Source of the DNA: an uncultured Bacteroidales bacterium
Lineage (GTDB): Bacteria > Bacteroidota > Bacteroidia > Bacteroidales > Bacteroidaceae
Assembly (NCBI GenBank): GCA_945836755.1
Contig: CAMAMB010000015.1
Span: 1 to 45,915, forward strand
Length of the DNA stretch: 45,915 nucleotides
Direction: 5' to 3'
Part shown: positions 1 to 45,915 of the stretch, in pieces
How positions within the stretch are numbered: position 1 is the first letter of the stretch
Layout of the letters: each line of letters begins with the position of its first letter
Notes under the pieces: generated by a model
The model's input: the letters and a program-made list of their open reading frames with translations, nothing else
Told to the model about the DNA's origin: nothing
Databases searched by the model: none
Made by a program: the position numbers and the translations under genes

Positions 1-506
1 TCACATCTATTGGAGAAGGGGCTTTCTCTGGCTGTTCCGGTTTGACGTCCCTCACCATTCCCAATTCCGTCACATCTATTGGACGTTATGCTTTCGATGG
101 CTGTTCCGGTTTGACGTCCATCACCATTCCCAATTCCGTCACATATATTGGAGATTATGCTTTCTACTATTGTTCCGGTTTGACGTCCCTCACCATGAAC
201 CCTGCCACGCCACCTTCATTGGGATACCGTGTGTTCGATGGTTGTACAAACTTGTCCACAATCTATGTACCCAATGAAGATATCTTGCTTGCGTACGAAG
301 CCGTTGCGCCCTGGAACAACTATAATATCTGCATCGTGGAGAGCGATGCCGACCTCACAGGCATTGAAGCCGTGGAGATGGAGGGCGAGACCATGAGCAA
401 CGCCCCCGTCTACGACCTCAACGGCCGCCTCGTGGGCCGCAAAGACCAGATGCACCACCTGCCCAAGGGCGTCTACGTGGTGGGTGGCAAGAAAATCATC
501 CGTTAA
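1..506 (+). CDS. BspA-like leucine-rich repeat surface protein, C-terminal part (5' end outside window)
   Basis: The reading frame is open from the window edge (first full codon at base 3), so only the C-terminal ~167 residues are seen. The visible start contains 23-residue LRR_5/BspA-type repeats with the pattern LTSxTIPNSVTxIGxxAF followed by a cysteine-containing turn. They are encoded by nearly identical 69-base DNA units at 33-101 and 102-170. A non-repeat segment follows, then a C-terminal tail with the motifs VYDLNGR, LPKGVYVV and a final GGKKIIR. That tail resembles the sorting domains of type IX-secreted proteins in Bacteroidales. The protein is therefore probably exported and surface-attached, as BspA proteins involved in adhesion are. 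That role is inferred from the family, not shown here. A small gene follows after 12 bases and is probably co-transcribed. Confidence 0.88.
   Translation, partial: TSIGEGAFSGCSGLTSLTIPNSVTSIGRYAFDGCSGLTSITIPNSVTYIGDYAFYYCSGLTSLTMNPATPPSLGYRVFDGCTNLSTIYVPNEDILLAYEAVAPWNNYNICIVESDADLTGIEAVEMEGETMSNAPVYDLNGRLVGRKDQMHHLPKGVYVVGGKKIIR
33..197 (+). repeat. 69-base tandem repeat encoding LRR units
   Basis: Two complete units (33-101, 102-170) and part of a third (171-197) begin with TGTTCCGGTTTGACGTCC. The units differ at only a few bases, mostly in the variable loop residues. One unit is exactly 23 codons, so gain or loss of a unit keeps the frame. Similarity at the DNA level, including synonymous positions, suggests recent duplication or gene conversion. 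Confidence 0.85.
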
Positions 507-518
507 TCAATCAGCGCC

Positions 519-689
519 ATGAAGAAGACCAAGTATATAGCCCCTCAGACGGAGCGGGCCTCGTATGAGGCCGAGGGCAGGTTGCTCACCAGCTCGTATA
601 TAGAAGTGGGTGGCGGCACCGACCATTTCGATGCCCCCGAGCTGGAGGCCCCACCCACCGACACCGACGATTTTTGGGCCGAGCGATAG
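519..689 (+). CDS. small hypothetical protein (56 aa) directly behind the LRR gene
   Basis: An ATG at 519 opens a 56-codon frame ending with TAG at 687-689, 12 bases after the LRR stop codon. The product begins MKKTKYIAPQTE and ends DDFWAER; it is acidic in its second half and has one glycine triplet. It has no convincing signal peptide or membrane segment. The N-terminal MKK-x-YI-x-P-Q-T pattern and a terminal acidic stretch with Trp recall short uncharacterised proteins that I associate with Prevotella-like genomes; this is recollection, not a search result. A hairpin follows 22 bases after the stop, which supports a two-gene transcript with the LRR protein. Its function is unknown. Confidence 0.6.
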   Translation: MKKTKYIAPQTERASYEAEGRLLTSSYIEVGGGTDHFDAPELEAPPTDTDDFWAER

Positions 690-710
690 CCCGCCGACCC
701 CATGTATACA

Positions 711-744
711 GGACGCGCCGCCTCGCAGAGAGGCCGGCGCGTCC
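711..744 (+). terminator. GC-rich hairpin ending the LRR/small-protein transcript
   Basis: GGACGCGCCG at 711-720 is an exact reverse complement of CGGCGCGTCC at 735-744. An inner CCTC/GAGG pair closes a five-base loop. The sequence after it (GGCGTGTTTATATATA) is only moderately T-rich. Confidence 0.7.
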
Positions 745-766
745 GGCGTGTTTATATATAGGTAAA

Positions 767-845
767 GGGGAAGAGGGGAAGAGGGGAAGAGGGGAAGAGA
801 GGAAGAGAGGAAGAGAGGAAGAGAGGAAGAGAGGAAGAGGGGAAG
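767..845. repeat. 8-base polypurine tandem repeat, about 10 copies
   Basis: Four units of GGGGAAGA are followed by five of GAGGAAGA and a final partial GGGGAAG. All purines lie on the plus strand. The array is in the spacer after the hairpin at 711-744 and before the end of ppdK. The period is not a multiple of three and no credible gene crosses it, so it is probably a slippage-prone noncoding microsatellite. Confidence 0.9.
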
Positions 846-924
846 CGTAAAGGAGGGCAATCCCCTATCCCGCCCCCCACCGGGTCGCCCCCTTTGGCCG
901 GATAGGACATTGTTGAACACCTCA

Positions 925-964
925 ATTAGGGCGCAAAGTAGCCATCCGACAATACGGCCCTAAT
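925..964. repeat. inverted repeat in spacer
   Basis: ATTAGGGC at 925-932 is complementary to GCCCTAAT at 957-964 across a 24-base gap. No gene lies at 846-1066. Role unknown; it could be a weak secondary structure or a protein-binding site. Confidence 0.4.
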
Positions 965-1066
965 CGAATGTATATCATTATCAGGGGAATGTTGTAAGAC
1001 GCAAGGTTTTGCCATGCCGAGGCACATGTGAGATGCTTCTGAAATGCACGAACCTCCATTTACGAA

Positions 1067-1108
1067 GTTAGGCGGAAGTCCCTTTGTTACAGGGGCTTTC
1101 CGCCTAAC
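1067..1108 (-). terminator. hairpin downstream of ppdK
   Basis: GTTAGGCGGAA at 1067-1077 pairs with TTCCGCCTAAC at 1098-1108, with further GTCCCT/AGGGGCT-type pairing inside. It lies about 25 bases past the ppdK stop on the minus strand. The stem is strong, but the run after it on the minus strand is only weakly T-rich. Confidence 0.7.
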
Positions 1109-1132
1109 TCACTCTAAATCAGTGTTCGGTTG

Positions 1133-3856
1133 TTATTCTTCTACCGCTGCCTGGGCGGCTGCCAAACGCGCAATAGGCACTCGGAATGGAGAGCAGCTAA
1201 CGTAGTTGAGACCAACCTTGTGGCAGAACTTAACGCTGCTGGGCTCACCACCATGTTCACCGCAGATACCGCATTTGAGTTCCGGACGTACTGTACGTCC
1301 CTTCTCAACAGCCATCTCTACGAGCTGACCTACACCATTCTGGTCAAGCACCTGGAAGGGGTCAACCTTCAAAATCTTCTTGTCAAGATATACGGGGAGG
1401 AAGCTGGCGATGTCGTCACGGCTATAACCGAAGGTCATCTGGGTAAGGTCGTTTGTACCAAAGCTGAAGTACTCAGCTCGAGAGGCTATGCGGTCTGCTG
1501 TGAGAGCTGCACGAGGTATCTCAATCATGGTACCAACCTTGAAGGGTATCTCGATACCTTCTTCGGCAAAGAGAGCGGCGGCCTCATCACGAATGACCTT
1601 CTCTTGTGCCTCAAACTCATAAAGGATACCGGTAAGAGGAACCATAATCTCAGGATGAGGATCAAGGCCCTCACGCTTGAGGTCGATAGCCGCAGACAAA
1701 ATGGCGCGGGTCTGCATCTGAGTAATTTCGGGATAGGTGTTACCCAAGCGGCAGCCACGGTGACCAAGCATAGGATTGTGCTCGCAGAGGCTTTCGACGC
1801 GTTGACGGATATACTCAACAGTCACGCCCATGGCATTGGCCATCTCTTCCTGACCCTTGGCATCGTGAGGCACGAACTCGTGGAGAGGAGGATCAAGGAG
1901 ACGAACATTGACGGGATAACCGTCCATGGCACGGAAGATGCCCTTGAAGTCTTCTTTCTGATAAGGAAGGAGCTTGGCAAGTGCCTTCTTGCGACCTTCA
2001 ACATCTTCTGCAAGAATCATCTCACGCATAGCCACAATCTTCTCGTTGTCAAAGAACATGTGCTCGGTACGGCAGAGACCGATACCTACGGCACCAAACT
2101 TACGAGCTACCTCAGCATCGTGAGGAGTATCAGCGTTGGTACGTACCTGAAGATGGGTATACTTTGCACAGAGGTCCATGAGAGCTGCGAAGTCGCCTGA
2201 GAGCTCAGCAGCCTGGGTCTTAATAGCACCCTTATAGACACGACCGTTGGTACCATTAAGAGATATGTAGTCGCCCTCGTGGAGGACAGTGCCATCAATT
2301 TCAACGGTCTTATTCTTATAGTCCACATTGATAGCGCCGGCACCACTCACACAGCATTTACCCATGCCACGTGCTACTACAGCAGCATGACTGGTCATAC
2401 CGCCACGGGCAGTGAGTATACCCTCTGCCACAGCCATACCGGCAAGGTCCTCAGGAGAAGTCTCAATACGAACCATGACTACCTTGTGGCCGTCTTCATG
2501 CCACTTGGCAGCATCCTCAGCGAAGAATACTATTTGTCCACAAGCTGCGCCGGGGCTGGCGGGAAGACCGCGTGTGAGTTCTTCAGCCTTAGCAAGAGCG
2601 TCTTTACTGAAGACGGGGTGAAGGAGTTCGTCAAGTTTTTGGGGCTCACAGCGCTTGATGGCTGTTTTCTCGTCAATCATACCCTGACGAAGCAGGTCCA
2701 TCGCAATCTTGACCATGGCAGCACCTGTGCGCTTGCCATTACGGGTTTGCAGGAACCACAATTTGCCTTCCTGGACGGTAAACTCCATATCCTGCATATC
2801 ATGGTAGTGCTCTTCAAGCTTGGTCTGAATAGCGTCGAGCTGGCGATAAATCTCAGGCATAGCCTCTTCCATGGAGGGGAACTTAGCCTTACGTTCATCT
2901 TCACTGATGCCTTGAAGAGCGGCCCAACGACGTGAGCCCTCAAGCGTAATCTGCTGCGGTGTACGGATACCGGCCACCACATCTTCGCCCTGAGCATTGA
3001 CAAGCCACTCGCCATTGAAGAGGTCCTCACCGGTTGCAGCATCACGGCTGAAGCAAACACCCGTTGCAGAGGTGTTACCCATGTTGCCGAATACCATGGC
3101 CATCACTGTTACAGCGGTACCCCACTCAGCGGGTATACCTTCCATCTTACGATAAAGGATAGCGCGCTCATTCATCCATGAGTCAAACACTGCACAGATG
3201 GCACCCCAAAGCTGCTCCATGGGGTCGGTGGGGAAGTCTTTCTTCGTCTGTTCAGCGATGGCTTTCTTAAAGCGAACAACAAGTTCCTTGAGGTCGTCCA
3301 CTTCAAGCTCGTTGTCAAGAGTGACGCCCTTGGCTTTCTTTACATCTTTAATGATAACCTCGAAGGGGTCTTCGTCTTCCTTATTAACGGGCTTCATACC
3401 AAGAACGACGTCGCCATACATCTGAACGAAGCGACGATACGCATCATAGGCAAAGCGGGGGTTACCGGTCTTGCGAGCCAAACCTTCCACAACTTCGTCA
3501 TTAAGACCAAGGTTGAGGATTGTATCCATCATACCGGGCATTGAAGCGCGAGCACCTGAACGCACAGAAAGGAGAAGGGGGTTCTCCACATCGCCAAACT
3601 TGCTGTTCATCAACTCTTCTACAAGGTGGAGACTCTTTTCAACCTCGTCTTTCAATAAGGCAACCACCTTATCTTTACCTATTTCATAGTATTCATTGCA
3701 AACATCTGTGGTAATAGTGAAACCTGGAGGGACAGGTACACCAATTAAGTTCATCTCAGCAAGGTTAGCTCCCTTGCCGCCCAACTCGTTGCGCATGTCA
3801 GCGCGACCTTCGGCCTTACCATTGCCAAAAGTGTAGACTCTTTTGATTTCTTTCAT
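1133..3856 (-). CDS. ppdK: pyruvate, phosphate dikinase
   Basis: This 907-residue cytoplasmic enzyme reversibly converts pyruvate, ATP and phosphate to phosphoenolpyruvate, AMP and pyrophosphate. The N-terminal ATP-grasp region starts with YTFGNGKAEG and LGGKGANLAEM, which are typical of the family. The swivelling phosphohistidine domain has GGMTSHAAVVARGMGKCC, with the catalytic His at about residue 490. The C-terminal PEP/pyruvate barrel contains GTNDLTQM and the Cys motif CGICGEHGG. Length is near the usual 875-910. The start is preceded by a full Bacteroidota promoter at 3930-3960. It is a single gene with its own promoter and terminator. With PFP at 5090-6730 it supports a pyrophosphate-linked glycolysis. 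Confidence 0.97.
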   Translation of the reverse strand: MKEIKRVYTFGNGKAEGRADMRNELGGKGANLAEMNLIGVPVPPGFTITTDVCNEYYEIGKDKVVALLKDEVEKSLHLVEELMNSKFGDVENPLLLSVRSGARASMPGMMDTILNLGLNDEVVEGLARKTGNPRFAYDAYRRFVQMYGDVVLGMKPVNKEDEDPFEVIIKDVKKAKGVTLDNELEVDDLKELVVRFKKAIAEQTKKDFPTDPMEQLWGAICAVFDSWMNERAILYRKMEGIPAEWGTAVTVMAMVFGNMGNTSATGVCFSRDAATGEDLFNGEWLVNAQGEDVVAGIRTPQQITLEGSRRWAALQGISEDERKAKFPSMEEAMPEIYRQLDAIQTKLEEHYHDMQDMEFTVQEGKLWFLQTRNGKRTGAAMVKIAMDLLRQGMIDEKTAIKRCEPQKLDELLHPVFSKDALAKAEELTRGLPASPGAACGQIVFFAEDAAKWHEDGHKVVMVRIETSPEDLAGMAVAEGILTARGGMTSHAAVVARGMGKCCVSGAGAINVDYKNKTVEIDGTVLHEGDYISLNGTNGRVYKGAIKTQAAELSGDFAALMDLCAKYTHLQVRTNADTPHDAEVARKFGAVGIGLCRTEHMFFDNEKIVAMREMILAEDVEGRKKALAKLLPYQKEDFKGIFRAMDGYPVNVRLLDPPLHEFVPHDAKGQEEMANAMGVTVEYIRQRVESLCEHNPMLGHRGCRLGNTYPEITQMQTRAILSAAIDLKREGLDPHPEIMVPLTGILYEFEAQEKVIRDEAAALFAEEGIEIPFKVGTMIEIPRAALTADRIASRAEYFSFGTNDLTQMTFGYSRDDIASFLPVYLDKKILKVDPFQVLDQNGVGQLVEMAVEKGRTVRPELKCGICGEHGGEPSSVKFCHKVGLNYVSCSPFRVPIARLAAAQAAVEE

Positions 3857-3929
3857 GGTATGTGAATAAAATGTTTGATTTCATTATAAACTCGAGGCCC
3901 CAGAAGAAGGGGCTGCGTAACCTATGCTG

Positions 3930-3960
3930 CAAAATTAAATAATTGTCTGAGATGAGCAAA
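3930..3960 (-). promoter_or_regulatory. Bacteroidota-type promoter of ppdK
   Basis: On the minus strand TTTG (3957-3960) is followed after 19 bases by TAATTTTG (3937-3930), which fits the -33/-7 consensus TTTG-N19-20-TAnnTTTG. The predicted start near 3923 gives a leader of about 65 bases. That leader contains a GCCCC/GGGGC hairpin near 3895-3912. Confidence 0.75.
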
Positions 3961-4034
3961 GCATCATGAGTTGATTTTGCGAAGCGTAGTTTATATTTTG
4001 TAGGGGTATGCCGTTAACGGATTATAATAATCAG

Positions 4035-4910
4035 CTACTCGTCACTCTCCAGGCAGAGGCGTTTGAGCTCATACATGGAACCATTGTAGATATTGAAGTC
4101 AACCTTCTCTCGTATACCATCAAGCCGACCACAGTCAGTGTGTTGCCAGAAACGCCACTTGCCTTTATACGCCAGTTTCTTTACATAGTAATGGGCTATC
4201 CAGTAAGGATAACGGTCAAACTCTGAAGTACTTAGATAGTCCTGCTTAAACTTATAGTTCGTATAGATGACCGGGGGAACGTGGTAGCGTTCTTCTACCT
4301 TTCTCAACCAAACGAGGGAGGCGCTTCTCAGTTGCTCCGGCGTGAGGCCTCCAGTTTCTTCTATGTCAAGCACCGGAGGCAGGTCTCCCTCTTCAAGATG
4401 TACTTGTTTAAGAAAATGATCCGCTTGCTCTGCTGCAGGCACACGAGGCTTAAAATAATGATAAGCTCCCCGCAACAGGCCATACTCGCGGGCCTGGTAG
4501 AAGTTTTCGTTAAAATACTCGTCCAAATGGTTCTTACCTTCCGTAGCTTTCACGAAGACGAAGCAGATAGGTTCATCGCCTATAGTGGAGCGGGAGAGTT
4601 TCTCCCAGTCAATGAGACCTTGGTGGTGGCTCACGTCAATACCTCGAATGGAATACCCCTCGGGATAAACCTCACTGCCATATAAAGCCCGCCATTTAGC
4701 AGAATATGGCAAGACGACGTATGAGTAGACGAGATACGACAGGAGGCCGATAATAACAATGGTGGCCGCCCTGAGTAATACCATCACAGAGGAACGGCGA
4801 ATATTTCGTAGCTTACTTCTTGTGTTACTCCGCTTACGAGTAGTCCTTCTGCTTCCATGATGGGCTATAGGACGGCTATGAGGAAGATTGCGTGAGCGGG
4901 GTTGTTTCAT
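4035..4910 (-). CDS. membrane-anchored glycoside hydrolase family 25 muramidase (lysozyme)
   Basis: The 291-residue product has a very basic N-terminus (residues 1-41, many Arg/Lys), a hydrophobic segment at about 42-68, then a GH25 domain. Family hallmarks are GIDVSHHQG (Asp92), VKATEG, GAYHYF and the catalytic LDIEE motif (Asp182, Glu184). GH25 enzymes cleave the N-acetylmuramic acid to N-acetylglucosamine bond of peptidoglycan. The anchor suggests an inner-membrane protein with the enzyme in the periplasm, so a role in wall remodelling is likely. It sits between the pfp terminator and the ppdK promoter. No TAnnTTTG element was found just upstream of it. Confidence 0.92.
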   Translation of the reverse strand: MKQPRSRNLPHSRPIAHHGSRRTTRKRSNTRSKLRNIRRSSVMVLLRAATIVIIGLLSYLVYSYVVLPYSAKWRALYGSEVYPEGYSIRGIDVSHHQGLIDWEKLSRSTIGDEPICFVFVKATEGKNHLDEYFNENFYQAREYGLLRGAYHYFKPRVPAAEQADHFLKQVHLEEGDLPPVLDIEETGGLTPEQLRSASLVWLRKVEERYHVPPVIYTNYKFKQDYLSTSEFDRYPYWIAHYYVKKLAYKGKWRFWQHTDCGRLDGIREKVDFNIYNGSMYELKRLCLESDE

Positions 4911-5044
4911 TGAAGATAATAAGAAACTGCGATAACAGTGAGTGATTTAAGAGAGGGATAAACGTGGCTCTTGGGGAGCTATGAAGTAATACCGGCGCAG
5001 GGACTTCTATCTGAGATACGTAATGACAAGTCTCTGTAGGTAGA

Positions 5045-5078
5045 ATAGCTCTGGCGCATGATATAGCGCCAGAGCTAT
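5045..5078 (-). terminator. terminator of pfp
   Basis: ATAGCTCTGGCGC at 5045-5057 is an exact reverse complement of GCGCCAGAGCTAT at 5066-5078, with an eight-base loop. It begins about 12 bases past the pfp stop on the minus strand. The following minus-strand sequence is TCTACCTAC rather than a long T run. Confidence 0.8.
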
Positions 5079-5089
5079 TAAAATATTGA

Positions 5090-6730
5090 TTACTTGGATT
5101 GTTCAAGTTTGAGGGTCATTGTGCATTGGTCACATACCTCGGTAGGACCAAAGTACTGGATGGGACCGGGATACACGAAGCAAGTCTTCTCTGCCCACTC
5201 TTCACGATGTGCGGCAAACTCCTTGAAGGGTGCGCCGTCAAGACGGACGAGGGCTTTCTTGATAACCGGTTTCATCTTACCATGACGACGTTCCATGTTC
5301 ATCATCATCATAATGGGCACACCACCTGCAATCCACTGATCGGCGGGAGCTGTAGTATTCTTGACAATAGCCATGTAACCGGTTTTGCCATTTGCTACGA
5401 GCTGAGCTGCACTTGTACCAAGGGCGTAGCAGTAGTCGGCGTCGTAGTTGGAGGGAGCTGCACAGCGTCCTTCATAACCGAAGAAGTGATGCTGGGCAGC
5501 AAACTTACCCACGAACTTGCCTTCTTCTTTCCAGGCGGCGAGCTTAACGGCTACCATCTCGCTGAGCAGCTTCTCGGTTTCTATGAGAGATACCTGTACA
5601 TTGCCGTGGGGGTCACGCTCCATGGTAAGCTGTTTGGCTACACCTTCAGGGAGGCTCTCATAAATAGCGGCATTCTCAGTGCTGAGCTTAGAGAGTATCC
5701 AGCTGCGCTGGTCAGCGGCGGCAACCTCTGCGGCTTCTTTGGTGGCGAGTAAGTCATTCAACTCGGCAATCAGGCGCTTCATCGCGGGGATAAACTCAAT
5801 AAGTCCCTCAGGTATAAGCACTGTGCCAAAGTTGTTACCCTGCGCAGCACGCTTGGCAACCACCTCTGCGATATAAGTCACAATATCATCGAGTGTCTGG
5901 TTCTTAGCTTCCACCTCCTCGCTGATGATGCAGACATTGGGCTGACACTGAAGGGCACATTCAAGGGCAATGTGGCTGGCAGAACGACCCATGAGCTTGA
6001 TAAAGTGCCAGTACTTGCGGGCAGAGTTGGCATCACGCTGGATGTTACCAATCACTTCGGCGTAGGTCTTGCAGGCGGTATCAAAGCCGAAGGACGTCTC
6101 AATCTGATCGTTCTTAAGGTCGCCGTCAATGGTCTTAGGACAACCTATCACCTGCACGCCGCACTGTTTGGCAGCATAGTATTCAGCAAGCACACAAGCA
6201 TTGGTGTTAGAGTCGTCACCACCGATGATTACAATGGCCTTAATGCCGAGTTCACGGGCTATCTGGAGACCACTCTCAAACTGGTCGGTCTCTTCCAGCT
6301 TCGTACGTCCCGAGCCAATGAGGTCAAAGCCGCCAGTATTGCGGTACTCATCGATAATCTCGGGAGTAAGTTCGATATACTTGTGGTCAACAAGACCGCT
6401 GGGGCCCATAAGGAAGCCGTACAGCTTATTCTCGGGGTTCTGCTTCTTGAGCTCGTCGAAGAGTCCACAAATCACGTTGTGGCCGCCGGGAGCCTGACCA
6501 CCCGACAGGATAATACCTATATTCATAGGCGAATAGGTCTTCTTCTCATCGGTGGGCACGAACTCTACGAGAGGCATACCGTAGGTATTGGGGAAGAGCT
6601 TCTTGATTTCTTCTTGGTCGCCTACACTCTGTGTGGGAGTACCTTCTTTGATGCTCACGTTACCACGCAGGCCGGCGGGAAGTTTAGGCTGATAGGCTGA
6701 GCGGGCAATCTGTAAAGCGCTTTTTTCCAT
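5090..6730 (-). CDS. pfp: pyrophosphate-dependent 6-phosphofructokinase (PFP)
   Basis: The 546-residue protein is a long-form PFP that phosphorylates fructose 6-phosphate with pyrophosphate, reversibly, in glycolysis. [14 protein letters not shown] near residues 72-85 binds the phosphoryl donor. GGDDS at 170-174 has Asp at the position where ATP-dependent enzymes have Gly, and [11 protein letters not shown] at 198-208 carries the accompanying Lys. These two residues mark pyrophosphate use. The length matches plant-like and spirochaete-like PFPs of about 550 residues. It lies 41 bases after asnS and ends at a strong hairpin, so it may be the last gene of a purB-rluB-asnS-pfp run. Confidence 0.97.
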
Positions 6731-6771
6731 GTGATAAGATATAAATAGGTGAAAGGATTAAGTGTAACGTA

Positions 6772-8181
6772 TTAGAATTCGGCTGTCTTAGGTGTGCGCG
6801 GGAAGGGAATGACGTCGCGTATGTTCTGCATACCCGTCACGAAGAGGATGAGGCGCTCAAAGCCGAGGCCGAAGCCTGAGTGAGGGCATGAGCCGAAGCG
6901 GCGTGTGTCCAGATACCACCACATGTCCTTCATGGGTATGTGTAGTTCCTCGATGCGGGCTTTCAGCTTGTCGTAGCTCTCTTCGCGCTCGGAGCCGCCT
7001 ATAATCTCGCCTATCTGGGGGAACAGGACATCCATCGCACGGACGGTCTTTCCATCCTCGTTCTGCTTCATGTAGAAGGCTTTAATCTCTTTCGGATAGT
7101 CAGTGAGGATGACCGGCTTCTTGAAGTGCTCTTCTACCAGATAGCGCTCGTGTTCGCTGGCAAGGTCAACGCCCCAATAGACGGGGAACTCGAACTTACG
7201 TCCTGCGGCAATGGCTTCTTCCAAGATCTTGATGCCCTCCGTGTAGGTGAGGCGCACAAACTCATGGTCTACCACGAAATGAAGACGGTCGAGGAGCGTC
7301 TTGTCTATCATCTTGTTGAGGAACTCCAAATCGTCAGCGCAATGCTCAAGCGCCCAGCGTATGCAATACTTGATGAAGTCCTCTGCGAGATCCATATTGT
7401 CGTTGATATCGTAGAAGGCTATCTCGGGCTCAATCATCCAGAACTCAGCCAGATGGCGCGGAGTATTAGAGTTTTCGGCACGGAAGGTAGGCCCAAAAGT
7501 ATAGATGCCTCCGAGGGCTGTTGCTCCCAGCTCGCCTTCGAGCTGACCGCTCACGGTGAGTGAGGTGGGCTTACCGAAGAAGTCATCCGAGAAGTCTACA
7601 TTGCCCTGCTCGTCCTTTTTGAGGTCGGCGAGGTTCTGGGTTGTCACCTGGAACATCTGGCCAGCTCCTTCACAGTCTGACCCAGTGATGATGGGGGTGT
7701 GGAAGTAGAAGAAGCCATGTTCGTGGAAGTAGTTATGGATGGCATAGGCCAGGTTGTGGCGTATGCGGAAAACAGCCCCGAAGGTATTGGTGCGCAGACG
7801 GAGATGGGCGTGGGTTCTCATGTATTCGAAGGTCTGTCCCTTCTTCTGCATGGGATAGTCATCGCCACAGGCTCCGAGGATGTCTATCTTCGTTGCCTGC
7901 AGTTCTACACTCTGTCCGGCGCCCGGGCTTTCTACTATGAGGCCTTCTACACTGAGGCAGGCACCGGTGGTAATCTGCTTCAGCAGGTCGGCATCAAACT
8001 TCTCCACATCGGCCACCACCTGCACATTCTTGATGGTGCTGCCGTCGTTGAGGGCAATGAAGTGGACAGACTTGCTACTGCGGTGGGTGCGCACCCAGCC
8101 CTTGACGAGGGCGTGAGCTCCATAGTCTGTGGTGCGGAGCAGGTCTTTTATGATAGTACGTTTCATAGTCGTGGTATACAT
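6772..8181 (-). CDS. asnS: asparaginyl-tRNA synthetase
   Basis: The 469-residue class II synthetase charges tRNA-Asn. The N-terminal OB fold contains VKGWVRTHR and [16 protein letters not shown]. The catalytic domain shows [25 protein letters not shown] with AEFWMIEPE (motif 2 region), and the C-terminal [15 protein letters not shown] (motif 3). The ending [15 protein letters not shown] is typical of bacterial AsnS. Two starts are possible: ATG at 8181 (MYTTTMKRT) or the internal ATG at 8166 (MKRT). Neither has a Shine-Dalgarno sequence, as is usual in this phylum. It is 46 bases after the upstream pseudouridine synthase gene and 41 before pfp. Confidence 0.96.
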
Positions 8182-8227
8182 ATAATATATTTGGAAGCTT
8201 CCGGCGAGGCTTCAATGAGATGTCGGG

Positions 8228-9499
8228 TTACTCAAAAGCGCCCATGCGCAGCATGTTGACCTCTTTCTCAGTGAGGTAGCGCCAGTCGCCGCGTCTTACA
8301 TTTTTCTTGGTGAGGCCTGCGAAGAGCACTCGGTCGAGTTTTGTCACCTTGTAGCCGAGGCTCTCGAAGATGCGGCGTACAATGCGGTTCTTTCCGCTGT
8401 GTATCTCGATGCCTATCTGCTTCTTGTCGGTGGGATGGGCGTACTCTATGGCGTCGGCATGTATATCGCCGTCTTCTAAGGTTATGCCATTGGCTATCCG
8501 GGCTATATCGGCGGCACTGACATTCTGGTCGGTGGTGACGTGATATACTTTCTTCTTAAAAAACTTGGGGTGAGTGAGGCGCGAAGCCAGTTCGCCGTCA
8601 TTCGTCAGCAGGAGCACGCCTGTTGTGTTGCGGTCAAGGCGCCCTACGGGATAGATGCGTTCCAGGCAAGCCCCTTTGACGAGGTCCATGACCGTCTTGC
8701 GGTTTTGCGGGTCCTCGCTGGTGGTTACATAGCCCTTAGGTTTGTTGAGGAGCACATATACCTTCTTCTCGGGTCGCACGGGTGCATCGTGAAAGGTGAC
8801 CTCATCTGTGCGCAACACTCTTACGCCAAGTTCTGTCACCACCTGACCGTTGACTTTGACCACACCGGCCTCGATATACTTGTCGGCATCGCGACGGGAG
8901 CATACACCGGCATTGGAGAGAAACTTGTTAAGACGGATAGGTTCGTTGGGGTCGAAAGGTTGTTCGGCATATTCAATGCGACGCTTGAAAGGCTTCGGGG
9001 CTGTACGCTTGCGGTTAAATCCTCCGCCTGCGGGCTGTCGATGCTGTCTGGCCTCGCCGTACGCAGGGCGTGCAGGGCGGTAGCCATCTTCACGATAGCC
9101 AGGACGGAAAGACGGACGGCGCTCTGTGCCATCTGCGCCATTGGCCTGATAGGGACGGTCGTAGTGGCCGCCTCCGGCATAGCCTTGGTTGTCATAGCGG
9201 CTGCGAGGCGTTCTGTGAAAGTCGCTCTCCTGACGGTCGTAGCCACCACCGAAACGGGCCGGACGTGTCGGGCGGCGATAGTCGCCGTAACTTTGTCCTT
9301 CGCCATATCGGCCGCGTGTTTCGTCAGGGGCATAGAAACTCTTGCGCGCCACGCCGTTGCGTCCGCTGTAGTTGCTGCTGCCTAAGGGGGCGGCACTACG
9401 GCTAAAGCGACGACGGTTCTTGTGTACAGAAGTTTCATCATTTGATGCACGATAGCCCTCACGGCCTTCTGCATCATGGTTGTCGAAAAAATCGTTCAT
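8228..9499 (-). CDS. rluB: RluB/RsuA-family 23S rRNA pseudouridine synthase with long basic N-terminal extension
   Basis: Residues 187-423 form an ordinary RsuA/RluB-type enzyme. There is an S4 RNA-binding domain (RLNKFLSNAGVCSRRDADK and VKVNGQVV), then the synthase fold with the catalytic motif PVGRLDRNTTG (Asp289) and KNRIVRRIFE near the end. It would convert a uridine of 23S rRNA to pseudouridine. Residues 1-185 are low complexity: rich in Arg, Gly, Tyr, Ser and Asp, with repeated YGxxRRP/RPxYG-like pieces and no folded domain visible. Such RGG/RGY-like tails are common in RNA-binding proteins. The exact target base cannot be told from sequence. It lies between purB and asnS with short gaps on both sides. 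Confidence 0.92.
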   Translation of the reverse strand: MNDFFDNHDAEGREGYRASNDETSVHKNRRRFSRSAAPLGSSNYSGRNGVARKSFYAPDETRGRYGEGQSYGDYRRPTRPARFGGGYDRQESDFHRTPRSRYDNQGYAGGGHYDRPYQANGADGTERRPSFRPGYREDGYRPARPAYGEARQHRQPAGGGFNRKRTAPKPFKRRIEYAEQPFDPNEPIRLNKFLSNAGVCSRRDADKYIEAGVVKVNGQVVTELGVRVLRTDEVTFHDAPVRPEKKVYVLLNKPKGYVTTSEDPQNRKTVMDLVKGACLERIYPVGRLDRNTTGVLLLTNDGELASRLTHPKFFKKKVYHVTTDQNVSAADIARIANGITLEDGDIHADAIEYAHPTDKKQIGIEIHSGKNRIVRRIFESLGYKVTKLDRVLFAGLTKKNVRRGDWRYLTEKEVNMLRMGAFE

Positions 9500-9591
9500 A
9501 ATGTAACTAAAAATGTGTGTACTGTAGATAAGTCGGCTTCCCCCTGTTCAACTCTGTGGCCGGGGGGAGCAGGATATGTTTTGTGTGGGTT

Positions 9592-10944
9592 TCAGATACC
9601 TGTATAGGTAGACGGAGTAATAGCGTGCAACTCAGCCTTGACACTGTCGCTCACTTGGAGTGTATCAATGAAGCGGCTGATGGTTTCCATGGTGACGGTC
9701 TCATTGGTACGGGTCAATTGTTTGAGTGCTTCGTAGGGATGGGGATAGCCTTCGCGGCGCAGAATGGTCTGAATGCCTTCGGCCACCACCATGACGCTGC
9801 GCTCGAGGTCGTGACTGATACTCTCTTCGTGGAGAAGGAGCTTGTCTAATCCTTTGAGGGTGCTCTTGAAAGCAATGAGGGCATGTCCCATGGGCACACC
9901 GATGTTTCGTATCACCGTGGAGTCTGTCAAATCGCGCTGCAGGCGGCTGATGGGCAGTTTGGTGCTGAGGTGGTCGAGCAGGGCATTGGCCAGACCGAGG
10001 TTGCCCTCTGAGTTTTCGAAGTCGATGGGATTCACCTTATGGGGCATGGCGCTGGATCCCACTTCGCCTGCCTTGATACGCTGCTTGAAGTATTCCATGC
10101 TGACATACTGCCAGAAGTCGCGGTCGAGGTCTATGACGATGGTCTGCACGCGACGCATGGCGTCGAACACGGCGGCCAGCTGGTCGTAGTTGCTAATCTG
10201 CGTGGTATACTGCTCGCGCACCAGCCCCAGTTTCTCAGCCACGAAGCGATTGGCAAAGTCTTTCCAGTCTTTTTCTGGATAGGCAGCATGATGGGCATTG
10301 AAGTTTCCGGTGGCACCTCCGAACTTGGCCGTGATTTCCACCTGCCTGAGGCTGTCGGCCTGCTGCCTGAGACGATAGGCAAAGACCATGACCTCTTTTC
10401 CGAGACGGGTAGGTGAAGCCGGCTGGCCGTGGGTATGTGCCAGCATGGGTATGCCACTCCATTCTTCGGCCTTGGCTTCGAGGTTGGCAATGAGTTCGTC
10501 GAGCAGAGGCAGATAGACGTCGGCCAGCGCATCCTTCAGCATCATGGGGAAGGACGTATTGTTGATGTCCTGAGAGGTGAGGCCGAAGTGAACAAACTCC
10601 ATGTAGGGTGTCAGACCGGCGTCCATCTTCTCAATGCGCTCTTTGATGAAATACTCGATGGCCTTGACGTCATGATTGGTCACGGCTTCTATCTCCTTGA
10701 CGCGTAATCCATCCTCCGGGCTGAAGTGGCGGTACAGGTCTCTGAGCTGCCCGAAAATCTCGGGGCTGACACCTTGAAGCTGGGGAATGCCTTCCTCGCA
10801 GAGGGCAATGAAGTACTCCACCTCTACCTTTACACGATATTTCATCAGTGCCCATTCAGAGAAATACTTGGAGAGTGACTCTGTGGCCTTGCGATAGCGG
10901 CCGTCAATGGGGGAGGTGGCAAACAGGCTGTCTGTGTGGTTCAT
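9592..10944 (-). CDS. purB: adenylosuccinate lyase
   Basis: The 450-residue fumarase/aspartase-superfamily enzyme acts twice in purine synthesis, splitting SAICAR to AICAR and adenylosuccinate to AMP. It starts with LFATSPIDGRYRK, typical of the E. coli-type PurB. It contains FVHFGLTSQDINNTS, MLAHTHGQPASPTRLGKE and the superfamily signature GSSAMPHKVNPIDFEN. Length is normal. It heads a run of minus-strand genes (rluB, asnS, pfp) spaced 92, 46 and 41 bases apart. A promoter element is seen at 11119-11126. Confidence 0.97.
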   Translation of the reverse strand: MNHTDSLFATSPIDGRYRKATESLSKYFSEWALMKYRVKVEVEYFIALCEEGIPQLQGVSPEIFGQLRDLYRHFSPEDGLRVKEIEAVTNHDVKAIEYFIKERIEKMDAGLTPYMEFVHFGLTSQDINNTSFPMMLKDALADVYLPLLDELIANLEAKAEEWSGIPMLAHTHGQPASPTRLGKEVMVFAYRLRQQADSLRQVEITAKFGGATGNFNAHHAAYPEKDWKDFANRFVAEKLGLVREQYTTQISNYDQLAAVFDAMRRVQTIVIDLDRDFWQYVSMEYFKQRIKAGEVGSSAMPHKVNPIDFENSEGNLGLANALLDHLSTKLPISRLQRDLTDSTVIRNIGVPMGHALIAFKSTLKGLDKLLLHEESISHDLERSVMVVAEGIQTILRREGYPHPYEALKQLTRTNETVTMETISRFIDTLQVSDSVKAELHAITPSTYTGI

Positions 10945-10996
10945 AACTGTGTATGTCGTAAGGAGATATATGTGCTATGTGTATGCTCTGACTATT

Positions 10997-11028
10997 CCAT
11001 GGGCTTCGGAACGAAGCCTCGCACATGG
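10997..11028 (-). other. hairpin in the purB leader
   Basis: CCATG/CATGG enclose a perfect GGCTTCG-GAA-CGAAGCC stem-loop. It falls inside the predicted 5' untranslated region of purB, about 53 bases before the start codon. It could affect translation or mRNA stability. It does not match a purine riboswitch that I recognise. Confidence 0.45.
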
Positions 11029-11118
11029 GGAGATATACAGGGTGTATAAAAGCGTCCGGACAACGTTCACTCAACGGCATCTGACGCATTGAAAGAGAGG
11101 TATTGTACAATTACGAAG

Positions 11119-11149
11119 CAAATTTACGGCTTCGGCGTAGAAAGGCCAA
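11119..11149 (-). promoter_or_regulatory. promoter of purB
   Basis: On the minus strand TTG (11149-11147) and, after 20 bases, TAAATTTG (11126-11119) match the Bacteroidota -33/-7 pattern. The predicted start near 11112 gives a leader of about 165 bases. Confidence 0.6.
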
Positions 11150-11239
11150 GCATTTGACCAAATTTGTCTTGCTTAAAGGCGAAAATCCACACCTTGGCGG
11201 CAATTGCGGAAAGGGCTTTGTTGTTCGCGGAAGGCATGC

Positions 11240-11332
11240 CGTCAAGTGGTTTCGGCCGACGCCACATCTGTTTTCGACCGAAACCACATCTGTTTTCGGC
11301 CAGAACCACATCTGTTTTCGGCCGAAAACCAC
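11240..11332. repeat. 22-base direct repeat array A (purB-lpdA spacer)
   Basis: Three good units start at 11262, 11284 and 11306, each beginning CCACATCTGTTTTCG and containing a near-palindromic TTTTCGGCCGAAA core. A degenerate unit (14 of 22 matches) precedes them at 11240-11261, and a final CCAC begins the next. Spacing is 22, 22 and 23 bases. The array lies about 130 bases upstream of the predicted purB transcription start. Confidence 0.9.
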
Positions 11333-11690
11333 TCACTGCAATGCTTGCAGCAACGGCGGAACCCACTTCCATGACAGTCAAAAGGCATGGAGAAACGCAG
11401 AGTCGACTGGCGGTGAAGAAGGAAGGCCCTGCACCCGCAGGCCGAAGGCAGACAGACCCGAGGCTGCAGGGAGAAGACAGCGCCCCACCCTACCCCCTGC
11501 TGACGAAGAAAGGCGGGCGGCAGCAGACAATCAGTCTACAGCCGTCCGCCCCTATCAAGGAACGTCGCAGATCAGAGGGAACATCAATTATAGCCGCCCC
11601 CGGGGCTTATGGTAAAGGCAGCAAGGCTTGAGAGAAAAGGCAACAGCCAGCATGCCGCCTCTGCGTCCGGGCGACAGAAGACACCTTACT
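11333..11690. other. spacer between lpdA and the 22-base repeat array
   Basis: No credible gene was found; the frames that are open here have no recognisable protein character. It holds the lpdA terminator hairpin at 11512-11550. A shorter CCCTGCA/TGCAGGG inverted repeat lies nearby at about 11428-11471. Confidence 0.6.
11512..11550 (-). terminator. terminator hairpin of lpdA
   Basis: GGCGGGCGGC (11512-11521) pairs with GCCGTCCGCC (11541-11550) with one wobble, and an inner CAGAC/GTCT pairing extends the stem. On the minus strand it is followed by TTTCTTCGTC. It lies about 140 bases past the lpdA stop, so it is rather distal. Confidence 0.6.
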
Positions 11691-13046
11691 CTACGCCTCG
11701 GCAGCGTCGAGGTATATTTCAGAGAGCGTGGGATGGGCATGAATGGTCCGGAGAATGTGCTCGACCGTGGCTTTGCAACTCATCCACGCCGTGGCTTCGT
11801 GTATCAGTTCTGAGGCTCCTGGCCCCATGATGTGAGCACCGAGCAAAGTGCCGTCGGCTCCAACGAGCAGCTTAAAGAAGCCTTCCATGCCTGCATCCAT
11901 GGTCAAGGCGCGCCCATTGGCCCGATAGAAAGCCTTGCGGACACTGAACTCGCGTCCCTGCTCCTTGACCTCCTTCTCTGTCAGTCCGACAGAGGCTGCC
12001 TCCGGGTGGGTATAGAGACAAGCGGGCAGAATGTGCATATCCGTCTGCTCCTCGTGACCGAGTATGTGGGCCAGGGCCTTCTTGCCCTGGAAGGTGGCTA
12101 CATGGGCCAGTTGGATGCCTCCGTTGACGTCGCCTATGGCATAGACGCCGGGGCAGGATGTGCGGTAATGCTCATCGACGATGATGCCACGTTTGCCGAC
12201 CTCAATGCCGGCCTTTTCGAGTTGGAGACCATCGGTGACAGGTTCGCGCCCAACGGCCATCAACACTTTGTCGGCCACGATGCTGTCTTCTTTTCCTTTG
12301 AGCGTGAAGGCCACACTAAGTGACCCGTCAGGCAAGGTGTGGATGCCGGTGACCGGGGCATCGGTCACAATGCGGATGCCTTGCTTCTTGAGCGCAGGCT
12401 TCAAGCGGCGCGAGATGTCGGTGTCGAAGGTCGGGGCGATCTCACTGCCGTATTCCACCACGCTAACCTCGCAACCGAAGGCGCTGAATACGGAAGCAAA
12501 CTCCAACCCTATCACGCCACCGCCCACTACGCAGAGACGACGCGGCAGCTCGGTGAGACGGAGGATGGTGTCGGAAGTCAGAACGCCTTCAGCATCGACG
12601 CCTTCGACCGGAAGCAGACGAGGCCGCGAGCCGGTGGCAATGATGACGGCATCAGCCGTGAGAGTTTCATCGCCCACGCAGACGGTACGCGGCTGAGAGG
12701 GATGGAAGGTAGCCCGACCGGGATGGAAGTGAACGCCGGCCCCTTTAAGCAAGGCCTGTATGCCGGCTTGCAGTTGGGAGATGATGCCGTCTTTTCGTTC
12801 GATGGCAGCAGCCAGGCTGAAGGTGGACATGTCGGCTTTCACTCCATAGCCGGCGGCGTCGGCTGTATGGCGTAATACCTCAGCCGTATGGCAGAGAGCC
12901 TTGGTGGGTATGCATCCCTGGCAGAGACAGGTGCCTCCGAGCTTCGACACATCGTCAATGAGGTGAACCTCACACCCGGCTTTGGCAGCAGCGACGGCAG
13001 TGGGGTATCCGCCCGGGCCGGCGCCCAGAATGACAATACGTTTCAT
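11691..13046 (-). CDS. lpdA: dihydrolipoyl dehydrogenase (glycine cleavage L-protein)
   Basis: The 451-residue FAD disulfide oxidoreductase re-oxidises the dihydrolipoyl arm of H-protein with NAD+. It starts at ATG 13046 (MKRIVILGAGPGG, the FAD-binding GxGxxG). An upstream in-frame ATG at 13106 would add 20 hydrophobic residues and run into the preceding terminator hairpin, so I reject it. The redox site is GGTCLCQGCIPTKAL with Cys40 and Cys45, and an unusual extra Cys at 42. VVGGGVIGLEFAS is the NAD site. HPTLSE near the end carries the catalytic His-Glu pair. It follows gcvPB by 98 bases, but a terminator lies between them, so it may be transcribed partly on its own. Confidence 0.95.
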   Translation of the reverse strand: MKRIVILGAGPGGYPTAVAAAKAGCEVHLIDDVSKLGGTCLCQGCIPTKALCHTAEVLRHTADAAGYGVKADMSTFSLAAAIERKDGIISQLQAGIQALLKGAGVHFHPGRATFHPSQPRTVCVGDETLTADAVIIATGSRPRLLPVEGVDAEGVLTSDTILRLTELPRRLCVVGGGVIGLEFASVFSAFGCEVSVVEYGSEIAPTFDTDISRRLKPALKKQGIRIVTDAPVTGIHTLPDGSLSVAFTLKGKEDSIVADKVLMAVGREPVTDGLQLEKAGIEVGKRGIIVDEHYRTSCPGVYAIGDVNGGIQLAHVATFQGKKALAHILGHEEQTDMHILPACLYTHPEAASVGLTEKEVKEQGREFSVRKAFYRANGRALTMDAGMEGFFKLLVGADGTLLGAHIMGPGASELIHEATAWMSCKATVEHILRTIHAHPTLSEIYLDAAEA

Positions 13047-13089
13047 AGAAAGGATAAGAAAGGATAGAACGAAAACGAGGATAAAGAAA

Positions 13090-13131
13090 GGAGGGGCTAT
13101 GCCCATGCCGCGGCAAGCGCATAGCCCCTCC
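13090..13131 (-). terminator. terminator of the gcv genes
   Basis: GGAGGGGCTATGC (13090-13102) is the exact reverse complement of GCATAGCCCCTCC (13119-13131), with a GC-rich nested loop. On the minus strand it is followed by TTTCTTTATCC. It lies about 14 bases past the gcvPB stop and before lpdA, so it should end or attenuate transcription between them. Confidence 0.85.
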
Positions 13132-13144
13132 GAAAGTGAGTAAC

Positions 13145-14647
13145 TTATTGTGGCTGAGGAGGCGTATAGGTAAACTTGGCGTCCTTAACAGCCTTGACAT
13201 CGTCGGGCAGGCGCACGGGAGTGGTGTGCGGTGCTGTGTGAAGGAGTTCCGGTGTGTCGTGGGCCTCCTTGGCTATCTGCTTCATAACCTCAATAAAGCG
13301 GTCGAGGGTTTCGAGGCTTTCGGTCTCGGTGGGCTCTATCATCATGGCTTCATGGTAGAGCAACGGGAAGTAGATAGTAGGTGCATGGAAGCCGAAGTCA
13401 AGTAGGCGTTTGGCTACTTCTAAGGTGCGGATGTGCGAGGCATCATGGTGAGCGCCTCCATACTCCTCGCGCAGTCCGTCGAACACAAACTCATGCTTGC
13501 AAGGCACGTCGTCGATGGGCAGGTCGTAGAAGTCTTTCAGACGTTCACGAATGTAGTTGGCATTGAGTACAGCCATGGTGCCGGCTTCTGCCATGCCTTC
13601 GCTGCCGAGCGAGAGGATGTAGGCGTAGGCTCGTATCAGGATGGCGAAGTTACCCAGGTGGGGAGTAATCTGACCGAGACCCTTGGGGTTGAACACCTGC
13701 CGATAGAGGCCGGTCGCAGCGTCGAACTCCACCTGAGGATTAGGCAGGTAGCACTCCAGACCGGCACGAACACCTACCGGGCCTGCGCCGGGACCGCCGC
13801 CGCCATGAGGGGTGGAGAAGGTCTTATGTAGGTTGATGTGCATGACATCAAAGCCCATATCGCCGGGGCGGCAGACGCCGAGACAGGGGTTGAGGTTGGC
13901 ACCATCGTAGTACATGAGGCCGCCACAGGCATGTACCATCTTGGAGATGGCAGGTATCTGTGTCTCGAAAAGGCCGAGGGTGTTGGGGTTGGTCATCATC
14001 ATGCCCGCCACGTCGTCGCCGAGAAGCTCACTGAGAGAGTCGAGATCGACAGTGCCTTGCGGGGTGCTCTTCACCTCTACCACTTGCAGGCCACATACGG
14101 CTGCGGAAGCGGGATTGGTGCCATGGGCGGTGTCGGGTATGAGTATCTTGGTGCGCTTGGTGTCGCCTCGGTCAAGATGGTAGGCGCGTATGAGCATCAA
14201 GCCGGTAAGTTCGCCGTGGGCGCCGGCATAAGGATTGAGGGTGAAGCGGCTCATTCCTCCAATCTCTGAGAGAGCTTTCTGAAGCTCATCGTACAAGCGG
14301 AGTGAACCTTGGGAGCAATCATCGTCCTGGGCAGGATGTAACTCAGTGAAGGCCGGGAGAGCTGCCAGCTCCTCATTGATTTTGGGATTATACTTCATGG
14401 TACAACTGCCTAAGGGATAGAAGCCTGTGTCTACACCAAAATTGTTGTTACTCATATTGGTATAGTGGCGGGCCACGGTGAGTTCGTCAGCCTCAGGGAG
14501 CAGAGAGAGCGGCGCGGTGCGTTTCAAAGTCTGAGGCAGCCCGTCCACGCTAAAGGCATCGCCCCAAGGAGAGGCGGGCAGCGAATAACCCTTACGGCCG
14601 GGACGCGATAGCTCAAATATCAAGGGGGAATAATGTGTGCTGTTCAT
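13145..14647 (-). CDS. gcvPB: glycine dehydrogenase (decarboxylating) subunit 2
   Basis: The 500-residue C-terminal half of P-protein binds PLP and, with subunit 1, decarboxylates glycine and passes the aminomethyl group to lipoyl H-protein. The PLP site is DVMHINLHKTFSTPHGGGG with the Schiff-base lysine at about residue 275. PDTAHGTNPASA and YYDGANLN are further family motifs. The split P-protein (separate PA and PB) is the form found in Bacillus, Clostridium and many anaerobes. The N-terminus (MNSTHYSPLIFELSRPGRKG) matches the usual subunit 2 start. It is separated from gcvPA by 100 bases containing a large hairpin, and is followed by a terminator. Confidence 0.97.
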   Translation of the reverse strand: MNSTHYSPLIFELSRPGRKGYSLPASPWGDAFSVDGLPQTLKRTAPLSLLPEADELTVARHYTNMSNNNFGVDTGFYPLGSCTMKYNPKINEELAALPAFTELHPAQDDDCSQGSLRLYDELQKALSEIGGMSRFTLNPYAGAHGELTGLMLIRAYHLDRGDTKRTKILIPDTAHGTNPASAAVCGLQVVEVKSTPQGTVDLDSLSELLGDDVAGMMMTNPNTLGLFETQIPAISKMVHACGGLMYYDGANLNPCLGVCRPGDMGFDVMHINLHKTFSTPHGGGGPGAGPVGVRAGLECYLPNPQVEFDAATGLYRQVFNPKGLGQITPHLGNFAILIRAYAYILSLGSEGMAEAGTMAVLNANYIRERLKDFYDLPIDDVPCKHEFVFDGLREEYGGAHHDASHIRTLEVAKRLLDFGFHAPTIYFPLLYHEAMMIEPTETESLETLDRFIEVMKQIAKEAHDTPELLHTAPHTTPVRLPDDVKAVKDAKFTYTPPQPQ

Positions 14648-14672
14648 GGTTGGCGTAATTGTGAAGTCATGG

Positions 14673-14730
14673 CGTTTTCTGAGAACCGGCCCTACGGGAA
14701 GAACGCCCTATGGCCGGCAGGTAGAAAACG
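14673..14730 (-). other. large intercistronic hairpin between gcvPA and gcvPB
   Basis: CGTTTTCT (14673-14680) pairs with AGAAAACG (14723-14730). Inside, CCGGCC pairs with GGCCGG and GGG with CCC around a seven-base loop, giving an extended interrupted stem. It occupies most of the 100-base gap. It has no terminator-like T run, so an RNA-processing or stability element is possible. Confidence 0.55.
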
Positions 14731-14747
14731 GCGTAAGAACCGAAGGG

Positions 14748-16076
14748 TTATTGCTGTATAAGCCGGAGGAAGCGCTGAACCTCGTCTGGAGTGCGACGCT
14801 CGGTGGCGGCGAAGGTGATACAATCTGGCTCGCCCTCTGTGACGACACCGGCCAGGAAGCCGGCCTTCGCCATGCGCTGACGGAGCGCGGGGACGCCCTC
14901 CTCGCCAAGGAAACGAAGGGTAAACTCATTGACGAAGGGCTTTCCGGGAAAGGCTTCAGCAAAGAGACCGGTATTCACCAAAGCATCGTGAAGGCTATGG
15001 GCAGCCGCGTAAGACTGGTCGTTCACCTCCTTCAGCCCCTCCGGCCCCATGAGCGAAAGGTAGATAGCTACCCACAGACACATGATGCCCTGTGCAGTGC
15101 ATATATTGGAGGTGGCCTTTTCACGACGGATATGCTGCTCACGAGCCTGCATGGTGAGCACGAAGCAGCGCCTACCATCTGCATCGGTGGTTTCGCCTAC
15201 GAGGCGCCCGGGCATCTTGCGCACCAACGCCTTCTTGACACACATGTAGCCAATATATGGGCCACCGAAGTTGAGAGGTAGTCCGAGACTTTGGGCATCG
15301 CCACAGGCTATGTCGGCACCCCACTCGCCTGGACTCCGCAAAACGGCCAACGTAGAGGCCACGGCATTGACAGCGAGAAGAGCCCCGGCAGCATGAACCT
15401 CATCGGCAAGCCCGGTAAGGTCTTCCACAATGCCGAAGCGGTTGGGCTGCGCCACAATGACGCCGGCTACGTCGCCCCCGCTGAGAGCAGCGGTTATCTC
15501 AGCACGGTCGGTAACGCCATCTTGATGGCCTATGACATGCACCTCTACTCCATGGTAATGGGCATACGTCTGCACCACCTGCCTAACCTCCGGCAGAAGG
15601 GTGGATGACACCAGCACTTTCTTCCTGCGTTTAGAAGCAGCCACCATCATAAGCATCGCTTCAGCCGTGGCTGTAGCCCCGTCATACATGGAAGCATTAG
15701 AGATGTCCATGCCCGTAAGTCGGGCCATCATAGTCTGATACTCAAAGATGTAAGCCAGCGTACCCTGTGATATTTCAGCCTGATAGGGGGTGTACGAAGT
15801 GGAGAACTCGCTGCGAGAAGTAATGTAGGGGATCAGGGAGGGGGTGTAGTGGTCGTAAGAACCTGCACCGGCAAAGGGGACAAGCACCTTGTTCTGGGCG
15901 GCCATCTCACCTACAATGCGACGTACCTCTATCTCACTCTGAGCGGAAGGAATGCCAAGCGGCTGTTTCAGCTTCAGCTCCTCGGGTACTTCAGCGTAGA
16001 GGTCCTCTACTTTGTCCACACCAATGACAGCAAGCATCTGGCGAATATCCTCTGTCGTATGGGGAATGTATTTCAT
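14748..16076 (-). CDS. gcvPA: glycine dehydrogenase (decarboxylating) subunit 1
   Basis: The 442-residue N-terminal half of P-protein, partner of GcvPB in glycine decarboxylation. It begins MKYIPHTTEDIRQMLAVIG, the standard start of this subunit. It contains GAGSYDHYTPSLIPYITSRSEFSTSYTPYQAE, quoted here only as the family block at about residues 69-100. Other motifs are SNASMYDGATATAEA and GGPYIGYM. Full length for the family. It lies 36 bases after gcvH and is clearly in the same transcript. Subunit 1 has the fold but not the PLP lysine, as expected. Confidence 0.97.
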   Translation of the reverse strand: MKYIPHTTEDIRQMLAVIGVDKVEDLYAEVPEELKLKQPLGIPSAQSEIEVRRIVGEMAAQNKVLVPFAGAGSYDHYTPSLIPYITSRSEFSTSYTPYQAEISQGTLAYIFEYQTMMARLTGMDISNASMYDGATATAEAMLMMVAASKRRKKVLVSSTLLPEVRQVVQTYAHYHGVEVHVIGHQDGVTDRAEITAALSGGDVAGVIVAQPNRFGIVEDLTGLADEVHAAGALLAVNAVASTLAVLRSPGEWGADIACGDAQSLGLPLNFGGPYIGYMCVKKALVRKMPGRLVGETTDADGRRCFVLTMQAREQHIRREKATSNICTAQGIMCLWVAIYLSLMGPEGLKEVNDQSYAAAHSLHDALVNTGLFAEAFPGKPFVNEFTLRFLGEEGVPALRQRMAKAGFLAGVVTEGEPDCITFAATERRTPDEVQRFLRLIQQ

Positions 16077-16112
16077 GGCAAGTATGATTAAGAGGAGACA
16101 ATGAAGCTGCGA

Positions 16113-16490
16113 CTACTGGCAGAGCTTACCATAGTCGGCTGCGGAAAGCAAGGCGTCAAGCTCGGAAGGGTCTGAGAGTTTCACCTTGATAATCCAGCTG
16201 CCAAAGGCATCTTTGTTGATGAGTTCAGGCTCATCCTCTAAGGCTTCGTTGACTTCTACCACTTCACCACTTACGGGGGAGATCAGATCGGAGGCAGCCT
16301 TGACACTCTCAACTGCGCCAAAGTCTTCGCCGGCAGTCACGTCGTCGCCTACTTCAGGCATATCGACATATACCACATTGCCTAACTGGTCTTGGGCGTA
16401 GTCGGTGATACCTACGTAGCCATACTCACCCTCCACTTTAACGAACTCGTGGCTCTCACTGTAATAGAGGCCTTCAATAACTTGTGACAT
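16113..16490 (-). CDS. gcvH: glycine cleavage system H protein
   Basis: The 125-residue lipoyl carrier shuttles the aminomethyl group from P-protein to T-protein and electrons to L-protein. ESVKAASDLISPVSG contains the lipoylated lysine at residue 64, the standard place. YSESHEFVKVEGEYGYVGITDYAQ at about 10-33 and the C-terminal IIKVKLSDPSELDALL are typical. It lies 36 bases before gcvPA. The 156-base gap upstream to gcvT includes a GAGGC/GCCTC hairpin at 16616-16646 directly after the gcvT stop. Confidence 0.97.
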   Translation of the reverse strand: MSQVIEGLYYSESHEFVKVEGEYGYVGITDYAQDQLGNVVYVDMPEVGDDVTAGEDFGAVESVKAASDLISPVSGEVVEVNEALEDEPELINKDAFGSWIIKVKLSDPSELDALLSAADYGKLCQ

Positions 16491-16646
16491 AATGATTGGA
16501 TAAATGTTAGTTGATTTTCTGTGATACTAAATGGATATAGATTAGATAGATGCTGCTTCTACTCAAGAAGAGACCGAAGAGGAATATCAGGTGTTGAGTG
16601 TGAAGACAGCAACATGAGGCAGCCCTTAGAAGGGGACGTGAGCCTC

Positions 16647-17738
16647 TTACTTCTTATAATGCTTGTCGTAGAAACGTTTCTTGGTAACCACACCCTGGTG
16701 TAACTTGCGGTGAATACGGACCTGCACCGGCGTACCCAGCTTGGCATAGGCTGCATCTATAAGCGCCATGCAGACACTCTTGCCGGTGGATATGGAGTTA
16801 TACCCGGTGGTGACAGCGCCTATCACTTGCCCGTCAACCTCAACGTCATAGCCGTGGCGAGGAATGGCACGTCCTTCCAGCTCGATGCCAACGACCTTGC
16901 GGGTTACCCCCTCAGCCTTCTGCTTAGCCACAGCCTCCTTGCCAATGAAGTCAGCCTTGTCTAATTTTACAAACATGCCAAGCCCGGCCATTATGGGAGA
17001 AATATCATCGGTCAGTTCGTCACCATAGAGAGGAAGCCCTACTTCAAAGCGGAGCGTATCACGACAACCCAAGCCACAAGGCAAGGCACGTTTTGACGCA
17101 ATAAGTGCCGCCCAAGCCTTCTGAATATAATCATGAGATCCATAGACTTCAAAACCATCTTCGCCGGTATATCCAGTGCGACTGATTATCAGGGTTTCTC
17201 CATCTACGGTGAGAGTCTTAAAGGTATAGAAAGCCAATTCTTCACAAGGCAGGTGAAGAACTTCCTGCATGACCTTCTCTGCCTCAGGGCCTTGAATGGC
17301 AAGCTGGCCATAGTCGTCGCTCTGGTTAGTTAAGTGGGCATCAAAGGAAGTGATATGTTGCTGCATCCATGCAACGTCTTTGTCGATGTTCGCAGCATTG
17401 ATGACAAGGAAGAAAACGTCATCGGCCATCTTATAGACCAAGAGGTCATCCACAGTGCCCCCCGTAGGGTGGAGCATCATACCATAATAGATTTTACCAA
17501 TAGGCGCGTTTGCCACGTCATTGGTGAAGATGTACTGGACGTACTTCTCAGCTTCAGGGCCCGTAATGAGGACCTCACCCATGTGGCTGACATCAAATAC
17601 TCCGCAGGCTCCGCGTACTGCACGATGCTCCGCCGCAATATCGGTATAGAGAATAGGCATTATGAAACCGCCGAAGGGTTCCATCTTGGCGCCGAGAGCT
17701 ACATGGGCGTCATAGAGACATGTTTTCTTGTCTGACAT
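16647..17738 (-). CDS. gcvT: aminomethyltransferase (glycine cleavage T protein)
   Basis: The 363-residue enzyme transfers the one-carbon unit from the lipoyl arm of H-protein to tetrahydrofolate, releasing ammonia. Motifs include MPILYTDIAAEHRAVR, CGVFDVSHMGEV, SRTGYTGEDGFEVY, and the C-terminal barrel with DKADFIGKEA and GYNSISTGKSVCMALID. Length matches bacterial GcvT. The gaps to lplA upstream (139 bases) and gcvH downstream (156 bases) are wide for an operon, but no TAnnTTTG promoter was seen in either. I saw no glycine riboswitch by eye. Confidence 0.96.
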   Translation of the reverse strand: MSDKKTCLYDAHVALGAKMEPFGGFIMPILYTDIAAEHRAVRGACGVFDVSHMGEVLITGPEAEKYVQYIFTNDVANAPIGKIYYGMMLHPTGGTVDDLLVYKMADDVFFLVINAANIDKDVAWMQQHITSFDAHLTNQSDDYGQLAIQGPEAEKVMQEVLHLPCEELAFYTFKTLTVDGETLIISRTGYTGEDGFEVYGSHDYIQKAWAALIASKRALPCGLGCRDTLRFEVGLPLYGDELTDDISPIMAGLGMFVKLDKADFIGKEAVAKQKAEGVTRKVVGIELEGRAIPRHGYDVEVDGQVIGAVTTGYNSISTGKSVCMALIDAAYAKLGTPVQVRIHRKLHQGVVTKKRFYDKHYKK

Positions 17739-17877
17739 AGTGTACTTAGTATTAGATGGTCAAGAGATTATATTATTTGAAGAGGTGGGTCACACTTAAC
17801 GCCCTAACCCCCACAAGGGGCACGTAGTGAGAGGATTATACATCAATCTTATAGGGTCGTTGAGTCATTGGTCATAT

Positions 17878-18906
17878 CTATAGTTCAAGTTGAAGAAGTA
17901 GCTGCAAATCATTCTCAGATAGTCCACGAATGGAACGTTCCGGATGACTGTCAGTTATAGCAACCTTCAAAGAAGAGGGCGAGAACACACAGCCAACGAA
18001 GGCCTTCTGGAAGGCAGACTTGGCATCCGCCATCTCAAAGAAGTCGCCCGTAAGAGAGACAGACTCTATGATAGTTCCCTGCAAGCGGAAGTCTACATGA
18101 AGGGTACCACACGATGGGATATACCGTTCGTAACACACATCGGAATGAGACGAGGAGCCATATAAATAAGCAGGATCATGATAACCACGTTCGATTTCCT
18201 CAATGGCAGCTACATCATCAGCAGTCAATGATATCTCCCTATCTGTAAGAAGCGTAGTGAGCCTGACACGTAACTCACTCACGCCATAAGGGAGGAAGTC
18301 TTTTAGCAATGAAACGCGGCTACGCACACTCTTAACCCCCTTAGATGTCATCTTCTGGGACGAAGGCGTTAAAGCGCCCTCCATGAGACGGGTATCAGTG
18401 TCATAAAGCATCGTTCCGTGTACAATATTACGTTGCGGCAGGTGATAGAATGCATTGCCGCATACCTTTCCCCCATTCTCTAACAATATATCATTACGAC
18501 CTGATACGCTGGCGTTTACGCCCAATTTGGTTAATGCAGATGCCACTGTCTGAGCATAGTCTGAGAAGAGAGGTTCAACTGCCCCTTCGCCGGTAATTAA
18601 GCTCCACATGATATTGCGCTCATCTGCAAAAATCGCACCACCTCCACTTTTCCTACGCACCACCTCTATACCTTCCTCACGACAGAAGTCAAGATCAAAC
18701 TCTGCGTGAGCCACCTGATTGCGACCCATGACAACGGTACGTCCAAGTTGCCATGAAAAAAGATAATCATCGCATGGGAAAGTCTGAGCCACATACTCTT
18801 CAGCTGCTAAATAGAAAGCTGCACTGCGATGTTCTGCCTCAGCAGGGAACTTGATATGGCAAGCAGGAAAATGGGACTGGTAAGTAGGATCAAACGGGGA
18901 AGGCAT
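17878..18906 (-). CDS. lplA: lipoate-protein ligase A
   Basis: The 342-residue ligase activates lipoate with ATP and attaches it to lysines of carrier proteins, here most obviously GcvH. The signature RRKSGGGAIFADERNIMWS matches the RRxSGGGAVYHDxGNLxxS lipoate/AMP site. NGGKVCGNAFYHLP holds the catalytic lysine region, and HGTMLYDTD follows. The C-terminal third resembles the accessory domain of LplA, so it should do both activation and transfer. It is the first gene of the glycine-cleavage run and is preceded by a promoter element at 18935-18942. Lipoate would have to be scavenged, or made by genes outside this window. Confidence 0.93.
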   Translation of the reverse strand: MPSPFDPTYQSHFPACHIKFPAEAEHRSAAFYLAAEEYVAQTFPCDDYLFSWQLGRTVVMGRNQVAHAEFDLDFCREEGIEVVRRKSGGGAIFADERNIMWSLITGEGAVEPLFSDYAQTVASALTKLGVNASVSGRNDILLENGGKVCGNAFYHLPQRNIVHGTMLYDTDTRLMEGALTPSSQKMTSKGVKSVRSRVSLLKDFLPYGVSELRVRLTTLLTDREISLTADDVAAIEEIERGYHDPAYLYGSSSHSDVCYERYIPSCGTLHVDFRLQGTIIESVSLTGDFFEMADAKSAFQKAFVGCVFSPSSLKVAITDSHPERSIRGLSENDLQLLLQLEL

Positions 18907-19315
18907 GCGGTACAGGTCATTGTTTTTTGCGTAGCAAAAGTAGTAAAAAACGAAAAAGCAATACCTAACTTGATGATAAATATATCAAATGTCCTTCACT
19001 CGTCAGAGTAACATTGTCCACGTAATAAGCTTCTTCCTTATGAGCGTGTGGCACAAATAAAAGAATCTCTTCCATTTTATACCAATCTGCCAACCTAAGA
19101 ATACTCATTATAAAAGACCAAGTAAAATATAGGATAATGAGAAGTTGGAGTAAGGATACTTCAAGACGAAACGTTGTAGCCTGAGAATGATAGGATACGA
19201 TAGATAGAGAGCACCCAGATTGGTTGAAATGATGGAAGAGATTCTAAATGAGGACCCCATATACCCTATCTTCAGGGCGGGGACTAAAGGGGCATTTTAT
19301 GTTAGCGTTTACGTT
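18907..19315. other. AT-rich 409-base spacer upstream of lplA
   Basis: No gene, tRNA or clear repeat was found. Short open frames here have no plausible start context or protein character. The lplA promoter element lies at its left end. The region is visibly more A+T-rich than the surrounding genes, and no clear terminator for the upstream export gene was seen. Confidence 0.6.
18935..18942 (-). promoter_or_regulatory. -7 promoter element upstream of lplA and the gcv genes
   Basis: TACTTTTG on the minus strand matches TAnnTTTG. A possible -33 TTG lies only 16 bases upstream, so the match is partial. The leader would be about 20 bases. Confidence 0.5.
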
Positions 19316-20089
19316 TTACTTAAATAATAGCACACCGAGGGTGGTAAGGAACGATGCGATAGATATCCATACCGACACGTTACGTAGGGAGTTATCGTTG
19401 GCAGTAGATTGTCCTATCTTCAAACGGTTGGGCTCCACATAAACAACATCGTTCTGCTTGAGATTATACACTGGAGAATTGAGTATATCCTTTGACTTGA
19501 GATTAACAAAGTAGACCTTTGTCTCCTTACCTTCCTGACGGAAGACGCGGATGTTGTCACGACGTCCTGTAATAAGCAAGTCACCAGCATCTCCTATGGC
19601 TTCAAGGATAGTAAGATGCTCACGCTTAATATCAACACGCCCAGGTTTAGCCACATCTCCCAACACCGTGATATATTGGTCATAAGTAGCCACAGTAACC
19701 ACTGCATCATTTATAATGCCACTTCTAAAAATCTTTTGAATCTTATCTGCCGCCTCTGAACGAGTTAAGCCCGCAACCTCAACGCGGCCTATACCAAGAA
19801 GGTCAATACATCCATTCTCATCAACCATGTAGCGGACGTTATCCGCATTCTGCTGTAAGCTGGAAGAATTGGTCTGAGCCAAATTATAGCGGAGCGCTAA
19901 TTCGGGAGTAGTGGAACTGGTTATTGTCACACCCAATTTATCTCCAGGCACAATCTGAAGCGTAGCTTTAGCTATGCCTTGTATAGTTTCCGGGGAGTTA
20001 ATGTCCTGGAAGTAGAGCACCTTCTCTCTGGTCTTACACGAAGACAGCAAGCAGAGGGTGAGGAGGAGAGCAAAGAGTTTCTTGTTCAT
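19316..20089 (-). CDS. polysaccharide export lipoprotein (Wza/SLBB family)
   Basis: The 257-residue protein starts with a lipoprotein signal ending LLSSC (Cys18). A polysaccharide biosynthesis/export domain follows (IVPGDKLGVTI, DENGCIDLLGIGRVEVAGLTRSEAADKI). After it comes an SLBB-like segment (ITVLGDVAKPGRVDIKREHLTILEAIGDAGDL), and a hydrophobic helix closes the C-terminus at about 237-256. Proteins of this type form the outer-membrane channel for capsule or exopolysaccharide. The usual downstream chain-length/tyrosine kinase gene is absent; a 409-base empty spacer follows. A promoter sits 27 bases upstream. It may serve a polysaccharide locus elsewhere. Confidence 0.9.
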   Translation of the reverse strand: MNKKLFALLLTLCLLSSCKTREKVLYFQDINSPETIQGIAKATLQIVPGDKLGVTITSSTTPELALRYNLAQTNSSSLQQNADNVRYMVDENGCIDLLGIGRVEVAGLTRSEAADKIQKIFRSGIINDAVVTVATYDQYITVLGDVAKPGRVDIKREHLTILEAIGDAGDLLITGRRDNIRVFRQEGKETKVYFVNLKSKDILNSPVYNLKQNDVVYVEPNRLKIGQSTANDNSLRNVSVWISIASFLTTLGVLLFK

Positions 20090-20115
20090 AAGTTCTTTAA
20101 TAGATATTTATGTGG

Positions 20116-20145
20116 CAAAGATACATTTTTAAAATTATCTCACAA
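20116..20145 (-). promoter_or_regulatory. promoter of the polysaccharide export gene
   Basis: On the minus strand TTG (20145-20143), 19 bases, then TATCTTTG (20123-20116) fits the Bacteroidota promoter consensus. Confidence 0.65.
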
Positions 20146-20206
20146 CTATCCGACGCGGGTTTTTAATTACAAACCATAATCTACGACACATAGTGCAGGA
20201 ACGACA

Positions 20207-21103
20207 TCAACCCATGTCACCCTGGAAAAGACGAGAAAGAACCACGTGTATAAGCCCGTCAATACCTTGCTTATAGTTGGGGTTAGCCTCTTCGCAAAGG
20301 CGGTTAGCGACCACCATGCAACAAGTAAGAGCCTTATGCCCCATGAGCAATGATAGCCCAGAGACGGCACTACTCTCCATCTCAAAATTGGTAATCTTCA
20401 TGCCATTCCACACGAAGTCCTCTATCTTGCAGTTCGCTTCAGGGTCAGCAAGTGGCAGTCGAACGCTTCGGCCTTGTGGACCGTAAAAGCCGCCACAGGC
20501 TATCGTGATACCACGAACCATATCTGTCTGTGCTACTTGATCCAAAAGCGATGGATCGGCATGGACCACATAAGGATGAGCAATGCACTGACTGCCGGTC
20601 CAACCCATGTGACGGAGGAACGCTGCCTCTATATCAAGGTGACAGACTACATTCCGACGGCCATAGAAATTAAGAAGCCCATCGAACCCGATGCTATACT
20701 GCGAAGCCACATAAGTGCCTAAGGGAGTTTGTGGCTGAAGCCCGCCACAAGTTCCAATTCGTACGATGGTAAGTTGCTTGAATTGAGGATTAACAGTGCG
20801 CGTGGCAAAGTCAACATTAGCAAGAGCGTCAAGTTCGTTAAGAACAATGTCTATATTGTCACAACCTATACCTGTTGAAAGGACTGTCACACGATGATGA
20901 TGATAATGACCTGTGATTGTGTGAAACTCACGGCTGGCGACCTCGCACTCTATGTCTGAAAAGTGAGACGCCACGAGAGGAACACGCCCGGGATCACCAA
21001 CAAGCAGAATAGTATCAGCTATCTGTTCGGGGCGCAAATGTAGATGAAAGATAGACCCGTCTGGGTTTATTATAAGTTGTGAAGGGGGTATGATATGAGA
21101 CAT
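20207..21103 (-). CDS. udp: uridine phosphorylase-like nucleoside phosphorylase
   Basis: The 298-residue cytoplasmic enzyme splits uridine (or a related nucleoside) with phosphate, giving ribose 1-phosphate and base. Family motifs are LLVGDPGRVP near residue 33, the phosphate-binding RIGTCGGL, and ITNFEMESSAVSGLSLLMGHKA, whose Met-Glu pair contacts the ribose. Length exceeds E. coli Udp (253 residues) and fits the longer Bacteroidales form. It follows the WD40-like gene by 39 bases and is probably co-transcribed with it. Substrate choice among uridine and other nucleosides cannot be settled from sequence. Confidence 0.9.
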   Translation of the reverse strand: MSHIIPPSQLIINPDGSIFHLHLRPEQIADTILLVGDPGRVPLVASHFSDIECEVASREFHTITGHYHHHRVTVLSTGIGCDNIDIVLNELDALANVDFATRTVNPQFKQLTIVRIGTCGGLQPQTPLGTYVASQYSIGFDGLLNFYGRRNVVCHLDIEAAFLRHMGWTGSQCIAHPYVVHADPSLLDQVAQTDMVRGITIACGGFYGPQGRSVRLPLADPEANCKIEDFVWNGMKITNFEMESSAVSGLSLLMGHKALTCCMVVANRLCEEANPNYKQGIDGLIHVVLSRLFQGDMG

Positions 21104-21142
21104 GGAGCTTTAATGAAAAGAGGGGATACCATTTATATATAG

Positions 21143-22417
21143 TTACAACGATTTCTCTGCCTTCCGATATGCCTTACAGAGTTGCTTATACTCTCGACGC
21201 AAAGAAGTGAGTTCTTTATAGGTCTCTGCCAACTGCAAGTCATTCGAAGGAAGTTTTCTATATCGTCTGAGCTGGAGACTATCGTATGTCTTACTCAGAG
21301 TCTTTATCTTGTCCTGCATACTATCAGCCTGTGCAGCGAGCTTGGCTGCTTCGGGATTACGAAACTGTTGCAGGCTATTGTACACGATATTTGAGGTAAT
21401 GACATATCGTCGTGGGGTATAGTTGGCTTTACTATCAACCTGATGTGCAGTAAAGGCTGCATATCGCTGACGCGCATCTGCCACTTGCTGCAAATCAGGC
21501 TGGGTACATTCCAGATTACTCAGTTGCGCAATCGCCACAAGGGTATCCGCGCCGAGTTCTTCATCATAATATTCCTTCGTGGTAGGGGGAATGAATACAA
21601 AGAAAGCAACACTATCTTGCGGCTGACGGCGATCGGAGGCAAGAAGCCCAATCTTATACTCATCATTGAGGATGAGCAAATAGTCATTGGCAGGTGAGTT
21701 GTATGGCATACCCAAGTTCTCCGACTTTAGGAAAGACTTACTCTCAGTATCGTAGCGAGTAATAAAAAGGTCATAGCCTCCAAGGCTTTCTGGTCCCTCT
21801 GCTGCGAAATAGAGAGTCGTTCCATCAGGCATAAGAAACGGATAGTCTTTGTTCATCCCCAATTCTTCCTGACTGCACGGCAGAGGTTCAAAATCTGTCC
21901 ATCCATCGCCGCTTTTCCAAGCAGCATATACTTGGCAGTTAGGTTGTCCTTCTGACTCCGTAGATGCAGTCAAGAAGAGATGGTCTCCAAAATCATTGAG
22001 ATAGGTTGCTTGACCTACTCGTGTAAAATTAGTGGGCAAGAACTCTCTGTACTTGTCAATAGAAGCAAGGCTGCCATCAGTCATGCATTCTTGCAGATAG
22101 CTAAAGAACTCTGTACGTGCCACACGAAAGCTATCAATAAACACAACCTTTTCTGTAGCACGAAGCATATCCTGTCCGAGGAGCGCCCGCTGTTTATTTG
22201 CCATCAATTCCTCCACAGCATTCCCTGTGCTAAGAGCCTCAGCAATTTCCTTGTCATACGCCTCAGCAGCCTCCGCAAACTTATATTGTTCCATCAATAC
22301 TGAAGGGGGTATAACGGGCTGAGGGGCAGGTCGCTTAGCACGGCCACCTCGTTGGGCAGAAGACGGAAGGAAGAACGCTGATAACAGGAGGAGAATAACG
22401 ATACGGATATAGTTCAT
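21143..22417 (-). CDS. envelope protein with TPR-like segment and WD40-like (PD40) repeats
   Basis: The 424-residue product has a signal peptide (ILLLLSAFFLPSSAQ), a basic proline-rich linker, and a TPR-like helical hairpin (YKFAEAAEAYDKEIAEAL). A region with PD40/WD40-like blades follows, shown by repeated motifs such as YPFLMPDGTTLYFAAEGPESLGGYDLFI. The last ~130 residues are charged and look coiled-coil. It resembles Bacteroidales periplasmic or lipid-associated TPR-PD40 proteins, but specific function is not known. It is transcribed away from the LysM gene, with opposed promoter elements in the spacer, and is followed by udp. Confidence 0.8.
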   Translation of the reverse strand: MNYIRIVILLLLSAFFLPSSAQRGGRAKRPAPQPVIPPSVLMEQYKFAEAAEAYDKEIAEALSTGNAVEELMANKQRALLGQDMLRATEKVVFIDSFRVARTEFFSYLQECMTDGSLASIDKYREFLPTNFTRVGQATYLNDFGDHLFLTASTESEGQPNCQVYAAWKSGDGWTDFEPLPCSQEELGMNKDYPFLMPDGTTLYFAAEGPESLGGYDLFITRYDTESKSFLKSENLGMPYNSPANDYLLILNDEYKIGLLASDRRQPQDSVAFFVFIPPTTKEYYDEELGADTLVAIAQLSNLECTQPDLQQVADARQRYAAFTAHQVDSKANYTPRRYVITSNIVYNSLQQFRNPEAAKLAAQADSMQDKIKTLSKTYDSLQLRRYRKLPSNDLQLAETYKELTSLRREYKQLCKAYRKAEKSL

Positions 22418-22500
22418 AATACATGAAGACTAAAGACAAACACCACTATGGGTAAACTGAAACGCTATTGCCTCAATTCACGGAGGCCTGAGTCTACCCG

Positions 22501-22508
22501 CAAAAGTA
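22501..22508 (-). promoter_or_regulatory. -7 element for the WD40-like gene
   Basis: TACTTTTG on the minus strand, 84 bases upstream of the start codon. No good -33 element was found. It is one of a divergent pair with 22564-22571. Confidence 0.5.
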
Positions 22509-22563
22509 TTACATAAATAGGAATTAGCGTGTGGCAGCTAAGAGTTATTTTGCAAGAAAGCGC

Positions 22564-22571
22564 TAATTTTG
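22564..22571 (+). promoter_or_regulatory. -7 element for the LysM gene
   Basis: TAATTTTG on the plus strand, 63 bases before the chosen ATG at 22634. A TTTG also occurs 11 bases upstream, which is too close for a -33 element. Confidence 0.5.
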
Positions 22572-22633
22572 CAGGGCTTAGGACACGAATGCTGTCTATA
22601 CATCTTCAAGTCCATACCCAAGTTCTATCCATC

Positions 22634-24196
22634 ATGTACCCTACGAAAAGCTTTTTCAGATTGTTATCGTTCAGCCTTGTCGCCCTGCTAACGCTCTTCC
22701 CTTTTGAGCCGGCCATTATCTGTGCGCAAGCCCAGACTTTCACCCATCGTGTGGCAGCTGGCGAGACCCTGTATCAAATCGCCCGTTTCTATGGTACAAC
22801 CATCGAGCAGATACTTGCACTAAATCCTGGCATACAACCCAATCTGATAGAGTTGGGTAGCAAGCTTCGTATCCCCGAGCCAACAATCCCCCCTTGCGAA
22901 ACCAAAGTCCCCCCCAAGCCTAAGGTCAAGCTGATAACCTATAAGGTGAAGCGCAAAGACACGCTGTACAGCATTGCCAAGAACCATCAGACAACCATTG
23001 AAGAGCTGGAAGAATACAATCCGGCCATCAAGGAAGAGGGTTTCGTATTGAAAAAAGGCATCAAGTTACAAGTGCCCATCAAGGATGAGGCTTCTACTCC
23101 CCCACCCTGTGGTCTGACCACCATCAAAGTCGCTGTCGTGTTACCCTTCGTTGGGAAAAACGTGGAGCATCTTAGGAGCATCGAGTTCTATCGCGGTTTC
23201 TTAATGGGACTTGCCCCCCTGAAAGACAAGGGTCTCAACGTCGTAGTCAATGCATATACCGAACCGGCACTGAATGAGGGTATAGCAAACGTGGCCAGCT
23301 CCATCCTCACCGAAAGCCCCGACCTAATTATAGGCCCGGTATATCCGTCACATTTTGATGCTATCACCGCTTTGGCCGGCGCCAAGTGCAAGGTCGTTAT
23401 CCCTTTCTCGTCAAAAGTCCCAGCAGGGAACCTTCGCTCCAATGTCTACCTGCTCAACACACCTGCCTCCTACGAGTCTCTATTAGCAGAGAAAATTCTA
23501 TTGGCTACCACCAAAAAAGATGCTCATCTTTTAATGCTCAACTGCCAATCTCCTGACCGAGCAGCCTTTACTTCCTCCATTCAGGCTGCTTGGATAAAAG
23601 CCGGACGTAACTACAGCACCATGAACATCACTCACACCGCCACAGATTTTGCTCAGAAGCTGAAGGGCGTAAAGACAAGCCATGTCTACATACTTACAAA
23701 CTCTGCCCAAGCTGCTCTACTCCCAGATTTGGCGCAAAAGTGTGAAGACCTTCGAAAGGCCCTCGCCGGCGTTCCGGTATCCCTTATAGGTCATGAGAGT
23801 TGGCAAGCAGAGAGTGAGACTGACAAGCGCCTGTATTTACACAAGGCTGACTGCTATCTGATGACACCGGCTTATTTCTATCCTCATACTACTGCCAACT
23901 CTCAATTTACCACTGAGTACACTCAGTTGTTCAAGACCAATCTCTTGACAAGCGCTCCACGTATGGCTCCATTAGGCTATGACTTCGCCGGAGCCATGCT
24001 AAGCGGTATGGCAAAATATGGGCATGACTTCACCACTCAGCGTCTCACCGGCCTACCCTATGCCAACCCTAATCTACTGCAAAGCCAGATACAGTTTATC
24101 CCTGCCAATGAAAGCGGCGGCTATGTCAATAGCAGCTATTGGCTCATTCATTTCCGCCCGGACCTCTCCATCACAAAACTCTCTGCTTCTAATTAA
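22634..24196 (+). CDS. LysM protein fused to a periplasmic-binding (ligand receptor) fold
   Basis: Starting at ATG 22634 gives 520 residues with a clear signal peptide (FFRLLSFSLVALLTLFPF). The frame is open 35 codons further upstream, but that part lacks signal-like character and overlaps the promoter element. Two LysM domains follow at about 37-81 (HRVAAGETLYQIARFYG) and 102-148 (YKVKRKDTLYSIAKNH), which bind peptidoglycan glycans. The rest (about 163-515) looks like a type I periplasmic binding fold: KVAVVLPFVG, ESPDLIIGPVYPSH, PLGYDFAGAML. It is probably a wall-tethered periplasmic protein. The ligand is unknown, and no transporter genes are adjacent. A PorT-type barrel gene follows. Confidence 0.85.
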   Translation: MYPTKSFFRLLSFSLVALLTLFPFEPAIICAQAQTFTHRVAAGETLYQIARFYGTTIEQILALNPGIQPNLIELGSKLRIPEPTIPPCETKVPPKPKVKLITYKVKRKDTLYSIAKNHQTTIEELEEYNPAIKEEGFVLKKGIKLQVPIKDEASTPPPCGLTTIKVAVVLPFVGKNVEHLRSIEFYRGFLMGLAPLKDKGLNVVVNAYTEPALNEGIANVASSILTESPDLIIGPVYPSHFDAITALAGAKCKVVIPFSSKVPAGNLRSNVYLLNTPASYESLLAEKILLATTKKDAHLLMLNCQSPDRAAFTSSIQAAWIKAGRNYSTMNITHTATDFAQKLKGVKTSHVYILTNSAQAALLPDLAQKCEDLRKALAGVPVSLIGHESWQAESETDKRLYLHKADCYLMTPAYFYPHTTANSQFTTEYTQLFKTNLLTSAPRMAPLGYDFAGAMLSGMAKYGHDFTTQRLTGLPYANPNLLQSQIQFIPANESGGYVNSSYWLIHFRPDLSITKLSASN

Positions 24197-24311
24197 GCAA
24201 ATCTATAAATCGATCATCATAAGCTGGACGAAGATGCTTGCCATCACTCTCTCAATGTGCAGCTGCTCTAGGTTGATGCTCCGTCAAATAGCTATATATT
24301 CAACCATATAT

Positions 24312-25061
24312 ATGGTACATCATCTCACCCGCCACGCGTTATCCCTATTTTGCGTCTCGCTTATCGGCTGCATGTCTAGCTTTAGGGCGAATGCCCAGAT
24401 AGGCGAGCCCCGCAGCGACATACTGATTGGCGTCAGTGGTGGCGTTGCCATGAATAGTGTAGGCTTCGACCCTACGATAAAGCAAAACTTACATGTAGCT
24501 CCTACACTTGGCCTCACAGCGCGCTTCATGAGCGAGAAGTATTTTAGCATGGTCTGTGCGTTGCAGGTTGAGATCAATTACACTGCACTGGGTTGGAAGG
24601 AGAACGTGCTTGACGCCAACTCCGAGCCATTGCCTGATACCTACAGTCGTCACCTGCATTACATCCAGCTTCCCTTGTTGGCCCGATTAGGTTGGGGACG
24701 AGAGGAACGAGGTTTCATGGGATATTTTATTGCAGGCCCGCAACTCGGTTACTGCTTCAGCGAGAAATCCTCCAGTAGCCAGTTTACCCTCAATGCAGAG
24801 GGCATGCCCGATCGCCCCAACGGCTTGTACGCTCAGTACGCCATGGCCATTGACCGCCGTTTCGATTATGGTATTACCGGCGGCCTTGGCATCGAGCTAA
24901 GCACCCGAATCGGTCACTTCGACCTTGAAGGACGTTACTACTATGGCCTTGGCGATATCTACAATAATTCCAAGGCCGATGTCTTTGCACGTTCTAATCA
25001 CTCCACTATCATTGTCAAGCTGGCCTACCTGTTTTCGGTCAAGCGCAAGAACAAACGCTGA
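24312..25061 (+). CDS. PorT-family outer-membrane beta-barrel protein
   Basis: The chosen ATG at 24312 gives 249 residues with a signal peptide ([22 protein letters not shown]). The frame extends upstream into the LysM gene, but that part has no signal-like start. The mature part alternates polar and hydrophobic residues. It contains block motifs of the outer-membrane beta-barrel family PF13568: [48 protein letters not shown] and a terminal strand IVKLAYLF. PorT itself is about this size and is needed for type IX secretion, but many paralogues share the fold. I therefore do not assign the porT symbol. valS starts 41 bases downstream. Confidence 0.8.
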
Positions 25062-25102
25062 CTTCATATCTACAGACAAATATCTACATCATATATATTA
25101 CT

Positions 25103-27784
25103 ATGCAACTCCAAAAGACTTACAGTCCTGAAGACGTAGAAGGAAAGTGGTACCAATATTGGTCAGACCACCAACTGTTCTCTTCCAAGCCCGACCAACG
25201 TACCCCCTATACCGTGGTCATACCTCCCCCTAACGTGACCGGCGTCCTACACATGGGACACATGCTCAACGAGACCATACAAGACATCCTCGTGCGTCAC
25301 GCTCGGATGGAAGGGAAGAATGCCTGCTGGGTGCCCGGCACCGACCACGCCTCCATCGCTACGGAAGCAAAGGTAGTGGCCCGACTGGCAGAGAACGGCA
25401 TCAAGAAAGCCGACCTCACTCGCGAGGATTTCCTCAAGCACGCGTGGGAATGGACTGACGAACACGGCGGTATCATTCTCCGTCAGCTACGCCGCTTGGG
25501 CGCCTCCTGCGACTGGGACCGCACGGCCTTTACCATGGACGAGGAGCGTTCAAAGAGTGTTATCCATGTCTTCGTCGACCTTTATCGCAAAGGGCTTATC
25601 TACCGCGCCGTCCGCATGGTGAATTGGGACCCCAAGGCCAAGACGGCCCTCTCCGACGAGGAAGTGGTTTATAAGGAGGAGCATACCAAGCTCTATTACA
25701 TGAAGTACTATGTAGCCGATGACGATGGGTCTGGCGCTACAGATGAAGAAGGTGAGGTTATCCATCAAGACGAGGGTGGACGCTACGCCGTTGTGGCCAC
25801 TACTCGCCCAGAGACTGTCATGGGCGACGTAGCCATGTGCATCAACCCCGCCGACCCCAAAAACCACTGGCTGCGCGGCAAGAAAGTCATTGTACCTCTC
25901 GTAGGCCGCGTCATCCCTGTAATTGAGGACGACTATGTAGACATCAATTTTGGCACCGGCTGCTTAAAAGTTACTCCGGCCCACGATGTCAACGACTACA
26001 TGCTTGGCGAGAAATATAACCTCAAAGCCATTGATATTTTCAATGACGACGCCACCCTCAGTGAGGAGGCCGGCATGTACGTGGGGCAAGACCGCTTCGA
26101 AGTACGCCGTCAGATTGCCCTTGACATGGAGGCTGCCGGCCTTATGGAGCGTATTGAAGACTATGACAACAAGATAGGCTGCTCTGAACGCACCGGTGTA
26201 CCCATCGAACCTAAGCTCTCCATGCAGTGGTTCCTCAAGATGAAGCACTTCGCCGATCTCGCGCTTGCTCCGGTGATGAATGATGACATCAAGTTCTATC
26301 CCGCGAAATACAAGAACACTTACCGCCACTGGTTAGAGAATATCAAAGATTGGTGCATCTCTCGCCAGCTATGGTGGGGGCATCGCATCCCTGTCTACTA
26401 CCTACCTGAAGGCGGCTATGTGGTAGCCGAAACTCCCGAAGAGGCCCTTACCTTGGCGCGTGAGCAGACGGGCAACCAAGAGTTGCAGCCCGGTGACCTC
26501 CGCCAAGACGAAGACGCGCTTGACACCTGGTTCTCCTCATGGCTGTGGCCCATTTCACTCTTCAAGGGTATCAGTGAGCCTCAGAACGAAGAGTTTAGGT
26601 ATTATTACCCCACAGCCGATCTCGTCACCGGCCCCGACATCATCTTCTTCTGGGTAGCCCGCATGATTATGGCTGGCTATGAATACACTGGCCGGATGCC
26701 TTTCCGCAACGTTTACTTTACAGGCATAGTTCGCGACAAGCTGGGCCGTAAGATGTCTAAGTCGCTTGGCAACTCGCCCGACCCTCTCGTCCTCATCGAC
26801 CGCTACGGAGCCGACGGCGTGCGCATGGGTATGATGCTCGCTGCTCCTGCCGGTAACGACATCCTCTTCGATGAAGCTCTCTGTGAACAAGGACGAAATT
26901 TCTGCAACAAGATATGGAATGCCTTCCGCCTCGTCGACGGCTGGCAGGGCGCAGAGACAGCACAAAGTGACGAGGCTGCCGAGGCCATCAGATGGTTTGA
27001 TGCCAAACTACGCGAGCGTGCTGCGGTCATTGCCGACCTATACTCTAAATATCGTCTGAGTGAAGCCCTCATGGAGGTGTACCACCTCTTCTGGGATGAC
27101 TTCTCAGCCTGGTATCTTGAACTTGTAAAGCCGGCTTACGGACAGCCCATTGACGCTGCCACCCGCCAGAAGACCTTACAATTCTTCGACCACTTGCTCC
27201 ACCTGCTTCACCCCTTCATGCCCTTCATCACCGAAGAACTTTGGCAACAATTGGCCCCTCGTCAGGAGGGTGAGAGCATTATGGTAAGCCCACAACGCAT
27301 AGCGAAGCCTGCTCCGGGTGACAATCTCCTGATTGAACGTATGGACATGGTGCGTAGCATAGCCACTGCCGTACGTGGCATCCGCAATTCCAAAGGACTT
27401 CCACAACGTGAGGTGCTCCATCTGCAAGTCGTGGGTCCAAATCCTGTGCCTGAAGCCGTCAGTCTGCTCTGCAAGATGGCCGGCATTGATGGCGTGGAAG
27501 AAGTCAGCGCAAAGGGCAATGGCGTCAGCGCCTTCATGATAGGGACTACCGAATTTGCTGTACCTCTTGGTGGTTTGGTTGATGCCGAGGCTGAGATTGC
27601 CAAGGCTGAGGCTGAACTCAAACACCTTGAAGGCTTCCTTGCCGGTGTACGTAAGAAACTCTCCAACGAGCGTTTCGTGTCAGGCGCACCGCAGGCTGTC
27701 GTGGAACTCGAACGCAAGAAGGAGCAGGATGCTCTCAGCAAAATCGAAACGCTCAAACGTACGCTCGATACTCTGAAAGGGTAA
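25103..27784 (+). CDS. valS: valyl-tRNA synthetase
   Basis: The 893-residue class I synthetase charges tRNA-Val and edits mischarged threonine. [15 protein letters not shown] carries the HIGH-type motif (HMGH, residues 50-53). The [12 protein letters not shown] block and the CP1 editing domain ([29 protein letters not shown]) are present, and KMSKS lies at 550-554. The C-terminal 65 residues form the family's coiled-coil arm ([32 protein letters not shown]). Full length, with a strong terminator 85 bases downstream. Confidence 0.98.
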
Positions 27785-27869
27785 AGCCTACCACCTACCA
27801 CTCATTGGCACACGCTGCACCGCGCCAGCCCGGTGGGGTATGCAGCGGTAACTCCACTCCTATCTATCC

Positions 27870-27914
27870 ACAAGCCTCCATGAACCAGCAAAAGTTCATG
27901 GAGGCTTGTTTTAT
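27870..27914 (+). terminator. terminator of valS
   Basis: ACAAGCCTCCATGAA (27870-27884) is an exact reverse complement of TTCATGGAGGCTTGT (27895-27909), loop of 10 bases, followed by TTTATATG. This is a textbook intrinsic terminator. Confidence 0.92.
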
Positions 27915-27995
27915 ATGATAGCGACACACATATCGGTCAATGTATAGTCGGTCGTAAATCAATGCTGACAAACTTTAGAGGGCTGCAACTGCATC

Positions 27996-29036
27996 TCACT
28001 GACCATACTCGAGCCGTCGCAGAGCTCCAAGCAAACGTGAATTGTCCGTAGGCAGCCCTACCGTGAAGCGGAGGCAGTCACTCAACGACGTATGCCCCTT
28101 GAAACGCCGCACCATAATCCCCTCATCGGCAAGGCGTTCTGCTACATAGTCTGCATCTGACCAACGCGTCAATAGAAAGTTGGCTGCAGAGGGATATACC
28201 TTCAAGCACCCTGGAATATCTTTTAGCGCCAGCTGAAGTCTCACGCGTTCTTCAACCACACGACGGCTCCAACGATCTACGTCCAGGCGCATCTTACAGA
28301 GCTTCATGGCCTCCTTTAGCACGGGACTGCTTAGCGGAAAGTCCGGCAGAGCTTGCTCAAAAAGTTTAATGACATCCGGGTGAGCCACTACGGCAGTCAA
28401 CCTGAGCGCGGCAGCCGCCCAGGCATGTGAGAAGGAACGCAGGATGATAAGGTTGTCGTAGCGGTTCAGCAGGGGCAGGGCCGTATCCTTAGGCTGGAAG
28501 TCTATATATGCCTCGTCTACAATAACCATCTGCTTCCTCGTCTTCAGCAAAGCCTCGATGTCGTCGAGCTTCACCGTTACCCCAGTGGGCGATCCCGGCG
28601 AAGTCACAATGAAAAGGCGTGTCTGTGCATCGGCCACGTGCATCAACCCTTGAGGCCGTAAGGCAAAGCTCTCAGTGTCTAAGGCGGCAAAGCGGCAGTC
28701 TACGCGATGCAGTCTTGCCCTCCGCTCGTAGACCGACCGTGAGGGGTTTGTGGTCACGAGGTTATCACGCCCGGCCTTACAATATATGCGCAGCGCCCAA
28801 TCAAGCGCTGTCTCCGTACCATGACAGAAGCAGATACACTGTGGGGGAATGCCTTCGTGGCGCCCCCACTCTTGCTTGAGCGAAAGTGCCTCAGCATCAG
28901 GATAGGCGTTGAGCGGGGCATTGAAGGGAGAGGTCGTAAGGTCAAGACGCAGTGAGCCTTCTCCCTGAGAGGGCTTCGGTGCAAAAGTATCTTCGAAAGC
29001 ATCGCCGCCAAATGGGGCTACAGGTTGGATGGTCAT
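27996..29036 (-). CDS. HisC-like class I/II aminotransferase lacking the PLP lysine
   Basis: The 346-residue protein has the length and overall layout of histidinol-phosphate aminotransferase. VDEAYIDF (residues 173-180) provides the aspartate that binds the PLP ring. Near the C-terminus MVRRFKG and CLRFTVGLPTDN match the substrate-carboxylate arginine region. Where HisC has SFSKAxGLAGLR, this protein has SFSHAWAAAALR: codon CAT on the minus strand gives His204 instead of the Schiff-base lysine. The usual NNPTG is SPGSPTG, so the PLP-contacting Asn is also lost. It is therefore probably not a normal transaminase, or it has a changed role. No other his genes are nearby. It follows the phosphate transporter by 108 bases with a terminator in between. 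Confidence 0.85.
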   Translation of the reverse strand: MTIQPVAPFGGDAFEDTFAPKPSQGEGSLRLDLTTSPFNAPLNAYPDAEALSLKQEWGRHEGIPPQCICFCHGTETALDWALRIYCKAGRDNLVTTNPSRSVYERRARLHRVDCRFAALDTESFALRPQGLMHVADAQTRLFIVTSPGSPTGVTVKLDDIEALLKTRKQMVIVDEAYIDFQPKDTALPLLNRYDNLIILRSFSHAWAAAALRLTAVVAHPDVIKLFEQALPDFPLSSPVLKEAMKLCKMRLDVDRWSRRVVEERVRLQLALKDIPGCLKVYPSAANFLLTRWSDADYVAERLADEGIMVRRFKGHTSLSDCLRFTVGLPTDNSRLLGALRRLEYGQ

Positions 29037-29074
29037 ATCGTATGGATAGTAAAGTGGCAGAGGTTAGTATGTGA

Positions 29075-29108
29075 ATGAGGGGAAGCCTTATGGCGGCGTT
29101 CCCCTCAT
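29075..29108 (-). terminator. terminator of the phosphate transporter
   Basis: ATGAGGGGAA (29075-29084) pairs exactly with TTCCCCTCAT (29099-29108). It begins 37 bases past the transporter stop on the minus strand and lies before the HisC-like gene. The trailing T run is short. Confidence 0.7.
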
Positions 29109-29144
29109 CTTTGTCATATCTCAAAGTCAGTGCCTCGTCTCCGG

Positions 29145-31394
29145 CTACTGAAGTTGCAAACGCTTGGAGGCTCTGACGAGGTGGCGGGCTATGCTCATCA
29201 ACTCCTGGGTCTCTTGGAGTGTAGAGAGATAGAGCAAACCAATTTTGATATTGCTTTCCTCGCGTTGTATGCGGTCTTGTTGTTGATGGCGTATCTGTGA
29301 GATACGGCTCTTGATGGCATTGCCTTCCACGAGCAACTCGTCCACGTTGTCGAAGTTGCCGGTGGTAATCATCTGATGTGCTCTTTCCAGGAAACGGTCC
29401 ACGTCGTTGCATACAGGGATAAGCTCGTCAATGTAGCTCTGAGGCATGGGCGAGAAGTTGTTGTCCACGTGCTCTAAGCAGGGCTCCAACATACGTTTCA
29501 GGCCATATATTATCTGCGTGATGCTGTTACACCCTAAATGGAACCAGGTATTTTTCTCGACAGCCTGCATGTAGTCTATCTTGCGCATACCTAGGATTTC
29601 CTTTCTGCGGTAACGCTTCCAGGTACTCTTCTCCTCGTCGATGGCGCCGGTGGCTGCACGTAGCTCTTTCATGTTGTCGTGCATGAGGCCTTGTGTGATG
29701 TGTCGGAAGGTTTCGCGAGTGAAGACCAGGGCATTGCCTTGTGTATTACGCACATGCTCCAATAGCAGTTCCCAGACCTTCGCCTTATCGTGGGTGCGTA
29801 CAATCTGCCTGAAGAGGGTATCGACATTCTCTTCTGAAGCCTTCTGCTTGAATTTGCGGTTGTTGTTGATGATGACAGCGGCCACGGTACATACCACGAA
29901 TACCATTGCCACCAGTCCGCCCCAATGGTTGAGTGTGGCAATGAGGAAGCTCACAATGAGCGCTGCTCCTGCGGTAATAAACCATCCGCCGATGACGGAG
30001 ATAACGCCGGTGATGCGGTACACCGCAGTCTCACGACCCCATGCGCGGTCAGCTAACGACGAACCCATGGCCACCATGAAGGCCACATAAGTAGTGGAGA
30101 GGGGGAGTTGGAAGGTTGTACCTATGACAATGAGAAGGCCGGCCAGCACGAGGTTGACAGCGGCACGCACTTCGTCGAAGGCAGCGCCTTCTTCGAGAAT
30201 GACATCCTCGTTATCGAAGCGCTTGTCTATCCATCGCGCCACGCAGGCCGGCACGAAGCGGCCCACTGCTGAGGTAATGTTTAGCACGCCACGCACAGTG
30301 CGTCTTGCTATCCTCGACGAACTGAACACTTCTTCACCTTCGTCTTGACGCGAGAGGTTGACAGTGGTCTCTACCACCTTATGCGCCTTCTTCGAGGTGC
30401 AGATGGCGGTGGTCATGATGATGCCGGCGCCTATCAAGAACCATTGCTTGCCGGGCAGCGTACTCTCACCGGCCAGAACACTTACTATATAGTGGTCGGC
30501 ACGCTGGCCGGCTCCATTGGCCGTAAAGTCTAAGAACGACTCCAAACCAGCCAGCGGCGTACCGATGAAGTTTACAAGGTCATTGCCGGCGAATGCCATG
30601 GCTAAGGCGAACGTACCGAAGAGCACGACTATTCTGAAAATGTTGACCTTCAGCAGGTGAAGCACCTCCATCAAGAGCGTGAAGCCCACGAAACTCGTCA
30701 GCAGGATGGCCAGCTTATGGCTGTCTATCCACGCGGGCGTCCACCCTATGTAGCCGAGCAGGCTGCTGTTCTTTAACCCGCTCACTAAGAGGAAGTAGAA
30801 GATGCTCGTCACACCGATACCGCCGAAGATGGCTACGCTGTAGCGCAGATGCTTGCGGTACTCGAACGTGAAGACCACGCGGGTAATCCACATCACCACC
30901 AAACCTACCACAAAGGCGATGGCCACGGACAGGAAGATACCGATGATGACACTCAGCGCCTTGTCCGTATTGATTAAATCGGCATAAGTGAGCCCGCTAC
31001 CCATAATCTTGGAGAGAGCCAACGCCGTACTGCCTCCCAGCAAACCGAAGACCATGGAGACGGTGGTCGAGGTGGGCATGCCGAGGGTATTGAAAATGTC
31101 TAACAAGATGACATCGGTGGCTGCTACGGCCAGGAAGACGCACATCACATCGTCTAACGTGTAGTACACAGGGTTGAGAATGCCGTGGCGGGCAATGTCC
31201 ATCATGCCACTCGATGTGCTCGCGCCTACAAAGATGCCTATGGCGGCTACAAGGAGTATGATACGGAACTTGGCGGCTTTGGCACCTACTGCAGGGCTCA
31301 GAAAGTTTACTGCATCGTTGGCCACGCCTACACTGAGGTCAAACACCGCCAGCACTATTAGGAATACCAATATTCCTAAATAAAAGAAGTCCAT
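29145..31394 (-). CDS. PiT-family inorganic phosphate transporter with large C-terminal cytoplasmic region
   Basis: The 749-residue inner-membrane permease takes up phosphate with a cation. The N-terminal half has the PiT signature GVANDAVNFLSPAVG near residues 23-37, and a second, inverted copy appears as FAGNDLVNFIGTPLAG. Many hydrophobic helices extend to about residue 510. The last ~230 residues are hydrophilic and helical (FKQKASEENVDTLFRQIVR, and a closing run of charged helices), reminiscent of the PhoU-like regulatory extension seen in other Bacteroidales PiT proteins. A full promoter lies at 31548-31578. Phosphate uptake is consistent with the pyrophosphate-based energy metabolism here, though that link is only inference. 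Confidence 0.93.
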   Translation of the reverse strand: MDFFYLGILVFLIVLAVFDLSVGVANDAVNFLSPAVGAKAAKFRIILLVAAIGIFVGASTSSGMMDIARHGILNPVYYTLDDVMCVFLAVAATDVILLDIFNTLGMPTSTTVSMVFGLLGGSTALALSKIMGSGLTYADLINTDKALSVIIGIFLSVAIAFVVGLVVMWITRVVFTFEYRKHLRYSVAIFGGIGVTSIFYFLLVSGLKNSSLLGYIGWTPAWIDSHKLAILLTSFVGFTLLMEVLHLLKVNIFRIVVLFGTFALAMAFAGNDLVNFIGTPLAGLESFLDFTANGAGQRADHYIVSVLAGESTLPGKQWFLIGAGIIMTTAICTSKKAHKVVETTVNLSRQDEGEEVFSSSRIARRTVRGVLNITSAVGRFVPACVARWIDKRFDNEDVILEEGAAFDEVRAAVNLVLAGLLIVIGTTFQLPLSTTYVAFMVAMGSSLADRAWGRETAVYRITGVISVIGGWFITAGAALIVSFLIATLNHWGGLVAMVFVVCTVAAVIINNNRKFKQKASEENVDTLFRQIVRTHDKAKVWELLLEHVRNTQGNALVFTRETFRHITQGLMHDNMKELRAATGAIDEEKSTWKRYRRKEILGMRKIDYMQAVEKNTWFHLGCNSITQIIYGLKRMLEPCLEHVDNNFSPMPQSYIDELIPVCNDVDRFLERAHQMITTGNFDNVDELLVEGNAIKSRISQIRHQQQDRIQREESNIKIGLLYLSTLQETQELMSIARHLVRASKRLQLQ

Positions 31395-31547
31395 GTCTGA
31401 GATTTGTTAGTTAATAATGCCCTCCGGTTGAGGCGGAAGGTAGTATTTCGAAAATGGATGGACAAATTGATGGGAGAGCCTCGGCTCTCGGCTGCATACT
31501 TCACGCCCGGCCGCTTCATAGGAATGACCCGATTGTGATACGCTCAG

Positions 31548-31578
31548 CAAAAATAATATATGCACCTCATACCGCAAA
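31548..31578 (-). promoter_or_regulatory. promoter of the phosphate transporter
   Basis: On the minus strand TTTG (31578-31575), 19 bases, then TATTTTTG (31555-31548): a full match to the Bacteroidota consensus. The leader would be about 145 bases. Confidence 0.75.
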
Positions 31579-31808
31579 GCCTTATTTCAGAGTTTTTAAG
31601 GATAAGCTACTTTTTTGCTAAATATAGGCTACGATCTTCCTGCCTGCACTCTCTTCATCTCCACCTTAACGGACGTTCGCGGAATGCATGGTGACCGCAT
31701 CCTAGCGGGAAATATTGCCGAAATCCATCCGCAACGAGCCAGAAGGGGGTGTACAGCCGCCCGTTCTTGGATATACACCCGGCCATCGTCGTTCATATTG
31801 AAGACGAG

Positions 31809-31940
31809 CGTACACCAATCAGGCGACGAGTGTACACCAAGCAGGCGACGAGCGTACACCAAGCAGGCGACGAGTGTACACCAAGCAGGCGACGAGTGTA
31901 CACCAAGCAGGCGACGAGCGTACACCAAGCGGTCGACAAT
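31809..31940. repeat. 22-base direct repeat array B (transporter-helicase spacer)
   Basis: Five complete units start at 31809, 31831, 31853, 31875 and 31897, and a degenerate sixth starts at 31919. Each reads (C/T)GTACACCAAGCAGGCG followed by ACGAG, and the only regular variation is C or T at the first base. TACA motifs at 31752 and 31774, also 22 bases apart, may be decayed earlier units. There are no spacers between units, so it is not a CRISPR array. Confidence 0.93.
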
Positions 31941-32268
31941 AGCCACATGTACGGGGAGACACAGCGGAAATGCACTCCACATGGTAGGGGAGGCAGACTG
32001 TAACGTACCGAATGGGTGAAAGGGCAATGACAATGGCTCAAATAACGCGTATTCATCGACTAATAGTCTCTTATCTATTTTCAGGATCCTCTGTTTCCAT
32101 CGTCAGCAAATAACCAAGGCACACGGCGATAGTGATGGGTAAGAATGGACCTTATATCAATACATCAAAAGGCTATGAACATAGGCCAAAATGGTCGAAT
32201 AAGGCGATTTAACCCCGGCCGGAAGCATGTAATGAAGAGCCGGCCGCCGTAGGCTCGCCAAATAATTG

Positions 32269-32276
32269 TACTTTTG
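32269..32276 (+). promoter_or_regulatory. -7 promoter element of the helicase gene
   Basis: TACTTTTG matches TAnnTTTG and lies 53 bases before the start codon. No -33 element at the usual distance. Confidence 0.5.
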
Positions 32277-32328
32277 TAGCCTGAAATAGCACATCCGGCC
32301 CACCCCCACGGCCGCGGAACTTACAGAT

Positions 32329-33672
32329 ATGTTGTCAAACTACGCCCTTTATCTTTCGCGCATAGGCATCAGCAGCCCGGTGGCCACACAGACCGCTTTC
32401 TGGGAAGCCTCCCCGCGCGAAGGTGGGCTGATGTTGTTAGCTCCCACCGGCAGTGGCAAGACAGTGGCCTTCATGCTGCCACTGATTGAGGCTGTCGACG
32501 CTTCAAGCCCCACACTGCAGGCTGTGGTTATAACGCCCACACGCGAATTGGCCCGTCAGCACCTTCAAGTCATAAAGCAAATGCAGACGCCGATAGCCTC
32601 AGTAGCTCTGCATGGTGGTCGATCGGTGGCCGAAGAGCAACGGACGCTCCAAGGACGCCCGGTGCAAGTGGTCTTTGCCACCCCAGGCCGTCTGACCGAC
32701 CATCTGCGTGCAGGCTCACTCTCCGGAGAAACGGTGCGCTTGCTCGTAATTGATGAGTTTGACAAATGTCTGTCCTTGGGTTTTCACGATGAAATGGGCG
32801 ACATAGTAGCTTCCGTACCGGCAGTTAGCCGGCTTTGGCTCACGTCGGCCACGGAGCTTCACCCACTGCCCCGTTTTGCGGCCCGCGCCATGACAGAATG
32901 GTACACGCTGAACTTCCTTGAGGCACAACGCGAGGTGCTGGGACGCATGGAGATTACCGGCATTGCCGTGGAAGAAAAACAGAAAAAAGCCCTGATCCAT
33001 CGACTTTTATTGACGCTTGAAGACAAACAAAGTCTCGTCTTTGTGGGACAACGCGCCACAGCCGATGACCTATACGCCTACTTGAAAGCGAAGGGTCACA
33101 GTGTCGTCTGCTACCACGGCGGTCTCGCCCAGGAACGACGCCAGAGCGCCCTCTTTGCCTTCCGCTCAAAATCTACTCTAACAATGATATGTACAGACCT
33201 GGGTGCAAGAGGTTTAGACTTTGAACACGTAGCTTCTGTCATACACTACGACGCACCGGAGAGCCAGGAAGACTTCACCCACCGCTGTGGCCGCACAGCC
33301 CGTTTTGATGCCACAGGCACGGTATATCTGCTGGTTACACCTTCAGAGATCAGTGAAACCGCCGTGCCCTTCCCCTTCCGGACGATACCGGCGACCAACC
33401 TTCCTGAACCACCATCCGCCACATCGCCACAGCCGGCACCCTACGGTCTGCTCTATGTGAGTGGCGGCAAACGCGATAAAATAAGCAAGGGCGACCTTGT
33501 GGGCTTTTTTTGCCGCAGTGCAGACCTTCAGGCCGATGCGGTGGGCCTTATCGAAATAGCGGCCGACCATAGCTTGGTAGCTGTGAAACGCGAATGGATA
33601 CCTACGGCCATTACCCGCGCCGATGGCGGCAAAGTGAAAAAGCGCAAGGTGCGTGTCTTTACCCTTCAGTGA
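32329..33672 (+). CDS. DEAD-box RNA helicase with DbpA-like C-terminal RNA-binding domain
   Basis: The 447-residue helicase has motif I APTGSGKT (38-45), PTRELARQ, ATPGR, motif II as DEFD (143-146) rather than DEAD, motif III TSAT, TDLGARGLDFE, and motif VI HRCGRTAR. The last ~75 residues (LLYVSGGKRDKISKGDLVGFF onward) resemble the RNA-binding domain of DbpA/CsdA-type helicases, and the protein ends in a basic KKRKVR tail. In E. coli DbpA this domain targets 23S rRNA during large-subunit assembly. A similar role here is inferred. The Phe in motif II is a known kind of DExD variant, so activity is expected. It leads a plus-strand run. Confidence 0.92.
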   Translation: MLSNYALYLSRIGISSPVATQTAFWEASPREGGLMLLAPTGSGKTVAFMLPLIEAVDASSPTLQAVVITPTRELARQHLQVIKQMQTPIASVALHGGRSVAEEQRTLQGRPVQVVFATPGRLTDHLRAGSLSGETVRLLVIDEFDKCLSLGFHDEMGDIVASVPAVSRLWLTSATELHPLPRFAARAMTEWYTLNFLEAQREVLGRMEITGIAVEEKQKKALIHRLLLTLEDKQSLVFVGQRATADDLYAYLKAKGHSVVCYHGGLAQERRQSALFAFRSKSTLTMICTDLGARGLDFEHVASVIHYDAPESQEDFTHRCGRTARFDATGTVYLLVTPSEISETAVPFPFRTIPATNLPEPPSATSPQPAPYGLLYVSGGKRDKISKGDLVGFFCRSADLQADAVGLIEIAADHSLVAVKREWIPTAITRADGGKVKKRKVRVFTLQ

Positions 33673-33715
33673 GATTTTCACCCCTAACCCCTCCTCCCCA
33701 TCTTCTACCCCACTA

Positions 33716-34273
33716 ATGTTTATGAACCAGACAGACATATCCCCCACAGCGCCTGATAATCTGCCCATCGTATATGCCCACGAACTGCACGAGGCCGAAA
33801 GCCACGGTCCCGACGAAGTGTTGGACCTCATCGTCGGCCGCATCTCCTCTCTATGTAGCGACCGGTTGGATGCAGCGGCCTTAGAGCGCCTCAATGGCAT
33901 GCAAGTGACGCTGTGGGCCTACCACATACTGCGCGAGGAGGTCATGGATGGCGGTTTCATACAACTCATACACAACGGCTACGGCCCCCTATTCTTCTGC
34001 AACCCCTTCGCCAAGGCTATGCGTCTGATAGGACTGAAGGAGTTCTCCAAACTCGTCTACAAAGCCCAGAAGCTGTACGAGAGATACGGCAACGAGATAG
34101 AGCAGCCCATGACCGACGAAGAATTTATGGCACTCTACGAACGCTTCGAAGCCTTCGACGAGGTGGACGATGCCTTCATCACAGAAGAAGAAGATATTAC
34201 CGCTTTCATCGCAGACTACACCCTGAACGAGCTTTCTACGTTTGTGCATTGCGTAGACGCTTCACCCCTATAA
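33716..34273 (+). CDS. DMP19/DUF4375-like protein
   Basis: From ATG 33716 (or 33722) the product is about 185 residues, acidic and soluble, without signal peptide. The segment [25 protein letters not shown] matches the core of the DMP19-type domain (consensus around EV-x-NGGF-x-Q-x-x-x-NSSG) at roughly residues 66-90. The rest is helical and acidic ([16 protein letters not shown]). Proteins of this family have no firm enzymatic role, and the DNA-mimic label comes from one studied member. It lies 43 bases after the helicase gene and 16 before smpB, so it is likely part of the same transcript. Confidence 0.75.
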
Positions 34274-34289
34274 CCCCATGCCTAACCTT

Positions 34290-34763
34290 ATGAACAAGAA
34301 GATACTCAAACAGGCCTCCATACAGATTAAGAACAAGCGAGCCCAGAACGACTATCTCATCATAGACCGCTATACCGCCGGCATCGTACTGACCGGCACC
34401 GAAATCAAGAGCATACGCGCAGGGAAAGCCAGTCTCGTGGACACTTTCTGCTACATACACGACGGCGAGATGTGGATGAAGAACTCCTACATCGCCGAGT
34501 ACGAATTCGGTTCATACAACAACCACTCGGCGCGACGCGACCGCAAACTGCTGCTCAACCGCCGCGAGATACGCCATCTGGCTGATGACACACGCCAACC
34601 GGGCTTCAGCATCGTACCCTTAAAGATATTTCTCAGCGAAAAGGGTCTGGCGAAGGTGGAAATAGCCTTGTGTCGCGGTAAAAAGGAGTATGACAAGCGG
34701 GCCACCCTGAAAGACAAGCAGGACCGCCGCGAGATGGACCGCGCTTTCAAGAGAAGCTATTGA
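34290..34763 (+). CDS. smpB: SsrA-binding protein
   Basis: This ~157-residue protein binds tmRNA and brings it to stalled ribosomes for trans-translation. It shows the SmpB blocks [51 protein letters not shown] and [20 protein letters not shown], with the basic tail [13 protein letters not shown] that enters the ribosomal A site. An alternative ATG at 34278 would add MPNL. ssrA itself was not found in this window. Confidence 0.96.
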
Positions 34764-34818
34764 CAAAAGCTGGCCCACGCTACGAGCCCGGCTTGAAAGG
34801 ACACAAAACCACTTCACC

Positions 34819-36006
34819 ATGCGCCATATCTGCCTTGCATTCCTCACTTTCATACTCATGCTTCCATCCCGGCTGGCGGCCCAACCTGCGCAGACGCTGC
34901 CATGGATTGGTGTATCCTATCCCGAGATACTCCAGACAAGCCCCGCTTCACCGGAAACGGCGGAGAATGCTGCCACAGACCACCTCGCCCTGCTCAGGGA
35001 CAACGGGATAAGCGCCATACGCTTCGTCCTGCCACCCGCATCCACCTCACTCGACAACGCCTCTGCATGCAGTAAGCAGTCTATGCAACACAGCGCCACA
35101 GCCCTGGCTGCGACACTGAAAAACCTTGCCTCCCATCACATGGAAGCCCAGGTGGTGATACGCTTAAAGGCGGACGCGTTGCACGACATCAGTCTCACAG
35201 CCTCACGCCTCGGTTCCTTGCTCAGGGAGACTGCCTCCCTATACTACCGGGATAGTGGAAAGGAGCCCCAAGCCCCCACCCTGCCCGACTGGGAAATCAG
35301 CCTGCCACTCACGGCCAACGTCGACAGTATGAGAAACATCGTCAATGTGCTCTCTGACAGTCTCAGAGCCACCGCCTTCTACCGCCACATTCTTACGGCC
35401 ATACACCTCGACAGTACTCAACCCGAAACACGCGACCTGACAAGCAAGATGGTCAGCACCCTGAGCCTTTTGATGACGACTAAGACAGATGCTGTAGGCT
35501 TCCCGCTACAACCCTTGGAGATGAAGATGGTGGGCAGAGGCAGCTTGTTCGGCGGACTGGCACAGCTGTACATCCGCCTCGACACACTGATAGAAGAACT
35601 TCAACGTCTCAGCGCCCTCCACGACAAGCCGATATACATCAGCCTGTGCACCTACCCACGCGACGGTTTCGGCACAGCACCGGAGACCACGTGCATGGCA
35701 CGGCAGGAATTCTGGACCTACATGCTGTGTAAACTGAAAGAGAGGGCCGGTACACAGGGCCGCATACAAGGTTGCAGCCTTGGCTGTTATGCTTCAGCAG
35801 GGCCGCTCGAGGCAGTTGCAGAAAGCCCTACAGCCGACACAGCAACGTACACAACCATCGAAGCGATAGGCAGAAACCATCGTTCGGACACTTACCATAT
35901 CTATCCCACCGACCGGCAGACTCTCTCGCTATTGCAGGGGTATGCACGCTCCGCAGAACAGGCAGTAGAAAAGCCCGACGCCTCAGAAGCTGCCCGCAAC
36001 GAGTAA
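34819..36006 (+). CDS. secreted protein of unknown function, possibly a TIM-barrel hydrolase
   Basis: The 395-residue product has a signal peptide (HICLAFLTFILMLPSRLAAQ). I do not recognise the family. The order of short hydrophobic strands and helices recalls a (beta/alpha)8 fold like GH5-type glycosidases: PWIGVSYPEIL, ISAIRFVLPP, EAQVVIRLKAD, LTAIHLDST, KPIYISLCTYP, RIQGCSLGCYASAGPL. No clear catalytic pair of glutamates could be placed. Cysteines are few. It lies 55 bases after smpB and before the clpC promoter, so it may end the helicase-to-smpB transcript. Confidence 0.65.
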   Translation: MRHICLAFLTFILMLPSRLAAQPAQTLPWIGVSYPEILQTSPASPETAENAATDHLALLRDNGISAIRFVLPPASTSLDNASACSKQSMQHSATALAATLKNLASHHMEAQVVIRLKADALHDISLTASRLGSLLRETASLYYRDSGKEPQAPTLPDWEISLPLTANVDSMRNIVNVLSDSLRATAFYRHILTAIHLDSTQPETRDLTSKMVSTLSLLMTTKTDAVGFPLQPLEMKMVGRGSLFGGLAQLYIRLDTLIEELQRLSALHDKPIYISLCTYPRDGFGTAPETTCMARQEFWTYMLCKLKERAGTQGRIQGCSLGCYASAGPLEAVAESPTADTATYTTIEAIGRNHRSDTYHIYPTDRQTLSLLQGYARSAEQAVEKPDASEAARNE

Positions 36007-36023
36007 GAAACGGATAGTAATGT

Positions 36024-36055
36024 TTTGAAAGTAAAGCCCTTTTACACTATATTTG
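36024..36055 (+). promoter_or_regulatory. promoter of clpC
   Basis: TTTG (36024-36027), 20 bases, then TATATTTG (36048-36055): a full Bacteroidota promoter. The leader to the ATG at 36200 would be about 138 bases. An in-frame TGA near 36148 rules out a longer N-terminus. Confidence 0.75.
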
Positions 36056-36199
36056 CACTGCCTAAACGTTCAGCGACACCCTGCCCCGCCCGATGTGCAT
36101 AGAGGCGAGCCCCTCACAGCTGTCTCTGAAAGAAGAGAATGAAGCGGGCCATGGCTCACCGATAGGCTTACTCCATTTCCCCAACCAGCACAACACACA

Positions 36200-38335
36200 A
36201 TGACCTTATCTCCCCTCCATATATCACACAGCCGCCAAATCGCCACCCACCTTTGCGACCGGCCTTCCGACAGCTTCGACTTTGCTGACGAGAACATCCT
36301 TCCCGAGTCTGACGACCCCGAAGACAAGGGGATGGCACAGACAGACCGGGAGACGCATGCCGCCAACAACAGCGGCAGCAGCGACAACGACACCCCTACC
36401 CTCAAACGACACGGCACCGACCTCACGGAACTGGCACGCTTAGGCGCTATTGATCCGGTGGTGGGACGGGAAGACGAAACGCAGCGTGTCATCCAGATAC
36501 TCTGCCGCAGGAAGAAGAACAACCCCTTGCTCATCGGTGAACCGGGAGTGGGCAAAAGCGCCATAGTCGAGGGACTCGCCCAAAAGATTGCCTCCCGCCA
36601 GGTGCCGCCCGTGCTCTTAGACAAGAAGCTGATAGCGCTCAACATGCCCTCGCTCGTGGCCGGCACCCAGTATCGCGGACAATTTGAAGAGCGCATACGC
36701 CGTCTGCTCCAAGAGTTGCAGGAACACAAAGAGGTCATCCTCTTCATCGACGAGATACATACCATCATCGGCGCCGGCTCCGCGCCCGGCTCCATGGACG
36801 CCGCCAACATGCTGAAACCCGCCCTGGCTCGCGGCGAAGTACAGTGTATCGGGGCAACATCTACCGGAGAGTTTAAGAAAAGCATTGAGAAGGATGCCGC
36901 CCTCGACCGACGCTTCCAGAAGATACTGGTGCAACCTACCAGCGTAGAAGAGACCGAGGTCATCCTGCAACGCCTGAGCACACGCTATGAGGAGCATCAC
37001 CACGTAAAATATACGCCTGAAGCCCTCAAGGCTTGTGTAGAACTCACAGCACGCTACGTGACCACCCGGGTGCTTCCCGACAAGGCCATCGATGCCATGG
37101 ACGAAGCCGGTGCAAGTGCCCGCCTTCTACCAACCGAGACACCGGAAGAAATCATTGACCTGGAGCAAACCATAGACCACCTCACCGAGGAAAAACTCGC
37201 CGCCGCCAAAGGACAAGACTACGAAAAGGCCGCAGGACTACGCGATACCATCAGGCTACTGACCACCCAGCGCGACATGCTCCGCAGCCAGTGGTTAGAG
37301 CGTCTGAAGCTGCGTCCACAGGAAGTCACCGAGGACGACATAGCCAAGGTGGTGTCACTCATGAGCGGCGTGCCCACCGCCCGCTTGCAGCAGACTGAGG
37401 TGGAACGACTGCGTCAGCTCGTGCCTCAGTTGCAGAGCAAGATCATCGGACAAGACAAAGCCATCCTCCAGATAGGCAAAGCCATAGCCCGAGGCCGTAT
37501 GGGACTACGGAACCAGGATCGCCCCATAGGCACCTTCCTCTTCGTTGGCCCTACCGGCGTAGGAAAGACTTACCTCGTACAGCTGATGGCCGAGTGGCTC
37601 TTTGGCAGCAAAGATTCCCTCATTCGCGTCGACATGAGCGAGTACGGCGAGAAATTCAGCGTCAGCCGCCTTGTGGGTGCTCCCCCGGGATATGTAGGCT
37701 ATGATGAGGGCGGACAGCTCACCGAACGCGTGAAGCGCAAGCCCTACTCCGTGGTGTTGCTTGACGAAATAGAAAAGGCCCACCCGGATGTGTTCAACAC
37801 CCTGCTCCAAGTAATGGACGAAGGACGCCTCACCGACGGCAATGGTACCACAGTGGACTTCCGCAACACCCTGATTGTTCTCACCTCCAACAGCGGTACA
37901 CGCCAGCTTCGCGAGAACGGTCGCGGCATGGGCTTTACAGCCGAACGTGACGAAATCACCGCCGAACGCGCCGAGCAGATTATTCATGCGGCCCTCAAGA
38001 AGCAGTTTGCCCCCGAATTTCTTAACCGCCTCGACGAGATTATCGTTTTCAACCCTCTGGGGAAAGACGTCATTCGCCGTATCGCGACACTCGAGATTGA
38101 CAAAGTGGCAGAGCGCGTCATCACCCAAGGCTTCCACCTCGACATAGATGACAGCGTGTACGACCTCATTGCCCAAGAAGGCTTTGACGCACAGTATGGA
38201 GCCCGTGCCCTAAAGCGCTGTATCAGGGAGGAGATAGAAGACCTGCTCTGCGACTACCTTCTACACAACCCGAAAATAGAGAAGGAACTCCACCTAACGG
38301 CAGAGAAGGACCATATCAAGATTAGCCACAAATAG
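36200..38335 (+). CDS. clpC: ClpC-type AAA+ unfoldase lacking the N-terminal substrate domain
   Basis: The 711-residue protein has two AAA+ modules. The first has Walker A GEPGVGKS (113-120) and VILFIDEIHTIIGAG; the second has GPTGVGKT near 450, VRVDMSEYGEKFSVSRL-type motifs and VVLLDEIEKAHPDVFN. Between them, LAAAKGQDYEKAAGLRDTI is the UvrB-like segment of ClpC. A GMGF tripeptide-type loop in the second module fits ClpP docking. Bacteroidales ClpC is usually about 840-860 residues with a ~150-residue repeat N-domain. Here residues 1-70 are an acidic, disordered stretch resembling the linker after that domain, and the domain is missing. The gene has its own promoter and leader, so this is not an assembly edge. 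Confidence 0.93.
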   Translation: MTLSPLHISHSRQIATHLCDRPSDSFDFADENILPESDDPEDKGMAQTDRETHAANNSGSSDNDTPTLKRHGTDLTELARLGAIDPVVGREDETQRVIQILCRRKKNNPLLIGEPGVGKSAIVEGLAQKIASRQVPPVLLDKKLIALNMPSLVAGTQYRGQFEERIRRLLQELQEHKEVILFIDEIHTIIGAGSAPGSMDAANMLKPALARGEVQCIGATSTGEFKKSIEKDAALDRRFQKILVQPTSVEETEVILQRLSTRYEEHHHVKYTPEALKACVELTARYVTTRVLPDKAIDAMDEAGASARLLPTETPEEIIDLEQTIDHLTEEKLAAAKGQDYEKAAGLRDTIRLLTTQRDMLRSQWLERLKLRPQEVTEDDIAKVVSLMSGVPTARLQQTEVERLRQLVPQLQSKIIGQDKAILQIGKAIARGRMGLRNQDRPIGTFLFVGPTGVGKTYLVQLMAEWLFGSKDSLIRVDMSEYGEKFSVSRLVGAPPGYVGYDEGGQLTERVKRKPYSVVLLDEIEKAHPDVFNTLLQVMDEGRLTDGNGTTVDFRNTLIVLTSNSGTRQLRENGRGMGFTAERDEITAERAEQIIHAALKKQFAPEFLNRLDEIIVFNPLGKDVIRRIATLEIDKVAERVITQGFHLDIDDSVYDLIAQEGFDAQYGARALKRCIREEIEDLLCDYLLHNPKIEKELHLTAEKDHIKISHK

Positions 38336-38412
38336 CAGTCGTGTCCGGCCTCCCATCCATCATACAAGCCCTTCGTTACAAACAACCCGTATTCAACCAT
38401 ACCCAGCCCATC

Positions 38413-38964
38413 ATGCACTATCTGACTACTGACATCCCCGATGTGTGGATTATAGAACCACAAGTCTATGCCGACGCTCGCGGCTACTTCATGGAAACTT
38501 GGCGGGAAACCGACTTCAACAACCATATCGGCAAGGACATCCACTTTGTACAGGACAACCAGAGCATGTCGTCGCGAGGCGTCTTACGCGGCCTGCATTA
38601 TCAAAAAGGCGCGGCCTCACAAGCTAAGCTCGTCAGGGTGTTACAGGGCTGTGTGTTGGACGTGGCTGTAGATCTGCGTGCCTCCTCGCCCACCTTCGGC
38701 CGCTACATAGCAGTAGAACTATCCGCCGACAACCGGCGTCAACTATTTATACCTCGAGGCTTTGCACACGGATTTCAGGTGCTGAGCGACACCGCAGTCT
38801 TTACATATAAAGTGGACAATGCTTATTGCCCCGAGGCAGAATGCTCGATACGCTTCGACGACCCTGCCATAGGCATCGAATGGCCTATCACCGGGACTGA
38901 CGTAGTGCTCAGCGACAAAGACCTGAACAAGGCCGTAAGCTTTAAAGACGCAGAGAAGTTTTGA
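38413..38964 (+). CDS. rmlC: dTDP-4-dehydrorhamnose 3,5-epimerase
   Basis: Starting at ATG 38413 ([16 protein letters not shown]) gives 183 residues, the usual RmlC length. A GTG at 38341 would add 24 residues without homology and almost touch clpC. The cupin enzyme epimerises C3 and C5 of dTDP-4-keto-6-deoxyglucose on the way to dTDP-L-rhamnose. Motifs are [30 protein letters not shown] with the catalytic His, and IPRGFAHGF. The partner genes rmlA, rmlB and rmlD are not in the window. It lies between clpC and lepA. Confidence 0.94.
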
Positions 38965-39022
38965 CCCCACTGCCTTCCTTCTCCACCTTACCCTCTCACT
39001 TTCACACATTCCCCCTACCACA

Positions 39023-40804
<1,782 letters not shown>

Positions 40805-40888
40805 CCTGCATACTACCAGACCAGGAGACCATACCACCCCTACCTCATAGAGAAGTATCTCCCTCTTCCATCAACTATTATAACAACC

Positions 40889-41566
40889 ATGCTCATACAG
40901 CTCACCAACGCCACGCTGCGACGTGGAGACAACACGCTCATATCTAATTTCGACTTCAAAGTTGACAGTGGCGAATTTGTATACATCGTCGGGAAAGTGG
41001 GCACCGGCAAGAGCTCACTACTTGCAGCCCTCTATGGCGAGCTACCCATACAGGCGGACGAAGCCAGCATATTAGACTTCAACCTCCTGCGTCTCAAGCA
41101 TAAGCATATACCCTCCCTCCGCAAGCGGTTAGGCATCATCTTTCAAGACTTTAAGCTGCTCAGTCACTTCACGGTGGGCCAAAATCTGGAGTTCGTGCTT
41201 CGTGCCACGGGATGGAAGAAAAAACTCCGTGCACAGCGCGTAGATGAGGTGCTCGGGCAAGTAGGACTTACCGATAAGTTGAATGCATACCCCCACGAGC
41301 TCTCAGGAGGCGAGCAACAGCGTGTCTGCATAGCGCGAGCCCTGCTCAACAACCCCGAGATTATTTTGGCCGACGAGCCCACCGGCAACCTTGACCCTGT
41401 TACCAGCAACGAAATCATGCAGATACTCCACCAAATCAGAGAGAGAGGGGCTGCCATCGTCATGGTCACACATAATCACTCCCTCTTGCAACATCATCCC
41501 GGCATCGTCTATCAGTGTGCTGAAGGGCATATGGCAGACATCACCTCGGTGGCGAAGGGAGAGTAG
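40889..41566 (+). CDS. ftsE: FtsE-type ABC transporter ATP-binding protein
   Basis: The 225-residue ATPase has Walker [10 protein letters not shown] (35-43), Q-loop IIFQDFKLL, signature LSGGEQQR, Walker [14 protein letters not shown] and an H-loop [20 protein letters not shown] matches FtsE, which with FtsX controls septal peptidoglycan hydrolysis. No ftsX is adjacent. Lys at the second position of Walker A (GKVGTGKS instead of GPSGAGKS) is common in the Bacteroidales form. lysC starts 64 bases downstream. Confidence 0.85.
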
Positions 41567-41630
41567 CATCATAGGAAGGGAATGCAGCCCCATCACCCCA
41601 ATCGAACACAACAACAAACACACATACACA

Positions 41631-42953
41631 ATGAAGGTTTTAAAATTCGGTGGCACCTCAGTAGGTTCACCCCAGCGCATGAAAGAAGTCTGTGACCTTA
41701 TCACAGACGGACAACAAAAGATAGTCGTACTCTCCGCCATGTCGGGAACGACCAATTCACTCGTGGAGATAGCCGACTACATCAAGAAGAAAAACCCCGA
41801 GGCCGCCAACAACGTAATCAACAAACTCAGCTCGCTCTACGTGCAGCACGTGGACAATCTCTACGAAGATAAAAGCCACGCCGAGAAGATACACACATAT
41901 CTCCAGGGCATCTTCGCACACCTTCACAACCTCACCACCGAAGATCATACCCCTTCTTTAGAAAAAGAAATTCTGGCCCAGGGGGAACTCATGAGCACAA
42001 ACATGGTCACGGCCCTGCTCCAGGAGCGAGGAGTCAAGGTCAAACTTATCGGTGCACTCCACTTCATGCGCACTGACGCCAATGGTGAACCCGACCAGAG
42101 CTATATCAAGAAACATCTAAAGGACATTCTTGCCCAACATCCCGACTACGACATTTACATAACACAGGGCTTCATTTGTCTCAACCACGAAGGACACACC
42201 GACAACCTTCAGCGAGGCGGGTCAGACTATACGGCTTGCCTTATCGGAGCTGCCCTTGTGGCCCAGGAGATACAGATTTGGACGGACATTGATGGCATGC
42301 ACAACAACGACCCTCGTTTTGTTCAAGGCACGCAGCCGGTGCGCCAGTTGAACTTTGAAGAGGCCGCCGAGCTTGCTTACTTCGGTGCCAAGATACTCCA
42401 CCCCACTTGCATCCAGCCTGCCAGGTATGCCGGGGTGCCGGTCCGCTTACTCAACACCATGGACCCCTCAGCCCCCGGCACACTCATAGACAATCACATG
42501 CAGTGGGGCACCATCAAGGCCGTAGCTGCCAAAGACGGCATCACCGCCATCAAGATAGTCAGCTCACGAATGCTCCTTGCCACCGGCTTCCTGAGAAAAG
42601 TCTTTGAGATTTTCGAAGTACACAAAACGCCTATCGACATGGTCACAACCAGCGAAGTGGGCCTCACCTTGACCATCGACAACAATAGCCGCCTCGCCCT
42701 CATCGTCGAAGAGCTCAAAAAGTATGGCACCGTGGAAGTAGACACCGACATGTGCATAGTATGCGTTGTCGGTGACCTCCGCTGGGAGAACGTCGGATAT
42801 GAATCACGCATCAGCGAGGCACTTGCCCAGATACCCATCCGTATGATCTCATACGGCGGCAGTGACCACAACATCTCCTTCCTCATTCGCGCCACAGACA
42901 AGGAGGCCACGCTCAAGGCGCTTAGTGCAAAACTCTTTCAAGCAAAGGCTTAG
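41631..42953 (+). CDS. lysC: aspartokinase
   Basis: The 440-residue enzyme phosphorylates aspartate, the first step to lysine, threonine and methionine. ATG 41631 is chosen because the catalytic motif VLKFGGTSVG follows at once; the frame upstream overlaps ftsE. Further motifs are GFICLNHEGHTDNLQRGGSDYTA and WTDIDGMHNNDPR. The C-terminal ACT pair (VVTTSEVGL-like and VGDLRWENVGYESRISEAL) suggests feedback control by lysine or threonine. lysA follows after 62 bases, pairing the first and last enzymes of lysine synthesis. Confidence 0.95.
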   Translation: MKVLKFGGTSVGSPQRMKEVCDLITDGQQKIVVLSAMSGTTNSLVEIADYIKKKNPEAANNVINKLSSLYVQHVDNLYEDKSHAEKIHTYLQGIFAHLHNLTTEDHTPSLEKEILAQGELMSTNMVTALLQERGVKVKLIGALHFMRTDANGEPDQSYIKKHLKDILAQHPDYDIYITQGFICLNHEGHTDNLQRGGSDYTACLIGAALVAQEIQIWTDIDGMHNNDPRFVQGTQPVRQLNFEEAAELAYFGAKILHPTCIQPARYAGVPVRLLNTMDPSAPGTLIDNHMQWGTIKAVAAKDGITAIKIVSSRMLLATGFLRKVFEIFEVHKTPIDMVTTSEVGLTLTIDNNSRLALIVEELKKYGTVEVDTDMCIVCVVGDLRWENVGYESRISEALAQIPIRMISYGGSDHNISFLIRATDKEATLKALSAKLFQAKA

Positions 42954-43015
42954 TGAAACCTACGGCCTCTGCCATCTACGCCCCAACCCATAAACTGACT
43001 ACAAACTTAACTACC

Positions 43016-44194
43016 ATGCAACTCCCCCAGTCACATCTTGCCCGGCTGACCACACCGTGTTACTATTATGATATGGCGCTGCTTCAGCAGACCCTTTCCG
43101 TCATCAACCGGGAAGCCGCCAAGCATCCTGCATTTCGGGTTCACTACGCCGTCAAGGCTAATGCCAATCCGCGCATCCTTCACCTGATAGCCGCTGCCGG
43201 CCTCGGCGCCGACTGCGTCTCAGGGGGTGAAGTGGCCACAGCTGTCAGCCACGGATTCAATCCCCAACAGGTGGTCTATGCCGGAGTGGGAAAGACAGAC
43301 CGGGAAATACGTGCGGCCCTTGACCTTAACATCGGCTGCTTCAATGTGGAGAGCCTCCCCGAGTTAGACGTGATAGCAGAACTCGCTGCGTCCGCCGGTA
43401 AGGTGGCCCACATCGCCTTCCGCGTCAACCCCAATGTCGATGCCCACACCCATGCCAAGATTACTACCGGGCTTAGTGAAAACAAGTTCGGCATAGCTCC
43501 CCAGCAACTCGTGGCCGCCATCCGGTACGCCAAGACCCTCCCCGCCATCCGGTTTGAAGGCCTGCATTTCCACATTGGAAGCCAGATTACTACCATGACA
43601 CCCTTCAAGCATCTTTGCGAGCGCATCAACGAATTGCAAGACGCGCTCGAAGCTGAAGGCATCTCCCTTCCATCCATCAATGTGGGCGGTGGCCTGGGCA
43701 TTGACTATGATGCCCCCATGGCCCACCCTATCCCCGACTTTGAAAGCTACTTTGAGACTTTCGCTACACATCTGAAGCTGCGCCCCTCACAGCTCGTGCA
43801 TTTCGAGCTCGGCCGTAGTGTGGTGGGGCAGTGTGGCTGCCTTCTTGCCACCACCCTCTATGTCAAAGAAGGGCTTGCCAAGCGGTTTGTCATTGTCGAT
43901 GCCGGCTTTACCGACCTCATTCGTCCAGCTATGTATGGTGCCCACCACTTTACCCTTAACCTCACTGCCGAAACGGACCAGCGCGCCCATGACGCGGACG
44001 CCGCCTCCTGGAAGGCCGACATCGTGGGCCCCATCTGCGAAAGCAGCGACGTGTTCAGTACTGACGAGCTGCTCAAGCCCACTCACCGCGGCGACGTCAT
44101 CGCTTTCCTTAGTGCCGGAGCTTATGGAGAGGTCATGGCCTCCACCTATAACTGTCGGACCTTGCCCACCGCCTACTTCAGCGACAATATCTGA
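43016..44194 (+). CDS. lysA: diaminopimelate decarboxylase
   Basis: From ATG 43016 the product is 392 residues. It decarboxylates meso-diaminopimelate to L-lysine with PLP. VHYAVKANANP holds the PLP lysine (Lys47). The fold III barrel shows HFHIGSQ, NVGGGLGIDY, FELGRSVVGQCG and the C-terminal PICESSDVF with the catalytic cysteine at the dimer interface. The frame is open from a GTG at 42953, but those extra 21 residues have no family similarity. The intrinsic terminator is unclear: only a short CCCTC/GAGGG pairing lies downstream near 44228-44262. Confidence 0.96.
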   Translation: MQLPQSHLARLTTPCYYYDMALLQQTLSVINREAAKHPAFRVHYAVKANANPRILHLIAAAGLGADCVSGGEVATAVSHGFNPQQVVYAGVGKTDREIRAALDLNIGCFNVESLPELDVIAELAASAGKVAHIAFRVNPNVDAHTHAKITTGLSENKFGIAPQQLVAAIRYAKTLPAIRFEGLHFHIGSQITTMTPFKHLCERINELQDALEAEGISLPSINVGGGLGIDYDAPMAHPIPDFESYFETFATHLKLRPSQLVHFELGRSVVGQCGCLLATTLYVKEGLAKRFVIVDAGFTDLIRPAMYGAHHFTLNLTAETDQRAHDADAASWKADIVGPICESSDVFSTDELLKPTHRGDVIAFLSAGAYGEVMASTYNCRTLPTAYFSDNI

Positions 44195-44489
44195 CCACAG
44201 CCCCGACGACCTGCACACTTCTAAGGTCCCTCATCGCCTACTCGCCGGTCACTGAGAGGGTCGCAAGGCCCGTAATCACACGGTCACATCAGCCTTGCCA
44301 CCCCCTCAAACCATATAGATATATCAATTACGCAAGGATATACCGCACACTTTATAAATAAATGTGTACCTTTGCCACCTCAAACGCAAAAGAGTAGTAA
44401 AAGGCACACGGTTCGGGCAGCCCCCTCTGCTGTCGTTGCAATGAGAGGCGTAGCCTCGCGAGTGTAGCCGCTCTGTAAAAGTTTATACA
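44195..44489 (+). promoter_or_regulatory. spacer and structured leader upstream of the sphingolipid gene
   Basis: It holds a TACCTTTG -7 element at 44367-44374 and then a leader of about 110 bases. A perfect GAGGC-GTA-GCCTC hairpin and partly complementary GTAGCC/GGCTAC-like pieces lie within 44440-44480, shortly before the ATG. No gene was found. Confidence 0.55.
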
Positions 44490-45680
44490 ATGGGTATTTT
44501 ACAAGACAGACTATCTAAGTACACCCTACCGCAAGAATACAAGGCCAAGGGCGTGTATCCTTATTTTCGTGCCATTGAAGGCAAACAAGGTACCGAAGTA
44601 GAAATGGGCGGTCATCATGTGCTCATGTTTGGTTCGAACGCATACACCGGCCTCCCGGGCGACAAGCGCATCATTGAGGCAGGCATCAAGGCCATGGAGA
44701 AATATGGCAGCGGTTGCGCCGGCTCACGCTTCCTAAATGGCACACTCGACCTTCACCTCCAGTTAGAGAAGGAGCTTTCTGCGTTTGTAGGAAAGGAAGA
44801 CGCCCTGTGCTACTCCACCGGATTTACCGTCAACTCGGGCGTCATTTCGTGCCTGACAGGTCGTGAAGACTATATCATCTGTGACGACCGTGACCATGCC
44901 TCCATCGTAGACGGCCGTCGCCTTTCATTCTCCACCTGTCTGAAATACAAGCACAACGACATGGCTGACCTTGAGCGTCAGCTACAGAAGTGCAGTCCCG
45001 AGAGCGTCAAGCTCATTGTGGTGGATGGCGTATTCTCCATGGAAGGCGACTTGGCTCCCCTCCCAGAGATAGTCAGTCTCAAACACAAGTACCCCGGCGT
45101 AGCCATCATGGTAGATGAGGCACATGGCTTAGGCGTGTTTGGCCGTCAAGGTCGCGGCGTGTGCGACCACTTCGGCTTGACCGACGAGGTAGACTTGATT
45201 ATGGGCACCTTCAGCAAGTCGCTCGCTTCCATCGGTGGCTTCATTGCTGCAGACGAGAGCATCATCAACTGGCTGCGCCACAACTCCCGCACCTATATAT
45301 TCTCTGCCTCAAACACACCGGCTGCCACAGCCTGCGCCCTCGAAGCGCTCCACATCCTACAGCAGGAGCCCGAACGCATTGAGGCCTTGTGGGAAGTAAC
45401 ACGCTATGCGCTCAAGCGCTTCAAGGAAGAGGGCTTCGAGATAGGCGACACGGAGTCGCCCATCATACCGCTCTACGTCAGAGATACGGAGAAGACCTTT
45501 GTAGCCACAGCCCGCGCCTTCGATGCCGGTGTCTTCATCAACCCCGTCATACCGCCGGCCTGCGCCCCCCACGATACCCTCGTGCGCTTCGCACTGATGG
45601 CCACACACACCAAGGAGCAGGTTGACAGAGCTGTAGCTGCCCTCAAGAAGGTGTTCCAGGAGCTGGAGATCATCAAGTAG
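44490..45680 (+). CDS. spt: serine palmitoyltransferase (alpha-oxoamine synthase)
   Basis: The 396-residue PLP enzyme condenses an acyl-CoA with serine to give 3-ketosphinganine, the first step of sphingolipid synthesis in Bacteroidales. EMGGHHVLMFGSNAYTGL, YGSGCAGSRFLNGT, CDDRDHASIVDGRR (His136), VDEAHGLGVFG (Asp209) and GTFSKSLASIGG (Lys243, Schiff base) are all present. AOS relatives include glycine C-acetyltransferase (Kbl) and KAPA synthase. The N-terminus (QEYKAKGVYPYFRAIEGKQGTEVEMG) and the IPPACAPHDTLVR block match what I know of Bacteroides and Porphyromonas Spt more than Kbl. It has its own promoter and strong terminator. Confidence 0.88.
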   Translation: MGILQDRLSKYTLPQEYKAKGVYPYFRAIEGKQGTEVEMGGHHVLMFGSNAYTGLPGDKRIIEAGIKAMEKYGSGCAGSRFLNGTLDLHLQLEKELSAFVGKEDALCYSTGFTVNSGVISCLTGREDYIICDDRDHASIVDGRRLSFSTCLKYKHNDMADLERQLQKCSPESVKLIVVDGVFSMEGDLAPLPEIVSLKHKYPGVAIMVDEAHGLGVFGRQGRGVCDHFGLTDEVDLIMGTFSKSLASIGGFIAADESIINWLRHNSRTYIFSASNTPAATACALEALHILQQEPERIEALWEVTRYALKRFKEEGFEIGDTESPIIPLYVRDTEKTFVATARAFDAGVFINPVIPPACAPHDTLVRFALMATHTKEQVDRAVAALKKVFQELEIIK

Positions 45681-45812
45681 TTCCCCCCTCCACGTCCTCC
45701 CCCGGGCGGCAATGAGCTCCCGATCCTCATAACCACCCGCCGGAAGGAACACACATAAATGGCCAGCCCCTCCATCCCACACATAGGGAGCCATCGGCCA
45801 CTGCCTATCAGG

Positions 45813-45863
45813 AAAAACTCCAAGCATTCCCGTAAAAACTGGAATGTTTGGAGTTTTTCTTAC
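45813..45863 (+). terminator. terminator of spt
   Basis: AAAAACTCCAAGCATTCC (45813-45830) pairs with GGAATGTTTGGAGTTTTT (45841-45858) with one G-T wobble and a 10-base loop, ending in a T run. The 22-base repeat array C starts immediately after it. Confidence 0.9.
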
Positions 45864-45915
45864 ATGTACATCTAAGTTTTCCTACATGTACATCTAAGTT
45901 TTCCTACATGTACAT
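45861..45915. repeat. 22-base direct repeat array C (cut by window end)
   Basis: Units start at 45861 and 45883, each TACATGTACATCTAAG followed by TTTTCC, and a third begins at 45905 and runs off the window. The right arm of the preceding terminator partly resembles the end of a unit (TTTTTCT). Confidence 0.88.

Follow-up and report, generated by a model that had tools for sequence, protein, structure and literature searches.

The three 22-base tandem arrays of the analysed stretch (A, B and C) exemplify something that occurs throughout the genome. A sample of ~ 788 kb contains 76 intergenic tandem arrays with a score of at least 60, and 56 of these have a period of 21 or 22, where intergenic status was assigned by a purpose-made codon-model gene call; eight further arrays of these periods are located inside called genes. 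Twenty dinucleotide shuffles yielded 0 to 2 arrays each, with only one array of period 21 or 22 over all shuffles. Clustering of the array units placed 32 arrays in group C, 10 in group B and 7 each in groups A and D, the C group including some chained-in 21-base E-type and other units, together with many singletons, mostly of 21 or 22 bases. Several unrelated unit families of one repeat size are therefore present within one genome, and families A, B and C are each dispersed over it. The peak at 22 (and 21), on whose existence the earlier note had staked its reading, is present here and also in relatives, and units are similar within arrays and unrelated between them. We regard the arrays as very probably species-specific intergenic satellites of the constant-size, variable-sequence kind with units of 20-23 nt.

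The window, i.e., the whole stretch of 45,915 bases, is the entire contig C15, and its features are presented in Table 1. TRF confirmed the period of 22 that had been read from arrays A, B and C, and the head-to-tail arrangement of units without a spacer was borne out in all three. CRISPR was ruled out for them, as the repeat units abut with no spacers between. All three arrays are intergenic within the window. Because array C runs off the end of the contig, its copy number does not fix its total length. Array B sits in the divergent gap between the phosphate transporter and helicase genes, with five of five unit spacings equal to exactly 22 bases, while the terminator-like hairpin lies 3' of the serine palmitoyltransferase gene and its T-run adjoins array C. 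Rfam gave no matches on the window at the gathering score.

Table 1 Repeat arrays and neighbouring features in the window
Feature	Position	Strand	Description and basis
Array A left outer flank	11232-11245	+	AGGCATGCCGTCAA
Array A element	11246-11332	+	87 bases, four near-palindromic boxes around TTTCGGCCGAAAA
Array A linkers	11246-11332	+	CACATCT/AGATGTG between boxes; ends GTGG..CCAC
Array A, TRF call	11250-11326		Period 22, 3.5 copies, score 113
Array A right outer flank	11333-11346	+	TCACTGCAATGCTT
Fourth 22-base array, weak	11433-11478	+	TRF, 2.1 copies, score 55
PHO4-family phosphate transporter gene	29145-31394	-	Beside array B
Element B left outer arm	31783-31791	+	CCATCGTCG, degenerate in window copy; by eye
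Array B	31803-31937	+	Six 22-base units GACGAG(C/T)GTACACCAAGCAGGC; TRF (period 22, 6.1 copies, score 228) and spacings
Element B right outer arm	31931-31952	+	Degenerate, then ACATGTAC; by eye
DbpA-like DEAD-box helicase gene	32329-33672	+	Beside array B
Serine palmitoyltransferase gene	44490-45680		
Terminator-like hairpin	45813-45858	+	AAAAACTCCAAGCATTCC..GGAATGTTTGGAGTTTTT; hairpin by eye
Array C	45855-45915	+	Units TTTTCCTACATGTACATCTAAG, cut at contig end; TRF (period 22, 2.8 copies up to contig end, score 115) and sequence

Across the genome, adjacent units are spaced exactly 22 bases apart in 160 of 163 cases: 31 of 32 in family A (the remaining one being 21), all 23 in family B and 106 of 108 in family C, where the two exceptions, both of 44 bases, are each attributed to a single mutated core. 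Twelve spacings (ten from A and two from B), judged to be matches outside elements (values 15, 28, 35, 49, 53, 68, 74, 99, 112 and 113), were set aside before this count. Substitutions per adjacent unit pair amounted to 3.0 in C, 3.3 in B and 5.0 in A.

Family A has the appearance of an element of 87 bases that is dispersed over the genome, with four boxes (86-87 bases) in 10 of 11 copies and three boxes (64 bases) in the remaining copy, L048; two of the 11 copies lie inside low-scoring ORF calls. Copies start with GTGG and finish with CCAC or a variant, a possible terminal inverted repeat that is partly given by construction, since the ends were located using those words. The boxes keep positional identity (order-permutation p = 0.001 for 10 copies, L048 being left out), which fits the copying of a finished element to new sites, and this signal may be partly due to the end boxes. 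No target-site duplication was found in family A (own mean 2.4 vs. cross 2.2). The left and right outer flanks pair clearly in 4 of the 11 copies and not clearly in the window copy, and copy-specific pairing of the flanks was rejected as not significant (p = 0.13 and 0.24). Taken with its flanks, A folds better than shuffles, with z from -0.9 to -5.9 over the 11 copies.

Three units are present in seven of the nine family B elements, the other two being long arrays (L001 and L003) that did not enter the analysis of unit position. B elements possess inverted outer arms, GCCATCGTCGCC..GGCGACGATGGC (by eye). Their units have no positional identity (p = 0.51, order permutation, 7 copies), which fits local copying of units, and differ by 4.4 mismatches within a copy vs. 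5.2 between copies. In family C, the core ATGTACAT, an 8-base palindrome, is 96-100% conserved over 106 units, compared with 56-89% at the linker positions; thus, the core is held while the linker drifts. Array size in this family varies from two to nine exact cores, some arrays being cut by contig ends. By eye, no constant flank was seen on family C, and several C arrays follow a terminator T-run. The 27 C arrays analysed fold far better than shuffles, with mean z values of -6.8 against dinucleotide shuffles and -3.6 against permuted units, whereas the 40 non-C arrays of this genome have mean z values of only -1.3 and -0.7, respectively, the best five folds among them belonging to family A. 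Of the ten intergenic sites at which ATGTACAT stands alone in the sampled sequence, five lie at an outer end of B-type elements (by eye), a link between B and C firmer than the shared segment ACA(T/C)C.

That segment, which the earlier note had found in all three units, turned out not to be significant: with at most one free position allowed per shared word, 63% of shuffled unit triples share such a 5-mer. ACAYC itself in all three units has p = 0.0003, for a word picked after inspection; it occurs in neither the D nor the E units and in one of eight further units tested. Likewise, GTAC occurs in the B and C units and is absent from A, D, E and the eight further units. No short sequence shared by most of the species' repeats was found among the tested units, nor was any dyad, fold or word common to all families. 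A universal palindrome was rejected, as only 13 of 57 units of this genome reached p < 0.05, all of them from family C, and a universal RNA fold was ruled out by the weak z values of the non-C arrays. A genus-wide CTAC-N-GTAG grammar, prompted by units of the related genomes G021, G010 and G011, was ruled out by counts.

Sampling of 15 other species of the genus revealed arrays of 21 or 22 bases in 12 of them, mostly with other sequences, and none in G004 (a single-contig genome, 200 kb sampled), G044 (40 kb) or G057 (20 kb). This count omits short contigs (L123, L124, L262, L263, L266, L276, L277 and L279) and, for G021, the stretches L111-L112, which had been selected by hits; G003 and G056 are accordingly treated as not sampled. 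The array sequences are species-specific: the C unit is present in 2 of 58 genus genomes (this genome and, in a diverged form, G021), the A unit in this genome plus one other match (23 bases, E 0.0099), and other species carry other units. Five arrays of G010 fold well (z -8.1 with the dinucleotide null, -4.6 with the unit-permutation null). In the remaining intergenic DNA of this genome, autocorrelation was 0.285 at lag 21, compared with 0.271 at lag 18 and 0.273 at lag 24; the corresponding values in G021 were 0.282, 0.257 and 0.260. When non-coding DNA was defined more strictly, by excluding open frames of at least 100 aa, a weaker lag-21 signal remained, with z values of 3.6 in this genome, 8.2 in G021, 3.4 in both G017 and G004, and below 2 in G010, G011, G043 and G055; a 60-aa frame filter left little DNA and gave 0.3 in this genome and 4.1 in G021. 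Such filters tend to remove 21-base arrays, because these arrays keep frames open.

The earlier note considered the arrays a candidate for an undescribed system, a view that cannot be upheld, since this kind is already in print. Subirana and Messeguer described tandem repeats of bacteria that keep a constant size (20-23 or 52 nt) while their sequence varies, found with a search setting of at least four repeats per array, remarked on two helix turns and proposed a polymerising nucleoid protein (PMC8161180). As presented there, these repeats resemble ours in being non-coding and 20-23 nt long, with several unrelated same-length families per genome, and in being species-specific, with few or none in many species. 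Our arrays differ in including periods of both 21 and 22 bases and 22-base families that are dispersed; moreover, families A and B have apparent element ends and small copy numbers that are nearly fixed. No word beginning with "Bacteroid" occurs in the main text of that article. In the Bacteroidales, the minisatellite MITE BrickBuilt of Porphyromonas gingivalis is described as intergenic 23-nt tandem repeats without a spacer, with end sequences, IS5-like terminal repeats, leader and tail segments of up to ~ 300 nt and 19 dispersed copies in one strain; the article also mentions that strain W83 has tandem repeats of 22 nt (PMC4596501). Our arrays share with it the Bacteroidales host, the intergenic position, the lack of a spacer and the dispersed copies, although their unit is 22 rather than 23, A is ~ 87 bases long and B has short arms, and by eye no long leader or tail is shared among copies. 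In BOX of Streptococcus pneumoniae, two end modules flank tandem middle modules, over-representation between convergent genes is reported and a link to transposons is proposed (PMC3049150). The likeness, a matter of description, lies in this layout and in that C may also favour convergent gaps (the gene-context count for C omits the 13 of 29 arrays without a neighbour on one side); a transposon link is not seen for our arrays. They are a new, well-populated case of known, unexplained constant-size repeats, the cause of the fixed length not being given in the passages of these three articles on which we draw.

What, then, holds the length? The possibility that unrelated minisatellites share a period by chance gains something from the small number of arrays in the window and from nothing else; given the census against near zero in shuffles, it is scarcely credible. 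A fixed 21-22-base copying step (slippage, template switching or a putative enzyme) without function, the period being a mutational signature, would account for the many unrelated singleton units that share length only, the variation of arrays from species to species, the closer similarity of B units within a copy and the variable size of C arrays. We consider it rather unlikely, as the held core and free linker of C and the near-fixed copy numbers of A and B look selected or copied whole. Another reading takes the arrays as non-autonomous mobile elements of the MITE, BOX or BrickBuilt type with tandem-repeat cargo, the period being inherited within each family. The A ends (partly by construction), the positional identity of A boxes, the folding of A with its flanks, the inverted B arms (by eye) and the many copies speak for it; the missing target-site duplication in A, the failure to find a Y1 transposase (the sole type sought) in this 85%-complete genome and a 21/22-base length common to unrelated families and species that is left unexplained make this reading improbable. 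An origin from RAYT/REP was rejected, with no Y1 transposase here and two in G004, arrayless over 200 kb. A function at the RNA level, with the arrays acting as tandem hairpins to terminate or shield transcripts, is very unlikely: the strong folds of C and of the G010 arrays, the folding of A and the T-runs before several C arrays agree with it, but the non-C arrays fold weakly on average, the gap that holds array B in the window is divergent and Rfam matches are lacking there.

The explanation we prefer is that the unit length of these satellites is fixed by a need to stay in phase, at two turns of the helix per unit. Most simply, each unit would be one site for a putative dimeric DNA-binding, perhaps nucleoid-associated, protein that would bind neighbouring sites cooperatively on one helix face, with the recognised word changing between families and species; finished A elements would be copied to new sites and B units locally. 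Support comes from the spacing kept at 22 while units drift, from the C core held beside a drifting linker, from the period census here and in the genus, from the positional results on A and B and from the agreement with the published description. As a whole, satellite kind and phasing together, this explanation stands at about an even chance, and the phasing step by itself at an even chance at best. Vital sites would be expected in every relative, yet the samples of G004, G044 and G057 have no arrays; substitutions may predate array growth, in which case the few indels could reflect which units get copied; and families share no dyad, fold or word, and differ in gene context. A single conserved reader or copying machine of the genus, enforcing a 21-22-base step on intergenic DNA whatever the sequence, with decayed arrays leaving the 21-base autocorrelation seen in the remaining intergenic DNA, appears unlikely; if it existed, the arrays of each species would be built separately but to one common measure. 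Several families per cell, with a held core and a free linker at exact spacing, make the length question testable, and the genus pairs array-rich species with a single-contig relative without arrays in the 200 kb sampled.

Two minor observations concern individual sites. AAGCAT..ATGCTT hairpins form four pairs in the intergenic DNA of this genome, compared with 0.2 on average and at most 2 in controls, which is too few to build on, and 22-base arrays lie within 500 bases upstream of purB in 3 of 20 loci grouped as Bacteroidaceae/Prevotellaceae (L127, L139 and L150). The arrays also bear on genome assembly: although tandem arrays make up 1.4% of the sampled sequence, they contain 13 of 22 contig ends that were inspected (on 12 of 94 contigs), nine of the 13 being in family C.

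TRF (tandem-repeat finder) assigned a period of 22 to all three of the arrays described in the earlier note (A, B and C), whose existence is thus borne out, and it recovered a fourth, weak array of the same period. A search against Rfam returned zero matches in the window at the gathering score. Two repeats of other kinds were also present: an 8-base GGAAGAGA repeat at 766-845 (9.6 copies, with period 24 also given by TRF) and a 69-base tandem repeat at 21-196, within an open frame where the contig begins, which may encode a BspA-like leucine-rich repeat protein.

Period-22 arrays in the window and their gene context
Array	Position	Period	Source	Gene context
A	11250-11326	22	TRF	flanked by dihydrolipoyl dehydrogenase gene and purB
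Fourth, weak	11433-11478	22	TRF	
B	31803-31937	22	TRF	divergent gap between PHO4-family phosphate transporter and DbpA-like helicase genes
C	45855-45915, truncated by contig end	22	TRF	follows serine palmitoyltransferase gene

The window is the entire contig C15 of an assembly of 2.25 Mb in 94 contigs (85% complete), and the array phenomenon is far more extensive than the window alone shows. At score 40, TRF output amounted to 203 rows in a sample of 787,639 bases, made up of the window and 40 further stretches. At score 60, after genes had been called with a codon model, there were 76 intergenic arrays without mutual overlap, of which 41 had period 22 and 15 had period 21, and eight more arrays of these periods lay inside called genes. 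When the intergenic DNA was dinucleotide-shuffled 20 times, each shuffle yielded 0-2 arrays, with a single array of period 21/22 in total. The peak in period for which the earlier note had proposed a scan is therefore present in this genome, and the same scan was positive in relatives: 12 of 15 other genomes of the genus (20-210 kb sampled from each) carried at least one array of period 21/22, and these periods accounted for 34 of their 64 intergenic arrays. Such intergenic arrays were absent from the samples of G004 (200 kb), G044 (40 kb) and G057 (20 kb), and period 21 accounted for just one of five arrays in G055 and one of six in G017. Unit sequences were mostly unlike from species to species in this sample. 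The best named matches to purB of this genome, at about 70% identity, were Prevotellaceae and Bacteroidaceae records, and the organism was accordingly taken to belong to Bacteroidales. The comparison also took in 80 named purB loci, almost all of which bear Bacteroidota names. The 20 of them assigned to Bacteroidaceae/Prevotellaceae (with one Muribaculaceae among them and L193 omitted) held 57 arrays at score 60, of which 11 had period 22; in the remaining 60 loci the figure was 2 of 57, coding arrays being counted in both groups. In three loci, 22-base arrays of other sequence lie 112-339 bases upstream of purB (L127:9831-9889, L139:9716-9810 and L150:9620-9662); array A, too, is upstream of purB.

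Within its own genome, each of A, B and C belongs to its own dispersed family. The B unit gave 12 matches on 8 contigs (E 0.001), the A unit 25 matches at 11 places (E 1), and the C unit at least 86 matches on 33 contigs (E 1), a minimum given that scoring covered 40 of the 124 first-look candidates. Among 58 genomes of the genus, this one included, the C unit was restricted to its own genome and, in a diverged form, G021.

Spacing was almost invariant. C cores, located by proximity alone (46 bases or less), were 22 bases apart in 106 of 108 cases and 44 in two; the distance was 22 for 23 of 23 B spacings and 31 of 32 A spacings (one was 21), with ten A and two B spacings judged outside elements omitted. 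Adjacent units differed by 3.0 (C), 3.3 (B) and 5.0 (A) substitutions. When the 106 C units of 27 TRF arrays were compared, conservation was 96-100% at positions 5-12 (ATGTACAT), 83-98% at positions 1-4 and 56-89% at positions 13-22. Since these 27 arrays were selected for an ungapped fit to the unit, the claim concerning indels is based instead on the spacing counts of A, B and C.

The families differ in architecture. Of the 11 copies of element A, 10 have four boxes and measure 86-87 bases, and the other is 64 bases long; boxes at like positions differed by 2.48 mismatches across copies, compared with 3.01 for other positions in other copies and 3.18 within a copy (order-permutation p=0.001). 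This positional identity fits dispersal of the whole finished element, and the signal may come partly from the end boxes. B has inverted outer arms, seen by eye; seven of its nine copies contain three units, and it gave no positional signal (p=0.51, same test). No constant flank was seen on C arrays. Gene contexts of A and B were mixed; convergent-gene gaps held 7 of 16 C arrays with both neighbours, versus 40 of 206 background gaps (raw counts). By eye, several C arrays follow a terminator T-run. Some terminator-like hairpins have AAGCAT/ATGCTT stems (window 45813-45858; sampled stretches L092, ~10085, and L108, ~10890), and C units start right at their T-run, again by eye; in L092 a lone C unit, perhaps a seed, follows the hairpin.

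Another question is whether a hairpin or a palindrome could be the cause of the common period. Folding well beyond shuffles was found in 27 C arrays and five G010 arrays; in the 40 other arrays of the own genome the excess was weak, the top five being family A, and 11 A elements with flanks gave z from -0.9 to -5.9. Dyad symmetry reached significance in 13 of the 57 own units, every one from family C; outside this genome it did so in a few units, from G021, G010 and G011. Neither property thus accounts for the shared period, and both were rejected as universal explanations.

A residual periodicity at lag 21 in intergenic DNA with arrays masked is suggestive. Self-match at lag 21 exceeded that at lags 18 and 24 in all eight genomes tabulated, including G004 (the margin in G011 was tiny), and lag 42 exceeded lags 39 and 45 in five (own, G021, G043, G010 and G017). 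Coding DNA has a lag-21 excess too, but a smaller one; coding DNA leaked into the intergenic set adds signal at multiples of three, and a strict open-frame filter weakened or removed the lag-21 signal.

Bacterial tandem repeats of constant size and variable sequence were reportedly given as 22/44 and 52 nt in the original 2020 abstract of Subirana and Messeguer. PMC8161180 gives 20-21 or 52 nt, places 20-23 nt repeats in single species of many groups, with several families per species, points out that 20-21 nt equals two helix turns, and proposes a protein polymerising on DNA and stabilisation of the nucleoid, small RNAs being its other suggestion. Our arrays are the same in kind, and the "undescribed system" of the earlier note gives way to a published class, itself still unexplained. 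BrickBuilt, a minisatellite MITE of Porphyromonas gingivalis, is described in PMC4596501. Titles and abstract openings, in partial coverage, of literature on tandem repeats naming Bacteroidales or Bacteroidetes contained no 21/22-base arrays for the group. What is added here is that such arrays occur throughout a probable Bacteroidales genus, that their spacing stays near-exact while units drift, that C holds its core, that A was apparently dispersed as a whole element, and that one relative (G004) has none of these arrays in a 200-kb sample.

Tandem repeats seem to break up the assembly. Of the 22 contig ends inspected, 13 fall within tandem arrays, nine of family C, one of 21-base E-type units, and one each of 84-, 85- and 69-base units. 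The 84-base repeat (AAAGATAGTGCAAGGCGAG...) is itself dispersed (L101:6042-6265, L103:15931-16136, L107:9869-10089 and L108:1-170), and 69-, 73- and 74-base units resembling it by eye were found in G004, G057 and G017.
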